DNA from: a virus | Length of the DNA: 64,000 nt | IMG/VR virus record: IMGVR_UViG_3300009159_008491 | Span: 29,820 to 93,819 of that record | Direction: 5' to 3' (one strand) | Shown here: piece after piece, positions 1-64,000 of the stretch | How positions within the stretch are numbered: the stretch's first letter is position 1 | How the letters are laid out: each line of letters starts with the position of its first letter | Position numbers and translations under genes: made by a program | The notes under the pieces: generated by a model | Database searches by the model: none | Told to the model about the DNA's origin: nothing | The model's input: only the letters and a program-made list of their open reading frames with translations

Positions 1-1013
1 GAAATTGCTGCTGCTTGCTTTTGTAATTCTAAATTTATTTTATCTAAAATTTTTTGTAAAATTGGATATAATACTAATGGTAAAAGATTAATCATTTTAT
101 CCAACATAATCCTAATCCAACTTTTCCTTACCGCAGCTGCATTTTCTTCACTGTTTATTCTTTGCGTTTCATTTTCAACGTGTCCATTCAAATCAACTAA
201 AACTCCTGCAGGGTTTTGGTAGGCAACTTGTCCTCCGCCTTGTGTTTGTCCTTGTAGGTAAACTTTTATATTATCAGCAATTACATCATCTGCACTTTGT
301 AAAATAGATTCTGGTAAATTAATTTTTACATCTTGACATGATACAGTAAATGTCACGATACCTTTTGCAAGTTGTTCTTTTAGTTGTACTATATTATATT
401 CTATATCTCCATAGGTATTACTAGCCACATTTACTGTTGTAAACATTACATCTTGTAATGCAGCATTGTCTAAATATTGATCAGGAGTTAAATCTGTATA
501 GTTTTGAGTTAAATAAAAATTATTACCATAATTATTAGGAGGTAAAGTCAGAGGCTTTATTTTATCTTTTGGTCCGAACATTAATTGAATTGCTTTTTTT
601 ACAAGAATAGCTTTTAATATTCTCATAGCTACATGTAGTTCAGGTTTTACATTCGCAGTTAGCCATTCTTCGTTGCTCATTCCTTGTTTAATGCTAATTG
701 GACTACCATCTGCTTTGGTTTTTGAATCAAGGGCTTTAGCTATTGCTTTAATAATTGATGACTCTAATTTCTCTGAATTTTTATCAAAAAGATCATTAAA
801 AAAAGTCATTATTAAATTATCAATATAACCCACACCTAATATAGCATCTGTTATTTTTGTTAAAAAATCTAATAATGATATTTGTTCTGATTTAGGTCTA
901 TCAAAAAACTTTTTAAAAGGAATTACAAGCAAATTATTCATTGTTTGTAATTTGCTAAGTGCTTCACTTTGGGCACCTGTTAAAGGATTTTGTACTGGTA
1001 CATTAAAAGCCAT
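1..1013 (-). CDS. Partial hypothetical structural/assembly protein (C-terminus outside window)
   Basis: Reading the minus strand from an ATG at 1013 gives an open frame of about 337 residues that runs off the left edge, starting MAFNVPVQNPLTG. The start overlaps the stop of the upstream gene by one base (TAATG), which supports coupled translation and this start. The protein looks mostly helical, with an extended Gly/Gln segment (QGQTQGGGQ) about two thirds along. I see no catalytic motif and do not recognise the family. Its place beside other phage genes suggests a virion or assembly role, but this is inference only. Confidence 0.75.
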   Translation of the reverse strand, partial: MAFNVPVQNPLTGAQSEALSKLQTMNNLLVIPFKKFFDRPKSEQISLLDFLTKITDAILGVGYIDNLIMTFFNDLFDKNSEKLESSIIKAIAKALDSKTKADGSPISIKQGMSNEEWLTANVKPELHVAMRILKAILVKKAIQLMFGPKDKIKPLTLPPNNYGNNFYLTQNYTDLTPDQYLDNAALQDVMFTTVNVASNTYGDIEYNIVQLKEQLAKGIVTFTVSCQDVKINLPESILQSADDVIADNIKVYLQGQTQGGGQVAYQNPAGVLVDLNGHVENETQRINSEENAAAVRKSWIRIMLDKMINLLPLVLYPILQKILDKINLELQKQAAAI

Positions 1014-1357
1014 TATTGAATAGGTTCAGAATTATTTTCAGATGAATTAATCATCTTAAGGATTTCAGATTTAACTTGATCATCATTTAACATTGGTTTT
1101 CCGGCCCCATTTTCATCTTTATAAACAATGGTTGTAATCATTTTAGTTAAATTCATAAGTGCATCAGTTCTATCTGAAGCAGTTCTCAAAAAATCTACTA
1201 AATATTTTCCTTGAAGAATAAATTGTTCATTATTCTCAATAGTTTCATCTTGTCTCCTAAATCTTTCAAGTGCAAGATTTCTTTCTTCGTTAATATTGTC
1301 TTTTAAATTATTTAAAAGAGATTTGATTCCATCTTCAGAAATTTCAACTTTTCCCAT
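1013..1357 (-). CDS. Hypothetical protein, helical, 114 aa
   Basis: A small charged protein with long predicted helices (residues 10-60 rich in Glu, Arg and Asn with heptad-like spacing) and an acidic Ser/Asn-rich tail. No signal peptide, membrane segment or enzyme motif is visible. It is the first gene of a two-gene unit with the partial gene downstream (one-base overlap). A TATTTATA box lies 13 bases upstream of its start, so it may be late-expressed. Function unknown; a small scaffold or neck/tail accessory protein is possible. Confidence 0.7.
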   Translation of the reverse strand: MGKVEISEDGIKSLLNNLKDNINEERNLALERFRRQDETIENNEQFILQGKYLVDFLRTASDRTDALMNLTKMITTIVYKDENGAGKPMLNDDQVKSEILKMINSSENNSEPIQ

Positions 1358-1370
1358 TTTTGTTATTTTT

Positions 1371-1378
1371 TATAAATA
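1371..1378 (-). promoter_or_regulatory. Candidate late-promoter box (TATTTATA)
   Basis: On the coding (minus) strand the sequence ATATATTTATAAAA lies 13 bases upstream of the ATG at 1357. It is a variant of the CTATTTATT box seen upstream of several other genes in the window. AT-rich context makes a single copy weak evidence. Confidence 0.3.
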
Positions 1379-1396
1379 TATTATAGGAAAAAAAAA

Positions 1397-2281
1397 TCAC
1401 TTATTTTTATTTAAAAAATTAGTTTTAAAAACTTTGTAAAAAGATTTAAATCTACTTAAAGAGTAAGTAATTTCTTTTGTTTCTAGTCCAGTTCTTTCTT
1501 TTAAAAGATAATAAATGGTATTTTTGTTATATAATTTAAGTAATTCGTGATTTTTAAAAACCCAAACAATTGCTTCTCCTACCTTACGATCATTAGGTAA
1601 CATTTTGGGTTTTTGAATTTCATCTTCTAATTTATTGATTACAGTTTCGAAAATTTTCATGTTAAAATCTTCTTTTTCAATTTCCTCGTAATTAATTATA
1701 TTTTCTGGTCTACCTGATGCTTCTTCTATACTTTCATCAATATCAACATTAGATTTTATGTGTTTATATTGAATTCTCTTTTCACCCATCAAATAATGTT
1801 TGGCGATTGTTCCTAAATAGGAAAATGCTTGAGTTCCATTTTTTGGATTAAATTTATCAATCTTGGTTATTAAAAAAGACATACAATCAACTTGAAGTTC
1901 TTTAACTTCTACATCTGATCTAAAGAGCTTATAAGTAAAAATTATATTTTCAATCAATTTAATCATTGGTTTATATAAATGTTTACTATAGATTTTATTC
2001 TTCTCATCTATATCTTGAGAATTTATATAATCAACTATAGCCTTTTCTTGTTCAGTAAACCAATATCTTTTTGAGCCTTCATATTTTTTATCAAGCTCAT
2101 TCATTGTTACTAAGTCTTTATAGTATTCCCTTAAAACAGATATATCAGGCGATCCATTTTCAGACTTTAAAATATCAGAAAAAGCACTTTTAAATAAAGT
2201 TTCATGAAGATAAACGTATTCATCTCCTACTGTATCAAATTTTAATTCATCAAGTTTTAATAATTTTTTGTTTTTTTCCAT
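1397..2281 (-). CDS. Late-transcription sigma factor, T4 gp55-like
   Basis: A 294-residue protein whose middle (about residues 100-170) resembles sigma-70 region 2 in the form found in T4/cyanophage gp55. It has a helical segment around LYKPMIKLIENIIF, then a conserved block with KIDKFNPKNGTQAFSYL, the counterpart of the FDPxxGxxFxTYA segment of region 2.2-2.3. No region 4 helix-turn-helix is obvious, as expected for gp55, which needs partner proteins at promoters. It is longer than T4 gp55 (about 185 aa), with extra N- and C-terminal helices. It would direct host RNA polymerase to late promoters. Alternative: a diverged ECF-type sigma. The assignment is from motif reading only. Confidence 0.6.
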   Translation of the reverse strand: MEKNKKLLKLDELKFDTVGDEYVYLHETLFKSAFSDILKSENGSPDISVLREYYKDLVTMNELDKKYEGSKRYWFTEQEKAIVDYINSQDIDEKNKIYSKHLYKPMIKLIENIIFTYKLFRSDVEVKELQVDCMSFLITKIDKFNPKNGTQAFSYLGTIAKHYLMGEKRIQYKHIKSNVDIDESIEEASGRPENIINYEEIEKEDFNMKIFETVINKLEDEIQKPKMLPNDRKVGEAIVWVFKNHELLKLYNKNTIYYLLKERTGLETKEITYSLSRFKSFYKVFKTNFLNKNK

Positions 2282-2294
2282 AAAATTAGAATGT

Positions 2295-2325
2295 AAAAAA
2301 GGGGTTTTTAGACCCCTTTTTCTTT
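2295..2325 (-). terminator. Rho-independent terminator after the GT2 gene
   Basis: A perfect AAAAAGGGG / CCCCTTTTT inverted repeat with a short T/A loop lies directly after the stop codon of the 2326-3267 gene. On the minus strand it is followed by a T-run. Because both flanks are A/T tracts it could act in both directions, but only minus-strand genes abut it. Confidence 0.85.
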
Positions 2326-3267
2326 TTAGGCTGATTGATAGATTTTATTTCTATCATTATCAAAGAAATATTCTTTTTTGGCTAAATCTGTCCAAAATTT
2401 AAATTCCTCTACTTTTAATCCTCCATTTTCAGGAGTTTTTTGCACTAAATCCATAGGTAATTTAGAGCTAAAATAATCGTACTTTTCAATGGTTTTATTT
2501 ATTCTACAATCATACCCCATTCTTGGTATTGTATAAAACTTAAGATCATTGTAAATCATTCTTAATAAGAATTCATAAGAATAATTAATTTTCATACTTT
2601 CTTTCATTGGCTTATATAAACCATCTTTTTCCTCTGCATACTTAATAATAGATTGTGTTTTAAAGACTGTACCTGCAATATTGATACAATTGAATCTTAA
2701 CATAAGATTTAAATCAAAAATACCGGCAACTTCAGCAAAACCATCAACCCAACAAGCTTCATTCATAAAACCAACAAATCCCATAGGTGAAATTTGTCTT
2801 GAAAGTGGAACAAATGCATCATATTCATTTTTTTCTGTTGAATATAAGTTAAAATATTTAACCCAATTTTTGGTTAAACTATCATCCATTTCTAAAACTG
2901 TAAACCATTCGTATTTATTGACGTTGGCATAATTTAAAGATTCATTAAAAATTTTAGAAAATGTATCTGATGAAGTTTCCTCAATAATAAAATTAATTTT
3001 ATTTTTTGCAGTTAATGTTATTGTTTCTTGCTCTCCTTGTTTTCCTTTTAATCTATCAATCGTAGGGTTATCAATAATTCTTTTTATTGTATTGATTGAT
3101 TCATTGTTTAAATTATGGCCCAATATTAATAAATCAACTAATTCATCTTGCTCTCCAAGTGAATAAAGGCATTCATTTAAAAATTTTTCCTCTATGCTAT
3201 TATTAAGAGGTAATACAAACAAAATTTTATTATTGTTTGAGCTTTTGTAATTCTTCAATTCTTTCAT
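2326..3267 (-). CDS. Glycosyltransferase-like protein, GT-A/GT2 type
   Basis: A 313-residue protein with an N-terminal beta-strand opening (KILFVLPLNNS) and a GT-A-like architecture. The acidic LEMDDS near residue 128 is a plausible DXD-type metal/nucleotide-sugar site. The C-terminal half has aromatic and acidic residues typical of acceptor-binding regions. It overlaps the upstream GT4 gene by 38 bases. The start at 3267 is kept because the first strand begins only about 14 residues in and no later Met precedes it. The pair probably acts on the same glycan. A strong terminator follows. Confidence 0.6.
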   Translation of the reverse strand: MKELKNYKSSNNNKILFVLPLNNSIEEKFLNECLYSLGEQDELVDLLILGHNLNNESINTIKRIIDNPTIDRLKGKQGEQETITLTAKNKINFIIEETSSDTFSKIFNESLNYANVNKYEWFTVLEMDDSLTKNWVKYFNLYSTEKNEYDAFVPLSRQISPMGFVGFMNEACWVDGFAEVAGIFDLNLMLRFNCINIAGTVFKTQSIIKYAEEKDGLYKPMKESMKINYSYEFLLRMIYNDLKFYTIPRMGYDCRINKTIEKYDYFSSKLPMDLVQKTPENGGLKVEEFKFWTDLAKKEYFFDNDRNKIYQSA

Positions 3268-4423
3268 GTTTATATTCGTTAAAGTTTTTTAGTAATGAAT
3301 TTTTTTCTGTTTCAGAAGTATATTTACTTAAAGTAATATCATATTGTTTATGAACTTCTTCTGAATCAAGTTGACCAGTGATCATTTTTTCAACAGCAAT
3401 ACCTAATAATTCTGCTAATTGGAATATATCACCATTAGCAGCCCAGAAACCATTATCTGCTGTCATGTATTCTTTTCCACCAAGTGGTGTCCAGCCTACA
3501 ACGTGTGTACCACAAGCCATTGCTTCTAAAGGCATTGTTCCAAAACCAGCAATTTCATCAGTGTATAGACAAATAGAAGATGAAGCTAATCTCTCAGAAA
3601 ATTCTTCTTTTGATAAGCCTTTTAGTTCATCAAATCTAATCCATCTAAAATTTGGATAAAATGAATAAAATGTTTTAATTACATTGTAAGTTTTTATAAC
3701 TGCATCTTGAGTTCTTCCCGGCATGAAAGCTATTTTAGGAAATTTATCAGTTATTTTATTTTTCTTAAAAGTTTCTCTATCTATTTCTTGAGTACAGTTC
3801 TTAATTTTTAAACCGGGCATAATTGCATTAATGTATTCAGATATTCCAGAAGAAATACTCATTACATCTTGAATTCCAAATTGTTGCCACTTTTGTCCAA
3901 TTTGCATTGAATTTAAAATATAATACCAGCTTTGTGCTAATATAATTTTTTTACATGCAATTTGAGAAAATTTTTCCATTACATTTGGAAAACCTTCTGG
4001 AATAATAACAAAATCTTCTGGGTTTATAACTAATTGTTGAGCTTTCATTGTTGTTCCATCATTGAAACGAATATCTCCTTCCCCTAATGTTATTAATTCA
4101 ACATCTGCGGCATCTTTTCCAATCCAACTAGTATCAAATTTTTCATGAACTGCAATTTGCTTCTTTTGTTTTTGTGATTCTTCATAAGAAGCTTTGTTAT
4201 CAACTCTTGGTTCATAAACAATAAAACTGTTGAATCCATTTTTCTTTAAAATGTTTACTTGTTTAAAAATAACTGAAATACCTCCAGAAGCTACATTCAT
4301 AGGTGGACAGTAATAATAAATTTTAAAATTATTGGACTCTAATTTTGAGATCACATCATTAATTATTTGGTTGTGATCTGGAGTTCCTTGTGAAATTTCC
4401 TTTTCTAATGTTTCTTGTGACAT
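3230..4423 (-). CDS. Glycosyltransferase, GT4 family (GT-B fold)
   Basis: A 397-residue protein. After an N-terminal helical extension, a Rossmann-like strand and glycine loop (CPPMNVASGG) open the first GT-B domain. The C-terminal donor-site block GFGTMPLEAMACGTHVVG is the classic GT4 signature: a Glu in an E-x7-E-like loop and a conserved Gly-containing segment that bind the nucleotide-sugar diphosphate. An MPGR segment near the domain junction also fits. It probably transfers a sugar from a nucleotide-sugar to a virion or surface glycan, together with the overlapping downstream gene. The substrate cannot be read from sequence. Confidence 0.85.
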   Translation of the reverse strand: MSQETLEKEISQGTPDHNQIINDVISKLESNNFKIYYYCPPMNVASGGISVIFKQVNILKKNGFNSFIVYEPRVDNKASYEESQKQKKQIAVHEKFDTSWIGKDAADVELITLGEGDIRFNDGTTMKAQQLVINPEDFVIIPEGFPNVMEKFSQIACKKIILAQSWYYILNSMQIGQKWQQFGIQDVMSISSGISEYINAIMPGLKIKNCTQEIDRETFKKNKITDKFPKIAFMPGRTQDAVIKTYNVIKTFYSFYPNFRWIRFDELKGLSKEEFSERLASSSICLYTDEIAGFGTMPLEAMACGTHVVGWTPLGGKEYMTADNGFWAANGDIFQLAELLGIAVEKMITGQLDSEEVHKQYDITLSKYTSETEKNSLLKNFNEYKHERIEELQKLKQ

Positions 4424-4468
4424 ATTTATTTTTTGTTTTAAAAATATTTTTTTATTGTATAAAGTAAA

Positions 4469-5140
4469 TTATAAATTATTTTCTTTTATTAAATTAATAA
4501 AAAATGGATCTTCTATTTCGTTCAATGAATTAAATTCATAATCAGCTTGATCATACTGATTGTAGTCAGCTTTAATTTTCAAAACTTTTTTATTGTTCGG
4601 CTTGGATTCAATTATCTCTGGATTATCAGTTATAATTAAGTCGCAATAATCCCAAATTCTATTTAAATCATTTTCAAAAATTATTTTTTTAATTCTACAA
4701 GCTGATTTTGCTAAAAAGTGATATGTTGCTTGTATTGCTTGATCTTGCTCTGAAGAAAAAAGAACAATTTCATACTTTTCATTTACCTCTCCTATTTTTT
4801 GTAATTTATTAGCTTTATCCATCGCTTTTGCTATTGGTGGTGCTGAACCATAAATTTCAAAAACATAATCCAGATTCAAAAAATTATTATATTCTTCTTT
4901 TGACTCAAATATATAATGGTTTTGAAGGTCAAATGTATCTATTGGATATTTTATTTTTTCGTTAATTATATTTTGTATTCTCACGTCTTCTCCTTCATTT
5001 TCATCTTCAGGGACATAACGAAAATATTCATCCATTTTTACTATAGATTCATTCTTGATGAATTTCTTTCTATACATTTTATCAAATTGAGTGAATTTAT
5101 CTCTTAACACTCCGTCTATATTTATTCCTATAATTTTCAT
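4469..5140 (-). CDS. HAD-superfamily-like protein with altered nucleophile motif
   Basis: A 223-residue protein starting MKIIGINIDGVLRD. This matches HAD motif I (hhhhDxDGVL) except that the first Asp, the usual phosphoryl-accepting nucleophile, is Asn. Further on, LFSSEQDQ fits motif II (Ser/Thr) and DLIITDNPE resembles motif IV, so the fold is likely retained. Many HAD proteins are nucleotide or sugar-phosphate phosphatases. With Asn in place of the nucleophile this one may be inactive, regulatory or chemically different. It sits between glycosyltransferases and a metallophosphoesterase. Fold assignment is fair, activity unknown. Confidence 0.6.
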   Translation of the reverse strand: MKIIGINIDGVLRDKFTQFDKMYRKKFIKNESIVKMDEYFRYVPEDENEGEDVRIQNIINEKIKYPIDTFDLQNHYIFESKEEYNNFLNLDYVFEIYGSAPPIAKAMDKANKLQKIGEVNEKYEIVLFSSEQDQAIQATYHFLAKSACRIKKIIFENDLNRIWDYCDLIITDNPEIIESKPNNKKVLKIKADYNQYDQADYEFNSLNEIEDPFFINLIKENNL

Positions 5141-5177
5141 AACTTAAAAATATGTTTTTAAAAAAATAAAGTAAATA

Positions 5178-5206
5178 AAAAACCCCTCAAAATATAGAGG
5201 GGTTTA
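5178..5206 (-). terminator. Rho-independent terminator
   Basis: The inverted repeat AAACCCCTC / GAGGGGTTT with an 8-base loop lies between the genes at 5230 and 5140. On the minus strand it is followed by TTTATTTAC-type T-rich sequence. It would end transcripts coming from the 5230-7313 genes. Confidence 0.85.
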
Positions 5207-5229
5207 TAAAAATATTTTTTTTATATTTT

Positions 5230-5658
5230 TTATAGGACAAATGAAGATTGCGTCTTGTCAACTAAGTTAAAACCAAAAAGTTTATAATTACTTTGTACAA
5301 CACCTTCTCTAACTTCTGCTTTACCTTTTGGTATTATAACACAATTTTCTAAGTCTATTTTCTTTGAATAAATTTCTTCAGACTTATATCCCTCAGTAAA
5401 AAACTTAACTTTTCCATAAAGAGCATTTTCTTTGATATGTAATTTAGTAATAATTCCGCAGACTAAATCTGAATTGGTATATTCATATTGTATGTCTTTT
5501 GATTTAGAGCCTATTGCATATTCTAAATCATAACCATTTTCATCTAATGAGTTGATCCAGTTTTTAACCAGTTCTTCTGAGTATCTTCTAAAGTTTTTAT
5601 TTGGCTCATTAACTTTTAGAATAAAGAATTCTTTTTCTAATATGTTTTTATTTTTCAT
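5230..5658 (-). CDS. Hypothetical protein, 142 aa, beta-rich
   Basis: A small protein with alternating strands. The segment CGIITKLHIKENALYGKVKFF and the later CVIIPKGKAEV recall in rhythm the beta-fold of phage prohead-protease-type proteins (N-x-RRY early, then an ...I..L....L.GKV.. strand pair). No convincing catalytic Ser/His pair is present, so I do not call it a protease. It starts two bases after the metallophosphoesterase stop and is followed by a terminator, forming the end of that transcript. Function unknown. Confidence 0.6.
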   Translation of the reverse strand: MKNKNILEKEFFILKVNEPNKNFRRYSEELVKNWINSLDENGYDLEYAIGSKSKDIQYEYTNSDLVCGIITKLHIKENALYGKVKFFTEGYKSEEIYSKKIDLENCVIIPKGKAEVREGVVQSNYKLFGFNLVDKTQSSFVL

Positions 5659-5660
5659 TT

Positions 5661-7313
5661 TTAATATAATGTTATTTTGTTATAATCAAATCCATAACCA
5701 ATTTCTGGTTGTTTTCCTGTTATAAATCCCGGTAAATTATTGTTTCCTAATTCTTCTAAAATATATTTATCTGAAGAGGCGACAGAAGGAACTTTTAATG
5801 CTATAAAATTTGTCCCTTCTTCTACTTTTAGCGAATGCCAATGGCCTTGTACTAAAATAGTAAAACATCCGGGTTCTCCATATAAATTAACCAGTTCACT
5901 AGGTTTCTTTTTTGATAAAGAAGAATCTCCATGTTGGACAAATATACAAATGTTTTCTTTTACAATTTTGCAAAGATTATTTTTTGGTATAAAAAATTTC
6001 ATTCTATCATTTTCAAGTTCTCTTTTTAGAACATGTGAAATTACTTTTCCAGCAGTTCTACTTTTATCTTGATCTCTTCCAACTCCAACACGATCATGAT
6101 TTCCATGTATTGAATAAAATTCAATTGGACAAGAAGTATTGTTATGGATTTCTGATAATAAAACTTTAAGAGAGTCTACCGCATAGAAAATTTGTTCTTC
6201 TTGAAATAAATCCATTTCAGCTGTATGATTTGGATGCATACCATCTTCAAGAACACTCTCAACTAAATCTCCTAAATTTACTAATACAATTTCACTATTG
6301 TTTTGTTGATTATATTGCTCAAGAATTTTATTTTTTATTTCTATAATTCTTTCGTGAGCTATATTTTTATTATATCCTCTACCATAAATTGGATTATCAT
6401 ACTTTTTTCCATAGTGAATATCTCCAAAAAGACAGATAAGAGGTTTACCTTGATTTTTCTTTATCTTTTTATCTTTTGTTTCTTTTGGGGAAATAAGAGT
6501 ATTGCCACTAGAATTTTGAATGTATTTTGATACAACACTTTCAATCCATTCTTCATTATTTTTATATTCAATTATTAATTTGTGAGCATCTTTTAAGTTT
6601 TTCTCAACATATCTTCCACGTTCTTCTTCCAGTTTTTTAAGAATATTATTTTCTTTGTTTCTGAAAATTATATCCATAACTTCTTCCTCGGATGACTCTT
6701 CAATGATGTGAGGAGCCACAGGAATAGATGATTTTGTTATATTAAAAGCTCTTAAAATTCTTTTAAAATCTCTGAAGGTTAAGTTAGAAAAATGTCTTGA
6801 TACACTTCTTAAAGTCATTCCGGCACCATCCATATTTGAATATAGACGATAAACCAAATCCATTTCTTCTTTAGTAAAATAACCTTCTAAAGGTTTTTCA
6901 TCTCTAATAAAAATATTATAATGATACGATGTTATTTTTTTATTATCATCTCTTATTATTTCTGAAAAACTACGATCTTCATATTTATCATCTTCATATG
7001 CATCGTATTCTATTTGATTTTTTTCTTCATCAGTCAAATCCCCATTTTCAATAATAAGCTTTTCTACTACAGATAATTTGTTTTGTTTTTTATTATGAAA
7101 TTTATTTGTTTTGATGGTATTATAAAGGTCTAAAATTTCATCAGCTTGTTCTTGAGTTATTTGATTTTTATCAACTCTTTCATTTAAATCTTCGCAAAAT
7201 TTTGACACATAACCCTTTCCTCTTCCGTGTTTTAAACAAGCATCAGGTACTGAAACTTTTTTCTTAATTGAATAATTAAGGATTTGTATACAATTCTTGT
7301 AATATTGATTCAT
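5661..7313 (-). CDS. Calcineurin-like metallophosphoesterase with N-terminal helix-turn-helix-like region
   Basis: A 550-residue protein. Residues 1-200 are helical and basic, with segments that look like a small DNA-binding fold (KKVSVPDACLKHGRGKGYVS; TLRSVSRHF). From about residue 290 a complete calcineurin-like domain follows: FGDIHYGK (GDxH at 297-300), NLGDLVE, GNHDR, VQHGD and GHWHS, supplying the two-metal Asp, His and Asn ligands. It should hydrolyse a phosphomonoester or phosphodiester, possibly in DNA or a nucleotide. This is distinct from the Mre11-type domain at 59746. The nucleic-acid link is inferred from the N-terminal region. Confidence 0.8.
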   Translation of the reverse strand: MNQYYKNCIQILNYSIKKKVSVPDACLKHGRGKGYVSKFCEDLNERVDKNQITQEQADEILDLYNTIKTNKFHNKKQNKLSVVEKLIIENGDLTDEEKNQIEYDAYEDDKYEDRSFSEIIRDDNKKITSYHYNIFIRDEKPLEGYFTKEEMDLVYRLYSNMDGAGMTLRSVSRHFSNLTFRDFKRILRAFNITKSSIPVAPHIIEESSEEEVMDIIFRNKENNILKKLEEERGRYVEKNLKDAHKLIIEYKNNEEWIESVVSKYIQNSSGNTLISPKETKDKKIKKNQGKPLICLFGDIHYGKKYDNPIYGRGYNKNIAHERIIEIKNKILEQYNQQNNSEIVLVNLGDLVESVLEDGMHPNHTAEMDLFQEEQIFYAVDSLKVLLSEIHNNTSCPIEFYSIHGNHDRVGVGRDQDKSRTAGKVISHVLKRELENDRMKFFIPKNNLCKIVKENICIFVQHGDSSLSKKKPSELVNLYGEPGCFTILVQGHWHSLKVEEGTNFIALKVPSVASSDKYILEELGNNNLPGFITGKQPEIGYGFDYNKITLY

Positions 7314-7369
7314 AAATTTATAATAAGTTTCTGAAAAATAATTAAAATAAATTATAAAAACAAATTTTT

Positions 7370-8353
7370 TTATCTATAAGATTTTTTTCCTTGTAAAACA
7401 TCTAACCAATGATCACACATTTCATGTAAAAGTGTTTCAAAATAATACTCTGGTTCCCAATTTAATATTTTTCTTGCTTTTGAAGAATCTCCTTTTAAAT
7501 AAGGTAATTCTTCTGGCCTTAAATATTTTGCATCTTGTTTTATAACAATAGGATCAATATCAAGATAATTACAAACAATGTTGCACATTTCTCTTACCGT
7601 ATGTGTTTGCATTGTAGAAATTACAAAATCATCCGGTTCATTATGATTTAACATTAAATGCATTGCTTTCACATAATCTTTTGAATGTCCCCAATCACGA
7701 TATGAGTCCATGTTTCCTAAAAATAATTCTTTTTGTAATCCAAGTTTAATTGAACATAATCCTTTTGCAATTTTACTTGAAACGAAATTACTACCTCTTC
7801 TTGGCGATTCATGATTAAATAGAATTCCATTAGAAATAAATAAGTTATAAGCCCTTCTATAATGCCTAGTGATATTATAACCAAAGACCTTGGAACATCC
7901 ATATGGAGAAACAGGATTCATAATGGTTTTTTCTCTTTGAAATCCATCTTCATCTATGGTTAAACCAAACATCTCAGAAGAACTTGCTTGATAAAATTTT
8001 GCTTCAGGACAATTTTCTTTATAGGCTTCTAAAACATTTAACACGCCAAGAGCATTTATTTCTACTGTTAAATTTGGAATATCACTAGATATTCTCACAT
8101 GACTTTGTGCAGCTAAATTATAAATTTCATCAGGCTTTATTTTTGACAATAAATTATTTAAAGAATATTGATCAATTAGATCGCCATAATGTATATTTAT
8201 TTTATCTTCTATATGTTCTAATCTATAAGATTGATTTTCAGATACAGAGTGTCTTCTAACTATCCCATGAACCTCGTATCCTAAATTTAAAAGATGTTCA
8301 GAAAGATAACTTCCATCTTGACCTGATATTCCAGTTATAAAAGCTTTTTTCAT
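7370..8353 (-). CDS. gmd: GDP-mannose 4,6-dehydratase
   Basis: A 327-residue extended short-chain dehydrogenase with the Rossmann motif TGISGQDGSYL at its start, the NLAAQSHV segment, the SSSEMFG serine region and the catalytic YGCSK Tyr-x3-Lys. These together are characteristic of GMD. It converts GDP-mannose to GDP-4-keto-6-deoxymannose, the precursor of GDP-fucose, GDP-rhamnose and GDP-perosamine. Length is slightly short for bacterial GMD (about 345-370 aa). It is the last gene of the 21-gene minus-strand glycan operon and overlaps the upstream DegT-like gene by four bases (ATGA), which fits a 4-keto-sugar handed to an aminotransferase. A fucosyltransferase-like gene lies in the same operon. 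Confidence 0.93.
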   Translation of the reverse strand: MKKAFITGISGQDGSYLSEHLLNLGYEVHGIVRRHSVSENQSYRLEHIEDKINIHYGDLIDQYSLNNLLSKIKPDEIYNLAAQSHVRISSDIPNLTVEINALGVLNVLEAYKENCPEAKFYQASSSEMFGLTIDEDGFQREKTIMNPVSPYGCSKVFGYNITRHYRRAYNLFISNGILFNHESPRRGSNFVSSKIAKGLCSIKLGLQKELFLGNMDSYRDWGHSKDYVKAMHLMLNHNEPDDFVISTMQTHTVREMCNIVCNYLDIDPIVIKQDAKYLRPEELPYLKGDSSKARKILNWEPEYYFETLLHEMCDHWLDVLQGKKSYR

Positions 8354-8961
8354 ATATTTTTTTTAAAAATTTTCATTTGTGTTAAATCGGGCCAATCGGT
8401 GAATACCCATTGTCTTGGTTTCTTCTCAATCGCTTCAGGTAATTTTTCAATACCCATTTTAGCAGTTTCAGGTGTCATATAATAATGGTAACCTACTGAT
8501 TCAATATTTTGCTCTCTCCAAGGTATGTTAGGAATTCTTCCGTCATAAGACATTTTTTTTAAACTTATTGCAGCAGTTTCATCATTTGTTAATATTATAC
8601 CCCCTCTTCCTAAGTTCAAATGCTTTTGAAATTGAAAACTAATACACATAAAAGTATTCGGTATATAACTATCTTTTTTCCATAAAACAGCGGAATCAAT
8701 TATGTTTTCTGTAACATAATAAAAATTACTCCATTCCTCATCCCTCCAATCTAAATCAATTTTAAGTTTGTGTGATAAAAATGGAATTGAAAGATAGGTT
8801 CTTTTTGGTGTACTAATTTTTTTTGCTTCTGTATACAATAAACATAATTCTATTCCATGTGTACAACTATCTACAGCAATAGCGTATTTTGAACCAAAGA
8901 ATTCAGCAATTTTACTTTCAAATTCAGAAACAACATTAAAATCAACTTTTTTTAATATCAT
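8350..8961 (-). CDS. Miniature DegT/DnrJ/EryC1/StrS-family aminotransferase-like protein
   Basis: Only 203 residues against about 370 for the family. The N-terminal block (FESKIAEFFGSKYAIAVDSCTHGIELCL) matches the DegT opening, and SFQFQKHLNLGRGGII matches the segment carrying the PLP-binding Lys before the GG turn. The central cofactor-binding stretch is compressed and the C-terminal small domain is missing. It may be a compact sugar aminotransferase acting on the GMD product (perosamine-type) or a partner or inactive derivative. The reading frame is intact and coupled to gmd by a four-base overlap, so this is not simple decay. Confidence 0.65.
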   Translation of the reverse strand: MILKKVDFNVVSEFESKIAEFFGSKYAIAVDSCTHGIELCLLYTEAKKISTPKRTYLSIPFLSHKLKIDLDWRDEEWSNFYYVTENIIDSAVLWKKDSYIPNTFMCISFQFQKHLNLGRGGIILTNDETAAISLKKMSYDGRIPNIPWREQNIESVGYHYYMTPETAKMGIEKLPEAIEKKPRQWVFTDWPDLTQMKIFKKNI

Positions 8962-8965
8962 ATTT

Positions 8966-9505
8966 TCATTTTTTTACACATTCAATATTTAAACTTATTA
9001 ATACACCATTTTCTTTGTCCATATGAGGAATATACGCCTGAGAATGATCATCATAATTAGCATGTTCTGTGTTCCTCCAATCATATCTTTCTATTTGATA
9101 AAATCCACTTTGTTCTAGTAAGTCAAATAGTGAATTAAAATCATATGTGGTTTTATGGTATATGTTTGAATTTCCCATTGACATTTTTCCATAAAGTGGA
9201 CCTAAAATTTGATTTAAAGAAACAATTTTGTTTAAATATAATTCTGACATTTTTTCAAAATCAGGAACTGCAATTCTTAATGTTTTTTCCGGCTTTAAAA
9301 CTCTTTTCCACTCTTTTAAAATATCTAAAATTTCGACTCTATCAAAATATTCTATAACATGTGATGAGTAAATTAAATCTACAGAATCATCATCAAATGG
9401 CAATTTTGTAATATCATTATAATCTAAATGATCATAGGTTCCACCATCTATATGAATCCAATCTTTGCCAAAATTTCTCCAGCCACACCCTAAATGTAAT
9501 TTCAT
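8966..9505 (-). CDS. Class I SAM-dependent methyltransferase
   Basis: A 179-residue protein opening with KLHLGCGWRNFGKDWIHID, a clear motif I (GxGxxxxG variant LGCG) with the acidic ribose-binding Asp. It is followed by KLPFDDDSVDLIYSSHVIEY, the usual motif II/III region of the Methyltransf_11 type. It probably methylates a sugar or glycan hydroxyl. It sits between the CDP-alcohol phosphotransferase (one-base gap) and the DegT-like gene. The acceptor cannot be inferred from the sequence. Confidence 0.85.
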   Translation of the reverse strand: MKLHLGCGWRNFGKDWIHIDGGTYDHLDYNDITKLPFDDDSVDLIYSSHVIEYFDRVEILDILKEWKRVLKPEKTLRIAVPDFEKMSELYLNKIVSLNQILGPLYGKMSMGNSNIYHKTTYDFNSLFDLLEQSGFYQIERYDWRNTEHANYDDHSQAYIPHMDKENGVLISLNIECVKK

Positions 9506-9506
9506 A

Positions 9507-10229
9507 TTATTTTTTTTTAGTTAAATTATTTATAACATTTATTATAAAACAAATTGTTATAATTATAAAACTAATAAAAAAAGATAATTTTTGCAACCCT
9601 AAAATTGATAAAAATATTAATATTGTAAAAGTTCCTGTTCCAAAATATTTTATTAATTCAATTGATTTGAAAATTTTTTTGTTTTCTATTTTGTAGAAGA
9701 AATAATAAAAAGAATAATAACAAATATTTTTAGAAAAAAAGTAATATCTATAAAACAATCCATTTTTTTGATTTTCTACTGATTTACTTTTAAAAGAATT
9801 AGTTTTCTCAAAATTACTTACAGCATCAAGTGTTCCTATGTGTAGTAACATAGGAAATATGAATAGCAATATAGAGAAAAAAGCATAATAATCAGATTTT
9901 AAAAAAAATGTCAATAAGAATAGAAAGCCAACAATGTGATCTTTGTTCCAATCATATACTGCTCCAAAAAAAGAACATTCATTATACTTTCTTGCAACTT
10001 GCCCATCAACACAATCTAAAACATAATAAATAAAATAAAAAATTACTGCAATTATTAAATGATTATATAAATAAAATACAGGTGATAAAAATGAAAAAAA
10101 TAATGAAATTGTGGTTATGTTAGATGGCGATAAACCCATTTTATGTAATGGGTCTACAAGTATATTAGCTATTTTTCTAAATATATATAAATCTAAAGGG
10201 TCTTCTAGGTTTTTGTTGTAACTTGGCAT
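9507..10229 (-). CDS. CDP-alcohol phosphatidyltransferase-family integral membrane protein
   Basis: A 240-residue, strongly hydrophobic protein with about six predicted membrane segments. It carries the full family signature D72-xx-D75-G76-xx-A79-R80-x8-G89-x3-D93-x3-D97, with every metal and CDP-binding residue present. Such enzymes transfer a phospho-alcohol from a CDP-alcohol to an acceptor hydroxyl in the membrane (phosphatidylglycerol-phosphate, phosphatidylinositol or sialyl-like lipid synthesis, for example). It overlaps the upstream methyltransferase by one base and lies next to an alkaline-phosphatase-superfamily gene. This is an unusual gene for a phage. It suggests phospho-polyol or phospholipid-linked modification, with the substrate open. 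Confidence 0.9.
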   Translation of the reverse strand: MPSYNKNLEDPLDLYIFRKIANILVDPLHKMGLSPSNITTISLFFSFLSPVFYLYNHLIIAVIFYFIYYVLDCVDGQVARKYNECSFFGAVYDWNKDHIVGFLFLLTFFLKSDYYAFFSILLFIFPMLLHIGTLDAVSNFEKTNSFKSKSVENQKNGLFYRYYFFSKNICYYSFYYFFYKIENKKIFKSIELIKYFGTGTFTILIFLSILGLQKLSFFISFIIITICFIINVINNLTKKK

Positions 10230-10939
10230 TATTTTTTTTCTATTAATACATTATAACGATATGGTGCTGAAAGATTCCAATCAAAATTACAAATATCAAT
10301 TTGATTAAATATTTTAATATCACAATTGTTATCTTTAGCAAAATTTTCAAATAAAGATTTTGGTAAATATAAATGTTTTAAATCTTCTTTTATAATTTTA
10401 TCACTTGATTGATGTGTTTCCTTTCTTAATTTTTTTGCAAGTTCTTCTTTTTCTTTATCTGAAATATCTATAATTAATATTTTGCCGCTCTTAGAAGTCT
10501 GATACATTTTTTTAAGTACCTCTAAAGCATATTCTTCATTTTCAAGATAAATAAAAGTTCCAACATTAAAAACAAAATCATATTTTTCATCTTCACAAAC
10601 CCATTTCTCATTTTGAGCATCATCTACCCAAAAATTACCTTGTATATTATCTTTGCAGATTTTTATAAGTGACTCGGAATAATCAAATCCGTTTAATAAA
10701 ATATTTGGATAATTTTCATTTATAAATCTTATTGCAGCTCCTGCACCACAGCCAAGCTCCATAATAGAATCAATATTTTTTAAATAATCTTTAATAGGAA
10801 AAAAACTATTTGATAAAAAATTATCCCATTGTTTTTTTTCTAGGTGATCCCATCCATCTAACTGGTGAAGATCTTTGTTTTGAAAACCTTTTTTGTTCCA
10901 AACCTCTTTCCAATCATTTTTTTGTTTTACTACATCCAT
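10229..10939 (-). CDS. Class I SAM-dependent methyltransferase
   Basis: A 236-residue protein with SIMELGCGAGAAIRFI (motif I), NGFDYSESLI (motif post I), and YDFVFNVGTFIYL (motif II). The N-terminal WKEVWNKKGF is typical of small-molecule or sugar methyltransferases of the Methyltransf_25/12 type. It overlaps the upstream sulfatase-like gene by ten bases and the downstream membrane enzyme by one, so it is translated as part of the operon. Likely target: a glycan or phospho-glycan intermediate. Confidence 0.85.
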   Translation of the reverse strand: MDVVKQKNDWKEVWNKKGFQNKDLHQLDGWDHLEKKQWDNFLSNSFFPIKDYLKNIDSIMELGCGAGAAIRFINENYPNILLNGFDYSESLIKICKDNIQGNFWVDDAQNEKWVCEDEKYDFVFNVGTFIYLENEEYALEVLKKMYQTSKSGKILIIDISDKEKEELAKKLRKETHQSSDKIIKEDLKHLYLPKSLFENFAKDNNCDIKIFNQIDICNFDWNLSAPYRYNVLIEKK

Positions 10940-12012
10940 TTAAATATGTTTTTCATTTTATTTACGTGACTATCAAAAAATTCTACATTTCCATTAAAAA
11001 TTTCTCTGCTTTTATAATTGAAATTAATAGATTTAAAATTATTTTCATTTAAAAAATAACTAGTTTGCTCTATTTTTAACGGCATATTGTTTTCCCATTC
11101 TTTACAAGAAATTGCACAAGAAGTTGTTGAGTTGTATAGATCGTATTGTGCCCTGCTATCTTCTAGAAAAAAAGTTCTTTCTTTATTAAATTGATCATAA
11201 ATACTTTGGCCCATCCAATCATTTTGTTTATCTATTCCAAATTCTTCACAAAATGAAGGTATAAAATCTAAAATAGATATTAAGCCATGATTACTTTTTC
11301 TATTTTTTATATTGTCTTTAGATAATACCCAAGTTGTCCAAGCGTGAGGTGGCGAATTAAATTTATCAATTTTTTTAAAATTTCCATGATCAGAAAAAAA
11401 CCAAAAAACAGAATCTTCTTCTTCAAAATCCCAAGCATCAATTATTTTAAATATAGATTCATCAAGATGGGAAAAATTTTCTAAATCTGTATTTGTAGCC
11501 TCATGATGATGGTGATAAATTATAAAATGAAATTCATTTAATTCACTTTTATTTTTTTGTATTTTTTTAATATGATTAATTTCTCTTTCGGTCATTTTAA
11601 GAGATTCTTCTGAAAAATGACAAAGTAAATCTTGAGTTTTCTTATCAGTCCAAATTCCAGTTTTTTCTCCAGAGCCATCAAGTTCTATTCCGCTTGTTCT
11701 ATCTAATTTAAATTTATTAAATATTACATTTTCAATCCAAACAGAGTTGTGTAAATAAATTTTCCACTTTTCTCTATCTAATTTTTCAAATAATTGAATA
11801 TCGCTTCTTTTTAAAACATCGGGTTCACTATTATAACCAAAACCATTATTGAAAACTTGTGATGGTAAATATCCAGTAAGTAATGAAAAGACAGAAGTAA
11901 AAGTAAAACTATTAGATATTTGATGATGAAAATCCAAACCTTTTTCCTTGCTAATATCTATTAATTTATCATAGAAAGGCATGCTATCAAACAATACGCA
12001 ATAAAATTTCAT
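10930..12012 (-). CDS. Alkaline-phosphatase/sulfatase-superfamily enzyme
   Basis: A 360-residue protein. FDSMPFYD near the start supplies the first metal-binding Asp. FTFTSVFSLLTGYLPS (residues 36-51) aligns with the sulfatase C/S-x-P-S-R-x3-L-TG motif, with Thr37 in the nucleophile place, as in phosphotransferases and phosphodiesterases rather than formylglycine sulfatases. SDHGNF and HAWTTW supply the remaining metal and His ligands. No membrane segment is seen, unlike LtaS or EptA. Together with the nearby CDP-alcohol phosphotransferase it could move or remove a phospho-substituent (phosphoethanolamine or phosphoglycerol, for instance) on a glycan. A phosphodiesterase or sulfatase role is not excluded. 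Confidence 0.7.
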   Translation of the reverse strand: MKFYCVLFDSMPFYDKLIDISKEKGLDFHHQISNSFTFTSVFSLLTGYLPSQVFNNGFGYNSEPDVLKRSDIQLFEKLDREKWKIYLHNSVWIENVIFNKFKLDRTSGIELDGSGEKTGIWTDKKTQDLLCHFSEESLKMTEREINHIKKIQKNKSELNEFHFIIYHHHHEATNTDLENFSHLDESIFKIIDAWDFEEEDSVFWFFSDHGNFKKIDKFNSPPHAWTTWVLSKDNIKNRKSNHGLISILDFIPSFCEEFGIDKQNDWMGQSIYDQFNKERTFFLEDSRAQYDLYNSTTSCAISCKEWENNMPLKIEQTSYFLNENNFKSINFNYKSREIFNGNVEFFDSHVNKMKNIFKWM

Positions 12013-12076
12013 ATTTGATTAATATTATAATACTTTATAATAATAAGTAATTTTTAATCAAATGTAAATTTTTATT

Positions 12077-12805
12077 TTATAGTTTAACCCATTCTCTAGA
12101 TGAGTCTACGCTATAAAATTTCCACAAAATATTATCTGCATATTCATTCCAATGTTCTTTACTTGATGGAGGAGGATAGTTAAATGATGCATTATCTATG
12201 TTTATAAAGTTACTTAAAGGAATATTTTGTTCCTCTGAATTAAGAAATTCATTTTTAACAAAAATTAAATTTTGTTGATTAGATCTAAAAACCAAACTAT
12301 ATCCTTTTTCTTTACCTAAATTATAAAGAGCAGCTAAAGAAGCACCAAAATAATCTGTACTGGTGTTGCTTTTATCTGGAACAACTAATGGAATTGTTGG
12401 ATCTAATGATGAATTAAATTCTATAATTACAACTCTAGGGTTGTAATTACAACTTTTCCAACACCAATAATCATGAGAATCAATATCTATACTCAATAAA
12501 TCAAATTCATTTGGAACATTGTTTTGAGAAAATAAATCATTTATGTTTTCAGAAGTGACAGTACCCTGTATAATTCCATTTTGACATTTTGAACTATCAG
12601 ATTCTAAGAGTAAACCACTCCAATCGTGATTTAATTTTAAATTTGCTGTGTTGGATAAATGTACTCCATCCCACGCACCAAATTCAACAAAATATTTATT
12701 TATAGTACCTATTTTATTGAAAATTTCTAACAATATTCCATCTTCTCCATTTTGAGAATATACCTTTTTTTGAAAACTTTTTAAGTTACTAATAAACTTT
12801 TCCAT
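12077..12805 (-). CDS. FkbM-like SAM-dependent methyltransferase
   Basis: A 242-residue protein. YSQNGEDGILLEIF and YFVEFGAWDGVHLSNT form the SAM-binding motif I region, and LLLESD is the acidic strand that follows. DLLSIDIDSHDYWCW matches the FkbM/Methyltransf_21 block with its paired acidic residues. It overlaps the upstream fucosyltransferase-like gene by 17 bases. Probable O-methylation of a sugar; acceptor unknown. Confidence 0.75.
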   Translation of the reverse strand: MEKFISNLKSFQKKVYSQNGEDGILLEIFNKIGTINKYFVEFGAWDGVHLSNTANLKLNHDWSGLLLESDSSKCQNGIIQGTVTSENINDLFSQNNVPNEFDLLSIDIDSHDYWCWKSCNYNPRVVIIEFNSSLDPTIPLVVPDKSNTSTDYFGASLAALYNLGKEKGYSLVFRSNQQNLIFVKNEFLNSEEQNIPLSNFINIDNASFNYPPPSSKEHWNEYADNILWKFYSVDSSREWVKL

Positions 12806-13778
12806 GCTCTATACTATTTATATCTTTTATATTAATAAATTTTTCCGAATCAAATTTTTCAAATCTTGCAAAATTTATACACGGAGTATAGATAATTATT
12901 CCTTTATTAAAATAACAAGCTAGAGTTGAAAATGTACTTTGTCCTGTTACTAAATAGGAAGAAGAAACTAAATGATGAAAAATTTCAGTATCTAAACCGC
13001 CAGAAATAATATTTATTTTACCTTCAAATTTATTATTTAAAATAGTATTGTTTTTTTCATTTGGATTCATACTAAATTTATGAAAATTACTATCTAAATT
13101 TAATATTTCTTGAAAATCTAAAAATTCTTCTTTTTCTCCTTCTGTAAAAATAAAAAAATTAGCATTTGGTATTTTTTCTTTTAGTATTTTTATTAATTCA
13201 ATATAATGATTATCGTTTTTCCATCGATCTGGATGAGCTAAAATTTTTACATCACCTCTTCTCATGTGAATTGCCACATTTATCTCTCCAGCATTATAAA
13301 TTGTATTTGATAAATTATTTTTTTTCCAATATGCTCTTTGAAATTTTTCTATAATCCATTCAGAATCATCAATCATCTTCCCCGGAAAATGTATTCCGGC
13401 TTCTGTACCAAGTTCAAACAATGTGTTATAATTATAGTCAACATATTTTTTTATGTAATTTGTCATATAATCATAATCTGGATTATGAAATCTTTCTAAT
13501 TCTGATAAATTTGAACTTAAATTTAGATGTACAGAAGGAATTGAAATTTTTCTATTAAATTCTATATCATCAATTGATTTAAATTCAGATCTTAAATTTA
13601 ATAATCTATTGAATCTTGAACTTGAATTTGTTAAATCAGAATGAATAAATTCAAAATCTAATTTTTTTGACAATAATAATCCGGTTATGTAGTTGTACAT
13701 ACAGTGACCTAGTGATCCTCTAAAATGGTTTGTACTACTATGATCATTAAGAAGATTTGATTTTAAAAAATTTTTCAT
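12789..13778 (-). CDS. Fucosyltransferase-like glycosyltransferase (GT11/GT23-type motif)
   Basis: A 329-residue protein. VAIHMRRGDV (His171, Arg173, Arg174, Asp176) is the HxRRxD donor-binding motif shared by alpha-1,2 and alpha-1,6 fucosyltransferases. SSSYLVTGQSTFSTLA near the C-terminus matches the later conserved Ser-rich peptide of that superfamily. It would transfer fucose (or another 6-deoxyhexose) from the GDP-sugar, consistent with gmd and an SDR reductase/epimerase-like gene in the same operon. The length is typical. The exact linkage cannot be read. Confidence 0.75.
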   Translation of the reverse strand: MKNFLKSNLLNDHSSTNHFRGSLGHCMYNYITGLLLSKKLDFEFIHSDLTNSSSRFNRLLNLRSEFKSIDDIEFNRKISIPSVHLNLSSNLSELERFHNPDYDYMTNYIKKYVDYNYNTLFELGTEAGIHFPGKMIDDSEWIIEKFQRAYWKKNNLSNTIYNAGEINVAIHMRRGDVKILAHPDRWKNDNHYIELIKILKEKIPNANFFIFTEGEKEEFLDFQEILNLDSNFHKFSMNPNEKNNTILNNKFEGKINIISGGLDTEIFHHLVSSSYLVTGQSTFSTLACYFNKGIIIYTPCINFARFEKFDSEKFINIKDINSIEHGKVY

Positions 13779-13784
13779 AAATTA

Positions 13785-14339
13785 TTATTTTTTTTTATGA
13801 TACCATACTCCACCATCATGTAAATCATAATCAGAAAACACTTCATTAACAGCTTTTACAACCCCCATTCCGTTTTGATCATATCTAAAATCATGACCAG
13901 AAATTATACCACCTTTTCTTATTTTTGGCAACCAATTTTGAATGTCTTTTAAAACTGATTCATAGGAATGATCAGCATCTATAAAAACAAAATCTACAGA
14001 TTCATCTTCAAATTGACTGGCAGCTTCCCAAGAAATAGATTTAATATCGATAATCATATCTCTTACGTTTTTATTTTTGAGATTTGTATTATAGATTTCA
14101 TTTATATGTTTTACTTCATCTAATACATTTTTATTTTTATTCCAATCTTCAAAAATATCAACTGCGTAAATTTTTACATTAGGTTTATTTCTCAAATTAT
14201 TTGCTAGATAAGAAATTGAATGTCCTTTCCAAACTCCTAATTCTACAAATGTATTAAAATCTTCATGAGATGATATCATATTGTAGAAAGATTGATAATT
14301 AAACCAATTGTTTGTTTCTAATAAATTGTTTATATTCAT
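13785..14339 (-). CDS. SAM-dependent methyltransferase, Methyltransf_24-like
   Basis: A 184-residue protein. FVELGVWKGHSISYLA is motif I and IYAVDIFEDW gives the acidic ribose contact. DFVFIDADHSYESVLKDI followed by GGIISGHDF is the block seen in small O-methyltransferases of the macrocin or cephalosporin-hydroxylase-like group. It sits six bases downstream of nothing unusual in an operon of glycan genes and is probably another decorating methyltransferase. Confidence 0.8.
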   Translation of the reverse strand: MNINNLLETNNWFNYQSFYNMISSHEDFNTFVELGVWKGHSISYLANNLRNKPNVKIYAVDIFEDWNKNKNVLDEVKHINEIYNTNLKNKNVRDMIIDIKSISWEAASQFEDESVDFVFIDADHSYESVLKDIQNWLPKIRKGGIISGHDFRYDQNGMGVVKAVNEVFSDYDLHDGGVWYHKKK

Positions 14340-14341
14340 AA

Positions 14342-14929
14342 TTAATTAATTTTAAAATTAAATATTTTTAAGTCTTTTTTATATATTTGATGTACTTTTT
14401 CTAATAAATCTTCATTATAATATTCTTTATAATCTTTATGATTGCTTTGGTTTATTTTTTTCAATTCTATGTTAAATAAACTTTTTAATTCTTCATTTAT
14501 GTTTTCATAATTTATTAAATGATCAACAATAATTTCTTTTTTTGAGTTTATGACATATGGATATTGAGAATCCCATCCCTGATGTTTGAACAAACTTCTG
14601 TCTTCATATAATAAATTTACACAACCAGCAAAATCAATATTCTTTAGTAAGTTATAATCTGGGTGTGGACCATAAAGTGTTTTGTTTGTGAAAGAATGCC
14701 AATAACTTTCATCTAATTTTGAATATTCATAATTAGATACAGTTCTATCCAAAGGATTTCTGATAACTGCAATTTTTTTGTAGTTTTCCCATTCGTTTGG
14801 ATATTTATTTTGATAATAATCAAATTTATGATGTCCTTCATCATCCATTTCCAACGCTTCAACTATTGATGTACCTGCGTTTTTGGGAATGTGAATAAAT
14901 ATAACTTTATATTTGTGTGATATTGGCAT
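14342..14929 (-). CDS. Sulfotransferase, Sulfotransfer_2-like
   Basis: A 195-residue protein. VIFIHIPKNAGTSI near residue 9 is the 5'-phosphosulfate-binding loop of PAPS-dependent sulfotransferases, and IAVIRNPLDRTVSNY is the 3'-phosphate-binding motif (RxPxxRxxS). It should transfer sulfate from host-made PAPS to a hydroxyl, most likely on the glycan built by neighbouring enzymes. It is short but complete in both cofactor motifs. Intergenic gaps on both sides are only one or two bases. Confidence 0.85.
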   Translation of the reverse strand: MPISHKYKVIFIHIPKNAGTSIVEALEMDDEGHHKFDYYQNKYPNEWENYKKIAVIRNPLDRTVSNYEYSKLDESYWHSFTNKTLYGPHPDYNLLKNIDFAGCVNLLYEDRSLFKHQGWDSQYPYVINSKKEIIVDHLINYENINEELKSLFNIELKKINQSNHKDYKEYYNEDLLEKVHQIYKKDLKIFNFKIN

Positions 14930-14930
14930 T

Positions 14931-15341
14931 TTAAATCATTTTTTTATCTAGTTCAATACCTAAATACGGTCCTGTTTTATATTCATATACAATTGTATTA
15001 GGCTCTAATATTTCATAATTATGACCACCTTCAAGGGTAAAAGAAGCATCTCCACTATATAAAATTTTTTCTTCTATAATTGTATCATCAATATCATAAA
15101 AAATACATTTTACAGATCCTTCTATAACAAGCCAACTTTCCTGTGGAATATATTTTTCATTATGCACTTCTCTGTGAAAATGTTTGTGTGGTTTAAATGT
15201 TTTTCCTTTTTGCAAATTCATAGTTGAACATTGTAAAAATTCTGTATCGCTAATTAAATTATTTCTTTCAGAAACTATATCTTCTTTTCTGTTTATGAAA
15301 TGTAATAATTTGCTGTTTATTTTAGAATATATTTTTTCCAT
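14931..15341 (-). CDS. Cupin-fold protein, sugar-metabolism type
   Basis: A 136-residue protein with a single cupin barrel: FKPHKHFHREV provides two or three metal-ligand His residues. A Glu-like strand (WLVIEGSVKCIFYD) and the second motif (GHNYEILEPNTIVYEYKTG) complete the fold. Small cupins of the WbuC/WxcM-like group often sit in O-antigen and deoxysugar clusters, acting as isomerases or epimerases. That role here is inferred from context. Confidence 0.7.
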   Translation of the reverse strand: MEKIYSKINSKLLHFINRKEDIVSERNNLISDTEFLQCSTMNLQKGKTFKPHKHFHREVHNEKYIPQESWLVIEGSVKCIFYDIDDTIIEEKILYSGDASFTLEGGHNYEILEPNTIVYEYKTGPYLGIELDKKMI

Positions 15342-15342
15342 T

Positions 15343-16050
15343 TTATAAATAATTTTTTATTGAATCATAACTAGCTTGTGAATTATGTATGTCAGAATAG
15401 CCACCTTCTTGATATGCTAGGAATGGCATCGCTATAAATGATTTAATTGATTCTTGAATTGTTACATAACAGGAATCAACTGGTTTAGTAAACATATTTG
15501 TCTCTAATAGTTTTATTAAAAATTTATAAGCCGATGAATTTACTGCATAAGAATGTGTGGTATGTGTACTTATTAACTCTGAATAATAATTAAATTTTTT
15601 TCCTTCTTTTACCAAAGAACCACTTAAATAAAACATATCCCATTCTGTAGGAAAATTTTTAGATAAATTTTCTAATTTTTGTTCAAAATCATCAGAAAAA
15701 GCCACATCATCTTCTAATACAAGAATGGAACTATAATTATTTTTTTGTGCTAATTTTAATGTTTCTAAATGAGAAATTAAACATCCAACTTGTCCTTTGA
15801 AATATCTATCGTGATAATTCTCAATTCCAAAAAAATTTCCCGGTTCATGTTTATAAAATTCATTTTTAATAAATGAAACTTTTTTATTTTCATAAGTAAA
15901 ATTCTCATCTATTAAAGAATAACCATCACAAGCTTTTATTCTTTCAAAAGAAAAATTATATTTTTCAGAAATTTTTAGAAATTTATCGTATCTATCTTTT
16001 CTTTTGTCTAAGTTTATTAGATAAATTTTTTCAAAAAGATTATTTAACAT
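15343..16050 (-). CDS. Glycosyltransferase family 25 (LPS-type)
   Basis: A 235-residue protein with the full GT25 pattern. The opening KIYLINLDKRKDRYDKF is the first conserved block. GQVGCLISHLETLKLA and SILVLEDDVAFSDDF (the acidic EDD donor/metal site) follow, and THSYAVNSSAYKFL is the third block. GT25 enzymes commonly add galactose or glucose to lipooligosaccharide or to collagen-like hydroxylysine. Here it is probably one step of the phage glycan pathway. Confidence 0.9.
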   Translation of the reverse strand: MLNNLFEKIYLINLDKRKDRYDKFLKISEKYNFSFERIKACDGYSLIDENFTYENKKVSFIKNEFYKHEPGNFFGIENYHDRYFKGQVGCLISHLETLKLAQKNNYSSILVLEDDVAFSDDFEQKLENLSKNFPTEWDMFYLSGSLVKEGKKFNYYSELISTHTTHSYAVNSSAYKFLIKLLETNMFTKPVDSCYVTIQESIKSFIAMPFLAYQEGGYSDIHNSQASYDSIKNYL

Positions 16051-16093
16051 TTTTTAAAATTAATTTTGTTTAATCAAAAAGGAATAATAAAAA

Positions 16094-16804
16094 TTATTTA
16101 GAATATTTTATTAACTCATTTACTTCCTTAAAATATTTTTCATAAGGTCTTAGAAGATGAGAATCTATATAGTGTCCTTTCTTTAATAGTTCTATATCAT
16201 AAGTCCATTTACTCCTATCAATTCTTTTTGAAAAATCTCTATCTTTTTTTACTATTAATTTATCTTTGTGATTTTCGAGTTTATCAAACATGAAGTTTTC
16301 ATCTGAATTCCATGCTAAACCATATTTTTCATTTAATAGATTACAATAACTTTCAAAATTTAAATCTTGAAGATCTAAGAGTTTTATATAAGTTTGAGAT
16401 TTTGATAATACATAACACATAGGATAAAATTTATTTTTATCATATGGCTGTCCGGAATAAAGTATCATATTATCACTAGTTAATTCATCATTATATTGAT
16501 TAAAATATTCTCCATTTAATGGTAACATATCAATGTCAGACATTAACAAATTACCATCAATAAATTTTGAAGTGAATAATCTAACTATTTGTGATTGAAA
16601 TCCAGTTGGAAAATTTTCTAATGCTTTTATGTTGTGTACAATACCCCATTTATTTTCATATATTGAGTTTTCATCTGTAATGTTTACATAATAAGTTTTA
16701 AATCCAAGATCAAGCCATTTTTTTGCAACTATTGGATAAAAATCTTTATAAAGTGAATTATCATCAGATGATATTACTACATAATCTATCTTTGTATTAT
16801 TCAT
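16094..16804 (-). CDS. Putative glycosyltransferase, GT-A fold with DID motif
   Basis: A 236-residue protein. The strand NLLMSDIDMLPLN contains a D-x-D motif after a run of hydrophobic residues, as in GT8/GT32-like enzymes. WNSDENFMFDKL further on provides the second acidic site, and a C-terminal SHLLRPYEKYF segment may bind the acceptor. I place it in the GT-A group by this pattern only; the donor is unknown. It sits between GT25 and GT32-like genes. Confidence 0.65.
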   Translation of the reverse strand: MNNTKIDYVVISSDDNSLYKDFYPIVAKKWLDLGFKTYYVNITDENSIYENKWGIVHNIKALENFPTGFQSQIVRLFTSKFIDGNLLMSDIDMLPLNGEYFNQYNDELTSDNMILYSGQPYDKNKFYPMCYVLSKSQTYIKLLDLQDLNFESYCNLLNEKYGLAWNSDENFMFDKLENHKDKLIVKKDRDFSKRIDRSKWTYDIELLKKGHYIDSHLLRPYEKYFKEVNELIKYSK

Positions 16805-16817
16805 ATTATTAAAATGA

Positions 16818-17684
16818 TCAAATCATTTTTTGATCTTTAAGTATTTTTTCAAATTTTTGTTCTATAGTATACCATTTTGAATCCACTTCAACAGCATCTA
16901 ACCATTTGTTATGCCAGTGCCAACAAAATGATCCTTCATAAAGATCAAAATCATATTTTTTCATAGGATTCCATAAACCCATTAATGGATCTTGCCATTC
17001 ACTATTAAAAAAACCACTTGGGAAAATTGTCCAATCTTTATTATAGTTTCTAACTTTTTGATATAAATCTGTTGACCAATTTGTAGTATTTGGTTTTATA
17101 GCACCGTTATTTATTTCACTCATTAAATCATTGGAAAGTTTACTGTTTGCAAACAATCTCATTACAGCTCCATTTATCATTTTCTTTTCAAGTCCCCATT
17201 TATACATAAATTCTTGATCTAAAATTGGAGAAAATGATCTTAAAAAAGCTACATCTACATCAGTATATAAACCACCATATTTGTGTAGAATTAAAATTCT
17301 AAATAAATCTCCTTTTGCCCAATTCTTTTCATCTTGTGCTTCGATTATATCTTTTCTACCCTCTAAAACTGTACCTTTTATTTCTTCTGCAGGATTATAA
17401 ATTCTTAAATTTATAAAAGGTAAATAAGGCTTTAAAAATTCATTATTTTTTAAATCTACATTACACCATAAGTTAAATCTTGTATTTTCTAAATCTTGTG
17501 TACACAAATAAGATTTTATTCCTAATAATTGTTTTCTTTCAAAAGGTAATCCAACATTCCAAAAAACATGGAAATCAACTATTTCTTTTAATTTATTATT
17601 ATCTTCTATTGTTTTACAAAAATTTAGACATTCATCTAAGTCGTAATACAATATTTTGTTTTCATCTTCAGTTATTTTAACCAT
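16818..17684 (-). CDS. Glycosyltransferase with GT32-type DXD sugar-binding region
   Basis: A 288-residue protein. GDLFRILILHKYGGLYTDVDV is the diagnostic GT32/Gly_transf_sug block (S/GDxxRxxxLxxxGGxYxDxD), the acidic residues binding the metal and nucleotide-sugar. The C-terminus has WHWHNKWLD, typical of the family end. It overlaps the SDR gene by eight bases. It likely adds hexose or hexosamine to the glycan. Confidence 0.85.
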   Translation of the reverse strand: MVKITEDENKILYYDLDECLNFCKTIEDNNKLKEIVDFHVFWNVGLPFERKQLLGIKSYLCTQDLENTRFNLWCNVDLKNNEFLKPYLPFINLRIYNPAEEIKGTVLEGRKDIIEAQDEKNWAKGDLFRILILHKYGGLYTDVDVAFLRSFSPILDQEFMYKWGLEKKMINGAVMRLFANSKLSNDLMSEINNGAIKPNTTNWSTDLYQKVRNYNKDWTIFPSGFFNSEWQDPLMGLWNPMKKYDFDLYEGSFCWHWHNKWLDAVEVDSKWYTIEQKFEKILKDQKMI

Positions 17685-18363
17685 TGTTCAAATATTTTTT
17701 TATTAATTTTTGAATATATCCTTTTTTTTCTATTTTTTTTAATTTTAAAAATAGGTTTATTTCAGGATTGTTTTCAAATATAGTTGAAATTTCTGTATTA
17801 ATCAATAAATTATAATTTAAATTTTTATTTAAATTGTTTGCCATTAAAGTAGCTAGGTTTAACACACTAATTTTTTCTACTGAAGAAAAGTTTAAGGTTC
17901 CAGAAATATTATTTTCTAAAGCATAAAAAACAAAATCCCTTACATCGTCAATATCAATTAAGGATCTTTCAGAATCTTTTATTATTGAAATAATTTCATC
18001 TTTAGAAATTTTATCTTTAAAAAAATTAAAAATATTATTTGAATTACCGCCAGTCCCAACTAGTTGTGGTAATCTTAATATTAAAAAATCATGAGATTTC
18101 TTTTTAATTATGTTTTCAATATTTGTTTTATGTTCATAATAGGGACTTTTTCTATTTATGAAAATACTACTAAAATAGACTAATTTTAAATTTTTATTCT
18201 CAGATAATACTTGATTAATTAAATCTACTTCCTTAGAAAAATTATTTAAATCACTTTCACTTGAATTGGAAACTCCCGATGCAAAAATTATACAATTAAA
18301 TTTTTTGTCTATTTTATGTTCCAAAAAAGATTTAGCCAATAATCCATTTCCTATTATCTTCAT
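17677..18363 (-). CDS. NAD-dependent epimerase/dehydratase or reductase (SDR family)
   Basis: A 228-residue compact SDR. KIIGNGLLAKSF is a shortened Rossmann motif (GxGxxA), IIFASGVS a second strand, VYFSSIFI the catalytic Ser strand and YYEHK the Tyr-x3-Lys. It resembles the RmlD/WbjC-like sugar-nucleotide reductases and epimerases. With gmd in the operon it could finish GDP-fucose or GDP-rhamnose synthesis, but it is shorter than GDP-fucose synthase (about 320 aa). Four-base and eight-base overlaps tie it to its neighbours. Confidence 0.75.
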   Translation of the reverse strand: MKIIGNGLLAKSFLEHKIDKKFNCIIFASGVSNSSESDLNNFSKEVDLINQVLSENKNLKLVYFSSIFINRKSPYYEHKTNIENIIKKKSHDFLILRLPQLVGTGGNSNNIFNFFKDKISKDEIISIIKDSERSLIDIDDVRDFVFYALENNISGTLNFSSVEKISVLNLATLMANNLNKNLNYNLLINTEISTIFENNPEINLFLKLKKIEKKGYIQKLIKKYLNNG

Positions 18364-18995
18364 TTATAAAATTCTTTTTTTAGCACAAATAAACTATCCC
18401 AATAATTTCTTCCTAATCCCATTGGAAAACCTTCGTGATCAGTTATTTCATGTTGTTTTATTTCGCAATAATTTAACATTTTTTCAAAAATTCTCTCATA
18501 ATACAAATGATTATCCGGATAGTTTGGATTCATAAATCTAAAATCATGAAATTCGACAGAATATTGTTTTGAAATAGTCCAATCAATATTTTCTAAAATT
18601 TTATATTCACCACCTTCTATGTCAAATTTTATAAGTTCAAATTGTTTTATATTATATTTATTCATAACATCTTTTATGGTTAACATAGGAACTTCAATTT
18701 TACCAATTAATTGACACCAATCTTTTTCTGGATTTAATAATGAGCACCCTTGATTGTCACTATAAATAAAAAATTCAGTCATTTCATTGTTTGAGTCATG
18801 TGAAATAGCTGCTCTTTCATATAATATTCCTTCTGGAGCTTTTTTGATTTTAGGATTAGGGTCAACACAAATAATGTTATCACATAATTCTTTCATTTTA
18901 AGTGTAAATCCAAAATTTACACAACCCAAATCTAATACATATCCATTTCTATCAATAGTAGTTTCTTCTATTGTGTGTTCAGCAAGTGTAATCAT
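18360..18995 (-). CDS. FkbM-family methyltransferase
   Basis: A 211-residue protein. GYVLDLGCVNFGFTLKM is motif I, IICVDPNPKI the acidic strand, and FELIKFDIEGGEYKILE is the hallmark FkbM/Methyltransf_21 block. It overlaps the downstream SDR and the upstream glycosyltransferase by four bases each (ATGA). Probably a glycan O-methyltransferase. Confidence 0.85.
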   Translation of the reverse strand: MITLAEHTIEETTIDRNGYVLDLGCVNFGFTLKMKELCDNIICVDPNPKIKKAPEGILYERAAISHDSNNEMTEFFIYSDNQGCSLLNPEKDWCQLIGKIEVPMLTIKDVMNKYNIKQFELIKFDIEGGEYKILENIDWTISKQYSVEFHDFRFMNPNYPDNHLYYERIFEKMLNYCEIKQHEITDHEGFPMGLGRNYWDSLFVLKKEFYK

Positions 18996-19675
18996 TTTAA
19001 TGTTTTTAGATATTGTTTTAAATTTTCTATATGTTCAATAACTGTTTCATCATTCTCGTTAAATACCTGACCTACAAATTCAAAATCATTACGATCTGAT
19101 GGGAATGGATAGTTGTTAGGGAAATCAAAAAAATCATCATGACAAATCATACTATCCATGTATGCTTTATGTATTTTAATTAAAAATCTTTGATCATCTC
19201 CATAATTAAAAAGATTCTTATCTTTTAAATATGTATTGATCATTTCAGACATATTAAATTTATGATCATTTTTCATTCCCCAAGTACCGCCTAAAATCAA
19301 TACTCCATGTTGTGGATGATCTCTCATAATGTGAAGATTTTTATCACTCTCAATCCATTGATCTACGGCTTCTTTTTCTCTTGTGTTTAATCTAGAGTCT
19401 GTATCTCTAACAATAAATCTTTCTACTTCTTTATCGTCATAAACCATAAAACGCCAAAACATTCCAAATCCATTAAGGTTGGTATTTGACATATCAACTA
19501 ATTCAGCATTAAATTTTTTTAATTCATTGATATAATAACTTGGAACTGTATAGTTATAATAAACTCTACAAATCCAATCTGGATATATTTCTGGTTGTAA
19601 CAATATATTTTTTATTGCTCCAACGCAATATTTTGGGTTGTCTCCGTATAAGCTAAAAGCGATTATTTTTTTCAT
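18992..19675 (-). CDS. Putative glycosyltransferase with DTD motif
   Basis: A 227-residue protein. After a GT-A-like start (KKIIAFSLYGDNPKY), the block FIVRDTDSRLNTREKEAV holds a D-x-D motif in a context I recognise from polysaccharide-locus proteins. HIMRDHPQHGVLILGG follows, a companion motif of the same family. It overlaps both flanking genes by one and four bases. The donor and linkage are unknown. Confidence 0.65.
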   Translation of the reverse strand: MKKIIAFSLYGDNPKYCVGAIKNILLQPEIYPDWICRVYYNYTVPSYYINELKKFNAELVDMSNTNLNGFGMFWRFMVYDDKEVERFIVRDTDSRLNTREKEAVDQWIESDKNLHIMRDHPQHGVLILGGTWGMKNDHKFNMSEMINTYLKDKNLFNYGDDQRFLIKIHKAYMDSMICHDDFFDFPNNYPFPSDRNDFEFVGQVFNENDETVIEHIENLKQYLKTLK

Positions 19676-20538
19676 TAGTATAATATTTCTTTTAATAATT
19701 CTGTTAGTTGTTGTGCTCTAACAAAATATGTATGATTATCTAAAACATGATTATACCCTTCATTAGATATGTTTTCTAGTTTATCTGTGTTTTTAAGATA
19801 GTAACTTATTTTATCTAACAAATCTTTTTCTGAATTATAAACCACTAAGTGTTTGTTTAAATCAAATAATTTTTCTAAACTGGGAGTATGATTTGTAAAA
19901 AGCGTTGTTTTGCATCCAAGAGTTTCGAATGTTCTAAAGTTAATATCATCAGCTAAGTTTCTATTAAAATGAATCTTGTAAGAATTTATGGCTTTTACCA
20001 TATCGTTCCCAATTACAAAAACATCTTCTCTTAACCTATATTTACTTTTTATTAGATCAATCCAATTTTTTCTATTAAGATAGTTTCCACAAAATCCAAT
20101 GTCATATTTTTTTTCTATTTCTGACATTGGAAAAATTAAATCATCAGGATATGCATTCGGAAACCAAATTGTTTGTTGCTTTTTAAAATATGTTTGATGA
20201 TGTTCTATAGCACATAAAACCAATTGTATTTTATGTTTATTACAAGTATCTACATGTTGCTGTGGAACACAGTGAGAATCAATCGACCAAAAAATTTTGA
20301 ATTTTTTACTTTGAGATAAATCTGGAATCCAGCCGTTTATTTCATAGTTTTCCAACAATATGATAACATCACATTTTTCCTCCAGTTCTTTAAATGAAAT
20401 ATTGAAGTTATCGTAGTTTAAACCCCATACAACAGAATCATGACCCAATTTCTTTAAAGCTCTACTTAAATTGAGTGCCTCCCTAAATTCTTGATTTGCT
20501 AAGTGCCTTCCTTTTTCCTGTATTAATAAAAAATTCAT
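19675..20538 (-). CDS. Glycosyltransferase, CgeB-like (GT-B C-terminal domain)
   Basis: A 287-residue protein. The N-terminal half has a Rossmann-type strand order. The C-terminal block DINFRTFETLGCKTTLFTNH, then LVVYNSEKDLLDKISYYL and HTYFVRAQQL, matches the Glyco_trans_1_2/CgeB type of spore-maturation and capsule glycosyltransferases. The Glu in FRTFETLGC is the expected donor-binding residue. It overlaps its neighbours by one base on each side. Confidence 0.8.
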   Translation of the reverse strand: MNFLLIQEKGRHLANQEFREALNLSRALKKLGHDSVVWGLNYDNFNISFKELEEKCDVIILLENYEINGWIPDLSQSKKFKIFWSIDSHCVPQQHVDTCNKHKIQLVLCAIEHHQTYFKKQQTIWFPNAYPDDLIFPMSEIEKKYDIGFCGNYLNRKNWIDLIKSKYRLREDVFVIGNDMVKAINSYKIHFNRNLADDINFRTFETLGCKTTLFTNHTPSLEKLFDLNKHLVVYNSEKDLLDKISYYLKNTDKLENISNEGYNHVLDNHTYFVRAQQLTELLKEILY

Positions 20539-21206
20539 TATAATGCTAGATCAAAATTATTTTTTTTTCTTTTTTCATAATTCACTTTATCAACATTATT
20601 AAATGAATCATTTTTTACTTGTAAATTATCCCACTTTTCTCCTAACCATACCGGATGTTCATGTTTAATTATTACATGTGGTATGTATTTTACTTTATTA
20701 AGTATTCTAGAAACATCTGTAAATTCAGTATCACACCAAAGACTTACATATGTGGGGTTATATATATAACCAAATCGATCATAATATTTTTTGCCAAGTA
20801 TGGATAATGTATTTAAGTTTGAACCTTGATATCCATCGTTAAACCATAAAACTCCATCAGTATCTGGAAAGAATTTTTTAAAACTTTGTTTAATTATTGT
20901 ATCATATCCTTTTTCTTGAGGTATCATGTCATCAGAAGCAAGTAAAATCATATCATAATCATTATCATTCATATCAGCATTAATTGCCTCTATTTTGTTT
21001 TTATTATTTCCAAAGTAGAATTTTAGATTTTCATATTCTTTAAATTTGTTTATAATAATTTCATTATTCATTGTAGAATCGTCAGCGTCACAACTGATTA
21101 TGAATCTAGTATTTGACAAATCATCCAAAAGATTATAATATTTATCTAAAACTAAAAAAAACTTATCAGGTCTTGATCTTGTAGGGAATTTAATTAGTAA
21201 TTTCAT
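20538..21206 (-). CDS. Glycosyltransferase, GT2-like
   Basis: A 222-residue protein starting KLLIKFPTRSRPDKF, with a first nucleotide-contact region ISCDADDST and the strand MILLASDDMIPQ containing the DD metal motif. GT-A fold of GT2 type. The FPTRSRP opening is common in phage and polysaccharide-locus proteins of this type. It overlaps the upstream gene by 17 bases. Confidence 0.75.
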   Translation of the reverse strand: MKLLIKFPTRSRPDKFFLVLDKYYNLLDDLSNTRFIISCDADDSTMNNEIIINKFKEYENLKFYFGNNKNKIEAINADMNDNDYDMILLASDDMIPQEKGYDTIIKQSFKKFFPDTDGVLWFNDGYQGSNLNTLSILGKKYYDRFGYIYNPTYVSLWCDTEFTDVSRILNKVKYIPHVIIKHEHPVWLGEKWDNLQVKNDSFNNVDKVNYEKRKKNNFDLAL

Positions 21207-21894
21207 TTGTAATTTGTGATTTTATTAAAAATTTCATTCTGTCAATATTTAAAATTTTAAAATTAAAGTTAATAATTTCATTTCTATTTTCAAAAATTAG
21301 TTCTATTGTTTTGCTTTGTTCAAAACAAGCCATTAAGTTTTTGGGGTAATTATCAAATATTTGTAAATTATTCTCAAGCTCAATAGTATCAGAAAAATTT
21401 ATATTTTTTATAAACTTTAAAAGTTCTTTTCCTCTATATACTGTTCCGTCTAAATTAAACGGATAACCAAAGTCCATATAGTGCTTTGACCAGTCCCAAA
21501 TTAAAATTCCATCATCTTCTCTTTCAGATATGAAAACATTATCGCAACCCATATTAGAACAATATGTTATATTTTTTCCAAGACCTAATCCGAAGCAAAA
21601 TATTTCTTGATATAAAAGTGTATTTTTTATTTTTTCTATATCAACCCTGTCATAGAAAAATTTATTTTCATCAATTATTGTAAAATTATTTTTGACATCA
21701 TTTTCAATAATTTCAACTAATTGCCTTTTTAAATCATTAACAACCAAAACATTATATTTATTTTGACTGTCTTTTAAAAGATTATTTTGATCTAAAATTG
21801 CAATTGAATATTCTCCAATAACTTGATTTTCAATACTTTTAATGAGTAAATCAAGATTTTCTAAGTTTCTGTTTAAAATAATTATAAATTTCAT
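21190..21894 (-). CDS. Hypothetical protein, possibly a degenerate GT-A glycosyltransferase
   Basis: A 234-residue protein starting KFIIILNRNLENLDLLIKSI, which resembles the first strand and helix of GT2 enzymes. It later has YPFNLDGTVYRGKELL, a motif reminiscent of acceptor regions in glycosyltransferase-like proteins. I cannot identify a secure DXD. Its position between two GT2 genes with four- and 17-base overlaps argues for the same pathway. Confidence 0.5.
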   Translation of the reverse strand: MKFIIILNRNLENLDLLIKSIENQVIGEYSIAILDQNNLLKDSQNKYNVLVVNDLKRQLVEIIENDVKNNFTIIDENKFFYDRVDIEKIKNTLLYQEIFCFGLGLGKNITYCSNMGCDNVFISEREDDGILIWDWSKHYMDFGYPFNLDGTVYRGKELLKFIKNINFSDTIELENNLQIFDNYPKNLMACFEQSKTIELIFENRNEIINFNFKILNIDRMKFLIKSQITNEITN

Positions 21895-22721
21895 AATAAT
21901 AGTGGTTTTTTATTTTGAATTAAATCTTGTGTATTATAATATAAATCTGAATTTGTTTTTTCAGAATTAATTGGATTGTCTACATTATAGATATAAATGA
22001 CATCTTTTATATGTAAAACATTATTAAAACCAGCTAATTCTGCTAAAGGATAAAAAATAGCCATGTTTGAACAACATGAAAACCAACTTCCATTTTCATC
22101 TGTGAAACTATTAAATAGGGGATCAGTTTCCATGAATTTTGAGTACAAAGAATTTTTAAAAGTAATAGGATGTGAAAGTTTTGAAGTAATTCTCCTTAGA
22201 ACAGAAAATTCTTTTTCTGAATAAGGTCCAGAATAGCACTTTTTTCCATCTGATAATTTTGCTGAACCATAAGTTAATAAACAGTTAGTCTGATTATAAT
22301 AATCATTTATTTTACTTAGTACGTTTTTATTTACTAACCAATCATCTCCATATAATATAAATATAATATCATCTGGATCCTGACTTGCATTTATTATTGC
22401 ATTATGTATATTGGGCAAAGCAGTTAATCTTTTGTTTGATCTCCAAGCATTTACTTTGTTGCACTTTGTTATTTCTAATATTGGATGAATTTCAGTAATA
22501 ATCAATTCTCCTTTTTCATCTCTTACTGGTTCATTGTTTTCATCAGTTTGATATGTACAGGCAGGTATTTTATTATAACTATCATCAGTTGATGAATCGT
22601 CTATAAATAAAACATCATAATTATCATAATCTTGAGTTAGGACTGAATTTATACACATATCTAAAAAATCGCCCGGATTGTGGAAAGGAATAATAACCTT
22701 TATTTTATTGTTTTTTGACAT
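21891..22721 (-). CDS. Glycosyltransferase family 2
   Basis: A 276-residue protein with a clear GT2 opening: KVIIPFHNPGDFLDMCINSV, then VLFIDDSSTDDSY (nucleotide-binding DD) and IIFILYGDDWLV (metal DXD-like GDD). It is the first gene of the minus-strand glycan operon that runs to 7370. The long insertion between the first two motifs (residues about 55-95) is unusual. A TATTTATA-type box lies only nine bases upstream, so the true promoter is not settled. Confidence 0.9.
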   Translation of the reverse strand: MSKNNKIKVIIPFHNPGDFLDMCINSVLTQDYDNYDVLFIDDSSTDDSYNKIPACTYQTDENNEPVRDEKGELIITEIHPILEITKCNKVNAWRSNKRLTALPNIHNAIINASQDPDDIIFILYGDDWLVNKNVLSKINDYYNQTNCLLTYGSAKLSDGKKCYSGPYSEKEFSVLRRITSKLSHPITFKNSLYSKFMETDPLFNSFTDENGSWFSCCSNMAIFYPLAELAGFNNVLHIKDVIYIYNVDNPINSEKTNSDLYYNTQDLIQNKKPLLL

Positions 22722-22801
22722 GTCTCAAAAGTATAAATAAACTTTTTAATAGAAATAATAGTTTTTAAAAAATTCTTTCTATTTATATGAAAATATTAAA
22801 T
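22722..22801. promoter_or_regulatory. Divergent intergenic promoter region
   Basis: This short region separates the start of the minus-strand glycan operon from the plus-strand genes. It contains a CTATTTATA box on the plus strand (22779-22787) and a TATTTATAC on the minus strand (22731-22739). If the plus box is a promoter, the ATG at 22787 lies inside it and translation would start at 22802 instead. Confidence 0.4.
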
Positions 22802-23164
22802 ATGAAGACCAATAAAATATCTAAAGATTTTATTTTAGAATCTATTGAAAAGCAAGCTAAAATATACGCTAGAAAATCTGAATTATATGATTTAATTAAA
22901 GAGGTAAATGAAGAATTAAAACAATTAAATGAAAATTCTCCTATTGCTTCTTTTGGTTTTATAGCATCAAATGATGCTTTTGGAATGGGAAAAGCTGCAA
23001 GAACAGGCTTTGTTAATACTCCAAATATTTCTTATATAGCTCAACTTGAACAAGAAATGAATTCTAATAATATAAATGAAGAGAATTTAATGGAAATTGA
23101 TGAGCTGAAAAAAGAAAATGACGCTTTAAAAAAAGAATTAGAAGATTTAAAAAAGAAAAAATAA
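22787..23164 (+). CDS. Hypothetical coiled-coil protein, 125 aa
   Basis: A small protein with Lys/Glu-rich helices at both ends and a glycine-rich middle (SFGFIASNDAFGMGKAA). The last 30 residues (DELKKENDALKKELEDL) are a good coiled coil. A second Met at 22802 is an alternative start and is preferred if the CTATTTATA box at 22779 is the promoter. It precedes the acidic protein by 58 bases and resembles it in having a basic-helical N-terminus. Function unknown. Confidence 0.7.
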   Translation: MKILNMKTNKISKDFILESIEKQAKIYARKSELYDLIKEVNEELKQLNENSPIASFGFIASNDAFGMGKAARTGFVNTPNISYIAQLEQEMNSNNINEENLMEIDELKKENDALKKELEDLKKKK

Positions 23165-23222
23165 TTTTTTTACATATTTAGTATTATATACTTAATTCAA
23201 TTAATTAAAAAATTCAAATAAA

Positions 23223-23861
23223 ATGAAAATAACAAAATCACAGCTTGTACAAATAATTAAAGAAGAAGCTGCAAGTTTCAAAAAAGAATTGACTCTTAAA
23301 AAGCAGTTAGCTGAAATTGAAAAACAATTAAACGAAGTTCATGCTGGAGCTGAAATGAGTTCAACCTCAAATAATGGTGTTCATGCTGGTCAAAAGAAAC
23401 CTGTTTTCAATAAAAAAGGTTCTAGTTTAATTGAGATTGAAGATGAAATGCAAAATCAAGAAGCTATTCTTGATGCTTTAAAAACTATTGCTGCAGCTTG
23501 TGGTTTAACAGGGACAATTGAATTAGCTGGAGAAGAAGAATCTGGTGAAGAGGGCGAAGAAGAAGTTGATGTTGATGTGATTGAGCCTGCTGAAGAAGAA
23601 GAAGAAGAAGAAGAAGAAGAAGAAGGTGAAGGCGAAGAAGAAACTGAAACTGAGACTGAGACTGAGACTGAGACTGAGGCTGAAATGGAAGAAGGTGAAA
23701 TGGAAGAAGGTCGTGGCATTGTGAATCAAGAAGGCGAAATGGAAGAAGGAGAAATGGAAGAAGAAGGTCGTGCTATTGTGAATCAAGAAGAAGAAGGTAA
23801 AATGATGAATGAATCTGTTGAAAGAAAAAGAATGATGCAACTTGCTGGTCTTAAAAAATAA
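23223..23861 (+). CDS. Highly acidic repeat-rich protein, possible prohead core or DNA-mimic-like protein
   Basis: A 212-residue protein. The N-terminus MKITKSQLVQIIKEEA is a basic-amphipathic helix of a kind common at the start of small marine phage proteins. The middle (about residues 100-155) is almost purely Glu with Gly and Thr, encoded by (GAA)n and (ACTGAG)n tandem repeats. Two EEGR(G/A)IVNQE repeats follow, and the C-terminus is ERKRMMQLAGLKK, basic again. Very acidic internal proteins can act as prohead scaffolding or DNA mimics; either is inference. A strong terminator follows. Confidence 0.75.
   Translation: MKITKSQLVQIIKEEAASFKKELTLKKQLAEIEKQLNEVHAGAEMSSTSNNGVHAGQKKPVFNKKGSSLIEIEDEMQNQEAILDALKTIAAACGLTGTIELAGEEESGEEGEEEVDVDVIEPAEEEEEEEEEEEGEGEEETETETETETETEAEMEEGEMEEGRGIVNQEGEMEEGEMEEEGRAIVNQEEEGKMMNESVERKRMMQLAGLKK
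23592..23680 (+). repeat. Tandem GAA and ACTGAG microsatellite tracts
   Basis: Within the acidic gene, (GAA)n runs from about 23592 to 23625 and (ACTGAG)n from about 23643 to 23679. Both keep the reading frame and encode poly-Glu and Thr-Glu repeats. Such tracts are prone to slippage by units of three or six, so length may vary between isolates without frameshift. Confidence 0.9.
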
Positions 23862-23891
23862 ACTACCACTACTCTTTATATAAATAAAATT

Positions 23892-23917
23892 AGCCCGGAG
23901 AAATCTGGGCTTTTTTA
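23892..23917 (+). terminator. Rho-independent terminator with GAAA tetraloop
   Basis: AGCCCGGA-GAAA-TCTGGGCT forms an eight-base-pair stem (one G-T pair) capped by a GAAA tetraloop, followed directly by six T residues. It ends the plus-strand unit 22787-23861. Confidence 0.92.
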
Positions 23918-23942
23918 TTGCTTATATTTTTACAAAATAAAA

Positions 23943-23970
23943 AAAACCCGACTTAAAAAAATCGGGTTAT
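23943..23970 (-). terminator. Rho-independent terminator (convergent)
   Basis: AACCCGA / TCGGGTT inverted repeat; on the minus strand it is followed by a run of T. It ends transcription of the PhoH and zinc-ribbon genes and faces the plus-strand terminator 30 bases away. Confidence 0.88.
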
Positions 23971-23992
23971 TAAAAATTATTATTTTAAAATA

Positions 23993-24208
23993 CTAATACA
24001 ATAAGTTATTTGTGGATCTTTGATGCATTTCAAAAATTGAACCACAGCAAGTACAATTATAAACTTTTACTTTTTTTACTTTTGGTTGTTGGTTTGATGA
24101 CTCATTTAAGAGTTGACTATTATTTTCAACAATAGTCTTTACTGATTCTGCAAATACTGGATTTGAACATCCATTGGGACAATTTACCCTATTAATTAAT
24201 TCTGCCAT
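23993..24208 (-). CDS. Small zinc-ribbon-like protein, 71 aa
   Basis: A 71-residue protein with two cysteine groups, CPNGC near residue 10 and CTCCG near residue 51. The spacing suits a zinc ribbon. A Lys/Val stretch (KVKKVKVYNC) precedes the second group. No other domain is present. It lies 32 bases downstream of phoH and has its own CTATTTATT box 16 bases before the ATG. It could bind nucleic acid or protein; the role is unknown. Confidence 0.65.
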   Translation of the reverse strand: MAELINRVNCPNGCSNPVFAESVKTIVENNSQLLNESSNQQPKVKKVKVYNCTCCGSIFEMHQRSTNNLLY

Positions 24209-24224
24209 TTTACTTATGTTTTAC

Positions 24225-24233
24225 AATAAATAG
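24225..24233 (-). promoter_or_regulatory. Candidate late-promoter box CTATTTATT
   Basis: An exact CTATTTATT on the coding strand lies 16 bases upstream of the ATG at 24208, in the 32-base gap after phoH. Surrounding sequence (ATACTATTTATTGTAAAA) matches copies at 25041, 46125 and 47618. Confidence 0.5.
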
Positions 24234-24240
24234 TATTAAA

Positions 24241-24948
24241 TTATTTATACTTATCTAAAATCTTGCTTATTACCTTATTTCTAACAATATCATTTTCAGA
24301 GAATTTAAAAACACCTATTTCTTCGATATCTGATAATCTATTTAAAGCATCATATAATCCAGTTTCTTTTGTATCTTTATATCTATCAGATTGTTCAAGA
24401 TCACCGCTTATAATGAATTTTGAATTATATCCTATTCTAGTTAATAATGTTTTAACTTGTCTTGGAGTAGCATTTTGAAATTCCTCTGCTATTACTATAG
24501 CATTATCAATATTTATACCCCTCATAAAAGCAAGTGGTATAACTTTAATATATTCTCTTTCAATTAAACTTTGAACTCTACTTTTACCTAAAGCTTTCTC
24601 AAAAAGATAGATAGAAGAGTATATATATGGTTCCATCTTTTCCTCTAGTGAACCTTTTAAATAGCCAAGTTTTTCATCAGCTTCTACTGCTGGTGTACAT
24701 AATATAATTTGATAAAAATCATTATTAGGATCTTTTAAAATTTCTAGTGCTTTTAGAATAGAAATCATTGATTTCCCAACTCCTGCGGGACCAGAACAAA
24801 TAATTATTTCTTTGTTATCAATTAAATTTAAAAATTCTTTTTGACTATTATTTTTTGGTTGATAGTAAAGATCTCCTATTAAAATTTCAAGATCTTTTTT
24901 TGTCTCAGTTTGATAGTATGAGTTTGGTTTTTTCTTTTTTGATGGCAT
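24241..24948 (-). CDS. phoH: PhoH-like ATPase
   Basis: A 235-residue P-loop protein. IIICSGPAGVGKS is Walker A (residues 53-60), followed by the family segment CTPAVEADEKLGYLKGSLEEKM. IVIAEEFQNATPRQVKTLLTRIG is Walker B and the helix after it, and FIISGDLEQSD is the sensor block. PhoH is frequent in marine T4-like phages and is thought to act in RNA or nucleotide metabolism. The usual name follows the family, not proven phosphate control here. Confidence 0.93.
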   Translation of the reverse strand: MPSKKKKPNSYYQTETKKDLEILIGDLYYQPKNNSQKEFLNLIDNKEIIICSGPAGVGKSMISILKALEILKDPNNDFYQIILCTPAVEADEKLGYLKGSLEEKMEPYIYSSIYLFEKALGKSRVQSLIEREYIKVIPLAFMRGINIDNAIVIAEEFQNATPRQVKTLLTRIGYNSKFIISGDLEQSDRYKDTKETGLYDALNRLSDIEEIGVFKFSENDIVRNKVISKILDKYK

Positions 24949-25066
24949 AAAAAACTTATTTATTTATAAATATACTATAAATATTATTATATGTGATTAT
25001 TAGATTAAATTATAAATTTAAAAAATAATATTTTAGTAAACTATTTATTTAAATAAATCTCAAAAG
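24949..25066. promoter_or_regulatory. Divergent intergenic region with boxes on both strands
   Basis: The 118-base gap between phoH and the next plus-strand gene is almost pure A/T. On the minus strand TATATTTATA (24965-24974) lies 16 bases from the phoH start. On the plus strand an exact CTATTTATT (25041-25049) lies 17 bases from the ATG at 25067. Both are probably divergent promoters of the same class. Confidence 0.5.
25041..25049 (+). promoter_or_regulatory. Candidate late-promoter box CTATTTATT
   Basis: Exact copy, 17 bases upstream of the ATG at 25067, in context AAACTATTTATTTAAAT. The spacing equals that of the copy before the 47600 fibre gene. Confidence 0.55.
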
Positions 25067-25966
25067 ATGAAAAAAAACATTTCAGTTCAAGAAATTGAAG
25101 AAATTATTAAAAATAAGCTTCGTCAAAATGGAGTTTTGGATATAGTTGGTCAAGAAAAAGTTTCAGAAATAAAAAATAAAATCAAAGATATTCTGGAAAA
25201 TGGAAAGAAATTACAAGAAGTGGAAGCTCAAAATCCGACAGCAGCACAACCTGCTCCTGAAAAAGTACAAACTTCTAACCCTAATATAACTGTAAAAACT
25301 ACTGAAGATCCTGAGAAAACTGAGATAGTAAAAAAAGAAACAGAGATTGAAATAAAACAGAGAGAATTATTACAAAAAGAATTTGAATTAGAGCAAAAAG
25401 AAAAAGAATTACAACAGAGAGAAAAAGAATTAAGTTATAGACCAGAAATGCCGGAAGTTCTCAAGAATATAGAACCAGAATCAATTATTGTTTTTAGTGA
25501 AAATGAATTAAGTCTTGGTTCAGAAAGTTTATCTAATAGAAAATTCAGAATGAAATCTGACCCTGATGATAAAAAATCTATTCATGATTTATGGTTATTA
25601 AGTGCTATAACTAAGGCTAATGTTTATGTGGTTGAATTAAAAAAAATAGGCGATCTTATTTTTAATCCTTATGAAGGTAATGCTACTTTTGAGAATGTAA
25701 CTGAATTACTTGAGTTGCCTAAACTTGATGATGAATATGAAATGAATCATAATGTAGAACAAGCAGTCCAAAGTCAACAACCAAAAGAAGAAATGCTTGA
25801 TGCTATAAAACCTATTACAGATGTAAGTCAACCAATAATGAATGTTGATGAATTAGAAAAAGAAAAGTTTCATAATAATTTTAAAGATGCTATTTCAAAG
25901 ATAGTAAGTGATGAACTTAATAAAATTAGTAGTCAAACTACAAAAAAGAATATTTTTAGCTTATGA
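25067..25966 (+). CDS. Hypothetical coiled-coil protein, 299 aa
   Basis: A 299-residue protein. The N-terminus (SVQEIEEIIKNKLRQNGV) resembles a small helical anchoring segment. Residues about 80-140 form a long charged coiled coil (IEIKQRELLQKEFELEQKE and similar). A globular part follows, with RKFRMKSDPDDKKSIHDLW and a beta-rich stretch ending in YEGNATFENV. A virion or prohead-associated role is plausible because a candidate late promoter precedes it. No family recognised. It overlaps the next gene by four bases (ATGA). Confidence 0.65.
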   Translation: MKKNISVQEIEEIIKNKLRQNGVLDIVGQEKVSEIKNKIKDILENGKKLQEVEAQNPTAAQPAPEKVQTSNPNITVKTTEDPEKTEIVKKETEIEIKQRELLQKEFELEQKEKELQQREKELSYRPEMPEVLKNIEPESIIVFSENELSLGSESLSNRKFRMKSDPDDKKSIHDLWLLSAITKANVYVVELKKIGDLIFNPYEGNATFENVTELLELPKLDDEYEMNHNVEQAVQSQQPKEEMLDAIKPITDVSQPIMNVDELEKEKFHNNFKDAISKIVSDELNKISSQTTKKNIFSL

Positions 25967-26433
25967 TAATTTCTGAAACATATAAGAGTAGATTAAGAGA
26001 GCTAAGCGGAATTGTTAACGAAATAGAACTTAAAGCCACCTCCGGTAGAAGTGGTGTTAATACATTAAGTTATTTTGTTGAAGAATATCTTCTTAATCTA
26101 GGTGGTATGATTTTAGATATATTGAATAAAAAAACTGAAGAAAATCCAAATAAAAATTTTAAAATAAATCAACCAGAAAATAAAATTTCAAACAATTCGC
26201 TTTTCATGTCTTTTCAGATTGAAGATTTAACAGATAAAAATAATGTTAAAGAAATCAATTTTAATTTGAATTTGTTGGTGAAATTAGAATCTAATTCTAA
26301 TACGGTTGCTATCTTGAAATATGAAAATGTTAATGATGAATTTAATTTACAATCTAAACATTCAGAACAAGATATTCAAGACTTTTTAAATGAAATTACA
26401 ACAAGAGTATTTAATATAGAAAAAACTGCTTAA
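25963..26433 (+). CDS. Hypothetical protein, 156 aa
   Basis: A protein with a helical N-terminal half (SYFVEEYLLNLGGMILDIL) and a beta-rich C-terminal half (EINFNLNLLVKLESNSNTVAILKYENV). It starts within the stop codon of the upstream gene, so the two are probably coupled and may form a complex. No motif of known function is seen. Confidence 0.65.
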   Translation: MIISETYKSRLRELSGIVNEIELKATSGRSGVNTLSYFVEEYLLNLGGMILDILNKKTEENPNKNFKINQPENKISNNSLFMSFQIEDLTDKNNVKEINFNLNLLVKLESNSNTVAILKYENVNDEFNLQSKHSEQDIQDFLNEITTRVFNIEKTA

Positions 26434-26480
26434 TATTCTTTTTTGTATTAAATTGAATTAATTTAATAAAAATAAATAAA

Positions 26481-26798
26481 ATGAATTACTGGAAAATTAC
26501 AAATTTGTCTACACAAAATGCTAAGCTTATTGTTAGTACTGCCCCTAATCACTCAAAAGGTTTAGTGTTAAGACCGGGTGAATTTTGCCTATCAAATCCA
26601 AAACAAACCCCTGTTATGGATGCTCAAATAAGAAGAAAATTAATTTCTGTTGAAAAAGATTTTGATAACTCAAAATATAATTTCAAAATCGCTGAAGCTT
26701 ATAATTTAGATATTTTAAACAATCTTATTCAAGAAGAAAATGATAAGATGAAAGAAGCAAAAGTTGATGCTGAAAATTATATGAATAATCCTGAATAA
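26481..26798 (+). CDS. Hypothetical protein, 105 aa
   Basis: A protein with a beta-strand first half (WKITNLSTQNAKLIVS; GLVLRPGEFCLS) and a helical C-terminal end (NLIQEENDKMKEAKVDAE). The first half has the look of a small beta-sandwich. The leader AAAATAAATAAA before the ATG is typical of this genome. It is followed after ten bases by the next gene. Function unknown; a small head or neck protein is possible. Confidence 0.6.
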   Translation: MNYWKITNLSTQNAKLIVSTAPNHSKGLVLRPGEFCLSNPKQTPVMDAQIRRKLISVEKDFDNSKYNFKIAEAYNLDILNNLIQEENDKMKEAKVDAENYMNNPE

Positions 26799-26808
26799 AA
26801 ATTTTTTT

Positions 26809-27387
26809 ATGAAAGAAACAATTGGTGGAATATCAAATGAATATTGTTATCTGAACTATAGTGATTTTAACAACATAACTACTACTACAAGTTTAACTGG
26901 AACTAGTGGTAGTTATGTATATGATATAAATACAACAACTAATGTTCCATACAATTATACTTATGTAAATGGTTCTAATAGTAGTAATATTATATCATTA
27001 AATGCAGATTATTTTAAAGACGGATTAATTAAGAATTTATTAGATAGATTCATTGAAATAAGAAGTTTGATAAAAAAACAATCTTTTTATGAAATTTTTA
27101 ATGTTAAAAAAATCAGTTTTTTAAAAGATAAAACTAAAATTGTTTGCACGAAAGATATTGACATGGATTATATAAATGAATTAAAAAGTGAATCAGTTTT
27201 GTTGTTGGAATGTATTGATGTTCCGACTGATAATTATAAGGAAAAAGCAATTAATCACAATAATCATAAGTTATCAGATTCTAATTTTATGTGGACAACT
27301 AATAATACATATTTTGCAGTTGCAGATAATCCTGTTAATATTAATTGGACTAATTCCATAAATAATACTATAACTTATACTATTTAG
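26809..27387 (+). CDS. Hypothetical protein, 192 aa
   Basis: The first 65 residues are Asn/Thr/Ser/Tyr-rich and low in charge (TTTTSLTGTSGSYVYDINTT), like exposed virion protein loops. The middle (YFKDGLIKNLLDRFIEIRSL) is helical and a second mixed domain follows. It is probably a virion protein by composition only. No homologous family recognised. Confidence 0.6.
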   Translation: MKETIGGISNEYCYLNYSDFNNITTTTSLTGTSGSYVYDINTTTNVPYNYTYVNGSNSSNIISLNADYFKDGLIKNLLDRFIEIRSLIKKQSFYEIFNVKKISFLKDKTKIVCTKDIDMDYINELKSESVLLLECIDVPTDNYKEKAINHNNHKLSDSNFMWTTNNTYFAVADNPVNINWTNSINNTITYTI

Positions 27388-27436
27388 TATTCTATTTGTT
27401 TTTTTTATTTATTATTTTTTCGGAAACAATTAATAT

Positions 27437-28699
27437 ATGTCAGATAACAAAATTAAAATTTTATTGGTGCCAAGTGATTTGGCAGGTGTAGGTCATTACA
27501 GAAACATTTGGCCGGGTCAAGAAATTAATAAAAAATTTGGAGATAGATTTAAAATTGAAATAGATCACACACCAGATTTTAATGATGTAAACTTTTTCGC
27601 ACAATTTGATATTGTACATTTCCATAGACAATTAGGTCAATTTGAAAATCAAGAAAAATTAATTAAAGAATTACGTAACAGAGGAGTTATCACAATTATG
27701 GATCTTGACGATTATTGGATGCCACCGAAAGAACATCCAATGTATGGAGCAGCTATAAAAGAAAGGCTTGCAGAAAAAGTTACAGCAACATTTAAAATGG
27801 TTGATTATGTTACAACTACAACTGATATTTTTGCTAGTCATATAAAAAAATATAATCAAAATGTTGCAGTAATTCCAAATGCAATTGATATGTCTCATCC
27901 TATGTGGTCACAGGAAGATACAAGAAAATCAGATAGAATAAGAATCTCTTGGATCGGAGGATCTAGTCATGAAAAAGATTTAGAGTTACTTAAGAGTTCT
28001 ATGAATATTCTTCATAATGATTCTAATCTAAATGGAAAATATCAAATAGTAATGTGTGGATATGATGTTAGAGGGTATATTACTGAAGTAGACCAAAATG
28101 GTAATGTTATCAATAATAGAAAAATATTCCCACACGAAACAATATGGAATAAATTTGAATCAATATTCACTGATAATTATAATACAAATTTAATTTCAGA
28201 ATCTTATAAAAAATATTTATTAAGATATGAAAATATTAATTTTAAAGATCAAGATGTTTATGAAGGGCCATATGTTAGAAGATGGACATTGCCATTAACT
28301 CAATATGGTAAACATTATAACTATTGTGATGTTTGTTTGGCCCCTCTTGCTGAAAATACTTTTAATGAAGTAAAATCCGAATTAAAGATCATTGAGGCTG
28401 GACTGACTAAAAAAGTGTTAATAGCTCAAGAATACGGTATTTATAAAGATTTAATCAAACATGGTGAAAATGGTATTTTAATACCAAAATCAAAAAATGT
28501 TAGAGGGTGGTACGAAGCCATAAAAAAGGTTGTTAATGATAAAGAGTACAGAGAAATGCTTTCAAGTAACTTGTATGATTTTGTAAAAGATAAATATACT
28601 CTTGAGGTAGTAACGGCAAAGAGAGTTGCTTGGTACGAAGAAATATTTGAAAAAAATAAGAAAAATAGTCTGATTTTAACGGAATCATTATCAAACTAA
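27437..28699 (+). CDS. Glycosyltransferase, GT4-like (GT-B fold)
   Basis: A 420-residue protein. ILLVPSDLAGVGHYRNIWPG opens the N-terminal domain with the Gly-rich acceptor loop. VAVIPNAIDMSHP is the interdomain GT4 motif and RISWIGGSSHEKD begins the donor domain. SELKIIEAGLTKKVLIA with GENGILIPKSKN is the conserved E-x7-E-like donor-binding region. It lies apart from the minus-strand glycan cluster, among presumed virion genes, so it may glycosylate a virion protein. Confidence 0.87.
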   Translation: MSDNKIKILLVPSDLAGVGHYRNIWPGQEINKKFGDRFKIEIDHTPDFNDVNFFAQFDIVHFHRQLGQFENQEKLIKELRNRGVITIMDLDDYWMPPKEHPMYGAAIKERLAEKVTATFKMVDYVTTTTDIFASHIKKYNQNVAVIPNAIDMSHPMWSQEDTRKSDRIRISWIGGSSHEKDLELLKSSMNILHNDSNLNGKYQIVMCGYDVRGYITEVDQNGNVINNRKIFPHETIWNKFESIFTDNYNTNLISESYKKYLLRYENINFKDQDVYEGPYVRRWTLPLTQYGKHYNYCDVCLAPLAENTFNEVKSELKIIEAGLTKKVLIAQEYGIYKDLIKHGENGILIPKSKNVRGWYEAIKKVVNDKEYREMLSSNLYDFVKDKYTLEVVTAKRVAWYEEIFEKNKKNSLILTESLSN

Positions 28700-28709
28700 T
28701 TAATTTCTA

Positions 28710-28719
28710 GATATTTATT
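28710..28719 (+). promoter_or_regulatory. Candidate late-promoter box variant (GATATTTATT)
   Basis: Located 15 bases upstream of the ATG at 28735, in context TAGATATTTATTATAAAA. It differs from CTATTTATT by A for C at the first position. Confidence 0.35.
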
Positions 28720-28734
28720 ATAAAAAATAATATA

Positions 28735-29544
28735 ATGAAGAATATTAGTTTAAACTTAGGTTCAATAAAAGATACTATTTTTAGATACTCATCTAAAACT
28801 ATTATTAGCGAAGGTAAAAGTTCAAGTTTTGTTGATTTATTCATAAATGAGCTTAAAAACAAGCCTATTTTGAAGCTCCAGTACTTGATTTATAAAAATT
28901 TAGAGAATTCTAATTTTGAAAAAGAATATCTTGCCGAAAGATATCTTAATCAAAATATCAATCTAATTAAAGATTGTGATTGGAACGATATTCTTAAAGA
29001 AAACAAGTCATTTAGAACTGATATTTTAAAGAATTTTCATGTAGAAGGAGATAAAAATAAAGAAGAATTGTATGAGTGTATACATACTCTTATAAAATCA
29101 AAATCTATGAAAAATTTTACTGATTTTGATGATGAAAATAAAGCTTATGAATATGTTGTAAATTATTTAACTAAAAAAGAGTCTAATAACATTCAAGAAA
29201 ACACCACTAATTCAGAAGAAAATGAGATTCCTAAATTGCTTTCTTGGAAGTATGTTACAGAATTAGCAGTAAATAGTTTTAATGATAGATATGCTCATTT
29301 AAGTGAATCAGAACAAAGTTTACTTAAAATATTAATGTCTGATTCAGATTATAAAAATAATTACCTACAAGATCTTAAACAAGAAAATTTAAATTTAATT
29401 AATGGACTTTTAATTAAAGAATCTGATGATGAAGTTAAAAGTAATTTGATGAAATTTAAAAATAAAATTCAAGTTCTTAAAGAGGGTAATGTAGACGAAT
29501 CAATAATTAACTTGTATGAGTTAAAAATGAATCTTGAAAATTAA
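28735..29544 (+). CDS. Hypothetical protein, 269 aa, helical
   Basis: An almost all-helical, charged protein (KSSSFVDLFINELKNKPILKLQ; SWKYVTELAVNSFNDRY). It has an Asn/Glu-rich linker around residue 155 separating two helical parts. No signal peptide or enzyme motif is visible. Composition and the preceding GATATTTATT box suggest a late helical protein such as a head scaffold component, but this is not established. A strong bidirectional terminator follows seven bases after the stop. Confidence 0.6.
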   Translation: MKNISLNLGSIKDTIFRYSSKTIISEGKSSSFVDLFINELKNKPILKLQYLIYKNLENSNFEKEYLAERYLNQNINLIKDCDWNDILKENKSFRTDILKNFHVEGDKNKEELYECIHTLIKSKSMKNFTDFDDENKAYEYVVNYLTKKESNNIQENTTNSEENEIPKLLSWKYVTELAVNSFNDRYAHLSESEQSLLKILMSDSDYKNNYLQDLKQENLNLINGLLIKESDDEVKSNLMKFKNKIQVLKEGNVDESIINLYELKMNLEN

Positions 29545-29550
29545 AAAGAA

Positions 29551-29576
29551 AGCCCCGAAATTCCGGGGCTTTTTTT
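29551..29576. terminator. Bidirectional Rho-independent terminator
   Basis: AGCCCCG-AAATTC-CGGGGCT forms a seven-base-pair GC-rich stem with a T-run on the plus side and, read on the minus strand, a T-rich stretch beyond it. It lies between convergent genes and overlaps the end of the DnaQ stop region. Confidence 0.92.
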
Positions 29577-30405
29577 ATTGATTTAAAACATGTTTTTTTC
29601 GATAATTATCCATTAACTCAAATAATATTTTTCTAGTTTGAGTGGTAAATTCACCTTTAGTCATAATCCAATCATAATATGATTTATCTTTTTCCAAAAC
29701 TGTAGTAACCGATTGCCCTTGATATTTCCCAAAACCAAATACCGGAATATTATCAGAATTTAATTTAATTGTCCCTGCAAAATCAACACTATCAAAGTCC
29801 TTTGTGAAATTAGCAAGAGATTCCATATTGTTTTGTATTGGTTCAGAAACCACTGTATCATCTTTATCTACACAATCCACACCTTTGTAGTAATCTAGCA
29901 TTGATTCTAGAACCTCTACGGTGGCTTTTACGTCATTTAAAGCATCATGGGCACCTTCTAGTGGCTTTTTACAATAAAATTCATATGCGGCCTTTAAATC
30001 ACGTCTTTCCATTCGGTGAAAGATCCTTTTGACATCAATACAGTTACGATTGGTCATGTCTAATTCAAAGTCAGCTCTCGAAAATTCCTCCATGAGCATG
30101 GGTATGTCAAATCGGTTTCCATTAAAAGTGCAGAAATCAGAGTCACCAATTAAATCAAAAAGTGATTTTGCAACACGATCAAAAGATGGTTGGTCTTTGA
30201 CCATTTCATCAGTTAAATGGTGAACATCACTTGCTGCTTTAGGGATAGGAATACCCGGATTTATTAATCTGGTTTTTACCAAATTTTCTCTTCCATCAGC
30301 AAAAATTTTAATAATCGCTAATTGTACAATACGATCATTTTTTACACTTAATCCAGTTGATTCAATGTCAAAACAGATTAAATCCTTTTCTAAATTTAAT
30401 TTCAT
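29575..30405 (-). CDS. DnaQ-like 3'-5' exonuclease (DEDDh)
   Basis: A 276-residue protein. CFDIESTGL gives the first Asp/Glu pair (Asp13, Glu15), FNGNRFDIPML the second acidic site, and GAHDALNDVKAT the His/Asp of DEDDh type. A C-terminal module (FGKYQGQSVTTVLEKDKSYYDW) found after the exonuclease domain in Bacteroidota proteins is kept. It removes 3'-terminal nucleotides, probably proofreading or repair. A TATATTTG -7-like box lies 20 bases upstream, but I find no TTG at the right spacing. Confidence 0.9.
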   Translation of the reverse strand: MKLNLEKDLICFDIESTGLSVKNDRIVQLAIIKIFADGRENLVKTRLINPGIPIPKAASDVHHLTDEMVKDQPSFDRVAKSLFDLIGDSDFCTFNGNRFDIPMLMEEFSRADFELDMTNRNCIDVKRIFHRMERRDLKAAYEFYCKKPLEGAHDALNDVKATVEVLESMLDYYKGVDCVDKDDTVVSEPIQNNMESLANFTKDFDSVDFAGTIKLNSDNIPVFGFGKYQGQSVTTVLEKDKSYYDWIMTKGEFTTQTRKILFELMDNYRKKHVLNQ

Positions 30406-30425
30406 ATGTGCTTATTTTAATTAAG

Positions 30426-30433
30426 CAAATATA
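30426..30433 (-). promoter_or_regulatory. Possible Bacteroidota -7 element (TATATTTG)
   Basis: TATATTTG fits TAnnTTTG and lies 20 bases from the exonuclease ATG. The nearest upstream TTG is 27 bases away, outside the usual spacing, so the promoter is uncertain. Confidence 0.3.
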
Positions 30434-30443
30434 ATAAAAAAAA

Positions 30444-30845
30444 TTAAATTTCGGTTATTTCAAATTCATCTAAACCACAACCTTCTCCATCTTCACCAAA
30501 ATCTCCTGTTTTTTCATCGGTTAACCAACCCCTAAATACAGCAGAATATCCATTTTTGTCATCTCCATCAGGATAAGATTCTAAATAAGCCTCTGTACCT
30601 TGATCAAACCACTCATCTGGTTTGGTTATAAATCTATAGTTTTGTTTATAAATTTTATAACTATAATTGTTATCTGGTTTAAAATAATCAATAAATCTAT
30701 CTTCAAAAATACTGAACCATTTATTATTTATTATTATAAAATGATCATAAGATGATCTTCCTTCATATGATAAATAAATTATATCATTATTTTTAAGGTC
30801 TTCAATTTTTATTTCTTGCCAGAATGGTTTATTGAATCTACTCAT
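30444..30845 (-). CDS. Hypothetical protein, 133 aa, acidic C-terminus
   Basis: An aromatic-rich protein (FIIINNKWFSIFEDRFIDYF) followed by a Gly/Asp-rich tail (SYPDGDDKNGYSA; GDFGEDGEGCGLDEFE). The beginning LKNNDIIYLSYEGRSSYDHF suggests a small beta-barrel. It overlaps the end of topA by four bases, hence it is part of the takeover block. Function unknown. Confidence 0.6.
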   Translation of the reverse strand: MSRFNKPFWQEIKIEDLKNNDIIYLSYEGRSSYDHFIIINNKWFSIFEDRFIDYFKPDNNYSYKIYKQNYRFITKPDEWFDQGTEAYLESYPDGDDKNGYSAVFRGWLTDEKTGDFGEDGEGCGLDEFEITEI

Positions 30846-33172
30846 TTTTTCTTAGCGTATTTTTTGGGTTTAGCTGAACTTTTACCTTCTCCGATTATGT
30901 CTTCACAATCTTTTTTGGTAATAGTTTCTATATCATAAATAGCCGGAATCTTATAATTTTTATTCTTGAATTTAATATATGGTCCATATTGACCACTTAA
31001 TACTTTAATTTCACCGAATTCTTTTGTAGATCCCGATTTTTCATTGCTTGAATTTTCTTTTATTAATTCTGTAGCTTCCTTTAGAGTTATTTTTTCAGGA
31101 TCATATTCCGTATTCGATAATCCAACAAATTTACCATCATATTTGATATATGGTCCAAATTTACCAATTGCTACCAGTACAGGTTTTGATTTATATTCTC
31201 CTAGATTTCTAGGCCATTTTAAAAGTTCTAAAGCCTCTTCGAGATTTATGCCACCAACTTCTTTATCTTTAGGGATAGATGCATATTTTAAATCTTCATC
31301 TCCTTTTTCACCTAATTGTACCATTGGCCCAAATCTTCCAAAACGAGCATAAATATTTTTCTTGGTAGATTTATCAACACCAATTAATCTTTCGTTTGAT
31401 GTTCCGGTTTCACCAAGAGCAGATTTAACTTTCTTATCAAAAGGAGAATAAAAATCTTTTAACATTGTTTTCCATTCTTTACTGCCTTCTGAAATTTCAT
31501 CTAATTGATTTTCTATTCCAGCAGTAAATTTATAATCCATGATATCTGGAAAATTTTCTGTAAGATAATCACAAACTACAATACCAATTTCTGTAGGTAT
31601 CATCTTAGCTTTTTCTGTACCAAATTTTTCATCTAGTTCAGTAGTAGATAAATTATCATTTTTTAATGAAAGGTTTTTTACTTTTCTAGATTTTGCTGGT
31701 AAATCTTTTTTCTCAACATATTCTCTTTTTTGAATAGTTGATAAAATTGAAGCATAGGTAGAAGGTCTTCCTATTCCAAGTTCTTCTAGTCTCTTTACTA
31801 AAGACGCTTCATTATATCTAGCTGATGGTTTTGAATAGATTTCTAAACCTTCAATTTGTTCGTAATTAAGAATTTGACCTTTCTCCATTTTTGGTAAAGT
31901 GCCATTGTCATCTTGATCTTCTTGATTTTCTTCCTCTTCAACATCATCATTATTATAAACCTTTAAGAAACCATCGAATGTAATCACTTCTCCTTTGGCA
32001 ACAAATAATTCTTTTTTTCCAGTATTAGAACTTTCAATTTCAATAGTGGTTTTATCAAGTAATGCATCCGACATTTGAGAGGCTACTGCTCTTTTCCAAA
32101 TTAAACTATAAAGTTTCATTTCATCTTGACCAGAAACTACTTCTTCATGTTCAAAATGAGTTGGTCTTATTGCTTCATGGGCTTCTTGAGCACTGGCGTT
32201 TTTATTTTTAAATTTTTTCGGATTTGAAAATTTATTACCATACTTCTCAACTATAAATTGAGTTGCTGTTTGAACAGATTCTTCTGATAAATTTACACTG
32301 TCAGTACGATGGTAAGATATATGACCTTGCTCGTAAAGATTTTGAGCAGTTCTCATAGTTCTATCCACACTGAATCCAAATTTTTTTGATGCTTCTTGTT
32401 GTAATCCTGAAGTTGTAAATGGAGCAGGTGAACTTCTTTTTCCCGGTTTAGTTTCAATTAAACTAACACTAAATTCTGAACCAATTAATTTGCTTAAAAA
32501 CTTTTCTGTTTCCTCATAGTTTTTAAATCTTTTATTTAATACGGCTTTTATTTTTTGTTTTTTACCACCTTTATCAATTGAGAAAATTGCAACAACTTTG
32601 TAATCAGAAGTTGAATCAAAAGACTTGTGTTCTTTTTCTCTTTCAACAAGAATTCTTAAAGCAACACTTTGAACTCTTCCTGCAGATAAACCTAATTTGA
32701 TTTTTTTCCAAAGCAATAGAGAAAGATCAAATCCTACTAAACGATCTAATACCCTTCTTGCTTGTTGGGCATTAACCATATTCATATTAAGTGTTGTAGG
32801 ATTATTTATTGCATCCTTAAGAGCTTTTTCAGTAATCTCTTTAAAAATAATTCTTTTTGTTTTTTTGATGTTTAAACCAAGTACTTCTGCAACGTGCCAA
32901 GAGATTGCTTCACCTTCCAAATCGTAGTCACCAGCAAGAATTACTTCATCACATTTTTTTGCTAACTCTTTTAGTTCTTTTACTACATCTTTTTTATCAG
33001 ATGAAATTTGGTATGAAGGTTCAAAATCATTTTTTTTATCAATACCTTCTTTTCCTTTTTTTAATTCACGAATATGTCCAACACTTGCTTTTACAACATA
33101 ATCTTTTCCTAGGAAAGATTGAATTTTTTTAATCTTTCCGGGACTTTCACATATAACTAATTTTTTACCCAT
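30842..33172 (-). CDS. topA: DNA topoisomerase I, type IA, bacterial-type
   Basis: A complete 776-residue enzyme. The TOPRIM domain starts KKLVICESPGKIKKIQ, with the Asp-x-Asp-x-Glu site in AGDYDLEGEAISWH. The LGLSAGRVQSVALRILVERE block precedes the active-site Tyr287 in HISYHRTDSVNL. GIGRPSTYASIL is the conserved C-terminal core motif. The end holds Gly-rich repeats (RFGPMVQLGE; KFGPYIKYDG; QYGPYIKFKN) as in Bacteroidota TopA, followed by a basic tail. It relaxes negative supercoils. A full host-like TopA is uncommon in phages, and its place after sigma genes points to control of transcription or replication topology. Confidence 0.95.
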   Translation of the reverse strand: MGKKLVICESPGKIKKIQSFLGKDYVVKASVGHIRELKKGKEGIDKKNDFEPSYQISSDKKDVVKELKELAKKCDEVILAGDYDLEGEAISWHVAEVLGLNIKKTKRIIFKEITEKALKDAINNPTTLNMNMVNAQQARRVLDRLVGFDLSLLLWKKIKLGLSAGRVQSVALRILVEREKEHKSFDSTSDYKVVAIFSIDKGGKKQKIKAVLNKRFKNYEETEKFLSKLIGSEFSVSLIETKPGKRSSPAPFTTSGLQQEASKKFGFSVDRTMRTAQNLYEQGHISYHRTDSVNLSEESVQTATQFIVEKYGNKFSNPKKFKNKNASAQEAHEAIRPTHFEHEEVVSGQDEMKLYSLIWKRAVASQMSDALLDKTTIEIESSNTGKKELFVAKGEVITFDGFLKVYNNDDVEEEENQEDQDDNGTLPKMEKGQILNYEQIEGLEIYSKPSARYNEASLVKRLEELGIGRPSTYASILSTIQKREYVEKKDLPAKSRKVKNLSLKNDNLSTTELDEKFGTEKAKMIPTEIGIVVCDYLTENFPDIMDYKFTAGIENQLDEISEGSKEWKTMLKDFYSPFDKKVKSALGETGTSNERLIGVDKSTKKNIYARFGRFGPMVQLGEKGDEDLKYASIPKDKEVGGINLEEALELLKWPRNLGEYKSKPVLVAIGKFGPYIKYDGKFVGLSNTEYDPEKITLKEATELIKENSSNEKSGSTKEFGEIKVLSGQYGPYIKFKNKNYKIPAIYDIETITKKDCEDIIGEGKSSAKPKKYAKKK

Positions 33173-33173
33173 A

Positions 33174-33545
33174 TTATTTTAATTTTTTTGGTCTTCCTCT
33201 TTTTTTCTGAGGTAATACATTTTTTTCTGAAATTGAATCTATAATAATTATTTTTTTATTTTCTTCTAATTTAGAAGGAATATCAAACCAAGTTTCTTTC
33301 AAATCCTTAATATGTTCCTCTAATTTCTTTTTGGTCCATATGTAATTTTTTACAATAGTAATTGTGCCTTGATCTTCGGTTATCCAAAATATTTTTTTTA
33401 TATTATTGTTTTCGTTTAATTCAACATTATAAAAAGGGCCTTCCTTGTAATTCATTCTTACAGAAGTTCCTTTGTCAATTATCGTCCCATCATTTAATTT
33501 GATGTTCTCAATAAGTTTCATATAAGTTATTTTAATATTTGTCAT
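33174..33545 (-). CDS. Hypothetical protein with C-terminal AT-hook-like motif
   Basis: A 123-residue protein. The N-terminal part is a small beta fold (INDG-type strands, GTSVRMNYKEGPFYNVELN) and the middle is helical with Trp residues (IWTKKKLEEHIKDLKETWFD). The C-terminus PQKKRGRPKKLK contains the AT-hook core RGRP flanked by Lys, which binds the minor groove of AT-rich DNA. It lies between the first sigma gene (four-base gap) and topA (one-base gap). A DNA-binding cofactor is plausible. Confidence 0.6.
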   Translation of the reverse strand: MTNIKITYMKLIENIKLNDGTIIDKGTSVRMNYKEGPFYNVELNENNNIKKIFWITEDQGTITIVKNYIWTKKKLEEHIKDLKETWFDIPSKLEENKKIIIIDSISEKNVLPQKKRGRPKKLK

Positions 33546-33549
33546 ATTT

Positions 33550-34416
33550 TTAAATGTGTTGACGTAATACTTTACTGTTTTTGTTGCACTTTAAAATTCT
33601 AATGGTCATATCTTTAATTTGACGAACACGTTCTCTGGTTAAATCAAGATAATCTCCAATTTCCTCTAAAGTCATAGTTTGATAACCAAGTATACCATAA
33701 TACATGCAAATAATTACACGCTGTCTAGGTTGAAGACTCTTTAAAATTTTTTCAAGATCCTTAGAAAAAGATTCTTTTATTAAAAATTCATCCGGAGATT
33801 TTGTTTCTTTGTTAACAATACAATCACTTAAAAAAACATCGTCACTATCTGAGGAAACAGGGCTATCAAGAGATGCTACTCTTCCAGTGTTGCTTAGCAT
33901 TGTATCTCTAACTTTAATTTCACTCTCTTCTAAAACTTGAGCAAGTTCTTCTTCTGTAGGTTCTCTTTCAAGTTTTATTTCAAGTTTTTGAATAGTTTTA
34001 TTTAGTTTGTTTATTGCTAAATTTTGATTGTTCGGCAATCTTATTAATTTTCCATTATCAGAAATTGATTGCATAATAGATTGACGTATCCACCACACAG
34101 CATAAGATATAAATTTAAAACCTCTGGAATTATCAAATCTTTCCGCAGCTTTTATTAATCCTACATTTCCGTCTGAAATTAAATCTTCTAAACTTAAACC
34201 TTGGTTTTGAAATTGCTTTGCCACTGAAACAACAAAACGGAGATTAGCTTTCACTATATCATTTAGTGCTGCTTTATCTCCGTTTGCTACTCCTTGTAAA
34301 AGATTGTGTTCTTCCTCTTCTGTTAATAGTTTTATTTTTGAAACTTCTGAGAAATAATAATCTAAAGATTTACTTTCTCGCTTGGTGATTGATTTTGTTA
34401 TTTTTAGTTGCCTCAT
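33550..34416 (-). CDS. Sigma-70 family factor closely resembling the Bacteroidota primary sigma factor
   Basis: A 288-residue protein starting MRQLKITKSIT, the hallmark N-terminus of Bacteroidota RpoD, and of the same length (about 286-288). Region 1.2/2.1 (NLRFVVSVAKQFQNQGLSLEDLI), region 2.3-2.4 (RGFKFISYAVWWIRQSI, 99-114, with both Trp of the W-dyad), region 3 (REPTEEELAQVL) and region 4.2 (MTLEEIGDYLDLTRERVRQIK) are all intact. It should direct host RNA polymerase to TAnnTTTG-type promoters. A matching TTG-N20-TATATTTG promoter precedes it. Confidence 0.95.
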   Translation of the reverse strand: MRQLKITKSITKRESKSLDYYFSEVSKIKLLTEEEEHNLLQGVANGDKAALNDIVKANLRFVVSVAKQFQNQGLSLEDLISDGNVGLIKAAERFDNSRGFKFISYAVWWIRQSIMQSISDNGKLIRLPNNQNLAINKLNKTIQKLEIKLEREPTEEELAQVLEESEIKVRDTMLSNTGRVASLDSPVSSDSDDVFLSDCIVNKETKSPDEFLIKESFSKDLEKILKSLQPRQRVIICMYYGILGYQTMTLEEIGDYLDLTRERVRQIKDMTIRILKCNKNSKVLRQHI

Positions 34417-34448
34417 AGTGTGTGATTGCTTTAATTAAAAGTAATTCA

Positions 34449-34479
34449 CAAATATAATAAACAACCGTCATAAAGACAA
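34449..34479 (-). promoter_or_regulatory. Host-type promoter TTG-N20-TATATTTG
   Basis: On the minus strand TTG (34477-34479) is separated by 20 bases from TATATTTG (34449-34456), 32 bases before the first sigma-factor ATG. This matches the Bacteroidota primary-sigma consensus TTG-N(17-23)-TAnnTTTG. It lies in the 91-base gap between the two sigma genes and would give early expression by host polymerase. Confidence 0.6.
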
Positions 34480-34507
34480 CTAATTTTTTATAATTTTATA
34501 ATTTTTA

Positions 34508-35365
34508 TTAAAGTTCAATTTCTGATTTGAAATGTCTTTCCAAATAATGTCTTAATTTTTTTAAAGCTTTAATCTTTATCTGTCTTACACGTTCTCCGGA
34601 TAATTCTAATCTATATCCAACTTCACTGTAAGTCATTTCCCTGTTTTCTTTGTTTAAACCAAAAGAATACAATAAAACTTCTTTTTCCATGTGTCCTAAA
34701 CAAGAAAATGCTAATTTGAGTTGTATTTTTCTTGAATCATCAGAAATAAATTTTTCAATACCTGCATTTTTATCCTCAATAACATCTAAAAGAGTAGTTT
34801 CATTATCATTACTTATTTTAGAATCTAATGAAGTTGCACTGTTTCCGCTAACAAGAATGTTATATGTTTCATGGTCTATATTAAGTTCTTTACAAACTTC
34901 ATCAATAGAAAAATTACCATTATTTTCTTGGCTCTTTTTAGCTACTAAATGTTTTAATTCATGTTGTTGTTGAATTTTGTTCTGCGGCATTCTAACGGTT
35001 TTTGCATTTTTGCTCAACGCCTCTAAAATACATTGTCTAATCCAGCTTACTGCATAAGAAATAAATTTAAAACCTCTTGTTTCATCAAATCTTTGTGCTG
35101 CTTTAATTAAACCCATATTTCCTTCTGCAATTAATTCTTCTAATGGAAGGCCTCTGTTTTGATATTGTTTAGCAACAGAAATTACAAACCTTAAATTTGA
35201 TGTAACTAGCTCATTTTCAGCAATTTTATCGCCTTTTTTAATTCTTTGTGCTAGTTCAATTTCTTTAGCAGGATCAATCATTGGAATTGATTGAATTTCA
35301 TTGAAATACTTTTCAGAAATAAATGACCTTTCTGTAATTGTAGCAGTAATTTTTAGTTGTCTCAT
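34508..35365 (-). CDS. Second, diverged RpoD-like sigma factor
   Basis: A 285-residue paralogue of the previous gene, starting MRQLKITATITERS. Regions 2 and 4 are full length (RGFKFISYAVSWIRQCI; MTYSEVGYRLELSGERVRQIK). Two promoter-reading positions differ from the primary form. The first Trp of the W-dyad (YAVWW) is Ser (YAVSW). The Arg in LTRERVRQ of region 4.2, counterpart of the -35-contacting Arg584 of E. coli sigma-70, is Gly (LSGERVRQ). These changes suggest a changed promoter preference or reduced melting. It lies upstream of the first sigma gene in transcription order. Confidence 0.93.
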   Translation of the reverse strand: MRQLKITATITERSFISEKYFNEIQSIPMIDPAKEIELAQRIKKGDKIAENELVTSNLRFVISVAKQYQNRGLPLEELIAEGNMGLIKAAQRFDETRGFKFISYAVSWIRQCILEALSKNAKTVRMPQNKIQQQHELKHLVAKKSQENNGNFSIDEVCKELNIDHETYNILVSGNSATSLDSKISNDNETTLLDVIEDKNAGIEKFISDDSRKIQLKLAFSCLGHMEKEVLLYSFGLNKENREMTYSEVGYRLELSGERVRQIKIKALKKLRHYLERHFKSEIEL

Positions 35366-35442
35366 TTTAATCTATCTTATCAGGTTAATTAAAACGAAAT
35401 TATAAAAAAAAAGTTACATCCAATTATTTTTTATAATTATTT

Positions 35443-36270
35443 TTATTTTTTAGATTTAATTTCGTCCAAACGATCTCTAATTTTTGCACAAAATTCATAT
35501 TGTTCTTTTTCCTCAGCACTTAATTTAAGTGCCTCTAAAAACTCTATGTTATTGATATTCTGTATGTTTTTTTCAGAAAGTCCATCATAAAAAGTGAAAC
35601 CAGAGCTTTTAAAGTAACTATAATCAGTATTAAAATTATCAATTATTAGAAAAGGTGGGGGGGTAATGTTTTCCAAAATGTTATTGATGTATTTATCTTG
35701 TTCTTCAGTATTTAATTTAGAAAATTTTTCAAATTCTTCTTTTTCTTTTTTTAACTGATCTTGGGTCTTTTTATGAAATTCAGTACACAGATCATCAATT
35801 TCTTTTGGTAAATTTTTATAATCAAGTTTAATTAAAATAAGATTATTTCTGTTTTTAAAATCTAAATCTCTAATATGATTTACGCTTTTTTTGTTTGTAC
35901 CAACTAGATAACATCCAACTACTTCATTTAATAAGCCTAATTTTTTAAAACAAGAAGGTTCATTAACTTTTTTTTCTTGAATGTATTTTTCAATTTTTTC
36001 CTTTTCTTCAATTAATTTATCTAAATCAATTGAATTATTTTTTTTTGAATTTTTATCAAAAATATTTTTAAAATTAAATTTTTTTTTAAAAATGTTTTCG
36101 TATTCTATAACAAAAAAATAATTTAACTTAGAAGCATCTTTTGTTCTCTTAATTGAATTGTGCTTATCAATATTTGTATCTTCTTTAAATTTATCAAAAA
36201 TCGATAATACTTTTTTATATTGTGGTAATTGCATTACTCTTTTAAAAGTAATTTTTTTAATCAACTTCAT
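35443..36270 (-). CDS. Hypothetical protein with C-terminal UVR motif
   Basis: A 275-residue charged protein, mostly helical (LEEKEKIEKYIQ...; KKTQDQLKKEKEEFEKF). The C-terminal 30 residues (ALKLSAEEKEQYEFCAKIRD) form a UVR-type helical hairpin (…EEYE.AAKIRD.I) as in UvrB, UvrC, McsA or ClpC, a protein-interaction module. A run of seven G (C on the coding strand) near 35656 encodes a Pro triplet (TPPPF). It may recruit a host repair or protease component. The rest is unrecognised. Confidence 0.6.
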   Translation of the reverse strand: MKLIKKITFKRVMQLPQYKKVLSIFDKFKEDTNIDKHNSIKRTKDASKLNYFFVIEYENIFKKKFNFKNIFDKNSKKNNSIDLDKLIEEKEKIEKYIQEKKVNEPSCFKKLGLLNEVVGCYLVGTNKKSVNHIRDLDFKNRNNLILIKLDYKNLPKEIDDLCTEFHKKTQDQLKKEKEEFEKFSKLNTEEQDKYINNILENITPPPFLIIDNFNTDYSYFKSSGFTFYDGLSEKNIQNINNIEFLEALKLSAEEKEQYEFCAKIRDRLDEIKSKK

Positions 36271-36288
36271 AAAATAAAAAAATTTAAA

Positions 36289-36582
36289 TTAACTATTCCA
36301 TTCTAACTGACCGAAAAATTCTCTTATAGTATTAAAAGCTTCTTCATTGTCAATATTCAAAAATGCACTTTGTACTTGGCCAGTTTTTGGATTTATACCA
36401 CTGAAAGTAAAAGACAAATATCTCATTGAAACATTTTTCTCTCTGAATTGAACTAAATCAATTTCAAGTTGACCATCATTCTGATTTCCTATACATAAGT
36501 AAGTTGATGGAGAATTATCATAATTATTAGAGTTTTCATTATTTAAATCATCACTCATAAATTTAGTATCTTTATCTATCAT
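36289..36582 (-). CDS. Hypothetical protein, 97 aa
   Basis: A small acidic protein with an Asn-rich N-terminus and a beta-rich body (YLCIGNQNDGQLEIDLVQF; MRYLSFTFSGINPKTGQ), ending in a helix (FNTIREFFGQLEW). A second Met at residue 9 is an alternative start. It sits between the Hc1-like gene and the UVR gene. No known family seen. Confidence 0.55.
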   Translation of the reverse strand: MIDKDTKFMSDDLNNENSNNYDNSPSTYLCIGNQNDGQLEIDLVQFREKNVSMRYLSFTFSGINPKTGQVQSAFLNIDNEEAFNTIREFFGQLEWNS

Positions 36583-36623
36583 TTTTTTATTTTAAATTTA
36601 GTAAAATAAAAAAAGAAAGTAAA

Positions 36624-36848
36624 TCAATATTCTGAATCAAAATCTTGGCCTTGATGCATAATTCCTATGCTAATTTTATGAGCCAGTTCTTTTATCTTAA
36701 TTAATTTTTTCCTTGATCTTCTACCTGCTTTTCTATTTCTTGTTGGTCCAATAAATTTATAAATATCTTGTTCGGCTTGTTGAATCAAAAATTTTAATTT
36801 CTGAAAGTTTTCATCAATATGATGATCGTCATTGAAATCAGGTATCAT
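36624..36848 (-). CDS. Hc1/histone-H1-like DNA-binding protein
   Basis: A 74-residue protein. The core KLKFLIQQAEQDIYKF...RNRKAGRRSRKKLIKIKELAHKI has the spacing and basic residues of Hc1-like histone-H1 homologues common in Bacteroidota (…DxxKF…NkxAGtRaRKxLxxIKxLAxxI). The Arg/Lys cluster would bind DNA. It is directly upstream of the minus-strand UVR/hypothetical genes and downstream of the portal. It could compact phage DNA or displace host nucleoid proteins. Motif-level recognition only. Confidence 0.55.
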   Translation of the reverse strand: MIPDFNDDHHIDENFQKLKFLIQQAEQDIYKFIGPTRNRKAGRRSRKKLIKIKELAHKISIGIMHQGQDFDSEY

Positions 36849-36857
36849 AATAATTTT

Positions 36858-38708
36858 TTATTCAGAAGCATTATCGTTAGATTGATCTTTTATTTTATCT
36901 AAATAAGAATCAATACTCTTCATCATTTTTCTAGTTTGAATATCAAACTTTCTATTCTCAACAATTAATTTATTCTCAGCTAATGGAGCTGCTTCTGCGC
37001 CTGCTTCTACTCCACCTGCCTCTGCTCCACCTGCTTCAGTTCCACCTAATTCAGTTCCACCTAATTCTGGACCAGCAGTTTCACCACCTCCACCTAAGCC
37101 ACCTAATACACTAGAACCTCCAAATCCACCTCCTCCACTTTCTTCTCCTCCACCTGCTTCAGATCCAGATTCTCCTCCGCCTGTACTTTCACCAGCATCA
37201 AAATCAGATTTTCTAAATTTCTCATCCAATTCTTTAAATATACCTGTATCCATATATTCATCATTTGCTCTTTCAATTTCAGAAAACATTTTCTTTTCAA
37301 CTTTCTTTTGTCTAAGAATTTGTTTAATTTCTGATTTAGAAAAACCAAGAATATATTCCATTGCCCAAGAATAAGAAACAGGTGCAGTTGCATCTGCAGA
37401 AAATAATTCTTTGAAAACTTCCATTCTTGCTTTCCAAGTTTCTAATTTTAATAATTCTAACTGAGTAGATGGATTTGTTAATGTTAAAGTGAAATTATCT
37501 AAGTCATCTTCAAATCCTAAGAAATATAAATGAACGTTTGCTATCCTTCTTAATTCAAGAATTATTTGTTCTTGAATTCTATTAATAGTTCTTGCAAATC
37601 TTAAATCAACCTGAGAAAGTGTTGAACCTCCCGGCATTGATTCAGAATAGTTTAAATAAGTCTTAGGAACTTTTATTGCTGCAAATAATTTATTTTGTAA
37701 GTATTCTATATCTGCTATAGCATCTAAGTTGCTTGCTCCGGGTAAAGTTTCAATTTTTGAACTCTTATCTCCTCTTATTGGCAAGAAATAATCTTCTTCA
37801 TAAGTGATAGGATTATATTTTAAATTTACTTGACCACTATTCGGATCAACTACAGGAGATTTCTTTACATTCTTTTTAACCTGTTCAATTAATTGAAAAA
37901 CATCATTTGGATCAGTATTACCAACTTCAATATAAAAAATTCTTCTTTCTGGAGCTCTTGATAAACGGTAAACTAACATAGCATCTTCTGCTAATTGTAA
38001 TTGTTTCCAAAGTTTTCTTGCTGGATCTAATAAACTTCTACCATATGGCAATCTCGATGCATCAAATAACAAGCAAAAGTGTGCAACTTGCCATTCTTCA
38101 AAAAACATATTATTAATATCCCATTTATATCTTGTTGATTTTGGATTACCATCATAACCAACTTCTTTGTGAAGTTCTCCTACTGGTAAAATCATACAAT
38201 CATAAATACCTTCATCTTGATCAATTTCTAATTTCAAGAAACAGTCACCGTATTTACACAATTCTCTTGTCCAAAAACCTAAGTTAAATTCCGCATTTAA
38301 AGTGTTGTAAAACAACTCTTGAAGTATTTTTTTAATTCTTAAATTATCAGAATATATCGTAATTACATGACCTCTTTCATTTCTAGTACAAACTTCATCT
38401 GAAATAATATCTAAAGCTGCAGCAATTTCCGGAGATAAATCCATTGAACGGAAATCGTTATAAGCTGTAATTCTATCAGAATCGTAAAATAATGTTCTAG
38501 AATATAAATCTTGAGCAATTTTTACAGATTGTATATCAAGATATTGTTGTTGTTTCTGCTGAATAAAATTAATATCAGAAGATTGAGTGGGTGGCGTACC
38601 CATTAAAACATCTTTAGATTGCTCAGCGGATTTTGCAGGATCTTTACGGCCTCGTAAAGCTCTCATTACGCCATAAAATACACTTTTTGGTTGAAATTCG
38701 TTTGCCAT
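36858..38708 (-). CDS. Portal protein, T4 gp20-like
   Basis: A 616-residue protein. It has a gp20-type wing and stem: DRITAYNDFRSMDLSPEIAAAL, the block YRLSRAPERRIFYIEVGN (highly diagnostic), PITYEEDYFLPIRGDKSS, and MPGGSTLSQVDLRFARTINR. It forms the dodecameric ring at the capsid vertex through which DNA is packaged. It is longer than T4 gp20 (524) because of a Gly/Glu-rich C-terminal extension (about 500-580) with GGTE/GGAE repeats. An AGGAG sequence 12 bases upstream of the ATG is a rare SD-like signal in this genome. Confidence 0.95.
   Translation of the reverse strand: MANEFQPKSVFYGVMRALRGRKDPAKSAEQSKDVLMGTPPTQSSDINFIQQKQQQYLDIQSVKIAQDLYSRTLFYDSDRITAYNDFRSMDLSPEIAAALDIISDEVCTRNERGHVITIYSDNLRIKKILQELFYNTLNAEFNLGFWTRELCKYGDCFLKLEIDQDEGIYDCMILPVGELHKEVGYDGNPKSTRYKWDINNMFFEEWQVAHFCLLFDASRLPYGRSLLDPARKLWKQLQLAEDAMLVYRLSRAPERRIFYIEVGNTDPNDVFQLIEQVKKNVKKSPVVDPNSGQVNLKYNPITYEEDYFLPIRGDKSSKIETLPGASNLDAIADIEYLQNKLFAAIKVPKTYLNYSESMPGGSTLSQVDLRFARTINRIQEQIILELRRIANVHLYFLGFEDDLDNFTLTLTNPSTQLELLKLETWKARMEVFKELFSADATAPVSYSWAMEYILGFSKSEIKQILRQKKVEKKMFSEIERANDEYMDTGIFKELDEKFRKSDFDAGESTGGGESGSEAGGGEESGGGGFGGSSVLGGLGGGGETAGPELGGTELGGTEAGGAEAGGVEAGAEAAPLAENKLIVENRKFDIQTRKMMKSIDSYLDKIKDQSNDNASE
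36985..37195 (-). repeat. Gly/Glu repeat region in the portal C-terminus
   Basis: Imperfect in-frame repeats encode GGxE units (GGGESGSEAGGGEE; LGGTELGGTEAGGAEAGG). On the DNA they appear as repeated cca-cct-gct-tc motifs. The region is probably flexible and may vary between isolates. Confidence 0.8.
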
Positions 38709-38767
38709 ATTAGTAAATATCTCCTAAATTAATTAATTTGACTGATAAAACATATAATAATTATTGT

Positions 38768-41509
38768 TTAGCTAGAGATTAGCCAACTAATATCATTATC
38801 ATCGTCTGCTTTTGTATTTCTACTAGTTAAAATAACCCCTTCTGTAGATTTTGCATCTAAGTTTATTTTTTCTCCTATGCCAGTTTTCTGATTAGAAATA
38901 GACCCAATCATTGCTTTGTATAAATCTCTACTTGCAAAATTTTTGAAATATTCTGTATCTCTAACAAAAAGTAAAACCCCTAAAGCAAAAATCAAATCAT
39001 CATTAAATCCATCAGAGTGTTCTGGTTTATTTCCGTTATAAATAAAAGTATCAAATTCTTCTAATAACCTTACTGAGTTAATTTTTATTTTACCCTCTCT
39101 CATATAAGAATTTAAACTGCTTATAATTAAAGGTCTTGTTACTTGAGTAGTTTGAATACCCGGAATATCATCGTTTTCTTTTATCCTAACTTTAGCTGAT
39201 GGGTTTATAATATCTTTAATTGATTTTGAATGATAAATTCTATCTTCAGGATATTTTAAAGCGTTTTTAATATTTAAAGTTGTTGCTAAACCAAAACTGT
39301 TACACTCAATTACTAAATAAGCATTATTGTAATCTCTACCAACTCTATCTATTAAACTACCAAAAACATCTGGTGGAATTTTACCTTGATATTCTGCTAC
39401 CTGTTCACAAGTATCAGCATCAAAAACTTCTAAGGTTGAAAAGTCTTTTGAGTCGCCTCTAGCGACATCCCCACCTATGATATAATTCTTTCCATGCTCT
39501 GGTTTTTTCCAAACCCAGAAATTTGTTTTTGTGTTTATAAATCTTTCTTCCGTTCTTGTATAATCATAGAAAAATTCAGGCTTTTCATTAATAATAGATC
39601 TTTTATATTTTTCTATAATTCCACTTTCTATAACTAATTGTCTTGAACCTTCAAAAGATAAATCTAACTCTTGAGCAATTTTTACTCTATCATATTGTAA
39701 ACGTTCACATTCTTTTTCGTACCATGGACTGGTAAAATATTTTTGACCATAATCATTAATTTTTTCCTCCATCTCTTTACAATATACAGGATGTTGAGTC
39801 CAATGTATTTCGAAAGGAGAAAAATCATTCTCACCTTTTTTGGTTCCAACCCAAGTTCTATGGTATAGGTTACCCGTTCCTTGGGGTGTGCTAATCATGA
39901 TACATTTACCCTGTGTTGCAGATAATGCAAGACCAGCTGCCATCCAAATATCTTCTGCATTCTCAATGAAAGCGGTCTCATCCAATATTAACATTGTTAA
40001 TGATTCTCCACGACCTGCGTTTTTAGAACTTGCTACTGCTTTGACCCATGATATTTTACCTTCTGGATTTTTAATGGAAAAGAATTTTTCATTATCCTTT
40101 TCTGCTTGAGTATCCGGATCAAATAAAAATTTTGGTAAAAATTGAAAATATTGTTTTACTGTTCCTAAAAATCGTACAGCACCAGCACCATCGTTGGCCA
40201 CGATTAATATTCTCTGATCCATTTTAAAAAGTAACATCCAAACAACAAATCCTGCTGTAATTACAGAAAGTCCAGTATTATGAACTAAAAGACCATCAAT
40301 AAAGTAGTTTTCATTTTTAGTTACGGAAATATCATAACAATTAATTTTTCCTACTCTTTCTATTTTTCTAACTTTTGATTGATCTTTTACATCATGTTTT
40401 CTTGAATTTGCAATTAAAATATGTTCTGAATTTATTTTTTTATAAATTCCTATGTCATTAATAAATTTTATTATACTTTTTGAGTGAGTTATTCTCAATT
40501 TGAAAAAACGATTTTTTTGAAGTTTCATATTTTTAACTTCATAAATATTGCATTTAATATCAAATTTTTTTAATAAAAATTTTACTTGTTCTAAAAATTT
40601 CTTACTTGGGGAAGCTATTCCTATTTCTAATCTTTTATTTGTTTTTTTCTTTAAAATACTTATCCACCCATCTCCTGCAAACATTCTATTTAATAAAATT
40701 GATAATGAATCTTTATTCCAATAAAAAACTTCTTCAGGTAATATTTTATTCTCTGTTTTTTTTCCAGCTATTTTTTTATTTTCACACCATTCCATGATTG
40801 GGCTTTTGGTGTTAACCCCATGTTTTTGATGGGGTAAATAATCGAACCCTTTTAGTTTTGGTGTTTTTCTTAAACTTAATTCTGGAAAAATATAATTTAC
40901 TGATTCTTCAAATTCATTTAGATAATCAATATTGTTGTTCGTAAATTTTACTTGTTTGATTGTACTTCCATCCGTTATGAGATAAGCTAACAATTTTATT
41001 TCATTTATATCAGCTTCAATTTCCCCAAATTGAAATTTTTGATCTAAAATTTCATCGTCAATTTCTAAATCTTTTGCTGATACCCATTTATTTTTATTTT
41101 TTATGAAGAAAGGGTGATTTTCACCAATAACAATATTTCTTGAATCTTTTAATTTTATTTTGACACAATCTATTTCTCCACAATCCCAGTGATCATAAAC
41201 TGTATCTAATTCGTATTTATTTTTTTCAAAATTATAGGAATAAATTATATCTCCTTTATTAATTTCTTTTATCAATTTAGGTCCATCTGGTGTACTTATA
41301 AAAGTATCTTCTGGTAAACATTGTCTTGATTTTAGAATAATATTATTCTGATATTTTACAAAGTTTCTAATTGCATTTTCTTGATACTCAAAACAAGATA
41401 ATTTATCTACTCTGCTTTTTCTAATATCATAAACATATCCATAGTTATTTAAAAAATAAATTGGATCTTTTGCACACTTAATATATTCTTGTATTTCTTG
41501 GGGTGTCAT
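38768..41509 (-). CDS. Terminase large subunit (gp17-like) precursor containing an intein
   Basis: A 913-residue precursor. Residues 1-63 and 412-913 form a gp17-type terminase of about 565 aa after splicing. The deviant Walker A reads K60-S-R-Q, then intein, then T-G-L-S. MLILDETAF is Walker B with the catalytic Glu, and CIMISTPQGTGN is motif III. The nuclease domain follows: IIGGDVARGD, LVIECNSFG and DGFNDDLIFAL supply acidic metal ligands. It packages DNA into the prohead through the portal. Splicing is required because the intein cuts the nucleotide-binding loop. Confidence 0.95.
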   Translation of the reverse strand: MTPQEIQEYIKCAKDPIYFLNNYGYVYDIRKSRVDKLSCFEYQENAIRNFVKYQNNIILKSRQCLPEDTFISTPDGPKLIKEINKGDIIYSYNFEKNKYELDTVYDHWDCGEIDCVKIKLKDSRNIVIGENHPFFIKNKNKWVSAKDLEIDDEILDQKFQFGEIEADINEIKLLAYLITDGSTIKQVKFTNNNIDYLNEFEESVNYIFPELSLRKTPKLKGFDYLPHQKHGVNTKSPIMEWCENKKIAGKKTENKILPEEVFYWNKDSLSILLNRMFAGDGWISILKKKTNKRLEIGIASPSKKFLEQVKFLLKKFDIKCNIYEVKNMKLQKNRFFKLRITHSKSIIKFINDIGIYKKINSEHILIANSRKHDVKDQSKVRKIERVGKINCYDISVTKNENYFIDGLLVHNTGLSVITAGFVVWMLLFKMDQRILIVANDGAGAVRFLGTVKQYFQFLPKFLFDPDTQAEKDNEKFFSIKNPEGKISWVKAVASSKNAGRGESLTMLILDETAFIENAEDIWMAAGLALSATQGKCIMISTPQGTGNLYHRTWVGTKKGENDFSPFEIHWTQHPVYCKEMEEKINDYGQKYFTSPWYEKECERLQYDRVKIAQELDLSFEGSRQLVIESGIIEKYKRSIINEKPEFFYDYTRTEERFINTKTNFWVWKKPEHGKNYIIGGDVARGDSKDFSTLEVFDADTCEQVAEYQGKIPPDVFGSLIDRVGRDYNNAYLVIECNSFGLATTLNIKNALKYPEDRIYHSKSIKDIINPSAKVRIKENDDIPGIQTTQVTRPLIISSLNSYMREGKIKINSVRLLEEFDTFIYNGNKPEHSDGFNDDLIFALGVLLFVRDTEYFKNFASRDLYKAMIGSISNQKTGIGEKINLDAKSTEGVILTSRNTKADDDNDISWLISS
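40277..41320 (-). other. Intein with LAGLIDADG-type homing endonuclease, inside terminase
   Basis: The insert is 348 residues, from Cys64 (CLPEDTFISTPDG, block A) to Asn411. Block B is GENHPFF. DOD endonuclease motifs are LLAYLITDGS (173-182) and LLNRMFAGDGW (272-282). The C-terminal blocks read INCYDISVTKNENYFIDG and end LLVHN, with the extein +1 residue Thr412. Both splice junctions are intact (N-terminal Cys, penultimate His, terminal Asn). The endonuclease acidic residues are present, so homing may still be possible. Confidence 0.93.
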
Positions 41510-41563
41510 TAAAGATAAATATACTTATTATTAAAAATAAGAATATACTAATAATTTTGAATA

Positions 41564-41872
41564 TTAGAGCCCTACATAGATTACAGGTTGAGTAGCATCA
41601 GTAATAACACTATAAACTTCTGAAACATAAGAAACATTTGTTGTTTCATTTTTTAAATAAAACTGATGAAACCCTATTGTATTTGATGACCAACTTACTT
41701 CATAAGTTCCTGTTGGCCCATTACTCAAATTAATATTTGGAGTAACGGTGTTTGTTTTTTGGCCGTCTATAAAAAAAGCTAAATCAAATGTAACTCCTGT
41801 TACAGGATTATTGTTCACATCAAAAGATTGAACTATTTCATATACTGTTTGTCCTAATGATACGTTTGGCAT
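41564..41872 (-). CDS. Small beta-sandwich virion-type protein, 102 aa
   Basis: A protein with a repeating strand pattern and polar turns (LGQTVYEIVQSFDVNNNPV; GPTGTYEVSWSSNTIGFHQF), like Ig-like or BppU-type tail accessory domains. It lies between the 1401-residue fibre and terminase. The box AATATTTATT is only four bases before the ATG, so it is not a usable promoter for this start. Likely a small tail or fibre accessory protein, by composition only. Confidence 0.6.
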   Translation of the reverse strand: MPNVSLGQTVYEIVQSFDVNNNPVTGVTFDLAFFIDGQKTNTVTPNINLSNGPTGTYEVSWSSNTIGFHQFYLKNETTNVSYVSEVYSVITDATQPVIYVGL

Positions 41873-41895
41873 TTTTAATAAATATTACTTTAATT

Positions 41896-44800
41896 TTAAA
41901 CTTTATATATTTGATATGAGAATTTTAAATTGGCATAAGTTCTATCTGCTGGTAAAATACTGAAAACTAAATAAGAGTCGCACTTAACTAATCCGGTACC
42001 AACCTCAAATTCAACAGAAAAACAAGTTACGTCATTAGCACTTGCAGTATATGGAATATAAGACCCTCTACCATCAACTAAATTAAGTGTTGCTGGATCA
42101 CTACAATTAAAATATTGTAAAGCAAACCAAAAAACGTCATTTGCTACTATATCATCGGAATGCAAAACTCCACATACAATTATTTTTTCACTAATTCCAA
42201 TATCAAATGAAATAGGAATCCCGCAATTAACATATGCTACATTCCATGCACCCGATATATTCCAAGGCTCTCCATTCCAGCCTGCTCGATCATTTCCATA
42301 ATAAAAAGTACTTTGTACGGCAGTCTCAATATAAGAAGAATTGTTTGCAATTAAACCTCCTCCATTAACACCGGAAGTACCAGAAGAACCTGCACTACCA
42401 GAAGTACCATTGATGCCAGAAGTACCTCTACTTCCTGAACTACCTGATGTACCAGCAGCACCTGAACTACCACTAGAACCTGCACTACCACTAGATCCTG
42501 CACTACCTGAGCTACCGCTAGATCCTGCACTACCAGATGATCCTGCACTACCTGAACTTCCAGAAGAACCTGAAGAACCAGCTGTTCCGTTAGCACCTGA
42601 TGAACCAGATGACCCTGCACTACCACTTGTCCCACTTCCTCCACCTCCGCCTGTTGTTCCAGTAGAATAAACATAACCATTTGCATCTACTGTTAGGAAT
42701 CTTGTTCCTCCGTTAGGAGTATTCTCTATTTTTAAATAAGGAACAAACACATGATCATTATCATTTCCGGTTGAAGATAATGATACTGCATTGAGAGTAT
42801 TTGAAACTCCTCCTAATATTACACCTCTTGTTACATCAAAAATAGAACTGGCATTACTTCCAATTATTAAAGAGTTAGTTGAACCTGTTATTGTTGAAGA
42901 TGTAGATGAAACAATTGTAGATTTGGTTGAAGAGGATATTACACTAAAATTTGATTGTAAAATAGTTGAATTTGTACCCGAATAAACTTTATTATTATAA
43001 CCAGACACAAGATTATAAGAACCTTTTTTCAAGTAGTTGGAAACTCCATTAATTATCGTTGAAAAAGTGGCCCCATTATTAGCAGGTTGTAAAGCTTGAT
43101 ATATTGTATTGTTCGCACCTTGAAGAATTATGTTAGTATTCCCTCCAGCTTTATTATTAGATCCATTTAAAATACTTGTGAATCTTCCTTGTCTTATTGC
43201 ATTTCCAGAACCAGTTCCAATAAAATTATATCTCCTATTAAATCCAGAACCGTAAAAATCGTCCATTACAATACTGTTGCTATTACCATTGATAATTGTT
43301 GCAAATGTGACACCACATAAAATATGTGATTGTCCACCACCCACTAAAAATCTATAAGAACTATAGGCTTTTGTTCCAGTTCCGTTAATTATCGTTGAAA
43401 GGGCACATACATCAGGAAAAGGATTACCAGCCCCTCTTATAGAATAACTAACGCCAGATATAATATTATTGTTTCCATTTAATATTGAAATCATTCCAAA
43501 ATTTGAACCAGCACCTCCTAAAGTTTCTCCAGTATTGAAAGCAATTCTATTATTATAACCATTGCCAATTGTACTATATTGTACTAAACTCTGATTTATT
43601 CTACCTCCTATTATTGAAGAAAATCTAGTTTGAGCAGTATTGCTGTCACCGTTTAAAATAGTTTCTTTTCCAGATATTGTACTTCTTTTTATCCTATTGC
43701 TTTCTCCGTTTCCTATTAAAGAATATTCAACTGAATAAGTTATATTTGATCTTCCGGCACCAATAAAACTTCTTGATCCCCCTGAAATTAAATTAAAATC
43801 TCCGTTACCAATAAAGTTATAAATATTGGTTGCTAATGTGCCTCCTGATATTATATTATTTCTTCCGTTTCCTATGAAATTGGTGTTGCCAGAAACATAA
43901 TTATTTCTTCCATTTCCTATAAAAGAATAAATACCAGTTACCTCGTTATATTCACCACCTAAAATGGTTGAATAATTACTATTTGTTAAGTTGCTTTTTC
44001 CATTTAAAATAGTTGAAAACTTTCCAAAAGTTGAATTTCCAGAACCGTTTAAAATTGTCGCATAATTATTTGTTCCGGCTGTGTTAAAATCGCCATTTCC
44101 AATAAATGCACGTCTAGAACCAGTGATTAAATTAAAATTACCAGCAGCTATTAAACTTGTAACTGAGGTATTTCTTATAATGTTACCGGTACCGTTTCCA
44201 ATGGCTGCTCCATCGCTAGTACTTAAAATTGAATTTGAAACTCCATTTAATATGCTTCCGAATATAGTAGAACTTATTGTATTCGCTGAGCCCGCTAACA
44301 TTACAGAGTAATTACCGGTACTTAATGTATTTTTAAATCCATTGACTATTGAAGAAAAATTAGATGAACTTACGGTGTTTCCTGAACCGGCACCAATAAA
44401 AGAATAAGGTGAACTTGAATTAATCGTGTTTGTTTTACCACCGATTATTGTGGAATATTGAGAAAGGCCTGAATTTGACTTGCCAGCAACTAAAACAAAA
44501 TTTGCGGATGCTTGATTATCTCCTTTTTGTAACTGAGCGGCCATTGTAGCAGTAGTATAAGCACCAGTGCTTGTTCTACCACTTTCCCAAATTGTATGTC
44601 TTATTGTAAATGGATCACTTAAGGTATTTCCAGAAATTATTTGTGTAGCAGTTCCTGCAGAAATATTAGGTGCGGTCACACCTGTGACAGCAATTGTGAT
44701 ATAATTATTGTTTGTTGCTCTTGTAACTGATATATTATTTCCACCAGATAAACTCCTCAGATAAACAGTTCCTAAGTTTTGATTACTGTAAATATTTCCA

Positions 44801-46101
44801 GCTGGAGAACCTGCATTACCTAAATTATTAAAAACTTGTGTGTATGCAATTCCTAAAGTTATACCCGTTTTATATACGTAACCATTATTATCAATTGTTA
44901 AAAATTGGAATGGTGTTGTTGGACCTTGATATATATTAGCTATTCTTAAATAAGGAACTGCAGTTGTATATGCAGATAATCCTATTGTAATATTTTTACC
45001 ACCAGTTATTGTAGAATAACTTTTATAAATTTTATTACTTGCACCTCCTAAAACAGTTGAATGAGTTGAATAAACTTTATTATCGGATCCTTGTACTATA
45101 GTTGAATAGGTTCCTCCACTAACGAAATTTTGTCTACCATTTACAATTAAAGAATAATGTGAATTTCTAATTTTATTTTTATAACCAGAAACTAAAGTTG
45201 AATATGAAGAAGCACTAATTATATTATATGAACCACCTACAATTGAAGATTTTTGACTAAAATATGATTTATTTTGTATACCATTTAATATTGAAGAATA
45301 TGGTGATCCACTAATTGTATTATAAGATCCATTTCCAATTGTAGAATTTGGACTAACATTTGATATTTGATTATTTATACCATTTATTGTTGTTGAATAT
45401 GGCGAACCACTAATTCCATTATAATGTCCATTTCCAATTATAGAGTATCTAGAAGAATTAATATTACCTTTATAACCATTTAATATTACTGAATATGGAG
45501 ATCCAGTTATATTATTTTGATACCCAGTACCAATTAAAGAGTTTCTAGAAAATAGAATACCCATTTTAGGACCATTCAATATTATTGAATAGTTTGATCC
45601 ACTAATAATGTTTTTATAACCATTTGTTATCGTAGAATGCAAAGAAGTAATTGCAGAATTTGCTCTGCCATTACCTATCAAAGAAAAACTCGAATAATTA
45701 TTCTGATTATTTTGTCCTCCTAAAATTCCAGAATAATTACTTTGATTATTAATTGTATTACCACTTCCTGCAACTATTGACCAATTAGAATTAGATGTAT
45801 TTTGACCATTTTGTAATTGAATCGGCATCAAATAAGAAGAATAACTTCCTCCAGCACTTGTTCTTCCACTTTCCCATAAAGTATGTCTTATGGTAACTTT
45901 AGTTCCAGCACTTATTAACTCTATTGCTGTTCCAGCTGACAAGTTATTAATACTTCCACCACCAGTAGATCCTGTTGCAGTGTTAACATAATATCTCAAA
46001 GAACGTAGATTTACTACATCCTTATCATGAATTGGATCTGATGCGTTTACGCCTCTCCTACCAAAAAAATTTACACCTTCTGGACCTAAAAGTTCTACCA
46101 T
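41896..46101 (-). CDS. Large tail fibre with duplicated beta-roll modules and Gly-X-Y repeat stalk
   Basis: A 1401-residue protein. Two modules share the same layout. Each has an introductory domain (SAGT...TIRHT.WESGRTS, first near 50-115, second near 479-540), a YadA-head-like roll of 14-16-residue repeats, and a closing VPYL.I...FLT.D.NGYVY.TG (near 380-411 and 1117-1147). Then 30 Gly-X-Y triplets (about 1149-1245), mostly Ser, Ala and Thr with no proline, lead to a globular C-terminal domain of about 150 residues with several Cys. The C-terminus probably binds the host and the repeats form the shaft. A CTATTTATT box is 23 bases upstream. Confidence 0.85.
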   Translation of the reverse strand: MVELLGPEGVNFFGRRGVNASDPIHDKDVVNLRSLRYYVNTATGSTGGGSINNLSAGTAIELISAGTKVTIRHTLWESGRTSAGGSYSSYLMPIQLQNGQNTSNSNWSIVAGSGNTINNQSNYSGILGGQNNQNNYSSFSLIGNGRANSAITSLHSTITNGYKNIISGSNYSIILNGPKMGILFSRNSLIGTGYQNNITGSPYSVILNGYKGNINSSRYSIIGNGHYNGISGSPYSTTINGINNQISNVSPNSTIGNGSYNTISGSPYSSILNGIQNKSYFSQKSSIVGGSYNIISASSYSTLVSGYKNKIRNSHYSLIVNGRQNFVSGGTYSTIVQGSDNKVYSTHSTVLGGASNKIYKSYSTITGGKNITIGLSAYTTAVPYLRIANIYQGPTTPFQFLTIDNNGYVYKTGITLGIAYTQVFNNLGNAGSPAGNIYSNQNLGTVYLRSLSGGNNISVTRATNNNYITIAVTGVTAPNISAGTATQIISGNTLSDPFTIRHTIWESGRTSTGAYTTATMAAQLQKGDNQASANFVLVAGKSNSGLSQYSTIIGGKTNTINSSSPYSFIGAGSGNTVSSSNFSSIVNGFKNTLSTGNYSVMLAGSANTISSTIFGSILNGVSNSILSTSDGAAIGNGTGNIIRNTSVTSLIAAGNFNLITGSRRAFIGNGDFNTAGTNNYATILNGSGNSTFGKFSTILNGKSNLTNSNYSTILGGEYNEVTGIYSFIGNGRNNYVSGNTNFIGNGRNNIISGGTLATNIYNFIGNGDFNLISGGSRSFIGAGRSNITYSVEYSLIGNGESNRIKRSTISGKETILNGDSNTAQTRFSSIIGGRINQSLVQYSTIGNGYNNRIAFNTGETLGGAGSNFGMISILNGNNNIISGVSYSIRGAGNPFPDVCALSTIINGTGTKAYSSYRFLVGGGQSHILCGVTFATIINGNSNSIVMDDFYGSGFNRRYNFIGTGSGNAIRQGRFTSILNGSNNKAGGNTNIILQGANNTIYQALQPANNGATFSTIINGVSNYLKKGSYNLVSGYNNKVYSGTNSTILQSNFSVISSSTKSTIVSSTSSTITGSTNSLIIGSNASSIFDVTRGVILGGVSNTLNAVSLSSTGNDNDHVFVPYLKIENTPNGGTRFLTVDANGYVYSTGTTGGGGGSGTSGSAGSSGSSGANGTAGSSGSSGSSGSAGSSGSAGSSGSSGSAGSSGSAGSSGSSGAAGTSGSSGSRGTSGINGTSGSAGSSGTSGVNGGGLIANNSSYIETAVQSTFYYGNDRAGWNGEPWNISGAWNVAYVNCGIPISFDIGISEKIIVCGVLHSDDIVANDVFWFALQYFNCSDPATLNLVDGRGSYIPYTASANDVTCFSVEFEVGTGLVKCDSYLVFSILPADRTYANLKFSYQIYKV
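42355..42655 (-). repeat. Gly-X-Y triplet repeat (30 units), proline-free
   Basis: In-frame nine-base-like DNA repeats encode consecutive GSS, GSA and GTS triplets. Absence of proline argues against a classical collagen helix; a polyglycine-II-type bundle is another possibility. The antisense frame reads as a Pro-rich open frame, which is a by-product of the repeat. Confidence 0.85.
42790..45790 (-). repeat. Degenerate beta-roll repeats (YadA-head type) in two tracts
   Basis: Tracts at about 45000-45790 and about 42790-44490 encode 14-16-residue units of the form S-x-I-x-x-G-x-x-N-x-I-x-x-x. The units are diverged at DNA level but regular in protein. The tracts flank the second introductory module and belong to the two fibre modules. 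Confidence 0.8.
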
Positions 46102-46124
46102 TTAATTTAAATACTATATCTCAA

Positions 46125-46133
46125 AATAAATAG
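46125..46133 (-). promoter_or_regulatory. Candidate late-promoter box CTATTTATT
   Basis: Exact copy on the coding strand, 23 bases upstream of the fibre ATG at 46101, in context ATACTATTTATTTTGAG. Confidence 0.55.
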
Positions 46134-46172
46134 TATTTAAAATAAAACGATATTGAAAATAATCAATAAAAA

Positions 46173-47600
46173 TTATCTAAATAAGATTTGGACGATTCCA
46201 AAATCACCATCAAATTCTTTTGTGGTTTTAAGAACGTGATATTTTGTCCCATTTATTGCTCTTCCATCAGAACCAACATCAATTTTTTGTGATGTAATTT
46301 TTTCTGAAGTTCTAACATATAATTTACCCAATAATCCTATTGGAGCCCATTCTTTTCTTTCTGATCTTGGAATATATTCTTGATTTGGATTATAATTTTC
46401 ATTAAAAACATTAATTTTTAAAACATGTATTAAGTTTTTAAGATTTATATCATTAATTGAAATATTTTCAGCTATAGTTCCTTTTATATTTGTAGCACTA
46501 GGATGTTCTGTATAAATCTTATTGTCAGGACCTAAATGATAAATTTGATTGTTTTCTGATTTTTCACTATTCAACAAAGTAAATCCTGAATAATTTTGAT
46601 ACATTTCTCTTCCCCATATATCTCTTTTATGCAATTGATTCCAAAATTCTTCAGCTCCATCACCAATAATACATGGAGTAGCAGATACAATACCAACAAT
46701 ATTAGAATTGTCTATTTTAATTTTATCTTTATTTAAACTTACAAAAAAACCAGTTCTATCCTGATTGTTTGGGTTTTGATCTTCCCATTCAAAATATTCT
46801 GCATAATCGGCTGTTCCATTCTGAGTTAATGCTCCATTCATGGTCGCAGCACCAGTTGAATCTATTCTAAATCTATTGTTTGTAACAGCTGGTGTTGTAG
46901 TGGTACCGCCATTTGCAAATACAAAACTATTAGCTCCTCTGGTTCTACCACCTGTTCCTAAAACAACTGATCCAGTATGATCAACAAAATTGCCTGATCC
47001 ACCTAAAAGTGTTGAATAAGGTGCTGTAATTTTATTGTTTCTTCCACCTCCCATAAAGGAAAAATTTGCATTAGTCATGTAATTTGATTTACCCCAAACT
47101 ATAGCCGAATAATTACCTGCATATATACCATTACTAGACCCTCCTATTAATGAGCATTCAGGCCCACCATATGGTTCTGCATTTGTATAAGAGTTTTTTC
47201 CACCAAGATGAGTAGAATAAGGTCTACCTACATAATTATTTTTGCCATTCAAAACAATACTATAATCACCAAAAGCTCTATTTTGACTTCCATTTACAAC
47301 TGTTCCAAAAGCATTATAAACTTTATTTTTAAAACCACCAACTATTGTAGCAAAATTAAATCCACCAAAAGTATTTCCAGAGCCACCCAAAATTGAGCTA
47401 TAAGATCCAGAACCAATTGTATTTCTTTTTCCAGTTACAAATGAATAACTTCCTCCATTAGTATTATTTCCACCAACTGTTAATACAGAATATGCTCCAG
47501 TACCAGCTGATAAAAGATTACTATTATTTATGAAAAAATCATTGATTTTTATCCTTCCTTGGTTTAAGGTATCTGTAGATAATATTAGTTGATATGCCAT
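46173..47600 (-). CDS. Tail fibre/spike with beta-roll and C-terminal Peptidase_G2-like autoproteolytic chaperone
   Basis: A 475-residue protein. After a short N-terminal segment (YQLILSTDTLNQGRIKIND), beta-roll repeats run from about 30 to 235 (YSFVTGKRNTIGSG-type units). From about residue 265 the sequence reads ADYAEYFEW, TGFFVSLNKDKI, IVGIVSATPCIIGD and FWNQLHKRD, then LLGKLYVRTSEK and a FGIVQILFR ending. This is the pattern of the Peptidase_G2 intramolecular chaperone found in phage neck-appendage proteins. The domain assists trimer folding and is then cut off. The cleavage position is not assigned. Confidence 0.8.
   Translation of the reverse strand: MAYQLILSTDTLNQGRIKINDFFINNSNLLSAGTGAYSVLTVGGNNTNGGSYSFVTGKRNTIGSGSYSSILGGSGNTFGGFNFATIVGGFKNKVYNAFGTVVNGSQNRAFGDYSIVLNGKNNYVGRPYSTHLGGKNSYTNAEPYGGPECSLIGGSSNGIYAGNYSAIVWGKSNYMTNANFSFMGGGRNNKITAPYSTLLGGSGNFVDHTGSVVLGTGGRTRGANSFVFANGGTTTTPAVTNNRFRIDSTGAATMNGALTQNGTADYAEYFEWEDQNPNNQDRTGFFVSLNKDKIKIDNSNIVGIVSATPCIIGDGAEEFWNQLHKRDIWGREMYQNYSGFTLLNSEKSENNQIYHLGPDNKIYTEHPSATNIKGTIAENISINDINLKNLIHVLKINVFNENYNPNQEYIPRSERKEWAPIGLLGKLYVRTSEKITSQKIDVGSDGRAINGTKYHVLKTTKEFDGDFGIVQILFR
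46900..47500 (-). repeat. Beta-roll repeats in the G2 fibre
   Basis: About 12-14 degenerate units of the same S-x-I-x-x-G-x-x-N type as in the large fibre (SYSSILGGSGNTFGG; DYSIVLNGKNNYVG). The two fibres therefore share the shaft design. Confidence 0.75.
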
Positions 47601-47617
47601 TTTTAATAACTTTTAAT

Positions 47618-47626
47618 AATAAATAG
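47618..47626 (-). promoter_or_regulatory. Candidate late-promoter box CTATTTATT
   Basis: Exact copy, 17 bases upstream of the ATG at 47600, in context TACTATTTATTATTAAAA. Confidence 0.55.
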
Positions 47627-47643
47627 TAAACATTATAAATAAA

Positions 47644-49452
47644 CTATAAAAAAGTTTCGTTTGATAAGCTATCAAAAGTATTATTATTACCCCATTCAAT
47701 ATAAAAAATTAAATCTAAATTCGTATTAGAATTGATTGTAATATAGGTATTAATTGTAATATATGCATTATATTGTGGACTCGGAGCAGTAGCAACTAAT
47801 TTATAGTATCCTCCATTAACATTCCCAAAATCAAACAAACCTTCTATTGAAGAAACTTGTGCATATTCAATTCCGGTTACCATATCATTATAATTACCAA
47901 CTTTGTTCGATGTTCTTTGAGAAGAGCTCGCAATGTCAATAGCTAAATCAACCTGTGTATTGTTGTATACTTGGTATAATGTTATACTAGCACCTTCAAT
48001 ACCTCTTGAAGCTGTTGTAAAACCAAAAGATGAATTTGTTAAGCCAGTATTTGGACTTTCTCCAACTACATATAACCCTAAAGAAGACCAAGTTGCAGAA
48101 GAATAAAGTGCATTTCTCCAATCTTGAGTATATAAAGTTCCATTATAGTGTACAGTTACATCATATATTGTACTTGTGTTTGCTGATGTTGAAGCTGAAA
48201 TTGTGTTTGCTACCATAACACCGTTTGTAGTAGTCGCAAAATTATATGTAATTGCACCTACTGTATTTGGTGATACGATTGTCATTCCTGAAATTTGGTA
48301 TTGACCAGAATAATCATAATCAACATAATTTCTCCAAGTATGACCCGAAAGCCTAAAATCACCTGTAGCTATTATACTAGCTTCAACAGAATCAGACCAA
48401 GTTGTAATATTTTGTTTAGTATTAAAAATATTAATAATTTCTTTTGTATTTCCTATTCTATAGATAAATGAATCATTGGCTCTTAAAGGTGTTGAAAAAG
48501 TTCTTACAAATTCAGCATCTCCAACTTGTTTGTTTATAATATAATTATAAATATCTGAACCAGAAAACGGTGTATCTTGTGTATCATAATTGACTTGTAG
48601 TTGATAATAATCTCCATCATCAACGTTAGAAAAATTAAAAACTGGACTTAAATTTGTTGTGGTTCCTTGTACTGCTATTGCAGAATTACCACCAGAAACA
48701 TTTAGATTAGCTTTTTTAGGAGGAACAAAATATGTAAAAAAGGCACCATTTATTACAGATCCAGAAAATGGCGTATTTCCCGTTATTGTAGCAGGTCCAA
48801 TTCCAGATTTGTATGTGGTAGTAGCAGAAGGTTCCAAAAATAATCTAGTTGGAGTATTGTTATTATTGGTATCTAAATAATAGCAATCTCCTAATGTCAT
48901 ATCATTCGGTTCTTCAAATGAAAATACCGTATCTATTATATATTGATCTTTATCTGAAAATACATATTTCGTAAAATTACCTATATCTTTATATTGTGTT
49001 GGAAAACTATATGTATAAGCACTATTTATGATGGTAATTCCCGAAGTATTTTCTTGTATTTCTATTAATGGAGTAGTTAAATAACTATCAACATTAGCAG
49101 TTGAAGTGTTTGGATTTGATACATAATCAGTATAAGCAGAAAATGGTAATCTATATAATTCATGTATAATTAATGTTGATCCGGTATTTGTTAGTAAAGA
49201 ATTTATAGAATCTCCTGAAAAATATATAGTATATTCTTTACCATTATTTATATCATAACTTATAGAATTATAATCTACTCCATAATAATTTAAACTAGCA
49301 CCTTGTATTCTATAGTATGCAGGATAATCATATGAAAAAAAATTACCTAAAGATATTTTATTAAAATATCCTAAGGTATTTTGTGTTAAAACTTGTGAAG
49401 ATGTATCGTTATCTCCAGTTGTTTGTGATATTATATAATTTTCTAATGACAT
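47644..49452 (-). CDS. Large beta-rich virion protein, 602 aa
   Basis: A protein rich in Thr, Ser, Asn and Tyr with alternating strands throughout (NNGKEYTIYFSGDS; YDYSGQYQISGMTIVSP). No Cys-rich or catalytic motif and no membrane segment are seen. Its place between the baseplate gene and the fibres suggests a baseplate-fibre connector or tail fibre. It starts 15 bases after the baseplate gene. No family recognised, so the role is positional inference. Confidence 0.65.
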   Translation of the reverse strand: MSLENYIISQTTGDNDTSSQVLTQNTLGYFNKISLGNFFSYDYPAYYRIQGASLNYYGVDYNSISYDINNGKEYTIYFSGDSINSLLTNTGSTLIIHELYRLPFSAYTDYVSNPNTSTANVDSYLTTPLIEIQENTSGITIINSAYTYSFPTQYKDIGNFTKYVFSDKDQYIIDTVFSFEEPNDMTLGDCYYLDTNNNNTPTRLFLEPSATTTYKSGIGPATITGNTPFSGSVINGAFFTYFVPPKKANLNVSGGNSAIAVQGTTTNLSPVFNFSNVDDGDYYQLQVNYDTQDTPFSGSDIYNYIINKQVGDAEFVRTFSTPLRANDSFIYRIGNTKEIINIFNTKQNITTWSDSVEASIIATGDFRLSGHTWRNYVDYDYSGQYQISGMTIVSPNTVGAITYNFATTTNGVMVANTISASTSANTSTIYDVTVHYNGTLYTQDWRNALYSSATWSSLGLYVVGESPNTGLTNSSFGFTTASRGIEGASITLYQVYNNTQVDLAIDIASSSQRTSNKVGNYNDMVTGIEYAQVSSIEGLFDFGNVNGGYYKLVATAPSPQYNAYITINTYITINSNTNLDLIFYIEWGNNNTFDSLSNETFL

Positions 49453-49467
49453 TTTTTAATTAATTAA

Positions 49468-52020
49468 TTAATCTATAGGTGGTACTGCTGGTTGTGGTCC
49501 ATAGGTTCCACCACCGCTAGTATTTCCTGTATAAGGTTGAGGTGTAGGCGGAGGAGTTCCAATTGGTGTTCCAGAAAGCGGAAATAGTATAGTTGTTCCT
49601 ATAAATCCAACTTTTTGTTGTGTTTGTGTTAAAGCACTTAAAATATTCGCACTAACATTTACTGTATTTATAACAGGTTGAAAGAGCTTTACTACTTGTG
49701 CTTGAGTTTTTACAGTGCTAAAATTTAAATTTGTGATATCATTTACATTTGAATTTACTACTATGCCATTTATATTGCTTTTGAATATGTTATTTACTTT
49801 GGAAGTAACTACAACACCATCAATTTGATTATAAAATTGATCTGGTAATTTTGTTTGAAATTCAGAACCATCATTTATTCCTTTTGGGTAAATAAATTTT
49901 TGTCTATTGAAAACTGTATTTCTATAAATTACTGAAATTCCTTCAAATATTGTTGTAGCTGGAATAATTTGCTCAATATAAGTAAAAACTTTAGATTCAA
50001 TTAGTTTTAAAAAGTTTTCTAATTTTCTAAAAGTTATCATGTTTGAAATTTCACCATTTACATTCCAATAATAATAAGTCAAATAAATTTTTCTTAAATT
50101 AGGGTAAAAGTAATTGTGGTGAGGTTCAAAAGATGTTTTTCTTGTTTTAACATCAATATTATTATTATAAACAAAATTTAACCATTCAGACATTGTCCAA
50201 CCACTTATTTCTGGGGGTGCAACTAAATTTACATCTGATAATTTATAATCTGATGGTAAATTAACTGTTGTATTTCCTGTATAAAAAAATCCTATTTTAT
50301 ACCAATCAAAAACATCACATTCTATTGCTGATGCTGGATCTAAACCAACAGTTATTTCTTTTGAATTAATTATATTTTCAGTTCCACTATAAGTAGGATC
50401 TCCAGTATAAATTTTTACATTATCAACAGTTCTAATTGGATCAAATTCTGGTCTCCATTGATTTATGTAATAATCACCGTTACCTCTTCCCGGACCGCCT
50501 TCTTGAAAAGCAAATTTACTCTCATTATAATTAATATATCCATTTTCATTAACAACAGTTGTTGGTTCAGGTGTGAAAAAGGCAGTTGAAGTACCTACAG
50601 TTTGATCACCTAATCTTGAAAGAACTGTACTTGCATTTTTTTCAATTTTATAAACAAATTCATTGAAATTTACTAAACAATCTGGTGCCCCAATTAATTT
50701 AAAAATAAAAGTTATTGCTTCTCTAGTTCCTTTTCTTTTGTATAACCAATTAATGTTGGTTAACATTCTTCTCCATAATTCTAAATTATAATCCTCTAAA
50801 GTCTTGTTGTTTCCATCTTCTTGGCCCAAATATTCAAAAAAATCAGTGTCTGTAAAATTAATAGGTTGTTTCCAGCCTAATAATTCTGTTAATCTTCCTA
50901 AAAATTTATTTGAAATAGTTTCTGATTCCGTATAATCATATGAATGAGAATATGCTAAATTATCAATATATTCTTTTATTTTATCAAATTCTTCAGCGTA
51001 TGTTTGTATTAATTTATTATAAATTTGACCATCGGTATCAAGTTCTAAATAGTTTTCTGGGACTATTGCTCTAACCATCCAATTAGTTTTTATTTGATCA
51101 GTTAGTGTTGCATATTTTAATAATTCATCAGTGAAATTATCAAAATTAGTTCCATAAGAATCTGGGGCAAAACCATCTATTGATCTTGGCCAAGGTATCG
51201 ATTTTTCAAAAAATTGATCATTATCTGGATTTGGAACAAGCCATTTACCACCTTCTGTTAATTGATACTCTAAATTATTTAAACTTCTTTTATATTCAAA
51301 ATAACGTTTTTTTGAAGGTCTTATATATATAGCATCAGTAGTATTGGCTGTAAAAATACCAGATATTCTAAAGTTTAAATGATAATAATCTGAATAAGCA
51401 CTATAATTATAAGATAAAATTGGATAAGCTGGAGTTGTATTTAAAGTTGTAGAACTTAATTGAATTTCAAATTGATTAAAATTATCAAAAACAGTTAAAG
51501 TATTAGAGCTCAATGCATTATAACTATTTCCTGAAGTAAAAATTATATTTCCTTGATTAGTAAATGCAGAGCTTATTAATGTAATTTCAGTATAACTTAG
51601 TTGAGTGCTTGAAAGTGTAATAAAATTTGTTTCTCCAACATTTGAATCATAAGCTAATATAGCATACGGATATCCTTCAATTGTTTTATTAATAGAATTT
51701 GCTAATCTTGTATAGAAAGAGCCAAAAAATGAATAAGAATTTGGATCAGTTAAATCAGGGTTCAAATCATTTTCAGTGAGGCCTAATGCTTTATTTACAT
51801 TAAAATCAGAGGAAGTAAGAGATGTAAGGTTTTGTAGTCTATCAAAACTTAAATTTTTAATACCTGTTGAAAGTGTATTTGTTAAGCTTCTTTCAATTCT
51901 AAAGTCACCAAAAGTAAAAATTGATTCGGTATTAGTGTTTTGATATAGTTTATCCTGCCCCGGAATACTTAGGGTTGATAATGTATTATTGGTAAAAAGA
52001 GGATCCGGATCAAAAAACAT
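49468..52020 (-). CDS. Baseplate protein with P2 gpI/T4-type tail-protein domain
   Basis: An 850-residue protein. The central part (about residues 345-465) holds DYTESETISNKFLGRLTELLGW and LYKRKGTREAITFIFKLIGAP. I recognise these from phage tail proteins that form the baseplate wedge. N-terminal and C-terminal parts are beta-rich and specific to this phage. The end is a Pro/Gly-rich tail (PIGTPPPTPQPYTGNTSGGG). A CTATTTATT box lies 30 bases upstream. Confidence 0.75.
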   Translation of the reverse strand: MFFDPDPLFTNNTLSTLSIPGQDKLYQNTNTESIFTFGDFRIERSLTNTLSTGIKNLSFDRLQNLTSLTSSDFNVNKALGLTENDLNPDLTDPNSYSFFGSFYTRLANSINKTIEGYPYAILAYDSNVGETNFITLSSTQLSYTEITLISSAFTNQGNIIFTSGNSYNALSSNTLTVFDNFNQFEIQLSSTTLNTTPAYPILSYNYSAYSDYYHLNFRISGIFTANTTDAIYIRPSKKRYFEYKRSLNNLEYQLTEGGKWLVPNPDNDQFFEKSIPWPRSIDGFAPDSYGTNFDNFTDELLKYATLTDQIKTNWMVRAIVPENYLELDTDGQIYNKLIQTYAEEFDKIKEYIDNLAYSHSYDYTESETISNKFLGRLTELLGWKQPINFTDTDFFEYLGQEDGNNKTLEDYNLELWRRMLTNINWLYKRKGTREAITFIFKLIGAPDCLVNFNEFVYKIEKNASTVLSRLGDQTVGTSTAFFTPEPTTVVNENGYINYNESKFAFQEGGPGRGNGDYYINQWRPEFDPIRTVDNVKIYTGDPTYSGTENIINSKEITVGLDPASAIECDVFDWYKIGFFYTGNTTVNLPSDYKLSDVNLVAPPEISGWTMSEWLNFVYNNNIDVKTRKTSFEPHHNYFYPNLRKIYLTYYYWNVNGEISNMITFRKLENFLKLIESKVFTYIEQIIPATTIFEGISVIYRNTVFNRQKFIYPKGINDGSEFQTKLPDQFYNQIDGVVVTSKVNNIFKSNINGIVVNSNVNDITNLNFSTVKTQAQVVKLFQPVINTVNVSANILSALTQTQQKVGFIGTTILFPLSGTPIGTPPPTPQPYTGNTSGGGTYGPQPAVPPID

Positions 52021-52050
52021 GTTTAGCTAAAATAATTTGTTTTAATTTAA

Positions 52051-52059
52051 AATAAATAG
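52051..52059 (-). promoter_or_regulatory. Candidate late-promoter box CTATTTATT
   Basis: Exact copy, 30 bases upstream of the 52020 ATG, in context CTCTATTTATTTTAAAT. Confidence 0.5.
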
Positions 52060-52117
52060 AGATTCAAATTTTTTACTATCTTTTGTTTTAAGATTTTTTA
52101 TTTTTTTTTTTCTAATT

Positions 52118-52126
52118 CTATTTACT
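52118..52126 (+). promoter_or_regulatory. Late-promoter-like box (CTATTTACT)
   Basis: One base differs from CTATTTATT. It lies 34 bases upstream of the ATG at 52161, in context TTCTATTTACTTTAAG. Confidence 0.35.
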
Positions 52127-52160
52127 TTAAGTATATAAAAAATATCTTTAAAAATAAAAA

Positions 52161-54197
52161 ATGCCATTTTTACCACCAGAATCAAATACATATATAAATG
52201 TTAAATTGACAGATGCAGGTCGAAGAATGCTTTCTTTGGGTCAATTGCAGTTTTCTAAAGCTGTTGTTTCTGATAGAGAAATAGATTATGATATTGACAG
52301 AAAAGATTTAAATGGATTAAGTCTTTATAATATTAGTAACAATAGAGTTTTATCACCAGTTGGGGATTATCCAAATGTTGATCCTATAAATTTTGATGGA
52401 ACACAACCAGTTCAATTAACTAATCAAATCATTCAATCAGTAAAACAGTTTGCTACAGCTCAAACGGCAACTTTTGGATTACTTTCTGGATATTCTAATG
52501 CTTGGCAAATTCTATATCAACCATCAAATTATGGTTTAGGTTATGCTAATGTTGTTTATGGATCACAAACATTTGGAAGTAACGAAATAACGTTTAGCAG
52601 CGTAAGTGCTGGTTATACTCCAGCAGTAAACGATTTAGTTTATATTACTTGGGTTCCGGGGCAGTATGCTACTAATTTTCCGGTAACTACTAGTACTGGT
52701 CTTTTAGTGTCAGGAGCTCCATTTAATGGTATGTGGTATAAACTTACTTCTGGCATAACATCAACTAAATTTATATTAGACAGATCAATTCCAAATATAA
52801 CTGGAACAGGTACTGTTGGTGCTTATTTTTATCCAAATGATGCTATAGAAACATATTTTGGTTCAGGATCTACGCAACAAACTAAGTTTTGGAATATGAA
52901 TATTGTAAGACCTTATGATGTTGCCGGAACTGATTTAACTGTTCAAGGTGTTTCTGGATATTCAAGTTATGGTTCAATTGAATATGCTGGAACAAAGCAT
53001 TATTTAGGTTTTGATGAAAGTTATCCTGCTGTAGGAATAATTCATTATACGAATAAATTCAGTGGGGAAACTTATGGAGAACAATTTATAGAAAAATCTG
53101 TTATTTTAAATATGCCAACAATTTTATGGCATAACTATCCAGCCAATAATGGCGAAGCAACACAATATGGTTTAACTTTATATGATCAATACGGTACTAC
53201 ACAATATGATTCAGTTTCTAAAACCACTTATAGAGATTTAAGAGACGGAATTCAATCTACAAATAAAGTTATTGGAAGAGTTTATCATAAACTTCAATTA
53301 TTTGTTATTACCGATCAAGATTTATTAATGACTATGACCTATAAAGGCAATAGATCATATACCTTACCAGAACCAATAGTTAATTTAGTATCAAACCCTA
53401 AAGCACCATTAACAACTAATCAAGTAACTGGTTTATGTGAATCTGGAAAAACTTATTTTGTTACTTATTTGGTTGAACCTAATATTGGTGGAACTTATAG
53501 TTTTGGATATACCAATCCTATTTTTTGTGGATATATTAAACAAATTGATGGACAAGTTGATATTAATGGAAATCCTCAATTTTTATCAATTCAATTCCCA
53601 ACTAACAGTTTTCCTTATATGAGGAACGATGCAGCAATAGCTAATACAGGAACTGGTTGGAATGCACAAAGGGTTAAAATATTAGTTAATGAACAAGAGA
53701 AATCATATGATTACATGGCAGGTAATGTTCCTGCTACTGATTGGGTTGTAATGTCTGGTCAGGGTATATTTGATTGTACAACTGCAACTCCAGCGACAAA
53801 TACTATAGATCCTGTAGCTTTGAATTCATATCAATTTATAATGTCTAGAGAAGATTATACATCAGGATCAACAGATGGAAATTATGTAATGTGGTCTGGA
53901 CATACATCTAATGGAAATTATTTAAATTTTGGTGATGAGGCTTTTTTCTTTGGAACAGTAGATGCTCAAGTTTTTACAACTACTTATAAAACAATAATAA
54001 CAGTAGTTGCCACAAATTATGAATATAACTCATCAACGAATGATACATTTAATTCATTAAATGATGATTATACTTATATAACAGAAGTAGCAATTCTAGA
54101 TGAACAAAATAATACTGTGGCTGTTGGAAAACCAACTTATCCACTCAAAAAAGCTAATTCTAGATATTTAGCTTTTCAACTTATAATAGATTTTTAA
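52161..54197 (+). CDS. Structural protein with marine-phage N-terminal DEIDY-type module, 678 aa
   Basis: The N-terminus INVKLTDAGRRMLSLGQLQF followed by SDREIDY matches a module (LTxxGRxxL…DxEIDY) found at the start of many marine myovirus structural proteins. The C-terminus ends with ITEVAILDEQNNTVAVGKPT, the same module that ends the 55409 and 56630 proteins and resembles the ITEIGLYD…L.AVGN end of tail-collar fibre proteins. The middle is beta-rich. It is probably a baseplate or tail-fibre component. The leader AAAATAAAAA before the ATG lacks a Shine-Dalgarno. Confidence 0.75.
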   Translation: MPFLPPESNTYINVKLTDAGRRMLSLGQLQFSKAVVSDREIDYDIDRKDLNGLSLYNISNNRVLSPVGDYPNVDPINFDGTQPVQLTNQIIQSVKQFATAQTATFGLLSGYSNAWQILYQPSNYGLGYANVVYGSQTFGSNEITFSSVSAGYTPAVNDLVYITWVPGQYATNFPVTTSTGLLVSGAPFNGMWYKLTSGITSTKFILDRSIPNITGTGTVGAYFYPNDAIETYFGSGSTQQTKFWNMNIVRPYDVAGTDLTVQGVSGYSSYGSIEYAGTKHYLGFDESYPAVGIIHYTNKFSGETYGEQFIEKSVILNMPTILWHNYPANNGEATQYGLTLYDQYGTTQYDSVSKTTYRDLRDGIQSTNKVIGRVYHKLQLFVITDQDLLMTMTYKGNRSYTLPEPIVNLVSNPKAPLTTNQVTGLCESGKTYFVTYLVEPNIGGTYSFGYTNPIFCGYIKQIDGQVDINGNPQFLSIQFPTNSFPYMRNDAAIANTGTGWNAQRVKILVNEQEKSYDYMAGNVPATDWVVMSGQGIFDCTTATPATNTIDPVALNSYQFIMSREDYTSGSTDGNYVMWSGHTSNGNYLNFGDEAFFFGTVDAQVFTTTYKTIITVVATNYEYNSSTNDTFNSLNDDYTYITEVAILDEQNNTVAVGKPTYPLKKANSRYLAFQLIIDF

Positions 54198-54207
54198 AAA
54201 TAAAAAA

Positions 54208-54942
54208 ATGGGACTTATACAAAGTGCAACAACAGTTTATGCTAGGGCATATTTAACCGAACTAGGAAGACAGTATCTTTTTGATAGTTTGTCTAAACCT
54301 AGATATATTCAATTATCAAATGGTCAAACAGTTGATAGATTAAAAATTGCTAGATTTTCTTTAGGTGATCCGGATGTAAATTATAATATAACAGATCCTT
54401 TAACTTCTGGACAAATTCCAGATTTATCTGGTGAAAACGAAAACGCTGTTACAGGAGCTAAGGGAAGAACTTTAGATAATTTAATTAGCCCGGGAACTTC
54501 AAATATTCCAGCTGAAACTATAGATAGTGTTGAATATAAAACAACAACAACAAGTATTAATTTTAATACTTCAACAGCACCTTCGGCATTTCCGGTTGTT
54601 ATAACACAACAATTACAAACTTTTGTTGATGGTTCATTGGTCAATGATGGTGTTTATATTGTTTCCCCAACTAGTTATGGTCCAAATGTTTTAAATAATA
54701 ATGAATTAATTATTACATTAAAACGACCAACTACTACGAGTCCGGGATATAGATTAAGGATTTTTTATCCAACAACTGGTTCTAATTACAATAAAGTAAC
54801 TTTTCAATTTGAAAAGGCAAATCAAGTTCAAGGAGTACCTACAACATCTGTTGTTACTGGTATAAACCCATTAAATCCAAATGCAGGCGAAGGTAGAGGT
54901 ATTGTGAACTTAGATACTGCAACTAATAATAATGCAGGTTAA
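54208..54942 (+). CDS. Structural protein sharing the N-terminal module, 244 aa
   Basis: The start (YARAYLTELGRQYLFDSL, then FSLGDPDVNY) is a shorter relative of the 52161 N-terminal module. The remainder is beta-rich with Thr/Ser/Asn loops. It ends in GEGRGIVNLDTATNNNAG, which carries the G-R-G-I-V-N motif also found in the acidic protein at 23223 and at the start of the next gene. It lies ten bases after the previous gene. Probably a tail or baseplate protein. Confidence 0.7.
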   Translation: MGLIQSATTVYARAYLTELGRQYLFDSLSKPRYIQLSNGQTVDRLKIARFSLGDPDVNYNITDPLTSGQIPDLSGENENAVTGAKGRTLDNLISPGTSNIPAETIDSVEYKTTTTSINFNTSTAPSAFPVVITQQLQTFVDGSLVNDGVYIVSPTSYGPNVLNNNELIITLKRPTTTSPGYRLRIFYPTTGSNYNKVTFQFEKANQVQGVPTTSVVTGINPLNPNAGEGRGIVNLDTATNNNAG

Positions 54943-54971
54943 TTAAAAATAATAAAATAAAAAAATATAAA

Positions 54972-55376
54972 ATGGGAAGAGCTATAGTAAATAAATCATT
55001 ATCATCAAGATTAACTCAGACAAACTTTTCTGAGTCAAATACCTCATTAACCTTAGGTCCGCCAACTAGTAATGCAACAAATCAAGGCGAGGCAGTATTG
55101 CCATCGGCTAATGAAGCTGTTTCTGTAAATCAGTGGGTTGCAATGACTCAAGCAGATCAAGGTTTATTGGATGCTATTTATGATTTTATTAACACAACCA
55201 AAGAAGGTGTTTCGGTGATACCAAATAATTTAACGGGAAGAACAAAAAAATTGTTCTTTAATTTTTACGGAACGATGGGAAAAAGTGTGAAGCCCGGTGA
55301 AATTGGACAATTTGAGGTTAATTTCAGTTATCCTCCTGTATCATTCACAGACACTTCAACTCCATCAATAGCATAA
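54972..55376 (+). CDS. Small virion-type protein, 134 aa
   Basis: The start is MGRAIVNKSLSSRL, which contains the G-R-A-I-V-N motif. A Ser/Thr/Asn-rich segment (GPPTSNATNQGEAVLP) and a mixed globular end (LFFNFYGTMGKSVKPGEIG) follow. It lies 29 bases after the previous gene. The role is unknown, but its place among tail genes suggests a tail component. Confidence 0.65.
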   Translation: MGRAIVNKSLSSRLTQTNFSESNTSLTLGPPTSNATNQGEAVLPSANEAVSVNQWVAMTQADQGLLDAIYDFINTTKEGVSVIPNNLTGRTKKLFFNFYGTMGKSVKPGEIGQFEVNFSYPPVSFTDTSTPSIA

Positions 55377-55408
55377 AATAAAATTTAAAAAATAAAAAAT
55401 AATAAAAA

Positions 55409-56593
55409 ATGAGTATAATAGATCCTAGGTTTACAAAAGCAGTAAGTTCATCACTTACAGTACAGGCAGAAACTTTAGATGATAAAATAATATTTGGCAG
55501 TGATTTGTTGTTTACTGTTTGTAACAGATCTTCTATTGTAGATAATAAAGGTAATTATTTTGTATCATTTAATTTACCAACAGATTCAACTGAATTATCA
55601 ACTGAATCAACTGTAGCAAAATATTTTCCAGAATTATATCAATTAAATAATGATAAAATTGTTTTTTGTTCTATTCCATCATCTCAATACTCAGAATATA
55701 TTGATGGTAGGTCTATTACATTATTTGTCCCTACTGGAGGATCAAACCCTGCTTCTGTAACAGGTTTAAAAATTTATTCTTCTACTTATACATCTGATAA
55801 ACCATTGAAATATGGTGAAACAAATCAACTATTAGGTGATAATGTATGTTTTTTATTTTCTGATTCAATTAATAAACCTTATACCGGATACACTGCTAAT
55901 GAGATTGGAGTGAAAACAAGTATGTCAGGAAACACTACTTGGGAACCAGATCCAACAGATTATACAAAAAGACCATCAGCTGTTTCATATAGAGAAGTTT
56001 TAGGTGGTGGTGTTTCTTCTTTGTTGAATCAATATAATACCCCTAATGGTTTAAATACTGATACAAGAACTGGTAGTTATTCGATAACGCCTCCAACTAA
56101 TTTTCCTGATGGAATTGCAGGATATAATTATGATGTTCCTGTTGGTTTTTGTTATTTGGATATGGGTATTTGTGTGATAACACATTCTGCAATTACAAAT
56201 AATATTCTTTGGTCCTTAGGTACTTTAGCTAATGGTGGTACTTTATTAAATGATTCTGGTAGAACAGATGTTTATTTTGCAGGAACTCAATCTAATGGAG
56301 ATCCAGCGGCATATTTAGAATATACTGATATAAACACTTCATTTAAAACAACAGCAGTTTGTTTAGCAATGCCAACAGAATTTTGGATTTCTAATAATTC
56401 AACTTGGGATAGAAATAGTGCATTAAATAACTTAAACTCTCAAACTGGTATTTTAACTATTGATCCAGTTTATGTAACCGAAGTAGGTCTATATAATCAA
56501 TTAAATGAATTGGTGGCTGTTGCTAAAATGTCTGAATACGTTGAAAAAAATTATATTAATTTAATAACTTTCAATATTGATATAGATATGTAA
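55409..56593 (+). CDS. Structural protein with tail-collar-like C-terminus, 394 aa (paralogue 1)
   Basis: Starts MSIIDPRFTKAVSSSLTVQ and ends VTEVGLYNQLNELVAVAKMSE. The next gene has the same opening (IDPRFTSPVSG) and ending (ITELGLYNELNELVAVGKFSE). Shared internal blocks include PYTGYTANEIGVKTS and FPDKYGE-type strands. These are tandem paralogues that have diverged in the middle, as expected of receptor-binding or baseplate-edge proteins. No enzymatic motif is visible. Confidence 0.75.
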   Translation: MSIIDPRFTKAVSSSLTVQAETLDDKIIFGSDLLFTVCNRSSIVDNKGNYFVSFNLPTDSTELSTESTVAKYFPELYQLNNDKIVFCSIPSSQYSEYIDGRSITLFVPTGGSNPASVTGLKIYSSTYTSDKPLKYGETNQLLGDNVCFLFSDSINKPYTGYTANEIGVKTSMSGNTTWEPDPTDYTKRPSAVSYREVLGGGVSSLLNQYNTPNGLNTDTRTGSYSITPPTNFPDGIAGYNYDVPVGFCYLDMGICVITHSAITNNILWSLGTLANGGTLLNDSGRTDVYFAGTQSNGDPAAYLEYTDINTSFKTTAVCLAMPTEFWISNNSTWDRNSALNNLNSQTGILTIDPVYVTEVGLYNQLNELVAVAKMSEYVEKNYINLITFNIDIDM

Positions 56594-56629
56594 TTCTATT
56601 TGATATTGTAAATCATATAGAATCATACT

Positions 56630-58084
56630 ATGATAGACCCTAGATTCACATCGCCTGTAAGTGGCTTTTTGTATATAAATGAAGAAAATGAAATACCAGT
56701 ATCATTATCCGGTGCTAATATTTCTTTGACTTTATGTAATAGAACAGCAACTACAAGTAATTTAGGAAATTATTTTGTTTCATTAAATTTACCAGCTAAA
56801 GAATCTGATTTCCCAAAAAATTCTGGTTTGTCTTTTTTTTATCCAGAATTACAACAATTAAATGTTGATAAAATATTATTACTAAAAATACCCAATACAG
56901 CATATACTGAATATATTGATGCAAGGTCAATAAAATTAAATTTACCGGGATCTGGAAGTACTGCTAATTTTTATACTTTATTTTCTAGTACATATTCTGG
57001 TGTTTTTCCTGATAAGTATGGAGAAAGAAGTCCATTATTAGGAGATAATATAACTTATTTATTTTCTGATAGTGTCAATTTACCATATACTGGTTTAACT
57101 GTAAATGAATTGGGTATAATCACATCACATTCTGCTAATACTTCTTGGAACCCTATTTCAAGAAGATATGAACAAAGACCATCTGCTGTTTCTTATGGTG
57201 AAGCAAAGTTAAGTAATGATACTATTAATACTGATAGAAGAAGGAGAATGAACAAAGCTGTTTTTACTGATGGTCTCTATCCTGATTATCGTGGGATAGG
57301 ATTAAGTTTTTATAGTATTATTAGTTTTCCCCCATCTTCTTTAATAGGTTATGTTGTAAAACCTGATCAAAATTATTTTAAAGCAGGAGATTATATAACA
57401 GTTGATTTATTTTTAAATACAACACCACCTTGTGTTGCAGGTACTGGTTATCCAGTTATTGTTTCAATTAGCTCTGATACTAGTACCAATAAATATTATC
57501 AGTATTCTCCAGATCCAAATTATGGTGGACCTTGGGATATAATTTATGCTACCACATGTAATCCGGGTGTTATTACAAATAAAAATCAACCCGGATATAT
57601 ATTTGAAAGTGGTGGAACATATTATAATTATGATATACCAGTTGGTTTTGCTGTTTTAGATAAAGGATTAATAGCTATTACCCATCCCGACATAGTTGAT
57701 TCTATAGATTGGGATTCAGGTTATCTTCCAGATGGTTCTCCAAATACTTTGGCTGAGACAACCGATATTTATTTTACAGATACAAACACATCAATATATG
57801 GCGATACAGAAGCTGTTTGCCAATTAGATTTTTCAGCACTTGATACAGTATTTAAAATAAGAACAACTTGTAATACATTGATTGGGCAGTATTATGTATC
57901 AAATAATTCAACTTGGGATAATGCACTTGCATTAAATCCATTTTCTACTAATCAATCAGTATCAATTACGGAATTAGGATTATACAACGAATTAAACGAA
58001 TTAGTAGCAGTGGGTAAGTTTTCAGAACCAGTATATAAAACTGCTTTTGATATTTTTACTTTTGAAGTTGATATTAATCTTTAA
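56630..58084 (+). CDS. Structural protein with tail-collar-like C-terminus, 484 aa (paralogue 2)
   Basis: Shares its opening with the upstream paralogue (DPRFTSPVSGFLYIN), and also KYGERSPLLGDNITYLFSDS, PYTGLTVNELGIITS and the end ITELGLYNELNELVAVGKFSE. An extra 90-residue block in the middle (around YVVKPDQNYFKAGDYITVDL) is absent from paralogue 1 and may be a domain insertion. A tail-fibre or baseplate function is inferred from the shared C-terminal module. Confidence 0.75.
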   Translation: MIDPRFTSPVSGFLYINEENEIPVSLSGANISLTLCNRTATTSNLGNYFVSLNLPAKESDFPKNSGLSFFYPELQQLNVDKILLLKIPNTAYTEYIDARSIKLNLPGSGSTANFYTLFSSTYSGVFPDKYGERSPLLGDNITYLFSDSVNLPYTGLTVNELGIITSHSANTSWNPISRRYEQRPSAVSYGEAKLSNDTINTDRRRRMNKAVFTDGLYPDYRGIGLSFYSIISFPPSSLIGYVVKPDQNYFKAGDYITVDLFLNTTPPCVAGTGYPVIVSISSDTSTNKYYQYSPDPNYGGPWDIIYATTCNPGVITNKNQPGYIFESGGTYYNYDIPVGFAVLDKGLIAITHPDIVDSIDWDSGYLPDGSPNTLAETTDIYFTDTNTSIYGDTEAVCQLDFSALDTVFKIRTTCNTLIGQYYVSNNSTWDNALALNPFSTNQSVSITELGLYNELNELVAVGKFSEPVYKTAFDIFTFEVDINL

Positions 58085-58114
58085 TTTTTGTTTTAAGTTT
58101 TTAATTTAAAAATT

Positions 58115-58663
58115 ATGATTTTAGCATTAGATATTTCCACTTCTGTAATAGGTGTAGCTTTATTTGGTTTAGAGAATGATAATTATAAATTGCATGAATT
58201 ATCTTATAAAAAATTTAAACCTAAACATAATTTATTTGAAAAAATAGATGAATTTAAAGATTTTTTTAAGGAATATGAAGATATTATAATCACTGATATT
58301 AGCATAGAAGAACCTTTAAAAAAATTCAAAGGAAAATTTTCTAACGCAGACACTATTCAAAAATTAACTCAAATGAATGCTATGGTCAGTTTATTTCTTT
58401 ATGAAAAAACTGGCATACAACCAACTTATTATAATGTTTCTTCAGCCAGAGGTATTGTTTTTCCTGAATTAAAAATGCCAAAGTCCCATCCCAATAAAAA
58501 ATATCTTATTTGGGAAGCTGTTAATAAAGCTGAACCTAAAATTATATGGAAATATAGTAAAACTACTCACAAACTAATTGATGAGAATTTTGATATGGCC
58601 GATGCTTGGGTAGTTGGTATGGCCCATGTTTGTTCTAAAATAAATTCCAAAACTTTAGCATAA
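58115..58663 (+). CDS. RuvC-like Holliday-junction resolvase
   Basis: A 182-residue RNase H-fold protein. ILALDISTSVIGVALFG supplies the first catalytic Asp (residue 6), ITDISIEEPLKKF the Glu, and NFDMADAWVVGMAHV the final Asp pair, in the order of RuvC-type nucleases. The gap between second and third sites holds a helical region fitting the family. It cuts four-way DNA junctions before packaging, as endonuclease VII does in T4, and heads the replication-recombination block. Confidence 0.8.
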   Translation: MILALDISTSVIGVALFGLENDNYKLHELSYKKFKPKHNLFEKIDEFKDFFKEYEDIIITDISIEEPLKKFKGKFSNADTIQKLTQMNAMVSLFLYEKTGIQPTYYNVSSARGIVFPELKMPKSHPNKKYLIWEAVNKAEPKIIWKYSKTTHKLIDENFDMADAWVVGMAHVCSKINSKTLA

Positions 58664-58691
58664 GTTCTAATTTTTTATTATTTTTGCTATA

Positions 58692-59753
58692 ATGATGAGT
58701 GGCGAAAATAATATTGTAATAAGTTCTATCCTAAAAAGGATGCTAGGGGATCCTAAGGATGAGTATGAAAATATTGTCCAGTTTGAATTTAATTGCCCAA
58801 GCTCATATTGTCGTAATGATGTTGATAAGTTTAATTTAGGATATAATTCTGACCTTAACATTTTTCATTGTTGGAAATGTAAATATAAAGGTTTTGTTAA
58901 AAAATTAGCGGATGATTATGGTAATGAAGATGAAAAGGAAAAAATAAGATTAATATTTCCAAAAGCTTCAAAAAATTATACTCAAAACATACAGCAAAAT
59001 AACAATATAAAGAAAGTTAGTTCAGAAGATGTAATTTGTGAGCTTCCTGAAGGATTTAAACCTCTTGTTGAAAAATCAAGTTCTCCGAATTATAGGAAAG
59101 CGATTAAATATTTGCAGAGTAGGAAAGTAGATTTTGATACTATAAAAAAATATAATATTGGTTATACTGAAGATGGTCCAAGGAAATTTAGAATTATAAT
59201 TCCTTCTTATAATTTGGATGGTAAAATTAATTATTATGAAGCTAGAAGTTATGTACCTTCAATAAAGCCAACTTATTTAAAACCAGATTATCCTGATAAA
59301 CAGGATATAATTTTTAATTTAAAAAACATAAATTTCAATTTGCCAGTTTATTTAGTTGAGGGTGTTTTTGATATGTTTCCTATAATAAATGCTATACCAT
59401 TATTAGGAAAAACAATTTCAGAAATTTTACTTAATAAATTAATAGAGAATCAATCTAAAGTCATAATTTGTTTAGATGAGGATGCAAAAAAAGATGCTTA
59501 TGATTTATATTTTAAATTAGAAAGTATGGGTTTAGATGTTTATTATGTTGAAATTCAGAACGATATAGCTAAATACTATGAGACAAATGGCAGAGAAGCA
59601 TTAATAAATCTTATAAAAAAACATAAAAAATTAGATTTTAACCATATTTTTGTGGATAAGTTAAGAAATAGAAAGAAGGGATACGCAAAAAACCTTAATT
59701 CTGATTTTGTAAAGAGAGAGTTTGAAAGATTAAAAAATAAAATTAATGAATAA
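58692..59753 (+). CDS. DNA primase, gp61-like with CHC2-type zinc domain and TOPRIM
   Basis: A 353-residue protein, close to T4 gp61 in length. An N-terminal zinc ribbon (Cys35, Cys40, Cys60, Cys63 in CPSSYC...FHCWKCKYKG) is followed by the primase core. The TOPRIM site is YLVEGVFDMFPII with the ICLDEDAKKDAY acidic pair. It makes primers for lagging-strand synthesis. Its stop overlaps the next start by eight bases, coupling it with the recombination nuclease. Confidence 0.9.
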   Translation: MMSGENNIVISSILKRMLGDPKDEYENIVQFEFNCPSSYCRNDVDKFNLGYNSDLNIFHCWKCKYKGFVKKLADDYGNEDEKEKIRLIFPKASKNYTQNIQQNNNIKKVSSEDVICELPEGFKPLVEKSSSPNYRKAIKYLQSRKVDFDTIKKYNIGYTEDGPRKFRIIIPSYNLDGKINYYEARSYVPSIKPTYLKPDYPDKQDIIFNLKNINFNLPVYLVEGVFDMFPIINAIPLLGKTISEILLNKLIENQSKVIICLDEDAKKDAYDLYFKLESMGLDVYYVEIQNDIAKYYETNGREALINLIKKHKKLDFNHIFVDKLRNRKKGYAKNLNSDFVKREFERLKNKINE

Positions 59754-62700
59754 TAAAATTGCACATGTAGCGGATCTTCATATAAGATTCGGGTCAAGAC
59801 ATCAAGAATATAAAACTGTTTTTAATAGACTTGTAAAAGATTTAAAAAATGAATCTCCAAGAAGAATAGTTATTGCTGGAGATATTTTCCATTTGAAAAT
59901 AAATTTATCACCAACATCTATTGATATTGCTGGTAATTTACTTAAGACTTTATCTAAAATAGCACCTGTTGATATAATTATTGGTAATCACGATTTTAAT
60001 CAGCAAGATTTAACTCAAGGGGATGCTATATCACCTTTAATTGATTTATTAGAAAATGGTTATATTGTAACAAAAGATTCTCCTAAGCTAAAAAAACCTA
60101 AGAGTGGTAATGGTGTTTATTTTTTCAGAGATTCCGGTTTTTATAATATTGAAGAAGATTTAGTTTATGGTGTTTATTCTTTATTGGATGAAGAGATAAT
60201 TACTTTGACTGAAAAGGAAAAAGATAAAAAATACATAGCTCTTTATCATGGTCCTGTTTATGGTTGTGTTAATGACAATGGTTATCAATTAAAAGGTGAT
60301 GAGTTACTTAAGATAACTGCTTTTAATAATTTTGATATTGTTATGCTTGGTGATATTCATGAACATCAGTCGTTTGAAAGAAAAAATGGTGATACTGCTG
60401 CTTATGCATCTTCTTTAATCCAACAAAATTTTGGTGAATCAATTGAAAAGGGTTATTTAATGTGGGATTTAGAAACATTAGAGTTTGAAAGAAGATATGT
60501 TCCAAATGATTATGGTTATTGTAAGTTAAATATCACAAAGGGCGAATTAGTTGATGAACGTTTACAAGATTTAAAATTTTCTGTTGATAAAAAGAAAACA
60601 CGCATTTATATTGAGATCGAAGATGATGCTGAAAATGAAAATGTAGAAAAGAAATCTCAGATTAGAAAATGGATTAAAGACATTCATGGGTGCGAAAATG
60701 TTACCGTAGAATTTAAACCTATTCATAAAGAAAAAACTCTAGAGTCAGAAAGCGAAAGTTTATCTTATGAAGATTCTGAAAATTTTGAGAAGTTACTTTT
60801 GGATTATTTAACACAGAATTCTTATGAAAACATTGATGATGTAATCGGTTTAAGTAAAGAGATAGACTCAAAAATAAATTTGGAAGTCCAAGAGAAAAAA
60901 GGTGCCGAATGGGATCTTAATAAAATGGAAACATTTAATATTTTTTCTCATCCTGCACAAATTAATCAATTCGATTTCGATAAACTAAATGGAATTACTG
61001 GAATATTTGGTAAAAACTATTCTGGTAAATCTAATATTATTAAGGCTTTAGTATGGGGTTTATACGAAAAGATTCTTGGCGGTGGTGATAATCATAAAGT
61101 TGTAAATTTATATACTGGTAACAATAAAGCTTGGGTTAGGATTTATCTTACTATAGCCGGAACTCAATATAGAATTGAAAGGGGCATAACTGTTACTATG
61201 AAGAAAGATGGTACAACTAAAGCAGCTTATTCAATCAAGTATGAGTATTTGACTTATGATGAAGACGGTGATGTAGTTTGGGTTAATGAAGAATCAGATA
61301 GAGCTGCTAAAGAGAAAAAAGAATTTAAAAAATTAATTGTTGATAGTATTGGAACATTTGATGATTTTACAAAGATTTCTTTGCAAACACAAGGGGGAAA
61401 AGATGATTATTTAAGTTTACAGCAACAACCTAAAAATGATTTGATCAGGAAGTTTTTTGGATTAGAAACATTTGATGTGAAATACGAGTTTGCTAATAAA
61501 ATTTTTAATCAAGTAAAATCAGTTCAAAAACATTTAGGTGATCCTGCAGAGATAGAAAAGCAAATAGAAGATTTTAATAAAAACATAGGTGAAGAAAAAA
61601 ACAAATTAGATTTCTTGACTGAGGATAAACAAAAAAATCAAGAACAAATTGATATTCATAACAATGAAATTCTTGAATTAACTCAAAAAATAACTCAGCT
61701 TGAAACTACTACTGAAACTAGTGTTGATGGTGCAAATGAAAAGATAAATAAAAACAATACTGCTCTTGAAAAGCTGAATGATAAAATTGATTTTTTAACT
61801 GATTGGAATTCTAAAAACTTTATCAAAGAAATTCCTCAAGAATTAATCGGTTTAGATTCTGCAACACTTGATTCTAAAATAGAAAAACTAAGAGATAATT
61901 TTCAAAAAAATAAAAATAGTTATCTTTTAATAGATCAGTGGTTAAAAGATAATCCTAAAAAAGATGTAGAAGATTCCGCTTCTTATGAAAATTCATTAGA
62001 CCAAAATAGACAAGAAAAAATAGTTTTAGAAAATGAATTAAAAATTTCAAGAGGAGAAAAGTGTCCAACTTGTAAACAAATAACAAAGGAAGCGAATCCT
62101 AATATTGAAACTGATTGTCTAGCTAAAATTGCGAATATTAATGATGAACTTAAAAAACTTCAGGATAAATTAACAGAAATAAAAAACATTGCTAATCATA
62201 ATATTAAATTTGATGGAGAGAAAAACAAGTTAGATTCACTTAAAAATTCTTTACAATCAGATAAAATTGAAATAGATAGATTAAAGTTAAACATTGATAA
62301 GTTAGCTCAAGTAGAAAGTGATATTAAACACAATGAAGAGGTTAAAAAAAATAATCTTGAATTAGATAGTTTAAAAAATCAAAAACAAAAAGTAGAGGAA
62401 TCTAGTAAGGATTTAAAAGATCAGATTGAAAAGATTAAAAATAATAAATCAAAAAAGGAATCCAACGATAAAATACAAAACGAAATTCAGGCTCTTAAGC
62501 AAAGTGTTGTTGAATATAAATCTGTTTTGTTACAAATTGATAATAATATAAAAGAAGCATCCGGAAACATCAAAGTACAAGAAAGTAATGTTCAAAATCT
62601 TACAGATAAATTAAATCAGATTAAAGAATCGGTAAGAATTTATGCTAAGTATTCAGTATATCTTCAAGCTGTTTCTAGAGATGGGATACCAGCACAGATA

Positions 62701-63177
62701 CTTAAGAAAAAATTACCAATAGTAAACTATAGAATAAATACTATTTTATCAAACATAGTTAATTTCAAAATTGATATGTTTGTAAAAAACAATGGAGATG
62801 TTCAAGAGATATTTTATTTTAACCCTGATAAATCTGATGCTCTTCCATTATCAATGGGTTCAGGTTCTCAGAAGTTTGTTGGAAGTATAGCTATTACAGA
62901 CGCTTTACATTCTGTAAGTTGTTTAATGAAACCAAATCTTAGAATCATTGATGAAGGATTTGGAACACTTGATGAAGATAAAACTGCTGATATTGGAAAA
63001 GTATTTTCATATTTGAGTAATCGTTATAAAAACATATTAATCATTACTCATAGAACTGAAATAAAAGATTTCGTCAACAATATTATTCAAGTAACAAAAT
63101 CAACTTCTGGATTATTGAAAGAGCAAATTGAATCAAATCCAGATGCAGGTGTTTCACAATTTTCTATAACTTGTTAA
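59746..63177 (+). CDS. Fused gp47-gp46 (SbcD-SbcC / Mre11-Rad50-like) recombination nuclease in one polypeptide
   Basis: An 1143-residue protein. Residues 1-330 carry the Mre11/gp47 motifs: HVADLH (Asp10, His12), IAGDIFH (Asp46), IGNHDF (Asn81-Asp83), YHGPV (His168) and LGDIHEH (Asp203, His205, His207). Residues about 400-1143 form a gp46/SbcC-like ABC ATPase: Walker A GKNYSGKS (422-429), long coiled coils, zinc hook CPTC (Cys773, Cys776), the signature MGSGSQKFVGS and Walker B IIDEGFGTLDEDK (Asp1069, Glu1070). The gp47-to-gp46 linker is acidic and in frame. It resects DNA ends for recombination-dependent replication. Confidence 0.95.
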   Translation: MNNKIAHVADLHIRFGSRHQEYKTVFNRLVKDLKNESPRRIVIAGDIFHLKINLSPTSIDIAGNLLKTLSKIAPVDIIIGNHDFNQQDLTQGDAISPLIDLLENGYIVTKDSPKLKKPKSGNGVYFFRDSGFYNIEEDLVYGVYSLLDEEIITLTEKEKDKKYIALYHGPVYGCVNDNGYQLKGDELLKITAFNNFDIVMLGDIHEHQSFERKNGDTAAYASSLIQQNFGESIEKGYLMWDLETLEFERRYVPNDYGYCKLNITKGELVDERLQDLKFSVDKKKTRIYIEIEDDAENENVEKKSQIRKWIKDIHGCENVTVEFKPIHKEKTLESESESLSYEDSENFEKLLLDYLTQNSYENIDDVIGLSKEIDSKINLEVQEKKGAEWDLNKMETFNIFSHPAQINQFDFDKLNGITGIFGKNYSGKSNIIKALVWGLYEKILGGGDNHKVVNLYTGNNKAWVRIYLTIAGTQYRIERGITVTMKKDGTTKAAYSIKYEYLTYDEDGDVVWVNEESDRAAKEKKEFKKLIVDSIGTFDDFTKISLQTQGGKDDYLSLQQQPKNDLIRKFFGLETFDVKYEFANKIFNQVKSVQKHLGDPAEIEKQIEDFNKNIGEEKNKLDFLTEDKQKNQEQIDIHNNEILELTQKITQLETTTETSVDGANEKINKNNTALEKLNDKIDFLTDWNSKNFIKEIPQELIGLDSATLDSKIEKLRDNFQKNKNSYLLIDQWLKDNPKKDVEDSASYENSLDQNRQEKIVLENELKISRGEKCPTCKQITKEANPNIETDCLAKIANINDELKKLQDKLTEIKNIANHNIKFDGEKNKLDSLKNSLQSDKIEIDRLKLNIDKLAQVESDIKHNEEVKKNNLELDSLKNQKQKVEESSKDLKDQIEKIKNNKSKKESNDKIQNEIQALKQSVVEYKSVLLQIDNNIKEASGNIKVQESNVQNLTDKLNQIKESVRIYAKYSVYLQAVSRDGIPAQILKKKLPIVNYRINTILSNIVNFKIDMFVKNNGDVQEIFYFNPDKSDALPLSMGSGSQKFVGSIAITDALHSVSCLMKPNLRIIDEGFGTLDEDKTADIGKVFSYLSNRYKNILIITHRTEIKDFVNNIIQVTKSTSGLLKEQIESNPDAGVSQFSITC

Positions 63178-63178
63178 T

Positions 63179-64000
63179 ATGACAGAAGTTAAAAATAAAT
63201 ACACTGAAGAACAGCTATCTTTTATTCAGGCAGATGTAAAATCTAATATTATACTTAGAGCAACCGCTGGATCAGGGAAGACCTTTTCTGCAGTTGAAAG
63301 AGTTAGATTTTTATTATCTAAAGGAGTTGATCCATCTAAAATTTTATTTTTTTCTTATACTAAAGCTGCGGTTGAAGAGTTTAGAGCAAGGTTAAATAAT
63401 GATCAAATAAAGATTACAACTATTCATGCTTTTTGTCAAGGTATGTTATCCAAGATGAAAAAGTTTAAAAAAGTTGTTGAAATATATGAGTTTATTTCTT
63501 GGTATAAAGAAAAAAACAAACCAAAGCCAAGTGCTTCTAGTGAGGTTAAAATCAAATTTTATGAATTAGTAAATGACCTTTATGAAAATGCTCAATATAT
63601 AAGTGCGGAAATAACTGCATATAAGTTGCAAATTGCTGAAGGTATTCGTTGTAAAAAACCAAACTTTTTTGAAGAATACAATAAATTCAAAAAAGAAACA
63701 AAGACCAGAGATTTCTCTGATATGCTTATTGAAATTCGTGATTTGCTAAAAGAAAACAAATGGTTAGTTATGTTTAGAAATAAATATGATTATATTCTTA
63801 TAGATGAATTTCAGGATACATCATCCATTCAAATGGATATTTTATTGAAGCTAAATGCAAAGTATTATACTTTAATTGGAGATATAGGTCAATCTATATT
63901 TGGTTATAGTGGTGCCAATGCATTTACGGTAATGGATATGTTAAAAAAGAGAAGACAGGTTGAGGAAATGACTTTGAGTATTAATTTTAGAAGTTGTAAA
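63179..64000 (+). CDS. UvrD/Rep-like SF1 helicase, partial
   Basis: An open frame of 274 codons from an ATG at 63179 (one base after the preceding stop) to the right edge. Visible motifs: RATAGSGKTF (Walker A), FSYTKAAVEEF (Ia), TIHAFCQGML, ILIDEFQDTSS (motif II), LIGDIGQSIFGYSGA (motif III) and SINFRSC (start of motif IV). It is a 3'-5' helicase of the UvrD group. It follows the fused nuclease directly and probably works in recombination or replication. Confidence 0.9.
   Translation, partial: MTEVKNKYTEEQLSFIQADVKSNIILRATAGSGKTFSAVERVRFLLSKGVDPSKILFFSYTKAAVEEFRARLNNDQIKITTIHAFCQGMLSKMKKFKKVVEIYEFISWYKEKNKPKPSASSEVKIKFYELVNDLYENAQYISAEITAYKLQIAEGIRCKKPNFFEEYNKFKKETKTRDFSDMLIEIRDLLKENKWLVMFRNKYDYILIDEFQDTSSIQMDILLKLNAKYYTLIGDIGQSIFGYSGANAFTVMDMLKKRRQVEEMTLSINFRSCK

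Follow-up and report, generated by a model that had tools for sequence, protein, structure and literature searches.

Three sigma-factor genes in the window

The window analyzed here, a 64,000-nt stretch of a 93,819-base IMG/VR virus record, carries three sigma-factor open reading frames, all on the minus strand and exactly where the initial annotation had placed them (Table 1). Two of them, which we call SigA and SigB, are full-length RpoD-type proteins, as had been claimed, with Sigma70 regions 1.2, 2, 3, and 4 above the Pfam cut-offs. Both start with MRQLKIT, in agreement with the proposed Bacteroidota-type N terminus; of the 11 host RpoD sequences listed, 8 start with MRQLKI and 4 with exactly MRQLKIT. 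Their scores against NCBIfam model TIGR02393 (228.7 and 183.2 bits) fall below the RpoD cut-off of 354, and we class them as RpoD-like only, without RpoD equivalog status. The total of three sigma factors holds for the window but not for the phage group, for which it is a lower bound because a close relative (216.7 kb) adds a fourth, ECF-type sigma.

Table 1. Positions of sigma-factor genes, neighboring genes, and candidate promoter boxes in the window
Feature	Position	Strand	Remarks
114-aa gene downstream of gp55-like gene	1013..1357	-	Homologue at same place in 232-kb relative
gp55-like sigma, 294 aa	1397..2281	-	Sigma-2-like part, about residues 71-176, plus C-terminal helical part
Tentative class-c element	4441..4468	-	Before 397-aa gene
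Tentative class-c element TTTACTTT-N15-TATwTT	5147..5175	-	Before 223-aa gene
Host-type TA[TC]ATTTG box	12059..12066	-	Before 360-aa gene
CTATTTAT late-type box	22779..22786	+	Abuts 125-aa gene
CTATTTAT late-type box	24226..24233	-	Before 71-aa ORF
CTATTTAT late-type box	25041..25048	+	Before 299-aa gene
Host-type TA[TC]ATTTG box	30426..30433	-	Before DnaQ-like exonuclease gene
SigA, RpoD-like sigma, 288 aa	33550..34416	-	WW dyad (2.4) and LTRERVRQIK helix (4.2), host-type
TATATTTG, Bacteroidota-type -7 box	34449..34456	-	Upstream of SigA; TA[TC]ATTTG in 12/12 pair loci
SigB, RpoD-like sigma, 285 aa	34508..35365	-	Helix altered to LSGERVRQIK, WW to SW
N16 element GTAAC-N16-CGTT	35393..35417	-	Upstream of SigB; N16 pattern in 12/12 pair loci
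275-aa gene upstream of SigB	35443..36270	-	Conserved in 11/11 other pair loci
97-aa gene	36289..36582	-	Conserved in 11/11 other pair loci
CTATTTAT late-type box	46126..46133	-	Before 1401-aa collagen-repeat tail-fibre-like gene
CTATTTAT late-type box	47619..47626	-	Before 475-aa gene
CTATTTAT late-type box	52052..52059	-	Before 850-aa gene

The third protein is, by profile comparison, a remote relative of gp55. Its matches to sigma models all lie below threshold (Pfam Sigma70_r2, E = 0.17; NCBIfam TIGR02937, E = 1e-4, below the cut-off). When the profile check proposed in the initial annotation was run at family level, however, the family aligned with gp55 (hhalign P of 3.3e-5, score 39.9), and column-shuffled controls (60 + 60) reached maxima of only 19.5 and 19.7; with subsets of the sequences the comparison was weaker (24.8 to 25.4). 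A sigma-like fold is predicted for the protein; Foldseek alone gave no significant match (best E, 0.24), with T4 gp55 not seen among the 50 matches listed. The gp55 PHROG, phrog_234, matched neither the window protein nor five relatives, and the window protein matched no PHROG. The C-terminal tail of gp55 binds the sliding clamp; by eye, a tail of this type is absent here, as it is from the cyanophage gp55s of the set. In 18 further contigs, mostly fragments, no match to the protein was found.

SigA and SigB are old paralogues with different reading heads

Eleven other viral loci also carry SigB and SigA in tandem, a count in which sequences with identical first 250 residues were merged and near-copies (e.g., L006 to L008) were left uncounted. 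No isolate carrying the tandem was identified among the 40 phage records listed of 233. Within the window the two proteins are 38 to 39% identical. Their description as diverged paralogues is borne out, with the pair being old and retained together across 12 loci. SigB orthologues were collected from the flanks of SigA loci and with an alignment query; a single-protein scan of IMG/VR with SigB found no relative because its patterns were too specific. In the best tree SigB does not form one clade, but SigB monophyly is not rejected; in this analysis the 12 host sequences make up one side of a branch (96/94). An earlier tree used 40 of 81 host sequences, with identical phage sequences dropped. 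SigA is 48 to 52% identical to bacterial RpoD in the best 80 bacterial loci among the matches listed, and the pair is flanked by portal and topoisomerase genes.

The specialization suggested for the pair also appears likely, since the copies differ in promoter wiring and in the -35 reading helix, and SigB changes faster than SigA. The host -35 reading helix is intact (LTRER or ITRER) in all 11 complete SigA copies, the L010 copy being excluded from helix counts as cut by the contig end. SigB has lost the helix arginine in 12/12 copies, at what we take to be the position equivalent to E. coli R584 (R584 and W433 numbering presumed). The replacement of host RpoD suggested in the initial annotation may occur, and the host-like reading residues of SigA would fit such a stand-in.

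Each copy has its own type of promoter

The host-type box TA[TC]ATTTG lies upstream of SigA in 12/12 pairs and of SigB in 0/12, although the looser form TA..TTTG also matches upstream of L009 SigB. Conversely, in all 12 pairs the 160 nt preceding SigB contain an element that we call N16 (xxAA[CT]-N16-CGT), whereas those preceding SigA contain it in none. It lies 28 to 44 nt from the SigB start, with one outlier at 108 nt (L038). In 2,000 Markov shuffles these patterns never occurred in more than 3 loci, figures that overstate the surprise because both patterns had been derived from the very regions in which they were counted. The CGT element occurs at N16 in 12 loci versus 0 to 4 at every other spacing from 8 to 25, and genome-wide the spacing peaks at N16-17 in G3, G43, G42, G8, and G12. 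G7 and G9, which have single distant RpoD-like factors, showed no N16 peak, and a TTGAC..TAnnnT pattern gave no clear peak in spacing. Homologous KaiC/DnaB/Sak4-like ATPase genes are preceded by N16 in G3 and G43, two diverged phages.

The N16 box before SigB differs between phage lineages. Its -35 box changes from AAC to AAT in one clade of 5 loci, and with this change the SigB residue after RQI shifts from K/R (6/7) to S/T/A/A/I (5/5); the corresponding SigA residue is K in 11/11 copies and is unchanged in the AAT clade. This covariation amounts to one evolutionary event.

Late-type and tentative boxes elsewhere

A third kind of box, CTATTTAT, resembles the T4 late box and marks late-type genes, a set that includes large, probably structural ones. 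It lies in the sense orientation within 60 nt of a gene start at 8/16 sites in G0, 13/23 in G3, and 17/38 in G43, whereas two control 8-mers together did so at 0/24, 4/65, and 3/76 sites, respectively. T4 gp55 reads late promoters together with gp33 and the clamp; for the window protein, the CTATTTAT enrichment is indirect evidence of such a role. The T4 late box itself, TATAAATA, was set aside as the late box because it is less position-specific (within 60 nt of a start at 8/39 sites in G0, 6/67 in G3, and 25/137 in G43). The class-c box can be proposed only tentatively as a promoter class: it gave 3 regions in G3, 2 in G0, 7 in G43, and 3 in G42, which belongs to the species of G43. Random sets reached at most 1 region, but the reverse strand of G43 also gave 3.

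Which factor reads N16

SigB is our leading, though tentative, candidate for the reader of N16. An ECF factor of phage or host origin comes next as a possible reader, SigA appears an unlikely one, and a factor of another kind would be very surprising.

The strongest alternative, which we regard as possible but doubtful, is that N16 belongs to the ECF promoters. An ECF factor of the phage or the host would then activate both SigB and the middle genes, leaving SigB to read another class such as the tentative TTkACTTT. N16 has the layout of ECF-type promoters, in which a constant distance separates a CGT -10 box from an AAC-type -35. ECF genes are present in G3 and, in a second phage clade, in G8, G48, G49, and G50. 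In three of these four contigs the ECF gene lies behind an N16-headed gene, namely in G8 and, judged by eye with the GAAC form, in G49 and its near-copy G50; this was not seen in G48. A host CGT -10 box, in Flavobacterium psychrophilum, is attributed to ECF factors (PMC9723704).

Against this alternative, a canonical ECF gene was not found in G43 or G42 (about 241 kb together, incomplete), and in the 79- to 125-kb fragments G51, G52, and G53, PF04542 detected no factor other than the RpoD-like pair. The 47-kb fragment G12 lacks an ECF gene at the syntenic place, but its N16 sites are kept. Nor is N16 enriched in 25 Bacteroidota genomes (25 of at least 80 host loci listed), where it gave 124 matches, compared with 147 for N13 and 180 for the reversed-pattern control. 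Finally, a second variant, TAAACC..CGTATTGAT, would suit an ECF factor better: its copies in G3 cluster around the ECF gene, and G43 has no intergenic copy. An ECF factor as the obvious reader of N16 is weakened but still stands.

We consider improbable a linear relay in which host RpoD gives rise to SigA, SigA reads N16 to produce SigB, and SigB serves a later class. The order of promoters agrees with such a chain, and the second clade has a single RpoD-like factor that retains the TRER helix although N16 is its promoter, so that a TRER-type sigma co-occurs with N16, which also counts against SigB as the reader. However, SigA shares its helix and WW dyad with the host factor, a reader of TAnnTTTG, and neither changes along with the N16 -35 box.

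A decoy or titration function had also been suggested, in which the RpoD copies would occupy the host core polymerase and shut down host transcription while reading no promoters. Sigma region 2, which holds the main core-binding surface, is kept in both copies, and titration may occur as a side effect. As the main function we find it highly unlikely, given that the DNA-reading helix is intact in every complete SigA, that SigB retains a region 4 match despite its altered helix, and that each copy has its own promoter type in 12/12 loci. Recent host contamination or mis-assembly, for which no supporting evidence was found, is refuted here by the tandem in 11 other viral loci, the 52% identity of the best bacterial RpoD listed, the position between portal and topoisomerase genes, and the host branch of the tree, so that the pair belongs to the phage.

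A proposed phage-run sigma relay

On balance, we lean toward a multi-sigma transcription program owned by the phage and probably run on the host core RNA polymerase. In the first step, which we consider likely, SigA would be made early by the host RpoD holoenzyme. In the second, somewhat favored, SigA as a host-type reader would sustain host-type promoters under phage control. SigB, with its altered reading head, would then serve a phage-specific class, most likely N16, and switch on the middle gene set. If SigB reads its own N16 promoter, it would therefore amplify its own synthesis, and another first supply of SigB would be needed. Finally, the gp55-like factor would direct late genes from CTATTTAT, a step that we again regard as likely. 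We infer these steps and reader assignments from boxes and helices visible in the sequence; G43 is certainly an incomplete contig, and the other phage contigs may be as well. The extra middle step suggested earlier is partly supported: N16, a class distinct from the host-type and late boxes, lies before SigB and before ATPase genes in two diverged phages, and may be active between early and late.

More specifically, and with less confidence, a captured primary sigma may have been duplicated long ago in a family of T4-like phages of Bacteroidota, leaving a host-type SigA and a SigB that is an autoregulated reader of TTGTAAy-N16-CGTw within a four-class relay. Under this duplication reading, the N16 language would be ECF-like in layout though read by an RpoD-type protein, and the fourth class would be that of an ECF factor, in some members.

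Gene timing in large Bacteroidota phages is little described in the literature searched, and their hosts use an unusual promoter code. Here regulators and probable targets can be listed together: as many as four types of sigma factor, and separate promoter boxes, conserved in divergent phages. They offer candidate phage promoter/sigma pairs for Bacteroidota, open to direct in vitro tests, and an example from nature in which a primary-type sigma was duplicated and probably acquired a new DNA specificity. If the duplication reading is true, a four-class sigma relay is legible from sequence alone.

Comparison with known systems

We found no earlier report of the tandem pair or its promoter wiring in the open-access literature searched. 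The initial annotation stated that T4-type phages normally use host sigma-70 plus gp55, which is too narrow: RpoD-like and "minimal" sigma factors are reported in group 2 (T4-like) jumbo phages, including those of Bacteroidetes (PMC7824862). Like the phage here, these combine an RpoD-like with a smaller sigma, and they lack their own RNA polymerase, as the phage here probably does; unlike here, a conserved RpoD-like tandem or linked promoter classes are not described in the relevant part of that paper.

With T4 gp55, the gp55-like factor shares sigma-2-level profile similarity and a type of late box, CTATTTAT in this group, that resembles TATAAATA. It differs in length (294 versus 185 aa), in its extra C-terminal helical part, and in having neither a gp55 PHROG match nor an obvious T4-type hydrophobic-acidic tail. 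With Bacteroidota RpoD/sigma-A, the pair shares the MRQLKI start, domain order, and size, and SigA shares the reading residues; the differences are the identity of at most 52% among listed loci, scores below the NCBIfam RpoD cut-offs, and the lost -35 arginine of SigB.

In Bacillus phage SPO1, successive phage sigma factors govern early, middle, and late classes. The sigma families and hosts differ from those of this phage group, and the likeness lies in the succession itself.

An old pair of RpoD-like sigma factors in a T4-like phage

The window spans bases 29820-93819 of a 93,819-base IMG/VR virus record. Its two adjacent RpoD-like sigma factors (SigA and SigB) had been proposed in the initial annotation as full-length RpoD-type proteins, and all four sigma-70 regions are found in each, both beginning MRQLKIT. 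They are diverged paralogues, as had also been proposed, with a mutual identity of 38-39% and with the pair kept in 11 other phage loci. A wider search of phage loci yielded 99 distinct RpoD-like ORFs, along with these 11 tandem-pair loci beyond the window. SigB comes first and SigA second in every pair, and the two genes upstream of SigB are likewise present in 11/11. In four IMG/VR contigs, an 89% identical SigA adjoins a 65% identical SigB, and the 216,699-base relative G3 is collinear with about two-thirds of the window's record, mostly at 73-87% nucleotide identity (estimated from alignment blocks). Host contamination as the origin of the pair is out, given this recurrence and the at most 52% identity of bacterial loci among the best 80 listed for SigA (48-52%, mostly Bacteroidota and Ignavibacteria).

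The phylogeny with hosts that had been called for was built as a careful tree of 46 rows, and it sets the 12 host rows on one side of a branch (support 96/94). Another branch (79/96, unstarred) has SigA on one side. SigB falls apart in the best tree, but the tests reject neither a single SigB clade (AU p 0.35) nor a group of SigA and SigB together (0.28). The subgroups of SigA and SigB correspond to each other. Judged from these sequences, SigA and SigB are an old pair.

Neighbors of the pair include a T4-type portal, an intein-bearing terminase, a bacterial-type topoisomerase I, a DnaQ-like exonuclease, PhoH, and an SbcC-like protein; together with the exonuclease listed below, these genes identify a T4-like phage. 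Among the flanks compared, the closest relative alone has topoisomerase I beside its pair; in the related contig G43 the gene lies elsewhere and is 56% identical.

Features of the window and of related viral contigs
Feature	Sequence	Position	Remark
gp55-like protein	window	1397-2281 (-)	294 aa
Exonuclease	window	5661-7313	phrog_284
GDP-mannose dehydratase-, methyltransferase-, glycosyltransferase-like genes	window	7370-8353, 10229-10939, 20538-21206, 27437-28699	may belong to a module for glycan or DNA decoration
Topoisomerase I	window	30842-33172	complete, bacterial-type, adjoins sigma pair
SigA	window	33550-34416 (-)	
SigB	window	34508-35365 (-)	
Terminase large subunit	window	38768-41509	split by intein with LAGLIDADG-type domain
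Portal ORF	G3	71119-74262	1047 aa; interruption likewise apparent by eye
687-aa protein	G3	114001-116064 (L150)	weak ECF-like sigma match (E 3.3e-6); preceded by gene with late-type box; possibly virion protein with sigma-like domain
ECF-type sigma factor	G3	199979-200656 (L154/L155)	fourth sigma in closest long relative; beyond genome part covered by window's contig
949-aa protein	G43	42563-45412 (L165:2563-5412)	weak ECF-like sigma match (E 6.7e-8); no Pfam match; possibly virion protein with sigma-like domain
ECF sigma	G8	31040-32143 (L204)	in-frame with apparent HNH-type endonuclease region (by eye)

SigA and SigB carry different promoter boxes

The two genes appear, from their upstream sequences, to be separately wired at the promoter level. 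The host-type box TA[TC]ATTTG lies within 160 nt upstream of SigA in 12/12 pair loci and of SigB in none, and the looser TA..TTTG matches upstream of SigB once, at L009. TAnnTTTG is described as the -7 box of the F. psychrophilum primary factor (PMC9723704). Conversely, [GAT][TCA]AA[CT]-N16-CGT[AT] (hereafter N16, an AAC/AAT-type -35 box and a CGT -10 box 16 nt apart) occurs upstream of SigB in 12/12 and of SigA in 0/12, with a stricter form starting TG in 10 of 12. In 2000 Markov shuffles, either pattern reached 3 loci at best; both patterns were derived from the same sequences, so that the shuffles are a guide and not a test.

TGTAAC..CGTT in G3 has 14 sites at spacing 16-17 versus 3 at the other 16 spacings (range 8-25), and GTAAy..CGTTAT in G43 has 7/8 sites at spacing 16 (range 10-23). 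No such enrichment occurs in 25 Bacteroidota genomes (124, versus 147 for a control spacing and 180 for the reversed pattern). N16 also precedes KaiC/DnaB/Sak4-type P-loop ATPase genes in G3 and G43, which are homologous (32% identical, one-way best match).

Which factor reads N16?

SigB is our leading candidate, at a little under an even chance. The -35 helix reads TRERVRQIKD in 11/11 complete SigA, and TR stands at this place in five of the six host sequences listed (TQ in the sixth). The arginine is lost in 12/12 SigB, with G, S, A, K, P, T, or N in its place; the WW dyad is altered only in SigB of the window (SW) and of L005 (AW). A single clade, of five loci, has the AAT form of the -35 box, and there SigB carries S, T, A, A, or I directly after RQI. 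The seven AAC loci have K or R at this position, with L258 (I) as the exception. This covariation points to SigB as the reader, though it is a single event.

An ECF factor is a somewhat less probable reader, although a substantial one: the N16 layout is of ECF type, and G3 carries an ECF gene, near which a second variant, TAAACC-N16-CGTATTGAT, is clustered. Intergenic CGTATTGAT is absent from G43, as is a canonical ECF factor at E up to 10; G43 is incomplete, since its conspecific G42 extends 8,644 bases beyond it. In a second phage clade (L012, L016, L267, L293), an RpoD-like factor with TRER has N16 as its promoter; there an ECF gene follows an N16-headed gene in G8, in G49, and in the near-copy G50 (G49 and G50 by eye), and no such element was seen in G48. 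Yet the 47-kb fragment G12 keeps N16 sites while missing the ECF gene at the syntenic place, which argues against an ECF reader. SigA, with K after RQI in 11/11, is an improbable reader.

A gp55-like protein and a late-type box

The protein at 1397-2281 had been called gp55-like, after the late sigma of T4. Its kinship holds at the profile level, and membership in gp55 does not: it has no PHROG match and sub-threshold sigma matches only. Relatives occur at 16 IMG/VR loci and in six phage records, as proteins labelled hypothetical in Flavobacterium phage immuto and Microcystis phage Mel-JY01 and in a metagenomic phage that lacks annotation. The family profile (18 rows) aligned by hhalign with eight gp55 proteins at probability 72, P 3.3e-5, and score 39.9, versus maxima of 19.5 and 19.7 in column-shuffle controls (60 each) and 13.8 and 14.2 for reversed profiles. 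The signal varies with family diversity (47.7 with distant members only, 25.4 with close members only) and was 24.8 against T4-family gp55 only, 35.2 against other gp55s, 19.9 against host RpoD, and 30.1 against phage RpoD-like factors.

AlphaFold gives a model of moderate confidence (pLDDT 71.6, pTM 0.40), for which Foldseek gave no significant match. Re-scoring of the Foldseek candidates by VIA-align listed 50 entries at Z 8.0-10.3, an order that helical models can reach by chance, all sigma factors or sigma-like polymerase-complex subunits as judged by titles and lengths. The fit is limited to sigma region 2 at residues 71-176, where E. coli sigma-E aligns with a Z of 9.7 and an rmsd of 2.9, and M. 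tuberculosis SigC with a Z of 9.2 and an rmsd of 2.2. Alignments across residues 71-294 have rmsd 23-27 and so do not place the second part. We regard the protein as gp55-like in kinship and probably in role.

A candidate target is CTATTTAT, which lies in sense no more than 60 nt from a start codon at 8/16 sites in the window's record, 13/23 in G3, and 17/38 in G43, versus 0/24, 4/65, and 3/76 for two control 8-mers combined and 3/16, 3/23, and 3/38 for its reverse complement. Window genes behind it encode 71 to 1401 aa, including a 1401-aa collagen-repeat, tail-fiber-like protein; in G3, a 913-aa ORF in the terminase's place also follows it. We infer that the gp55-like protein reads this box.

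Comparison with known systems

We found no report of the SigB-SigA tandem or its promoter wiring in the open-access literature searched in one library. RpoD-like and minimal sigmas of T4-like jumbo phages have already been published (PMC7824862, PMC13282480). The T4 late box, TATAAATA, differs from the phage box CTATTTAT, but by eye TATnnAT is common to both.

Follow-up and report, generated by a model that had tools for sequence, protein, structure and literature searches.

We are highly confident that the window (the whole 64,000-nucleotide stretch analysed, from a 93.8-kb virus contig) encodes a single-chain Mre11–Rad50 protein of the fused type known from viruses, most likely resecting DNA ends for recombination-dependent replication and repair. 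The gene is a real yet ordinary example of this type, which has been known since 2011 and is common in aquatic viruses. Its frame opens with an ATG and runs for 1143 residues without an internal stop (Table 1). Pfam places Metallophos (residues 4–206, 2.3e-11) and AAA_23 (residues 398–649, 1.5e-11) in this one frame; among the PHROGs, phrog_35725, a metallo-phosphoesterase family of 1376 positions, matches residues 3–231 and the SbcC-like phrog_77 spans residues 267–1120 (4.5e-43), and in sequence matches to the PDB Mre11 chains cover residues 4–257 and Rad50 chains residues 400–480 and 1031–1119. An earlier note on this DNA had described a gp47–gp46 (Mre11–Rad50) chain, in that order and with both domains intact, which the single open reading frame and these matches confirm. 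It had set this chain against T4, where gp47 and gp46 are indeed two chains with the small genes 46.2 and 46.1 between them; the T4 proteins share with the window fusion the two domains, the transcriptional order and the recombination role, but have the motif GHFH and fall on the opposite side of the trees described below.

Table 1. Features of the fused gene and of its neighbours, with positions in the window.
Feature	Position	Strand	Evidence
RuvC-like Holliday junction resolvase, upstream of primase	58115..58663	+	phrog_159, 2.9e-5
Phage DNA primase	58692..59753	+	phrog_47, 7.5e-39
Fused Mre11–Rad50 (gp47–gp46 / SbcD–SbcC) gene, 1143 aa	59746..63177	+	Single ORF; Pfam/PHROG/PDB matches to both halves
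Mre11-like phosphoesterase domain, residues 1–245	59746..60480	+	Metallophos; residues conserved in 59 relatives; AF2 model
Capping-like region, residues 246–330	60481..60735	+	AF2 strands/helices; Foldseek, Mre11 chains, ~370 columns
Helix-loop-helix, presumed Rad50-binding, residues 344–376	60775..60873	+	AF2 helices; role by homology to T. maritima Mre11
Linker between halves, residues 377–387	60874..60906	+	No regular structure between helix 363–376 and strand 388–397
Rad50 ATPase N-lobe, residues 388–570, with Walker A 422–429	60907..61455	+	AAA_23; AF2 model
Coiled-coil arms, residues 574–976	61465..62673	+	AF2 model
CPTC zinc hook, residues 773–776	62062–62073	+	C776 invariant in both alignments
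Rad50 ATPase C-lobe, residues 981–1119	62686..63102	+	Alignments; PDB Rad50 matches 1031–1119
UvrD-type DNA helicase, directly 3′ of fusion, runs off window	63179..64000	+	Pfam UvrD-helicase, 6.5e-40

The order of the cluster (RuvC-like resolvase, primase, fusion, UvrD helicase) gives the gene a DNA-replication/recombination setting. The 3′ end of the primase gene and the start of the fusion share eight bases, the fusion ATG lying within the last primase codons, and because of this overlap the two genes probably form one transcription unit. Elsewhere in the window, a 776-residue protein (30842–33172, minus strand) matches phrog_13226 (2.5e-146), a large phage family.

The nuclease half carries D10, H12, G45-D46, G80-N81-H82-D83, H168 and G202-D203-I-H205; four of the five Mre11/SbcD motifs (DxH, GDxx[DH], GNH[DE] and H) are matched, and the fifth reads GDxH in place of GHxH. 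Asp203 of this last motif, GDIH, aligns with the GHIH histidine of T. maritima Mre11 and stands in place of the metal ligand His206 of P. furiosus. It is invariant in the alignment of 59 relatives, whereas GHxH is found in T4 gp47, Lpa804, the Moorella phage and PAU; in the same 59 the catalytic His82 and the remaining metal ligands vary little or not at all. The earlier claim that all catalytic motifs are present thus needs qualification at this position. Judged from sequence, the replacement of a metal-binding His by Asp may alter the activity or the metal preference. In the ATPase half all of the Rad50/SbcC features are found: Walker A (GKNYSGKS, 422–429), the CxxC hook, the signature, Walker B (D1069-E1070) and the paired lobes, together with H1102. 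The ABC signature that the note had listed is there, with S1039-G1040 conserved in the alignments, but it reads SMGSGSQK and is divergent from LSGGE. The zinc hook, likewise listed, lies in the coiled coil as C773-P-T-C776. A third cysteine, C791 (window 62116–62118), which follows the CPTC hook by 15 residues, is conserved almost without exception in the subclade of the window protein.

The probability that a sequencing or assembly error wrongly joined two neighbouring genes is negligible. The source record is an IMG/VR-type virus contig and one relative, L016, has a frameshift in its nuclease part, both of which would allow for such an error, but the frame is open across the same junction in dozens of independent contigs, 24–78% identical and from many metagenomes, which in practice rules out a missed stop or frameshift. 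Searching IMG/VR with the protein gave 18 loci with full-length relatives (41–78% identity), and searching with the alignment detected relatives encoded in at least 585 stretches, the best 80 of which were retained. In nearly all of the retained relatives a single frame of some 1030–1350 residues spans both domains; the exceptions are those at contig ends, L016 (frameshift), L107 (a late-opening frame) and L043 and L048 (an interruption of the nuclease domain). The junction of the halves is unbroken in every relative read, including the region of residues 330–400, where a stop or frameshift had been named as the sign that would speak against a fusion, and GC content is flat over the locus. The Microcystis phage Mel-JY01 annotates the fusion as a single CDS of 1066 aa. 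Against the 78% identical relative, dN/dS is ∼0.09 overall, which also argues against an artefact; the nuclease taken alone gives 0.09 and the ATPase N-lobe 0.03. Across the helix-loop-helix and the linker the synonymous sites are saturated, yet 73% of the residues are kept in the closest relative. Purifying selection is strong, and it acts on both halves. The frameshift of L016 (L016:7980-11481) is itself probably an assembly error.

In some records AAA_23 by itself was too weak to pick up even the fusion, so phrog_77 was used for the SbcC searches. In the IMG/VR records searched with it a separate Rad50/SbcC gene was not found, the one strong match in each being the fusion; Mel-JY01 has two further weak phrog_77 matches besides its fusion. 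Two extra phosphatases of G001 (227 and 246 aa) stand alone. A scan of genome contigs gave four relatives only, each on a contig from a metagenome-assembled genome. Three have the fusion, on what may be stray viral contigs, and in the fourth (L112) the match is in the nuclease only. Plasmid matches are distant and partial.

An AlphaFold2 model built from 59 sequences (mean pLDDT 83, pTM 0.47) contains the Mre11 core, the capping region, helices 344–357 and 363–376, an unstructured stretch at 377–387, the Rad50 lobes and the coiled coil (574–976); this low pTM makes the model unreliable as to how the heads, the nuclease and the coiled coil are arranged relative to one another. Fold matches in the PDB include Mre11–Rad50 complexes, with Mre11 chains at a TMt of 0.6–0.7. 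With Foldseek against BFVD, ranks 1–4 over the whole length are giant-virus proteins (Tupanvirus, Harvfovirus, Yasminevirus and Catovirus), with the Tenacibaculum phages pT24 and PTm1 just behind; the Tupanvirus protein (1379 aa) aligns over 1370 columns (E = 5.6e-62) with 21% identity in the structural alignment.

Mre11/Rad50 fusions in the nuclease-first order have been described in Mimivirus R555 (1351 aa), Bacillus phage 0305phi8-36, plasmids, bacteria and eukaryotes; aquatic viral metagenomes yielded hundreds of homologues, and in some cases the scaffold also carried phage primase genes (Yoshida, Claverie and Ogata, Virol J 2011, PMC3175470). The same study noted a helix-loop-helix between the halves and a gap of ∼28 Å that calls for a linker of 9–12 residues, and found Asp242 of R555 at the position of P. 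furiosus His206 (PMC3175470). The window protein is like the R555-type fusions in its order of nuclease then ATPase, its helix-loop-helix and short linker, its Asp for His206 and its setting among aquatic viruses with primase neighbours, and the predicted linker of 11 residues fits the length expected. The Asp was noted for R555 and need not be present in all fusions. The likeness to R555 itself rests on the published description, the full-length fold matches being to other giant-virus members, and the two differ in length (1143 versus 1351 aa) and in genome (bacteriophage-type versus giant virus). The rarity implied by the earlier note is not borne out: the fusion was published in 2011, is abundant in aquatic viral metagenomes and occurs hundreds of times in IMG/VR, and the survey of related phages that the note had proposed finds it both in the IMG/VR relatives and in several sequenced phages.

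Among the latter, Mel-JY01 (WWT39521.1) has the same fusion with a primase just upstream and 26.5% identity over 97%, but it belongs to another subclade, has the zinc hook CKHC and is annotated merely as an 'AAA domain containing protein'. Sphingomonas phage PAU gp288 and the proteins of Tenacibaculum and Chryseobacterium phages share the one-chain domain order and lie on the window protein's side of the tree; they are longer (1301–1326 aa), and PAU has GHIH where the window protein has GDIH. In PAU, PTm1, pT24 and the Chryseobacterium phages the fusion is labelled 'metallo-phosphoesterase'. In an unrooted tree that compares 24 fused with 10 two-chain proteins, sampled by means of a fused query and with several long end branches, a single branch (100/100) sets the fused proteins apart from the two-chain ones, and the same split is obtained from the nuclease half alone (97) and from the ATPase half alone (99). 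This would fit a single fusion event within the sampled phages; in the published tree, where cellular fusions were present as well, monophyly was not obtained (PMC3175470).

Three relatives (L043, L048 and L021) are re-split inside the nuclease domain. In L043:5998-9979 and L048:2985-8805 the break comes right after the nuclease motif GDIHEYQ, the first piece ending in an acidic tail and the second starting with a basic leader (MGKKIRIRRKSPTA). The L048 insert holds a homing endonuclease (phrog_559, phrog_9084) together with head-protease and DNA-methylase fragments, and the L043 insert a shorter endonuclease remnant. L021:4001-8169 (LR756508, a 484-kb phage of a distant subclade) is broken at the same site by a different endonuclease-like ORF (TnsA-like / phrog_1271), and its pieces carry an acidic tail (EDELEKYLNSGWKL) and a basic leader (KYRVKR) that resemble those of L043 and L048. 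A group I intron was rejected on the lack of an Rfam match in the interrupted relatives; intein ends were not seen in them by eye, the tails of the split pieces have no Pfam match, and searches with the leader and tail DNA patterns found no contigs beyond the same two. The tail and leader gained in L043 and L048 resemble those of phage genes split by homing endonucleases. Such interruption is known from nrdA of phage Aeh1, whose split pieces were shown to form a functional enzyme (PMC2988022), and from gene 60 of T4.

The analogy with T4 gp46/47, the family and the gene neighbours together suggest that the fusion most likely acts in DNA-end resection and bridging during recombination-dependent replication and repair. 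As in the Mre11–Rad50, SbcCD and gp46–47 families, two chains would pair through their nuclease domains and ATPase heads; ATP binding would shut the heads and gate the nuclease, hydrolysis would open it so that DNA ends are processed, and the zinc hook would bridge or clamp the DNA. The resected ends would supply the 3′ single strands for phage recombination-dependent replication and repair. The 11-residue linker would substitute for a non-covalent contact and leave the architecture unchanged. That the fusion fixes a 1:1 stoichiometry, as the earlier note proposed, may fairly be inferred. As two chains, however, Mre11 and Rad50 come together 2:2 anyway, so the fixed stoichiometry adds little.

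We think it very unlikely that the fusion has diverged in function, the Asp203 site being no canonical exo/endonuclease and the protein acting mainly as a DNA-tethering ATPase or as a nuclease of other specificity. The contrast between an invariant Asp203 in the 59 relatives and the histidine of T4 gp47, Lpa804 and the Moorella phage would agree with this, as would the same change published for R555 (PMC3175470), but the conservation of His82 and of the other ligands weighs against it, the same metal can be bound by Asp, and the strong motif conservation speaks for catalysis. That the enzyme chiefly breaks down host DNA is also highly improbable: T4 gp46/47 acts in host-DNA degradation as well, according to a database record note, yet the neighbours here are a primase, a resolvase and a helicase, and such an activity would be compatible with the replication and repair role that we prefer. 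A wider proposal appears rather unlikely, namely that phage and giant-virus fusions belong to one ancient viral lineage with an altered Asp metal site and a non-canonical nuclease activity, and that homing endonucleases re-split some members, which now function in two pieces joined through the new tails.

A short single chain that, by analogy, would have both activities could suit structural work on the placement of the nuclease relative to the ATPase heads; it opens no new question, as this one and the same geometry were already put forward in 2011 (PMC3175470). Many full-length phage genes now confirm what could then be inferred only from short metagenome reads, namely that a large group of aquatic phages normally has Mre11 and Rad50 fused.
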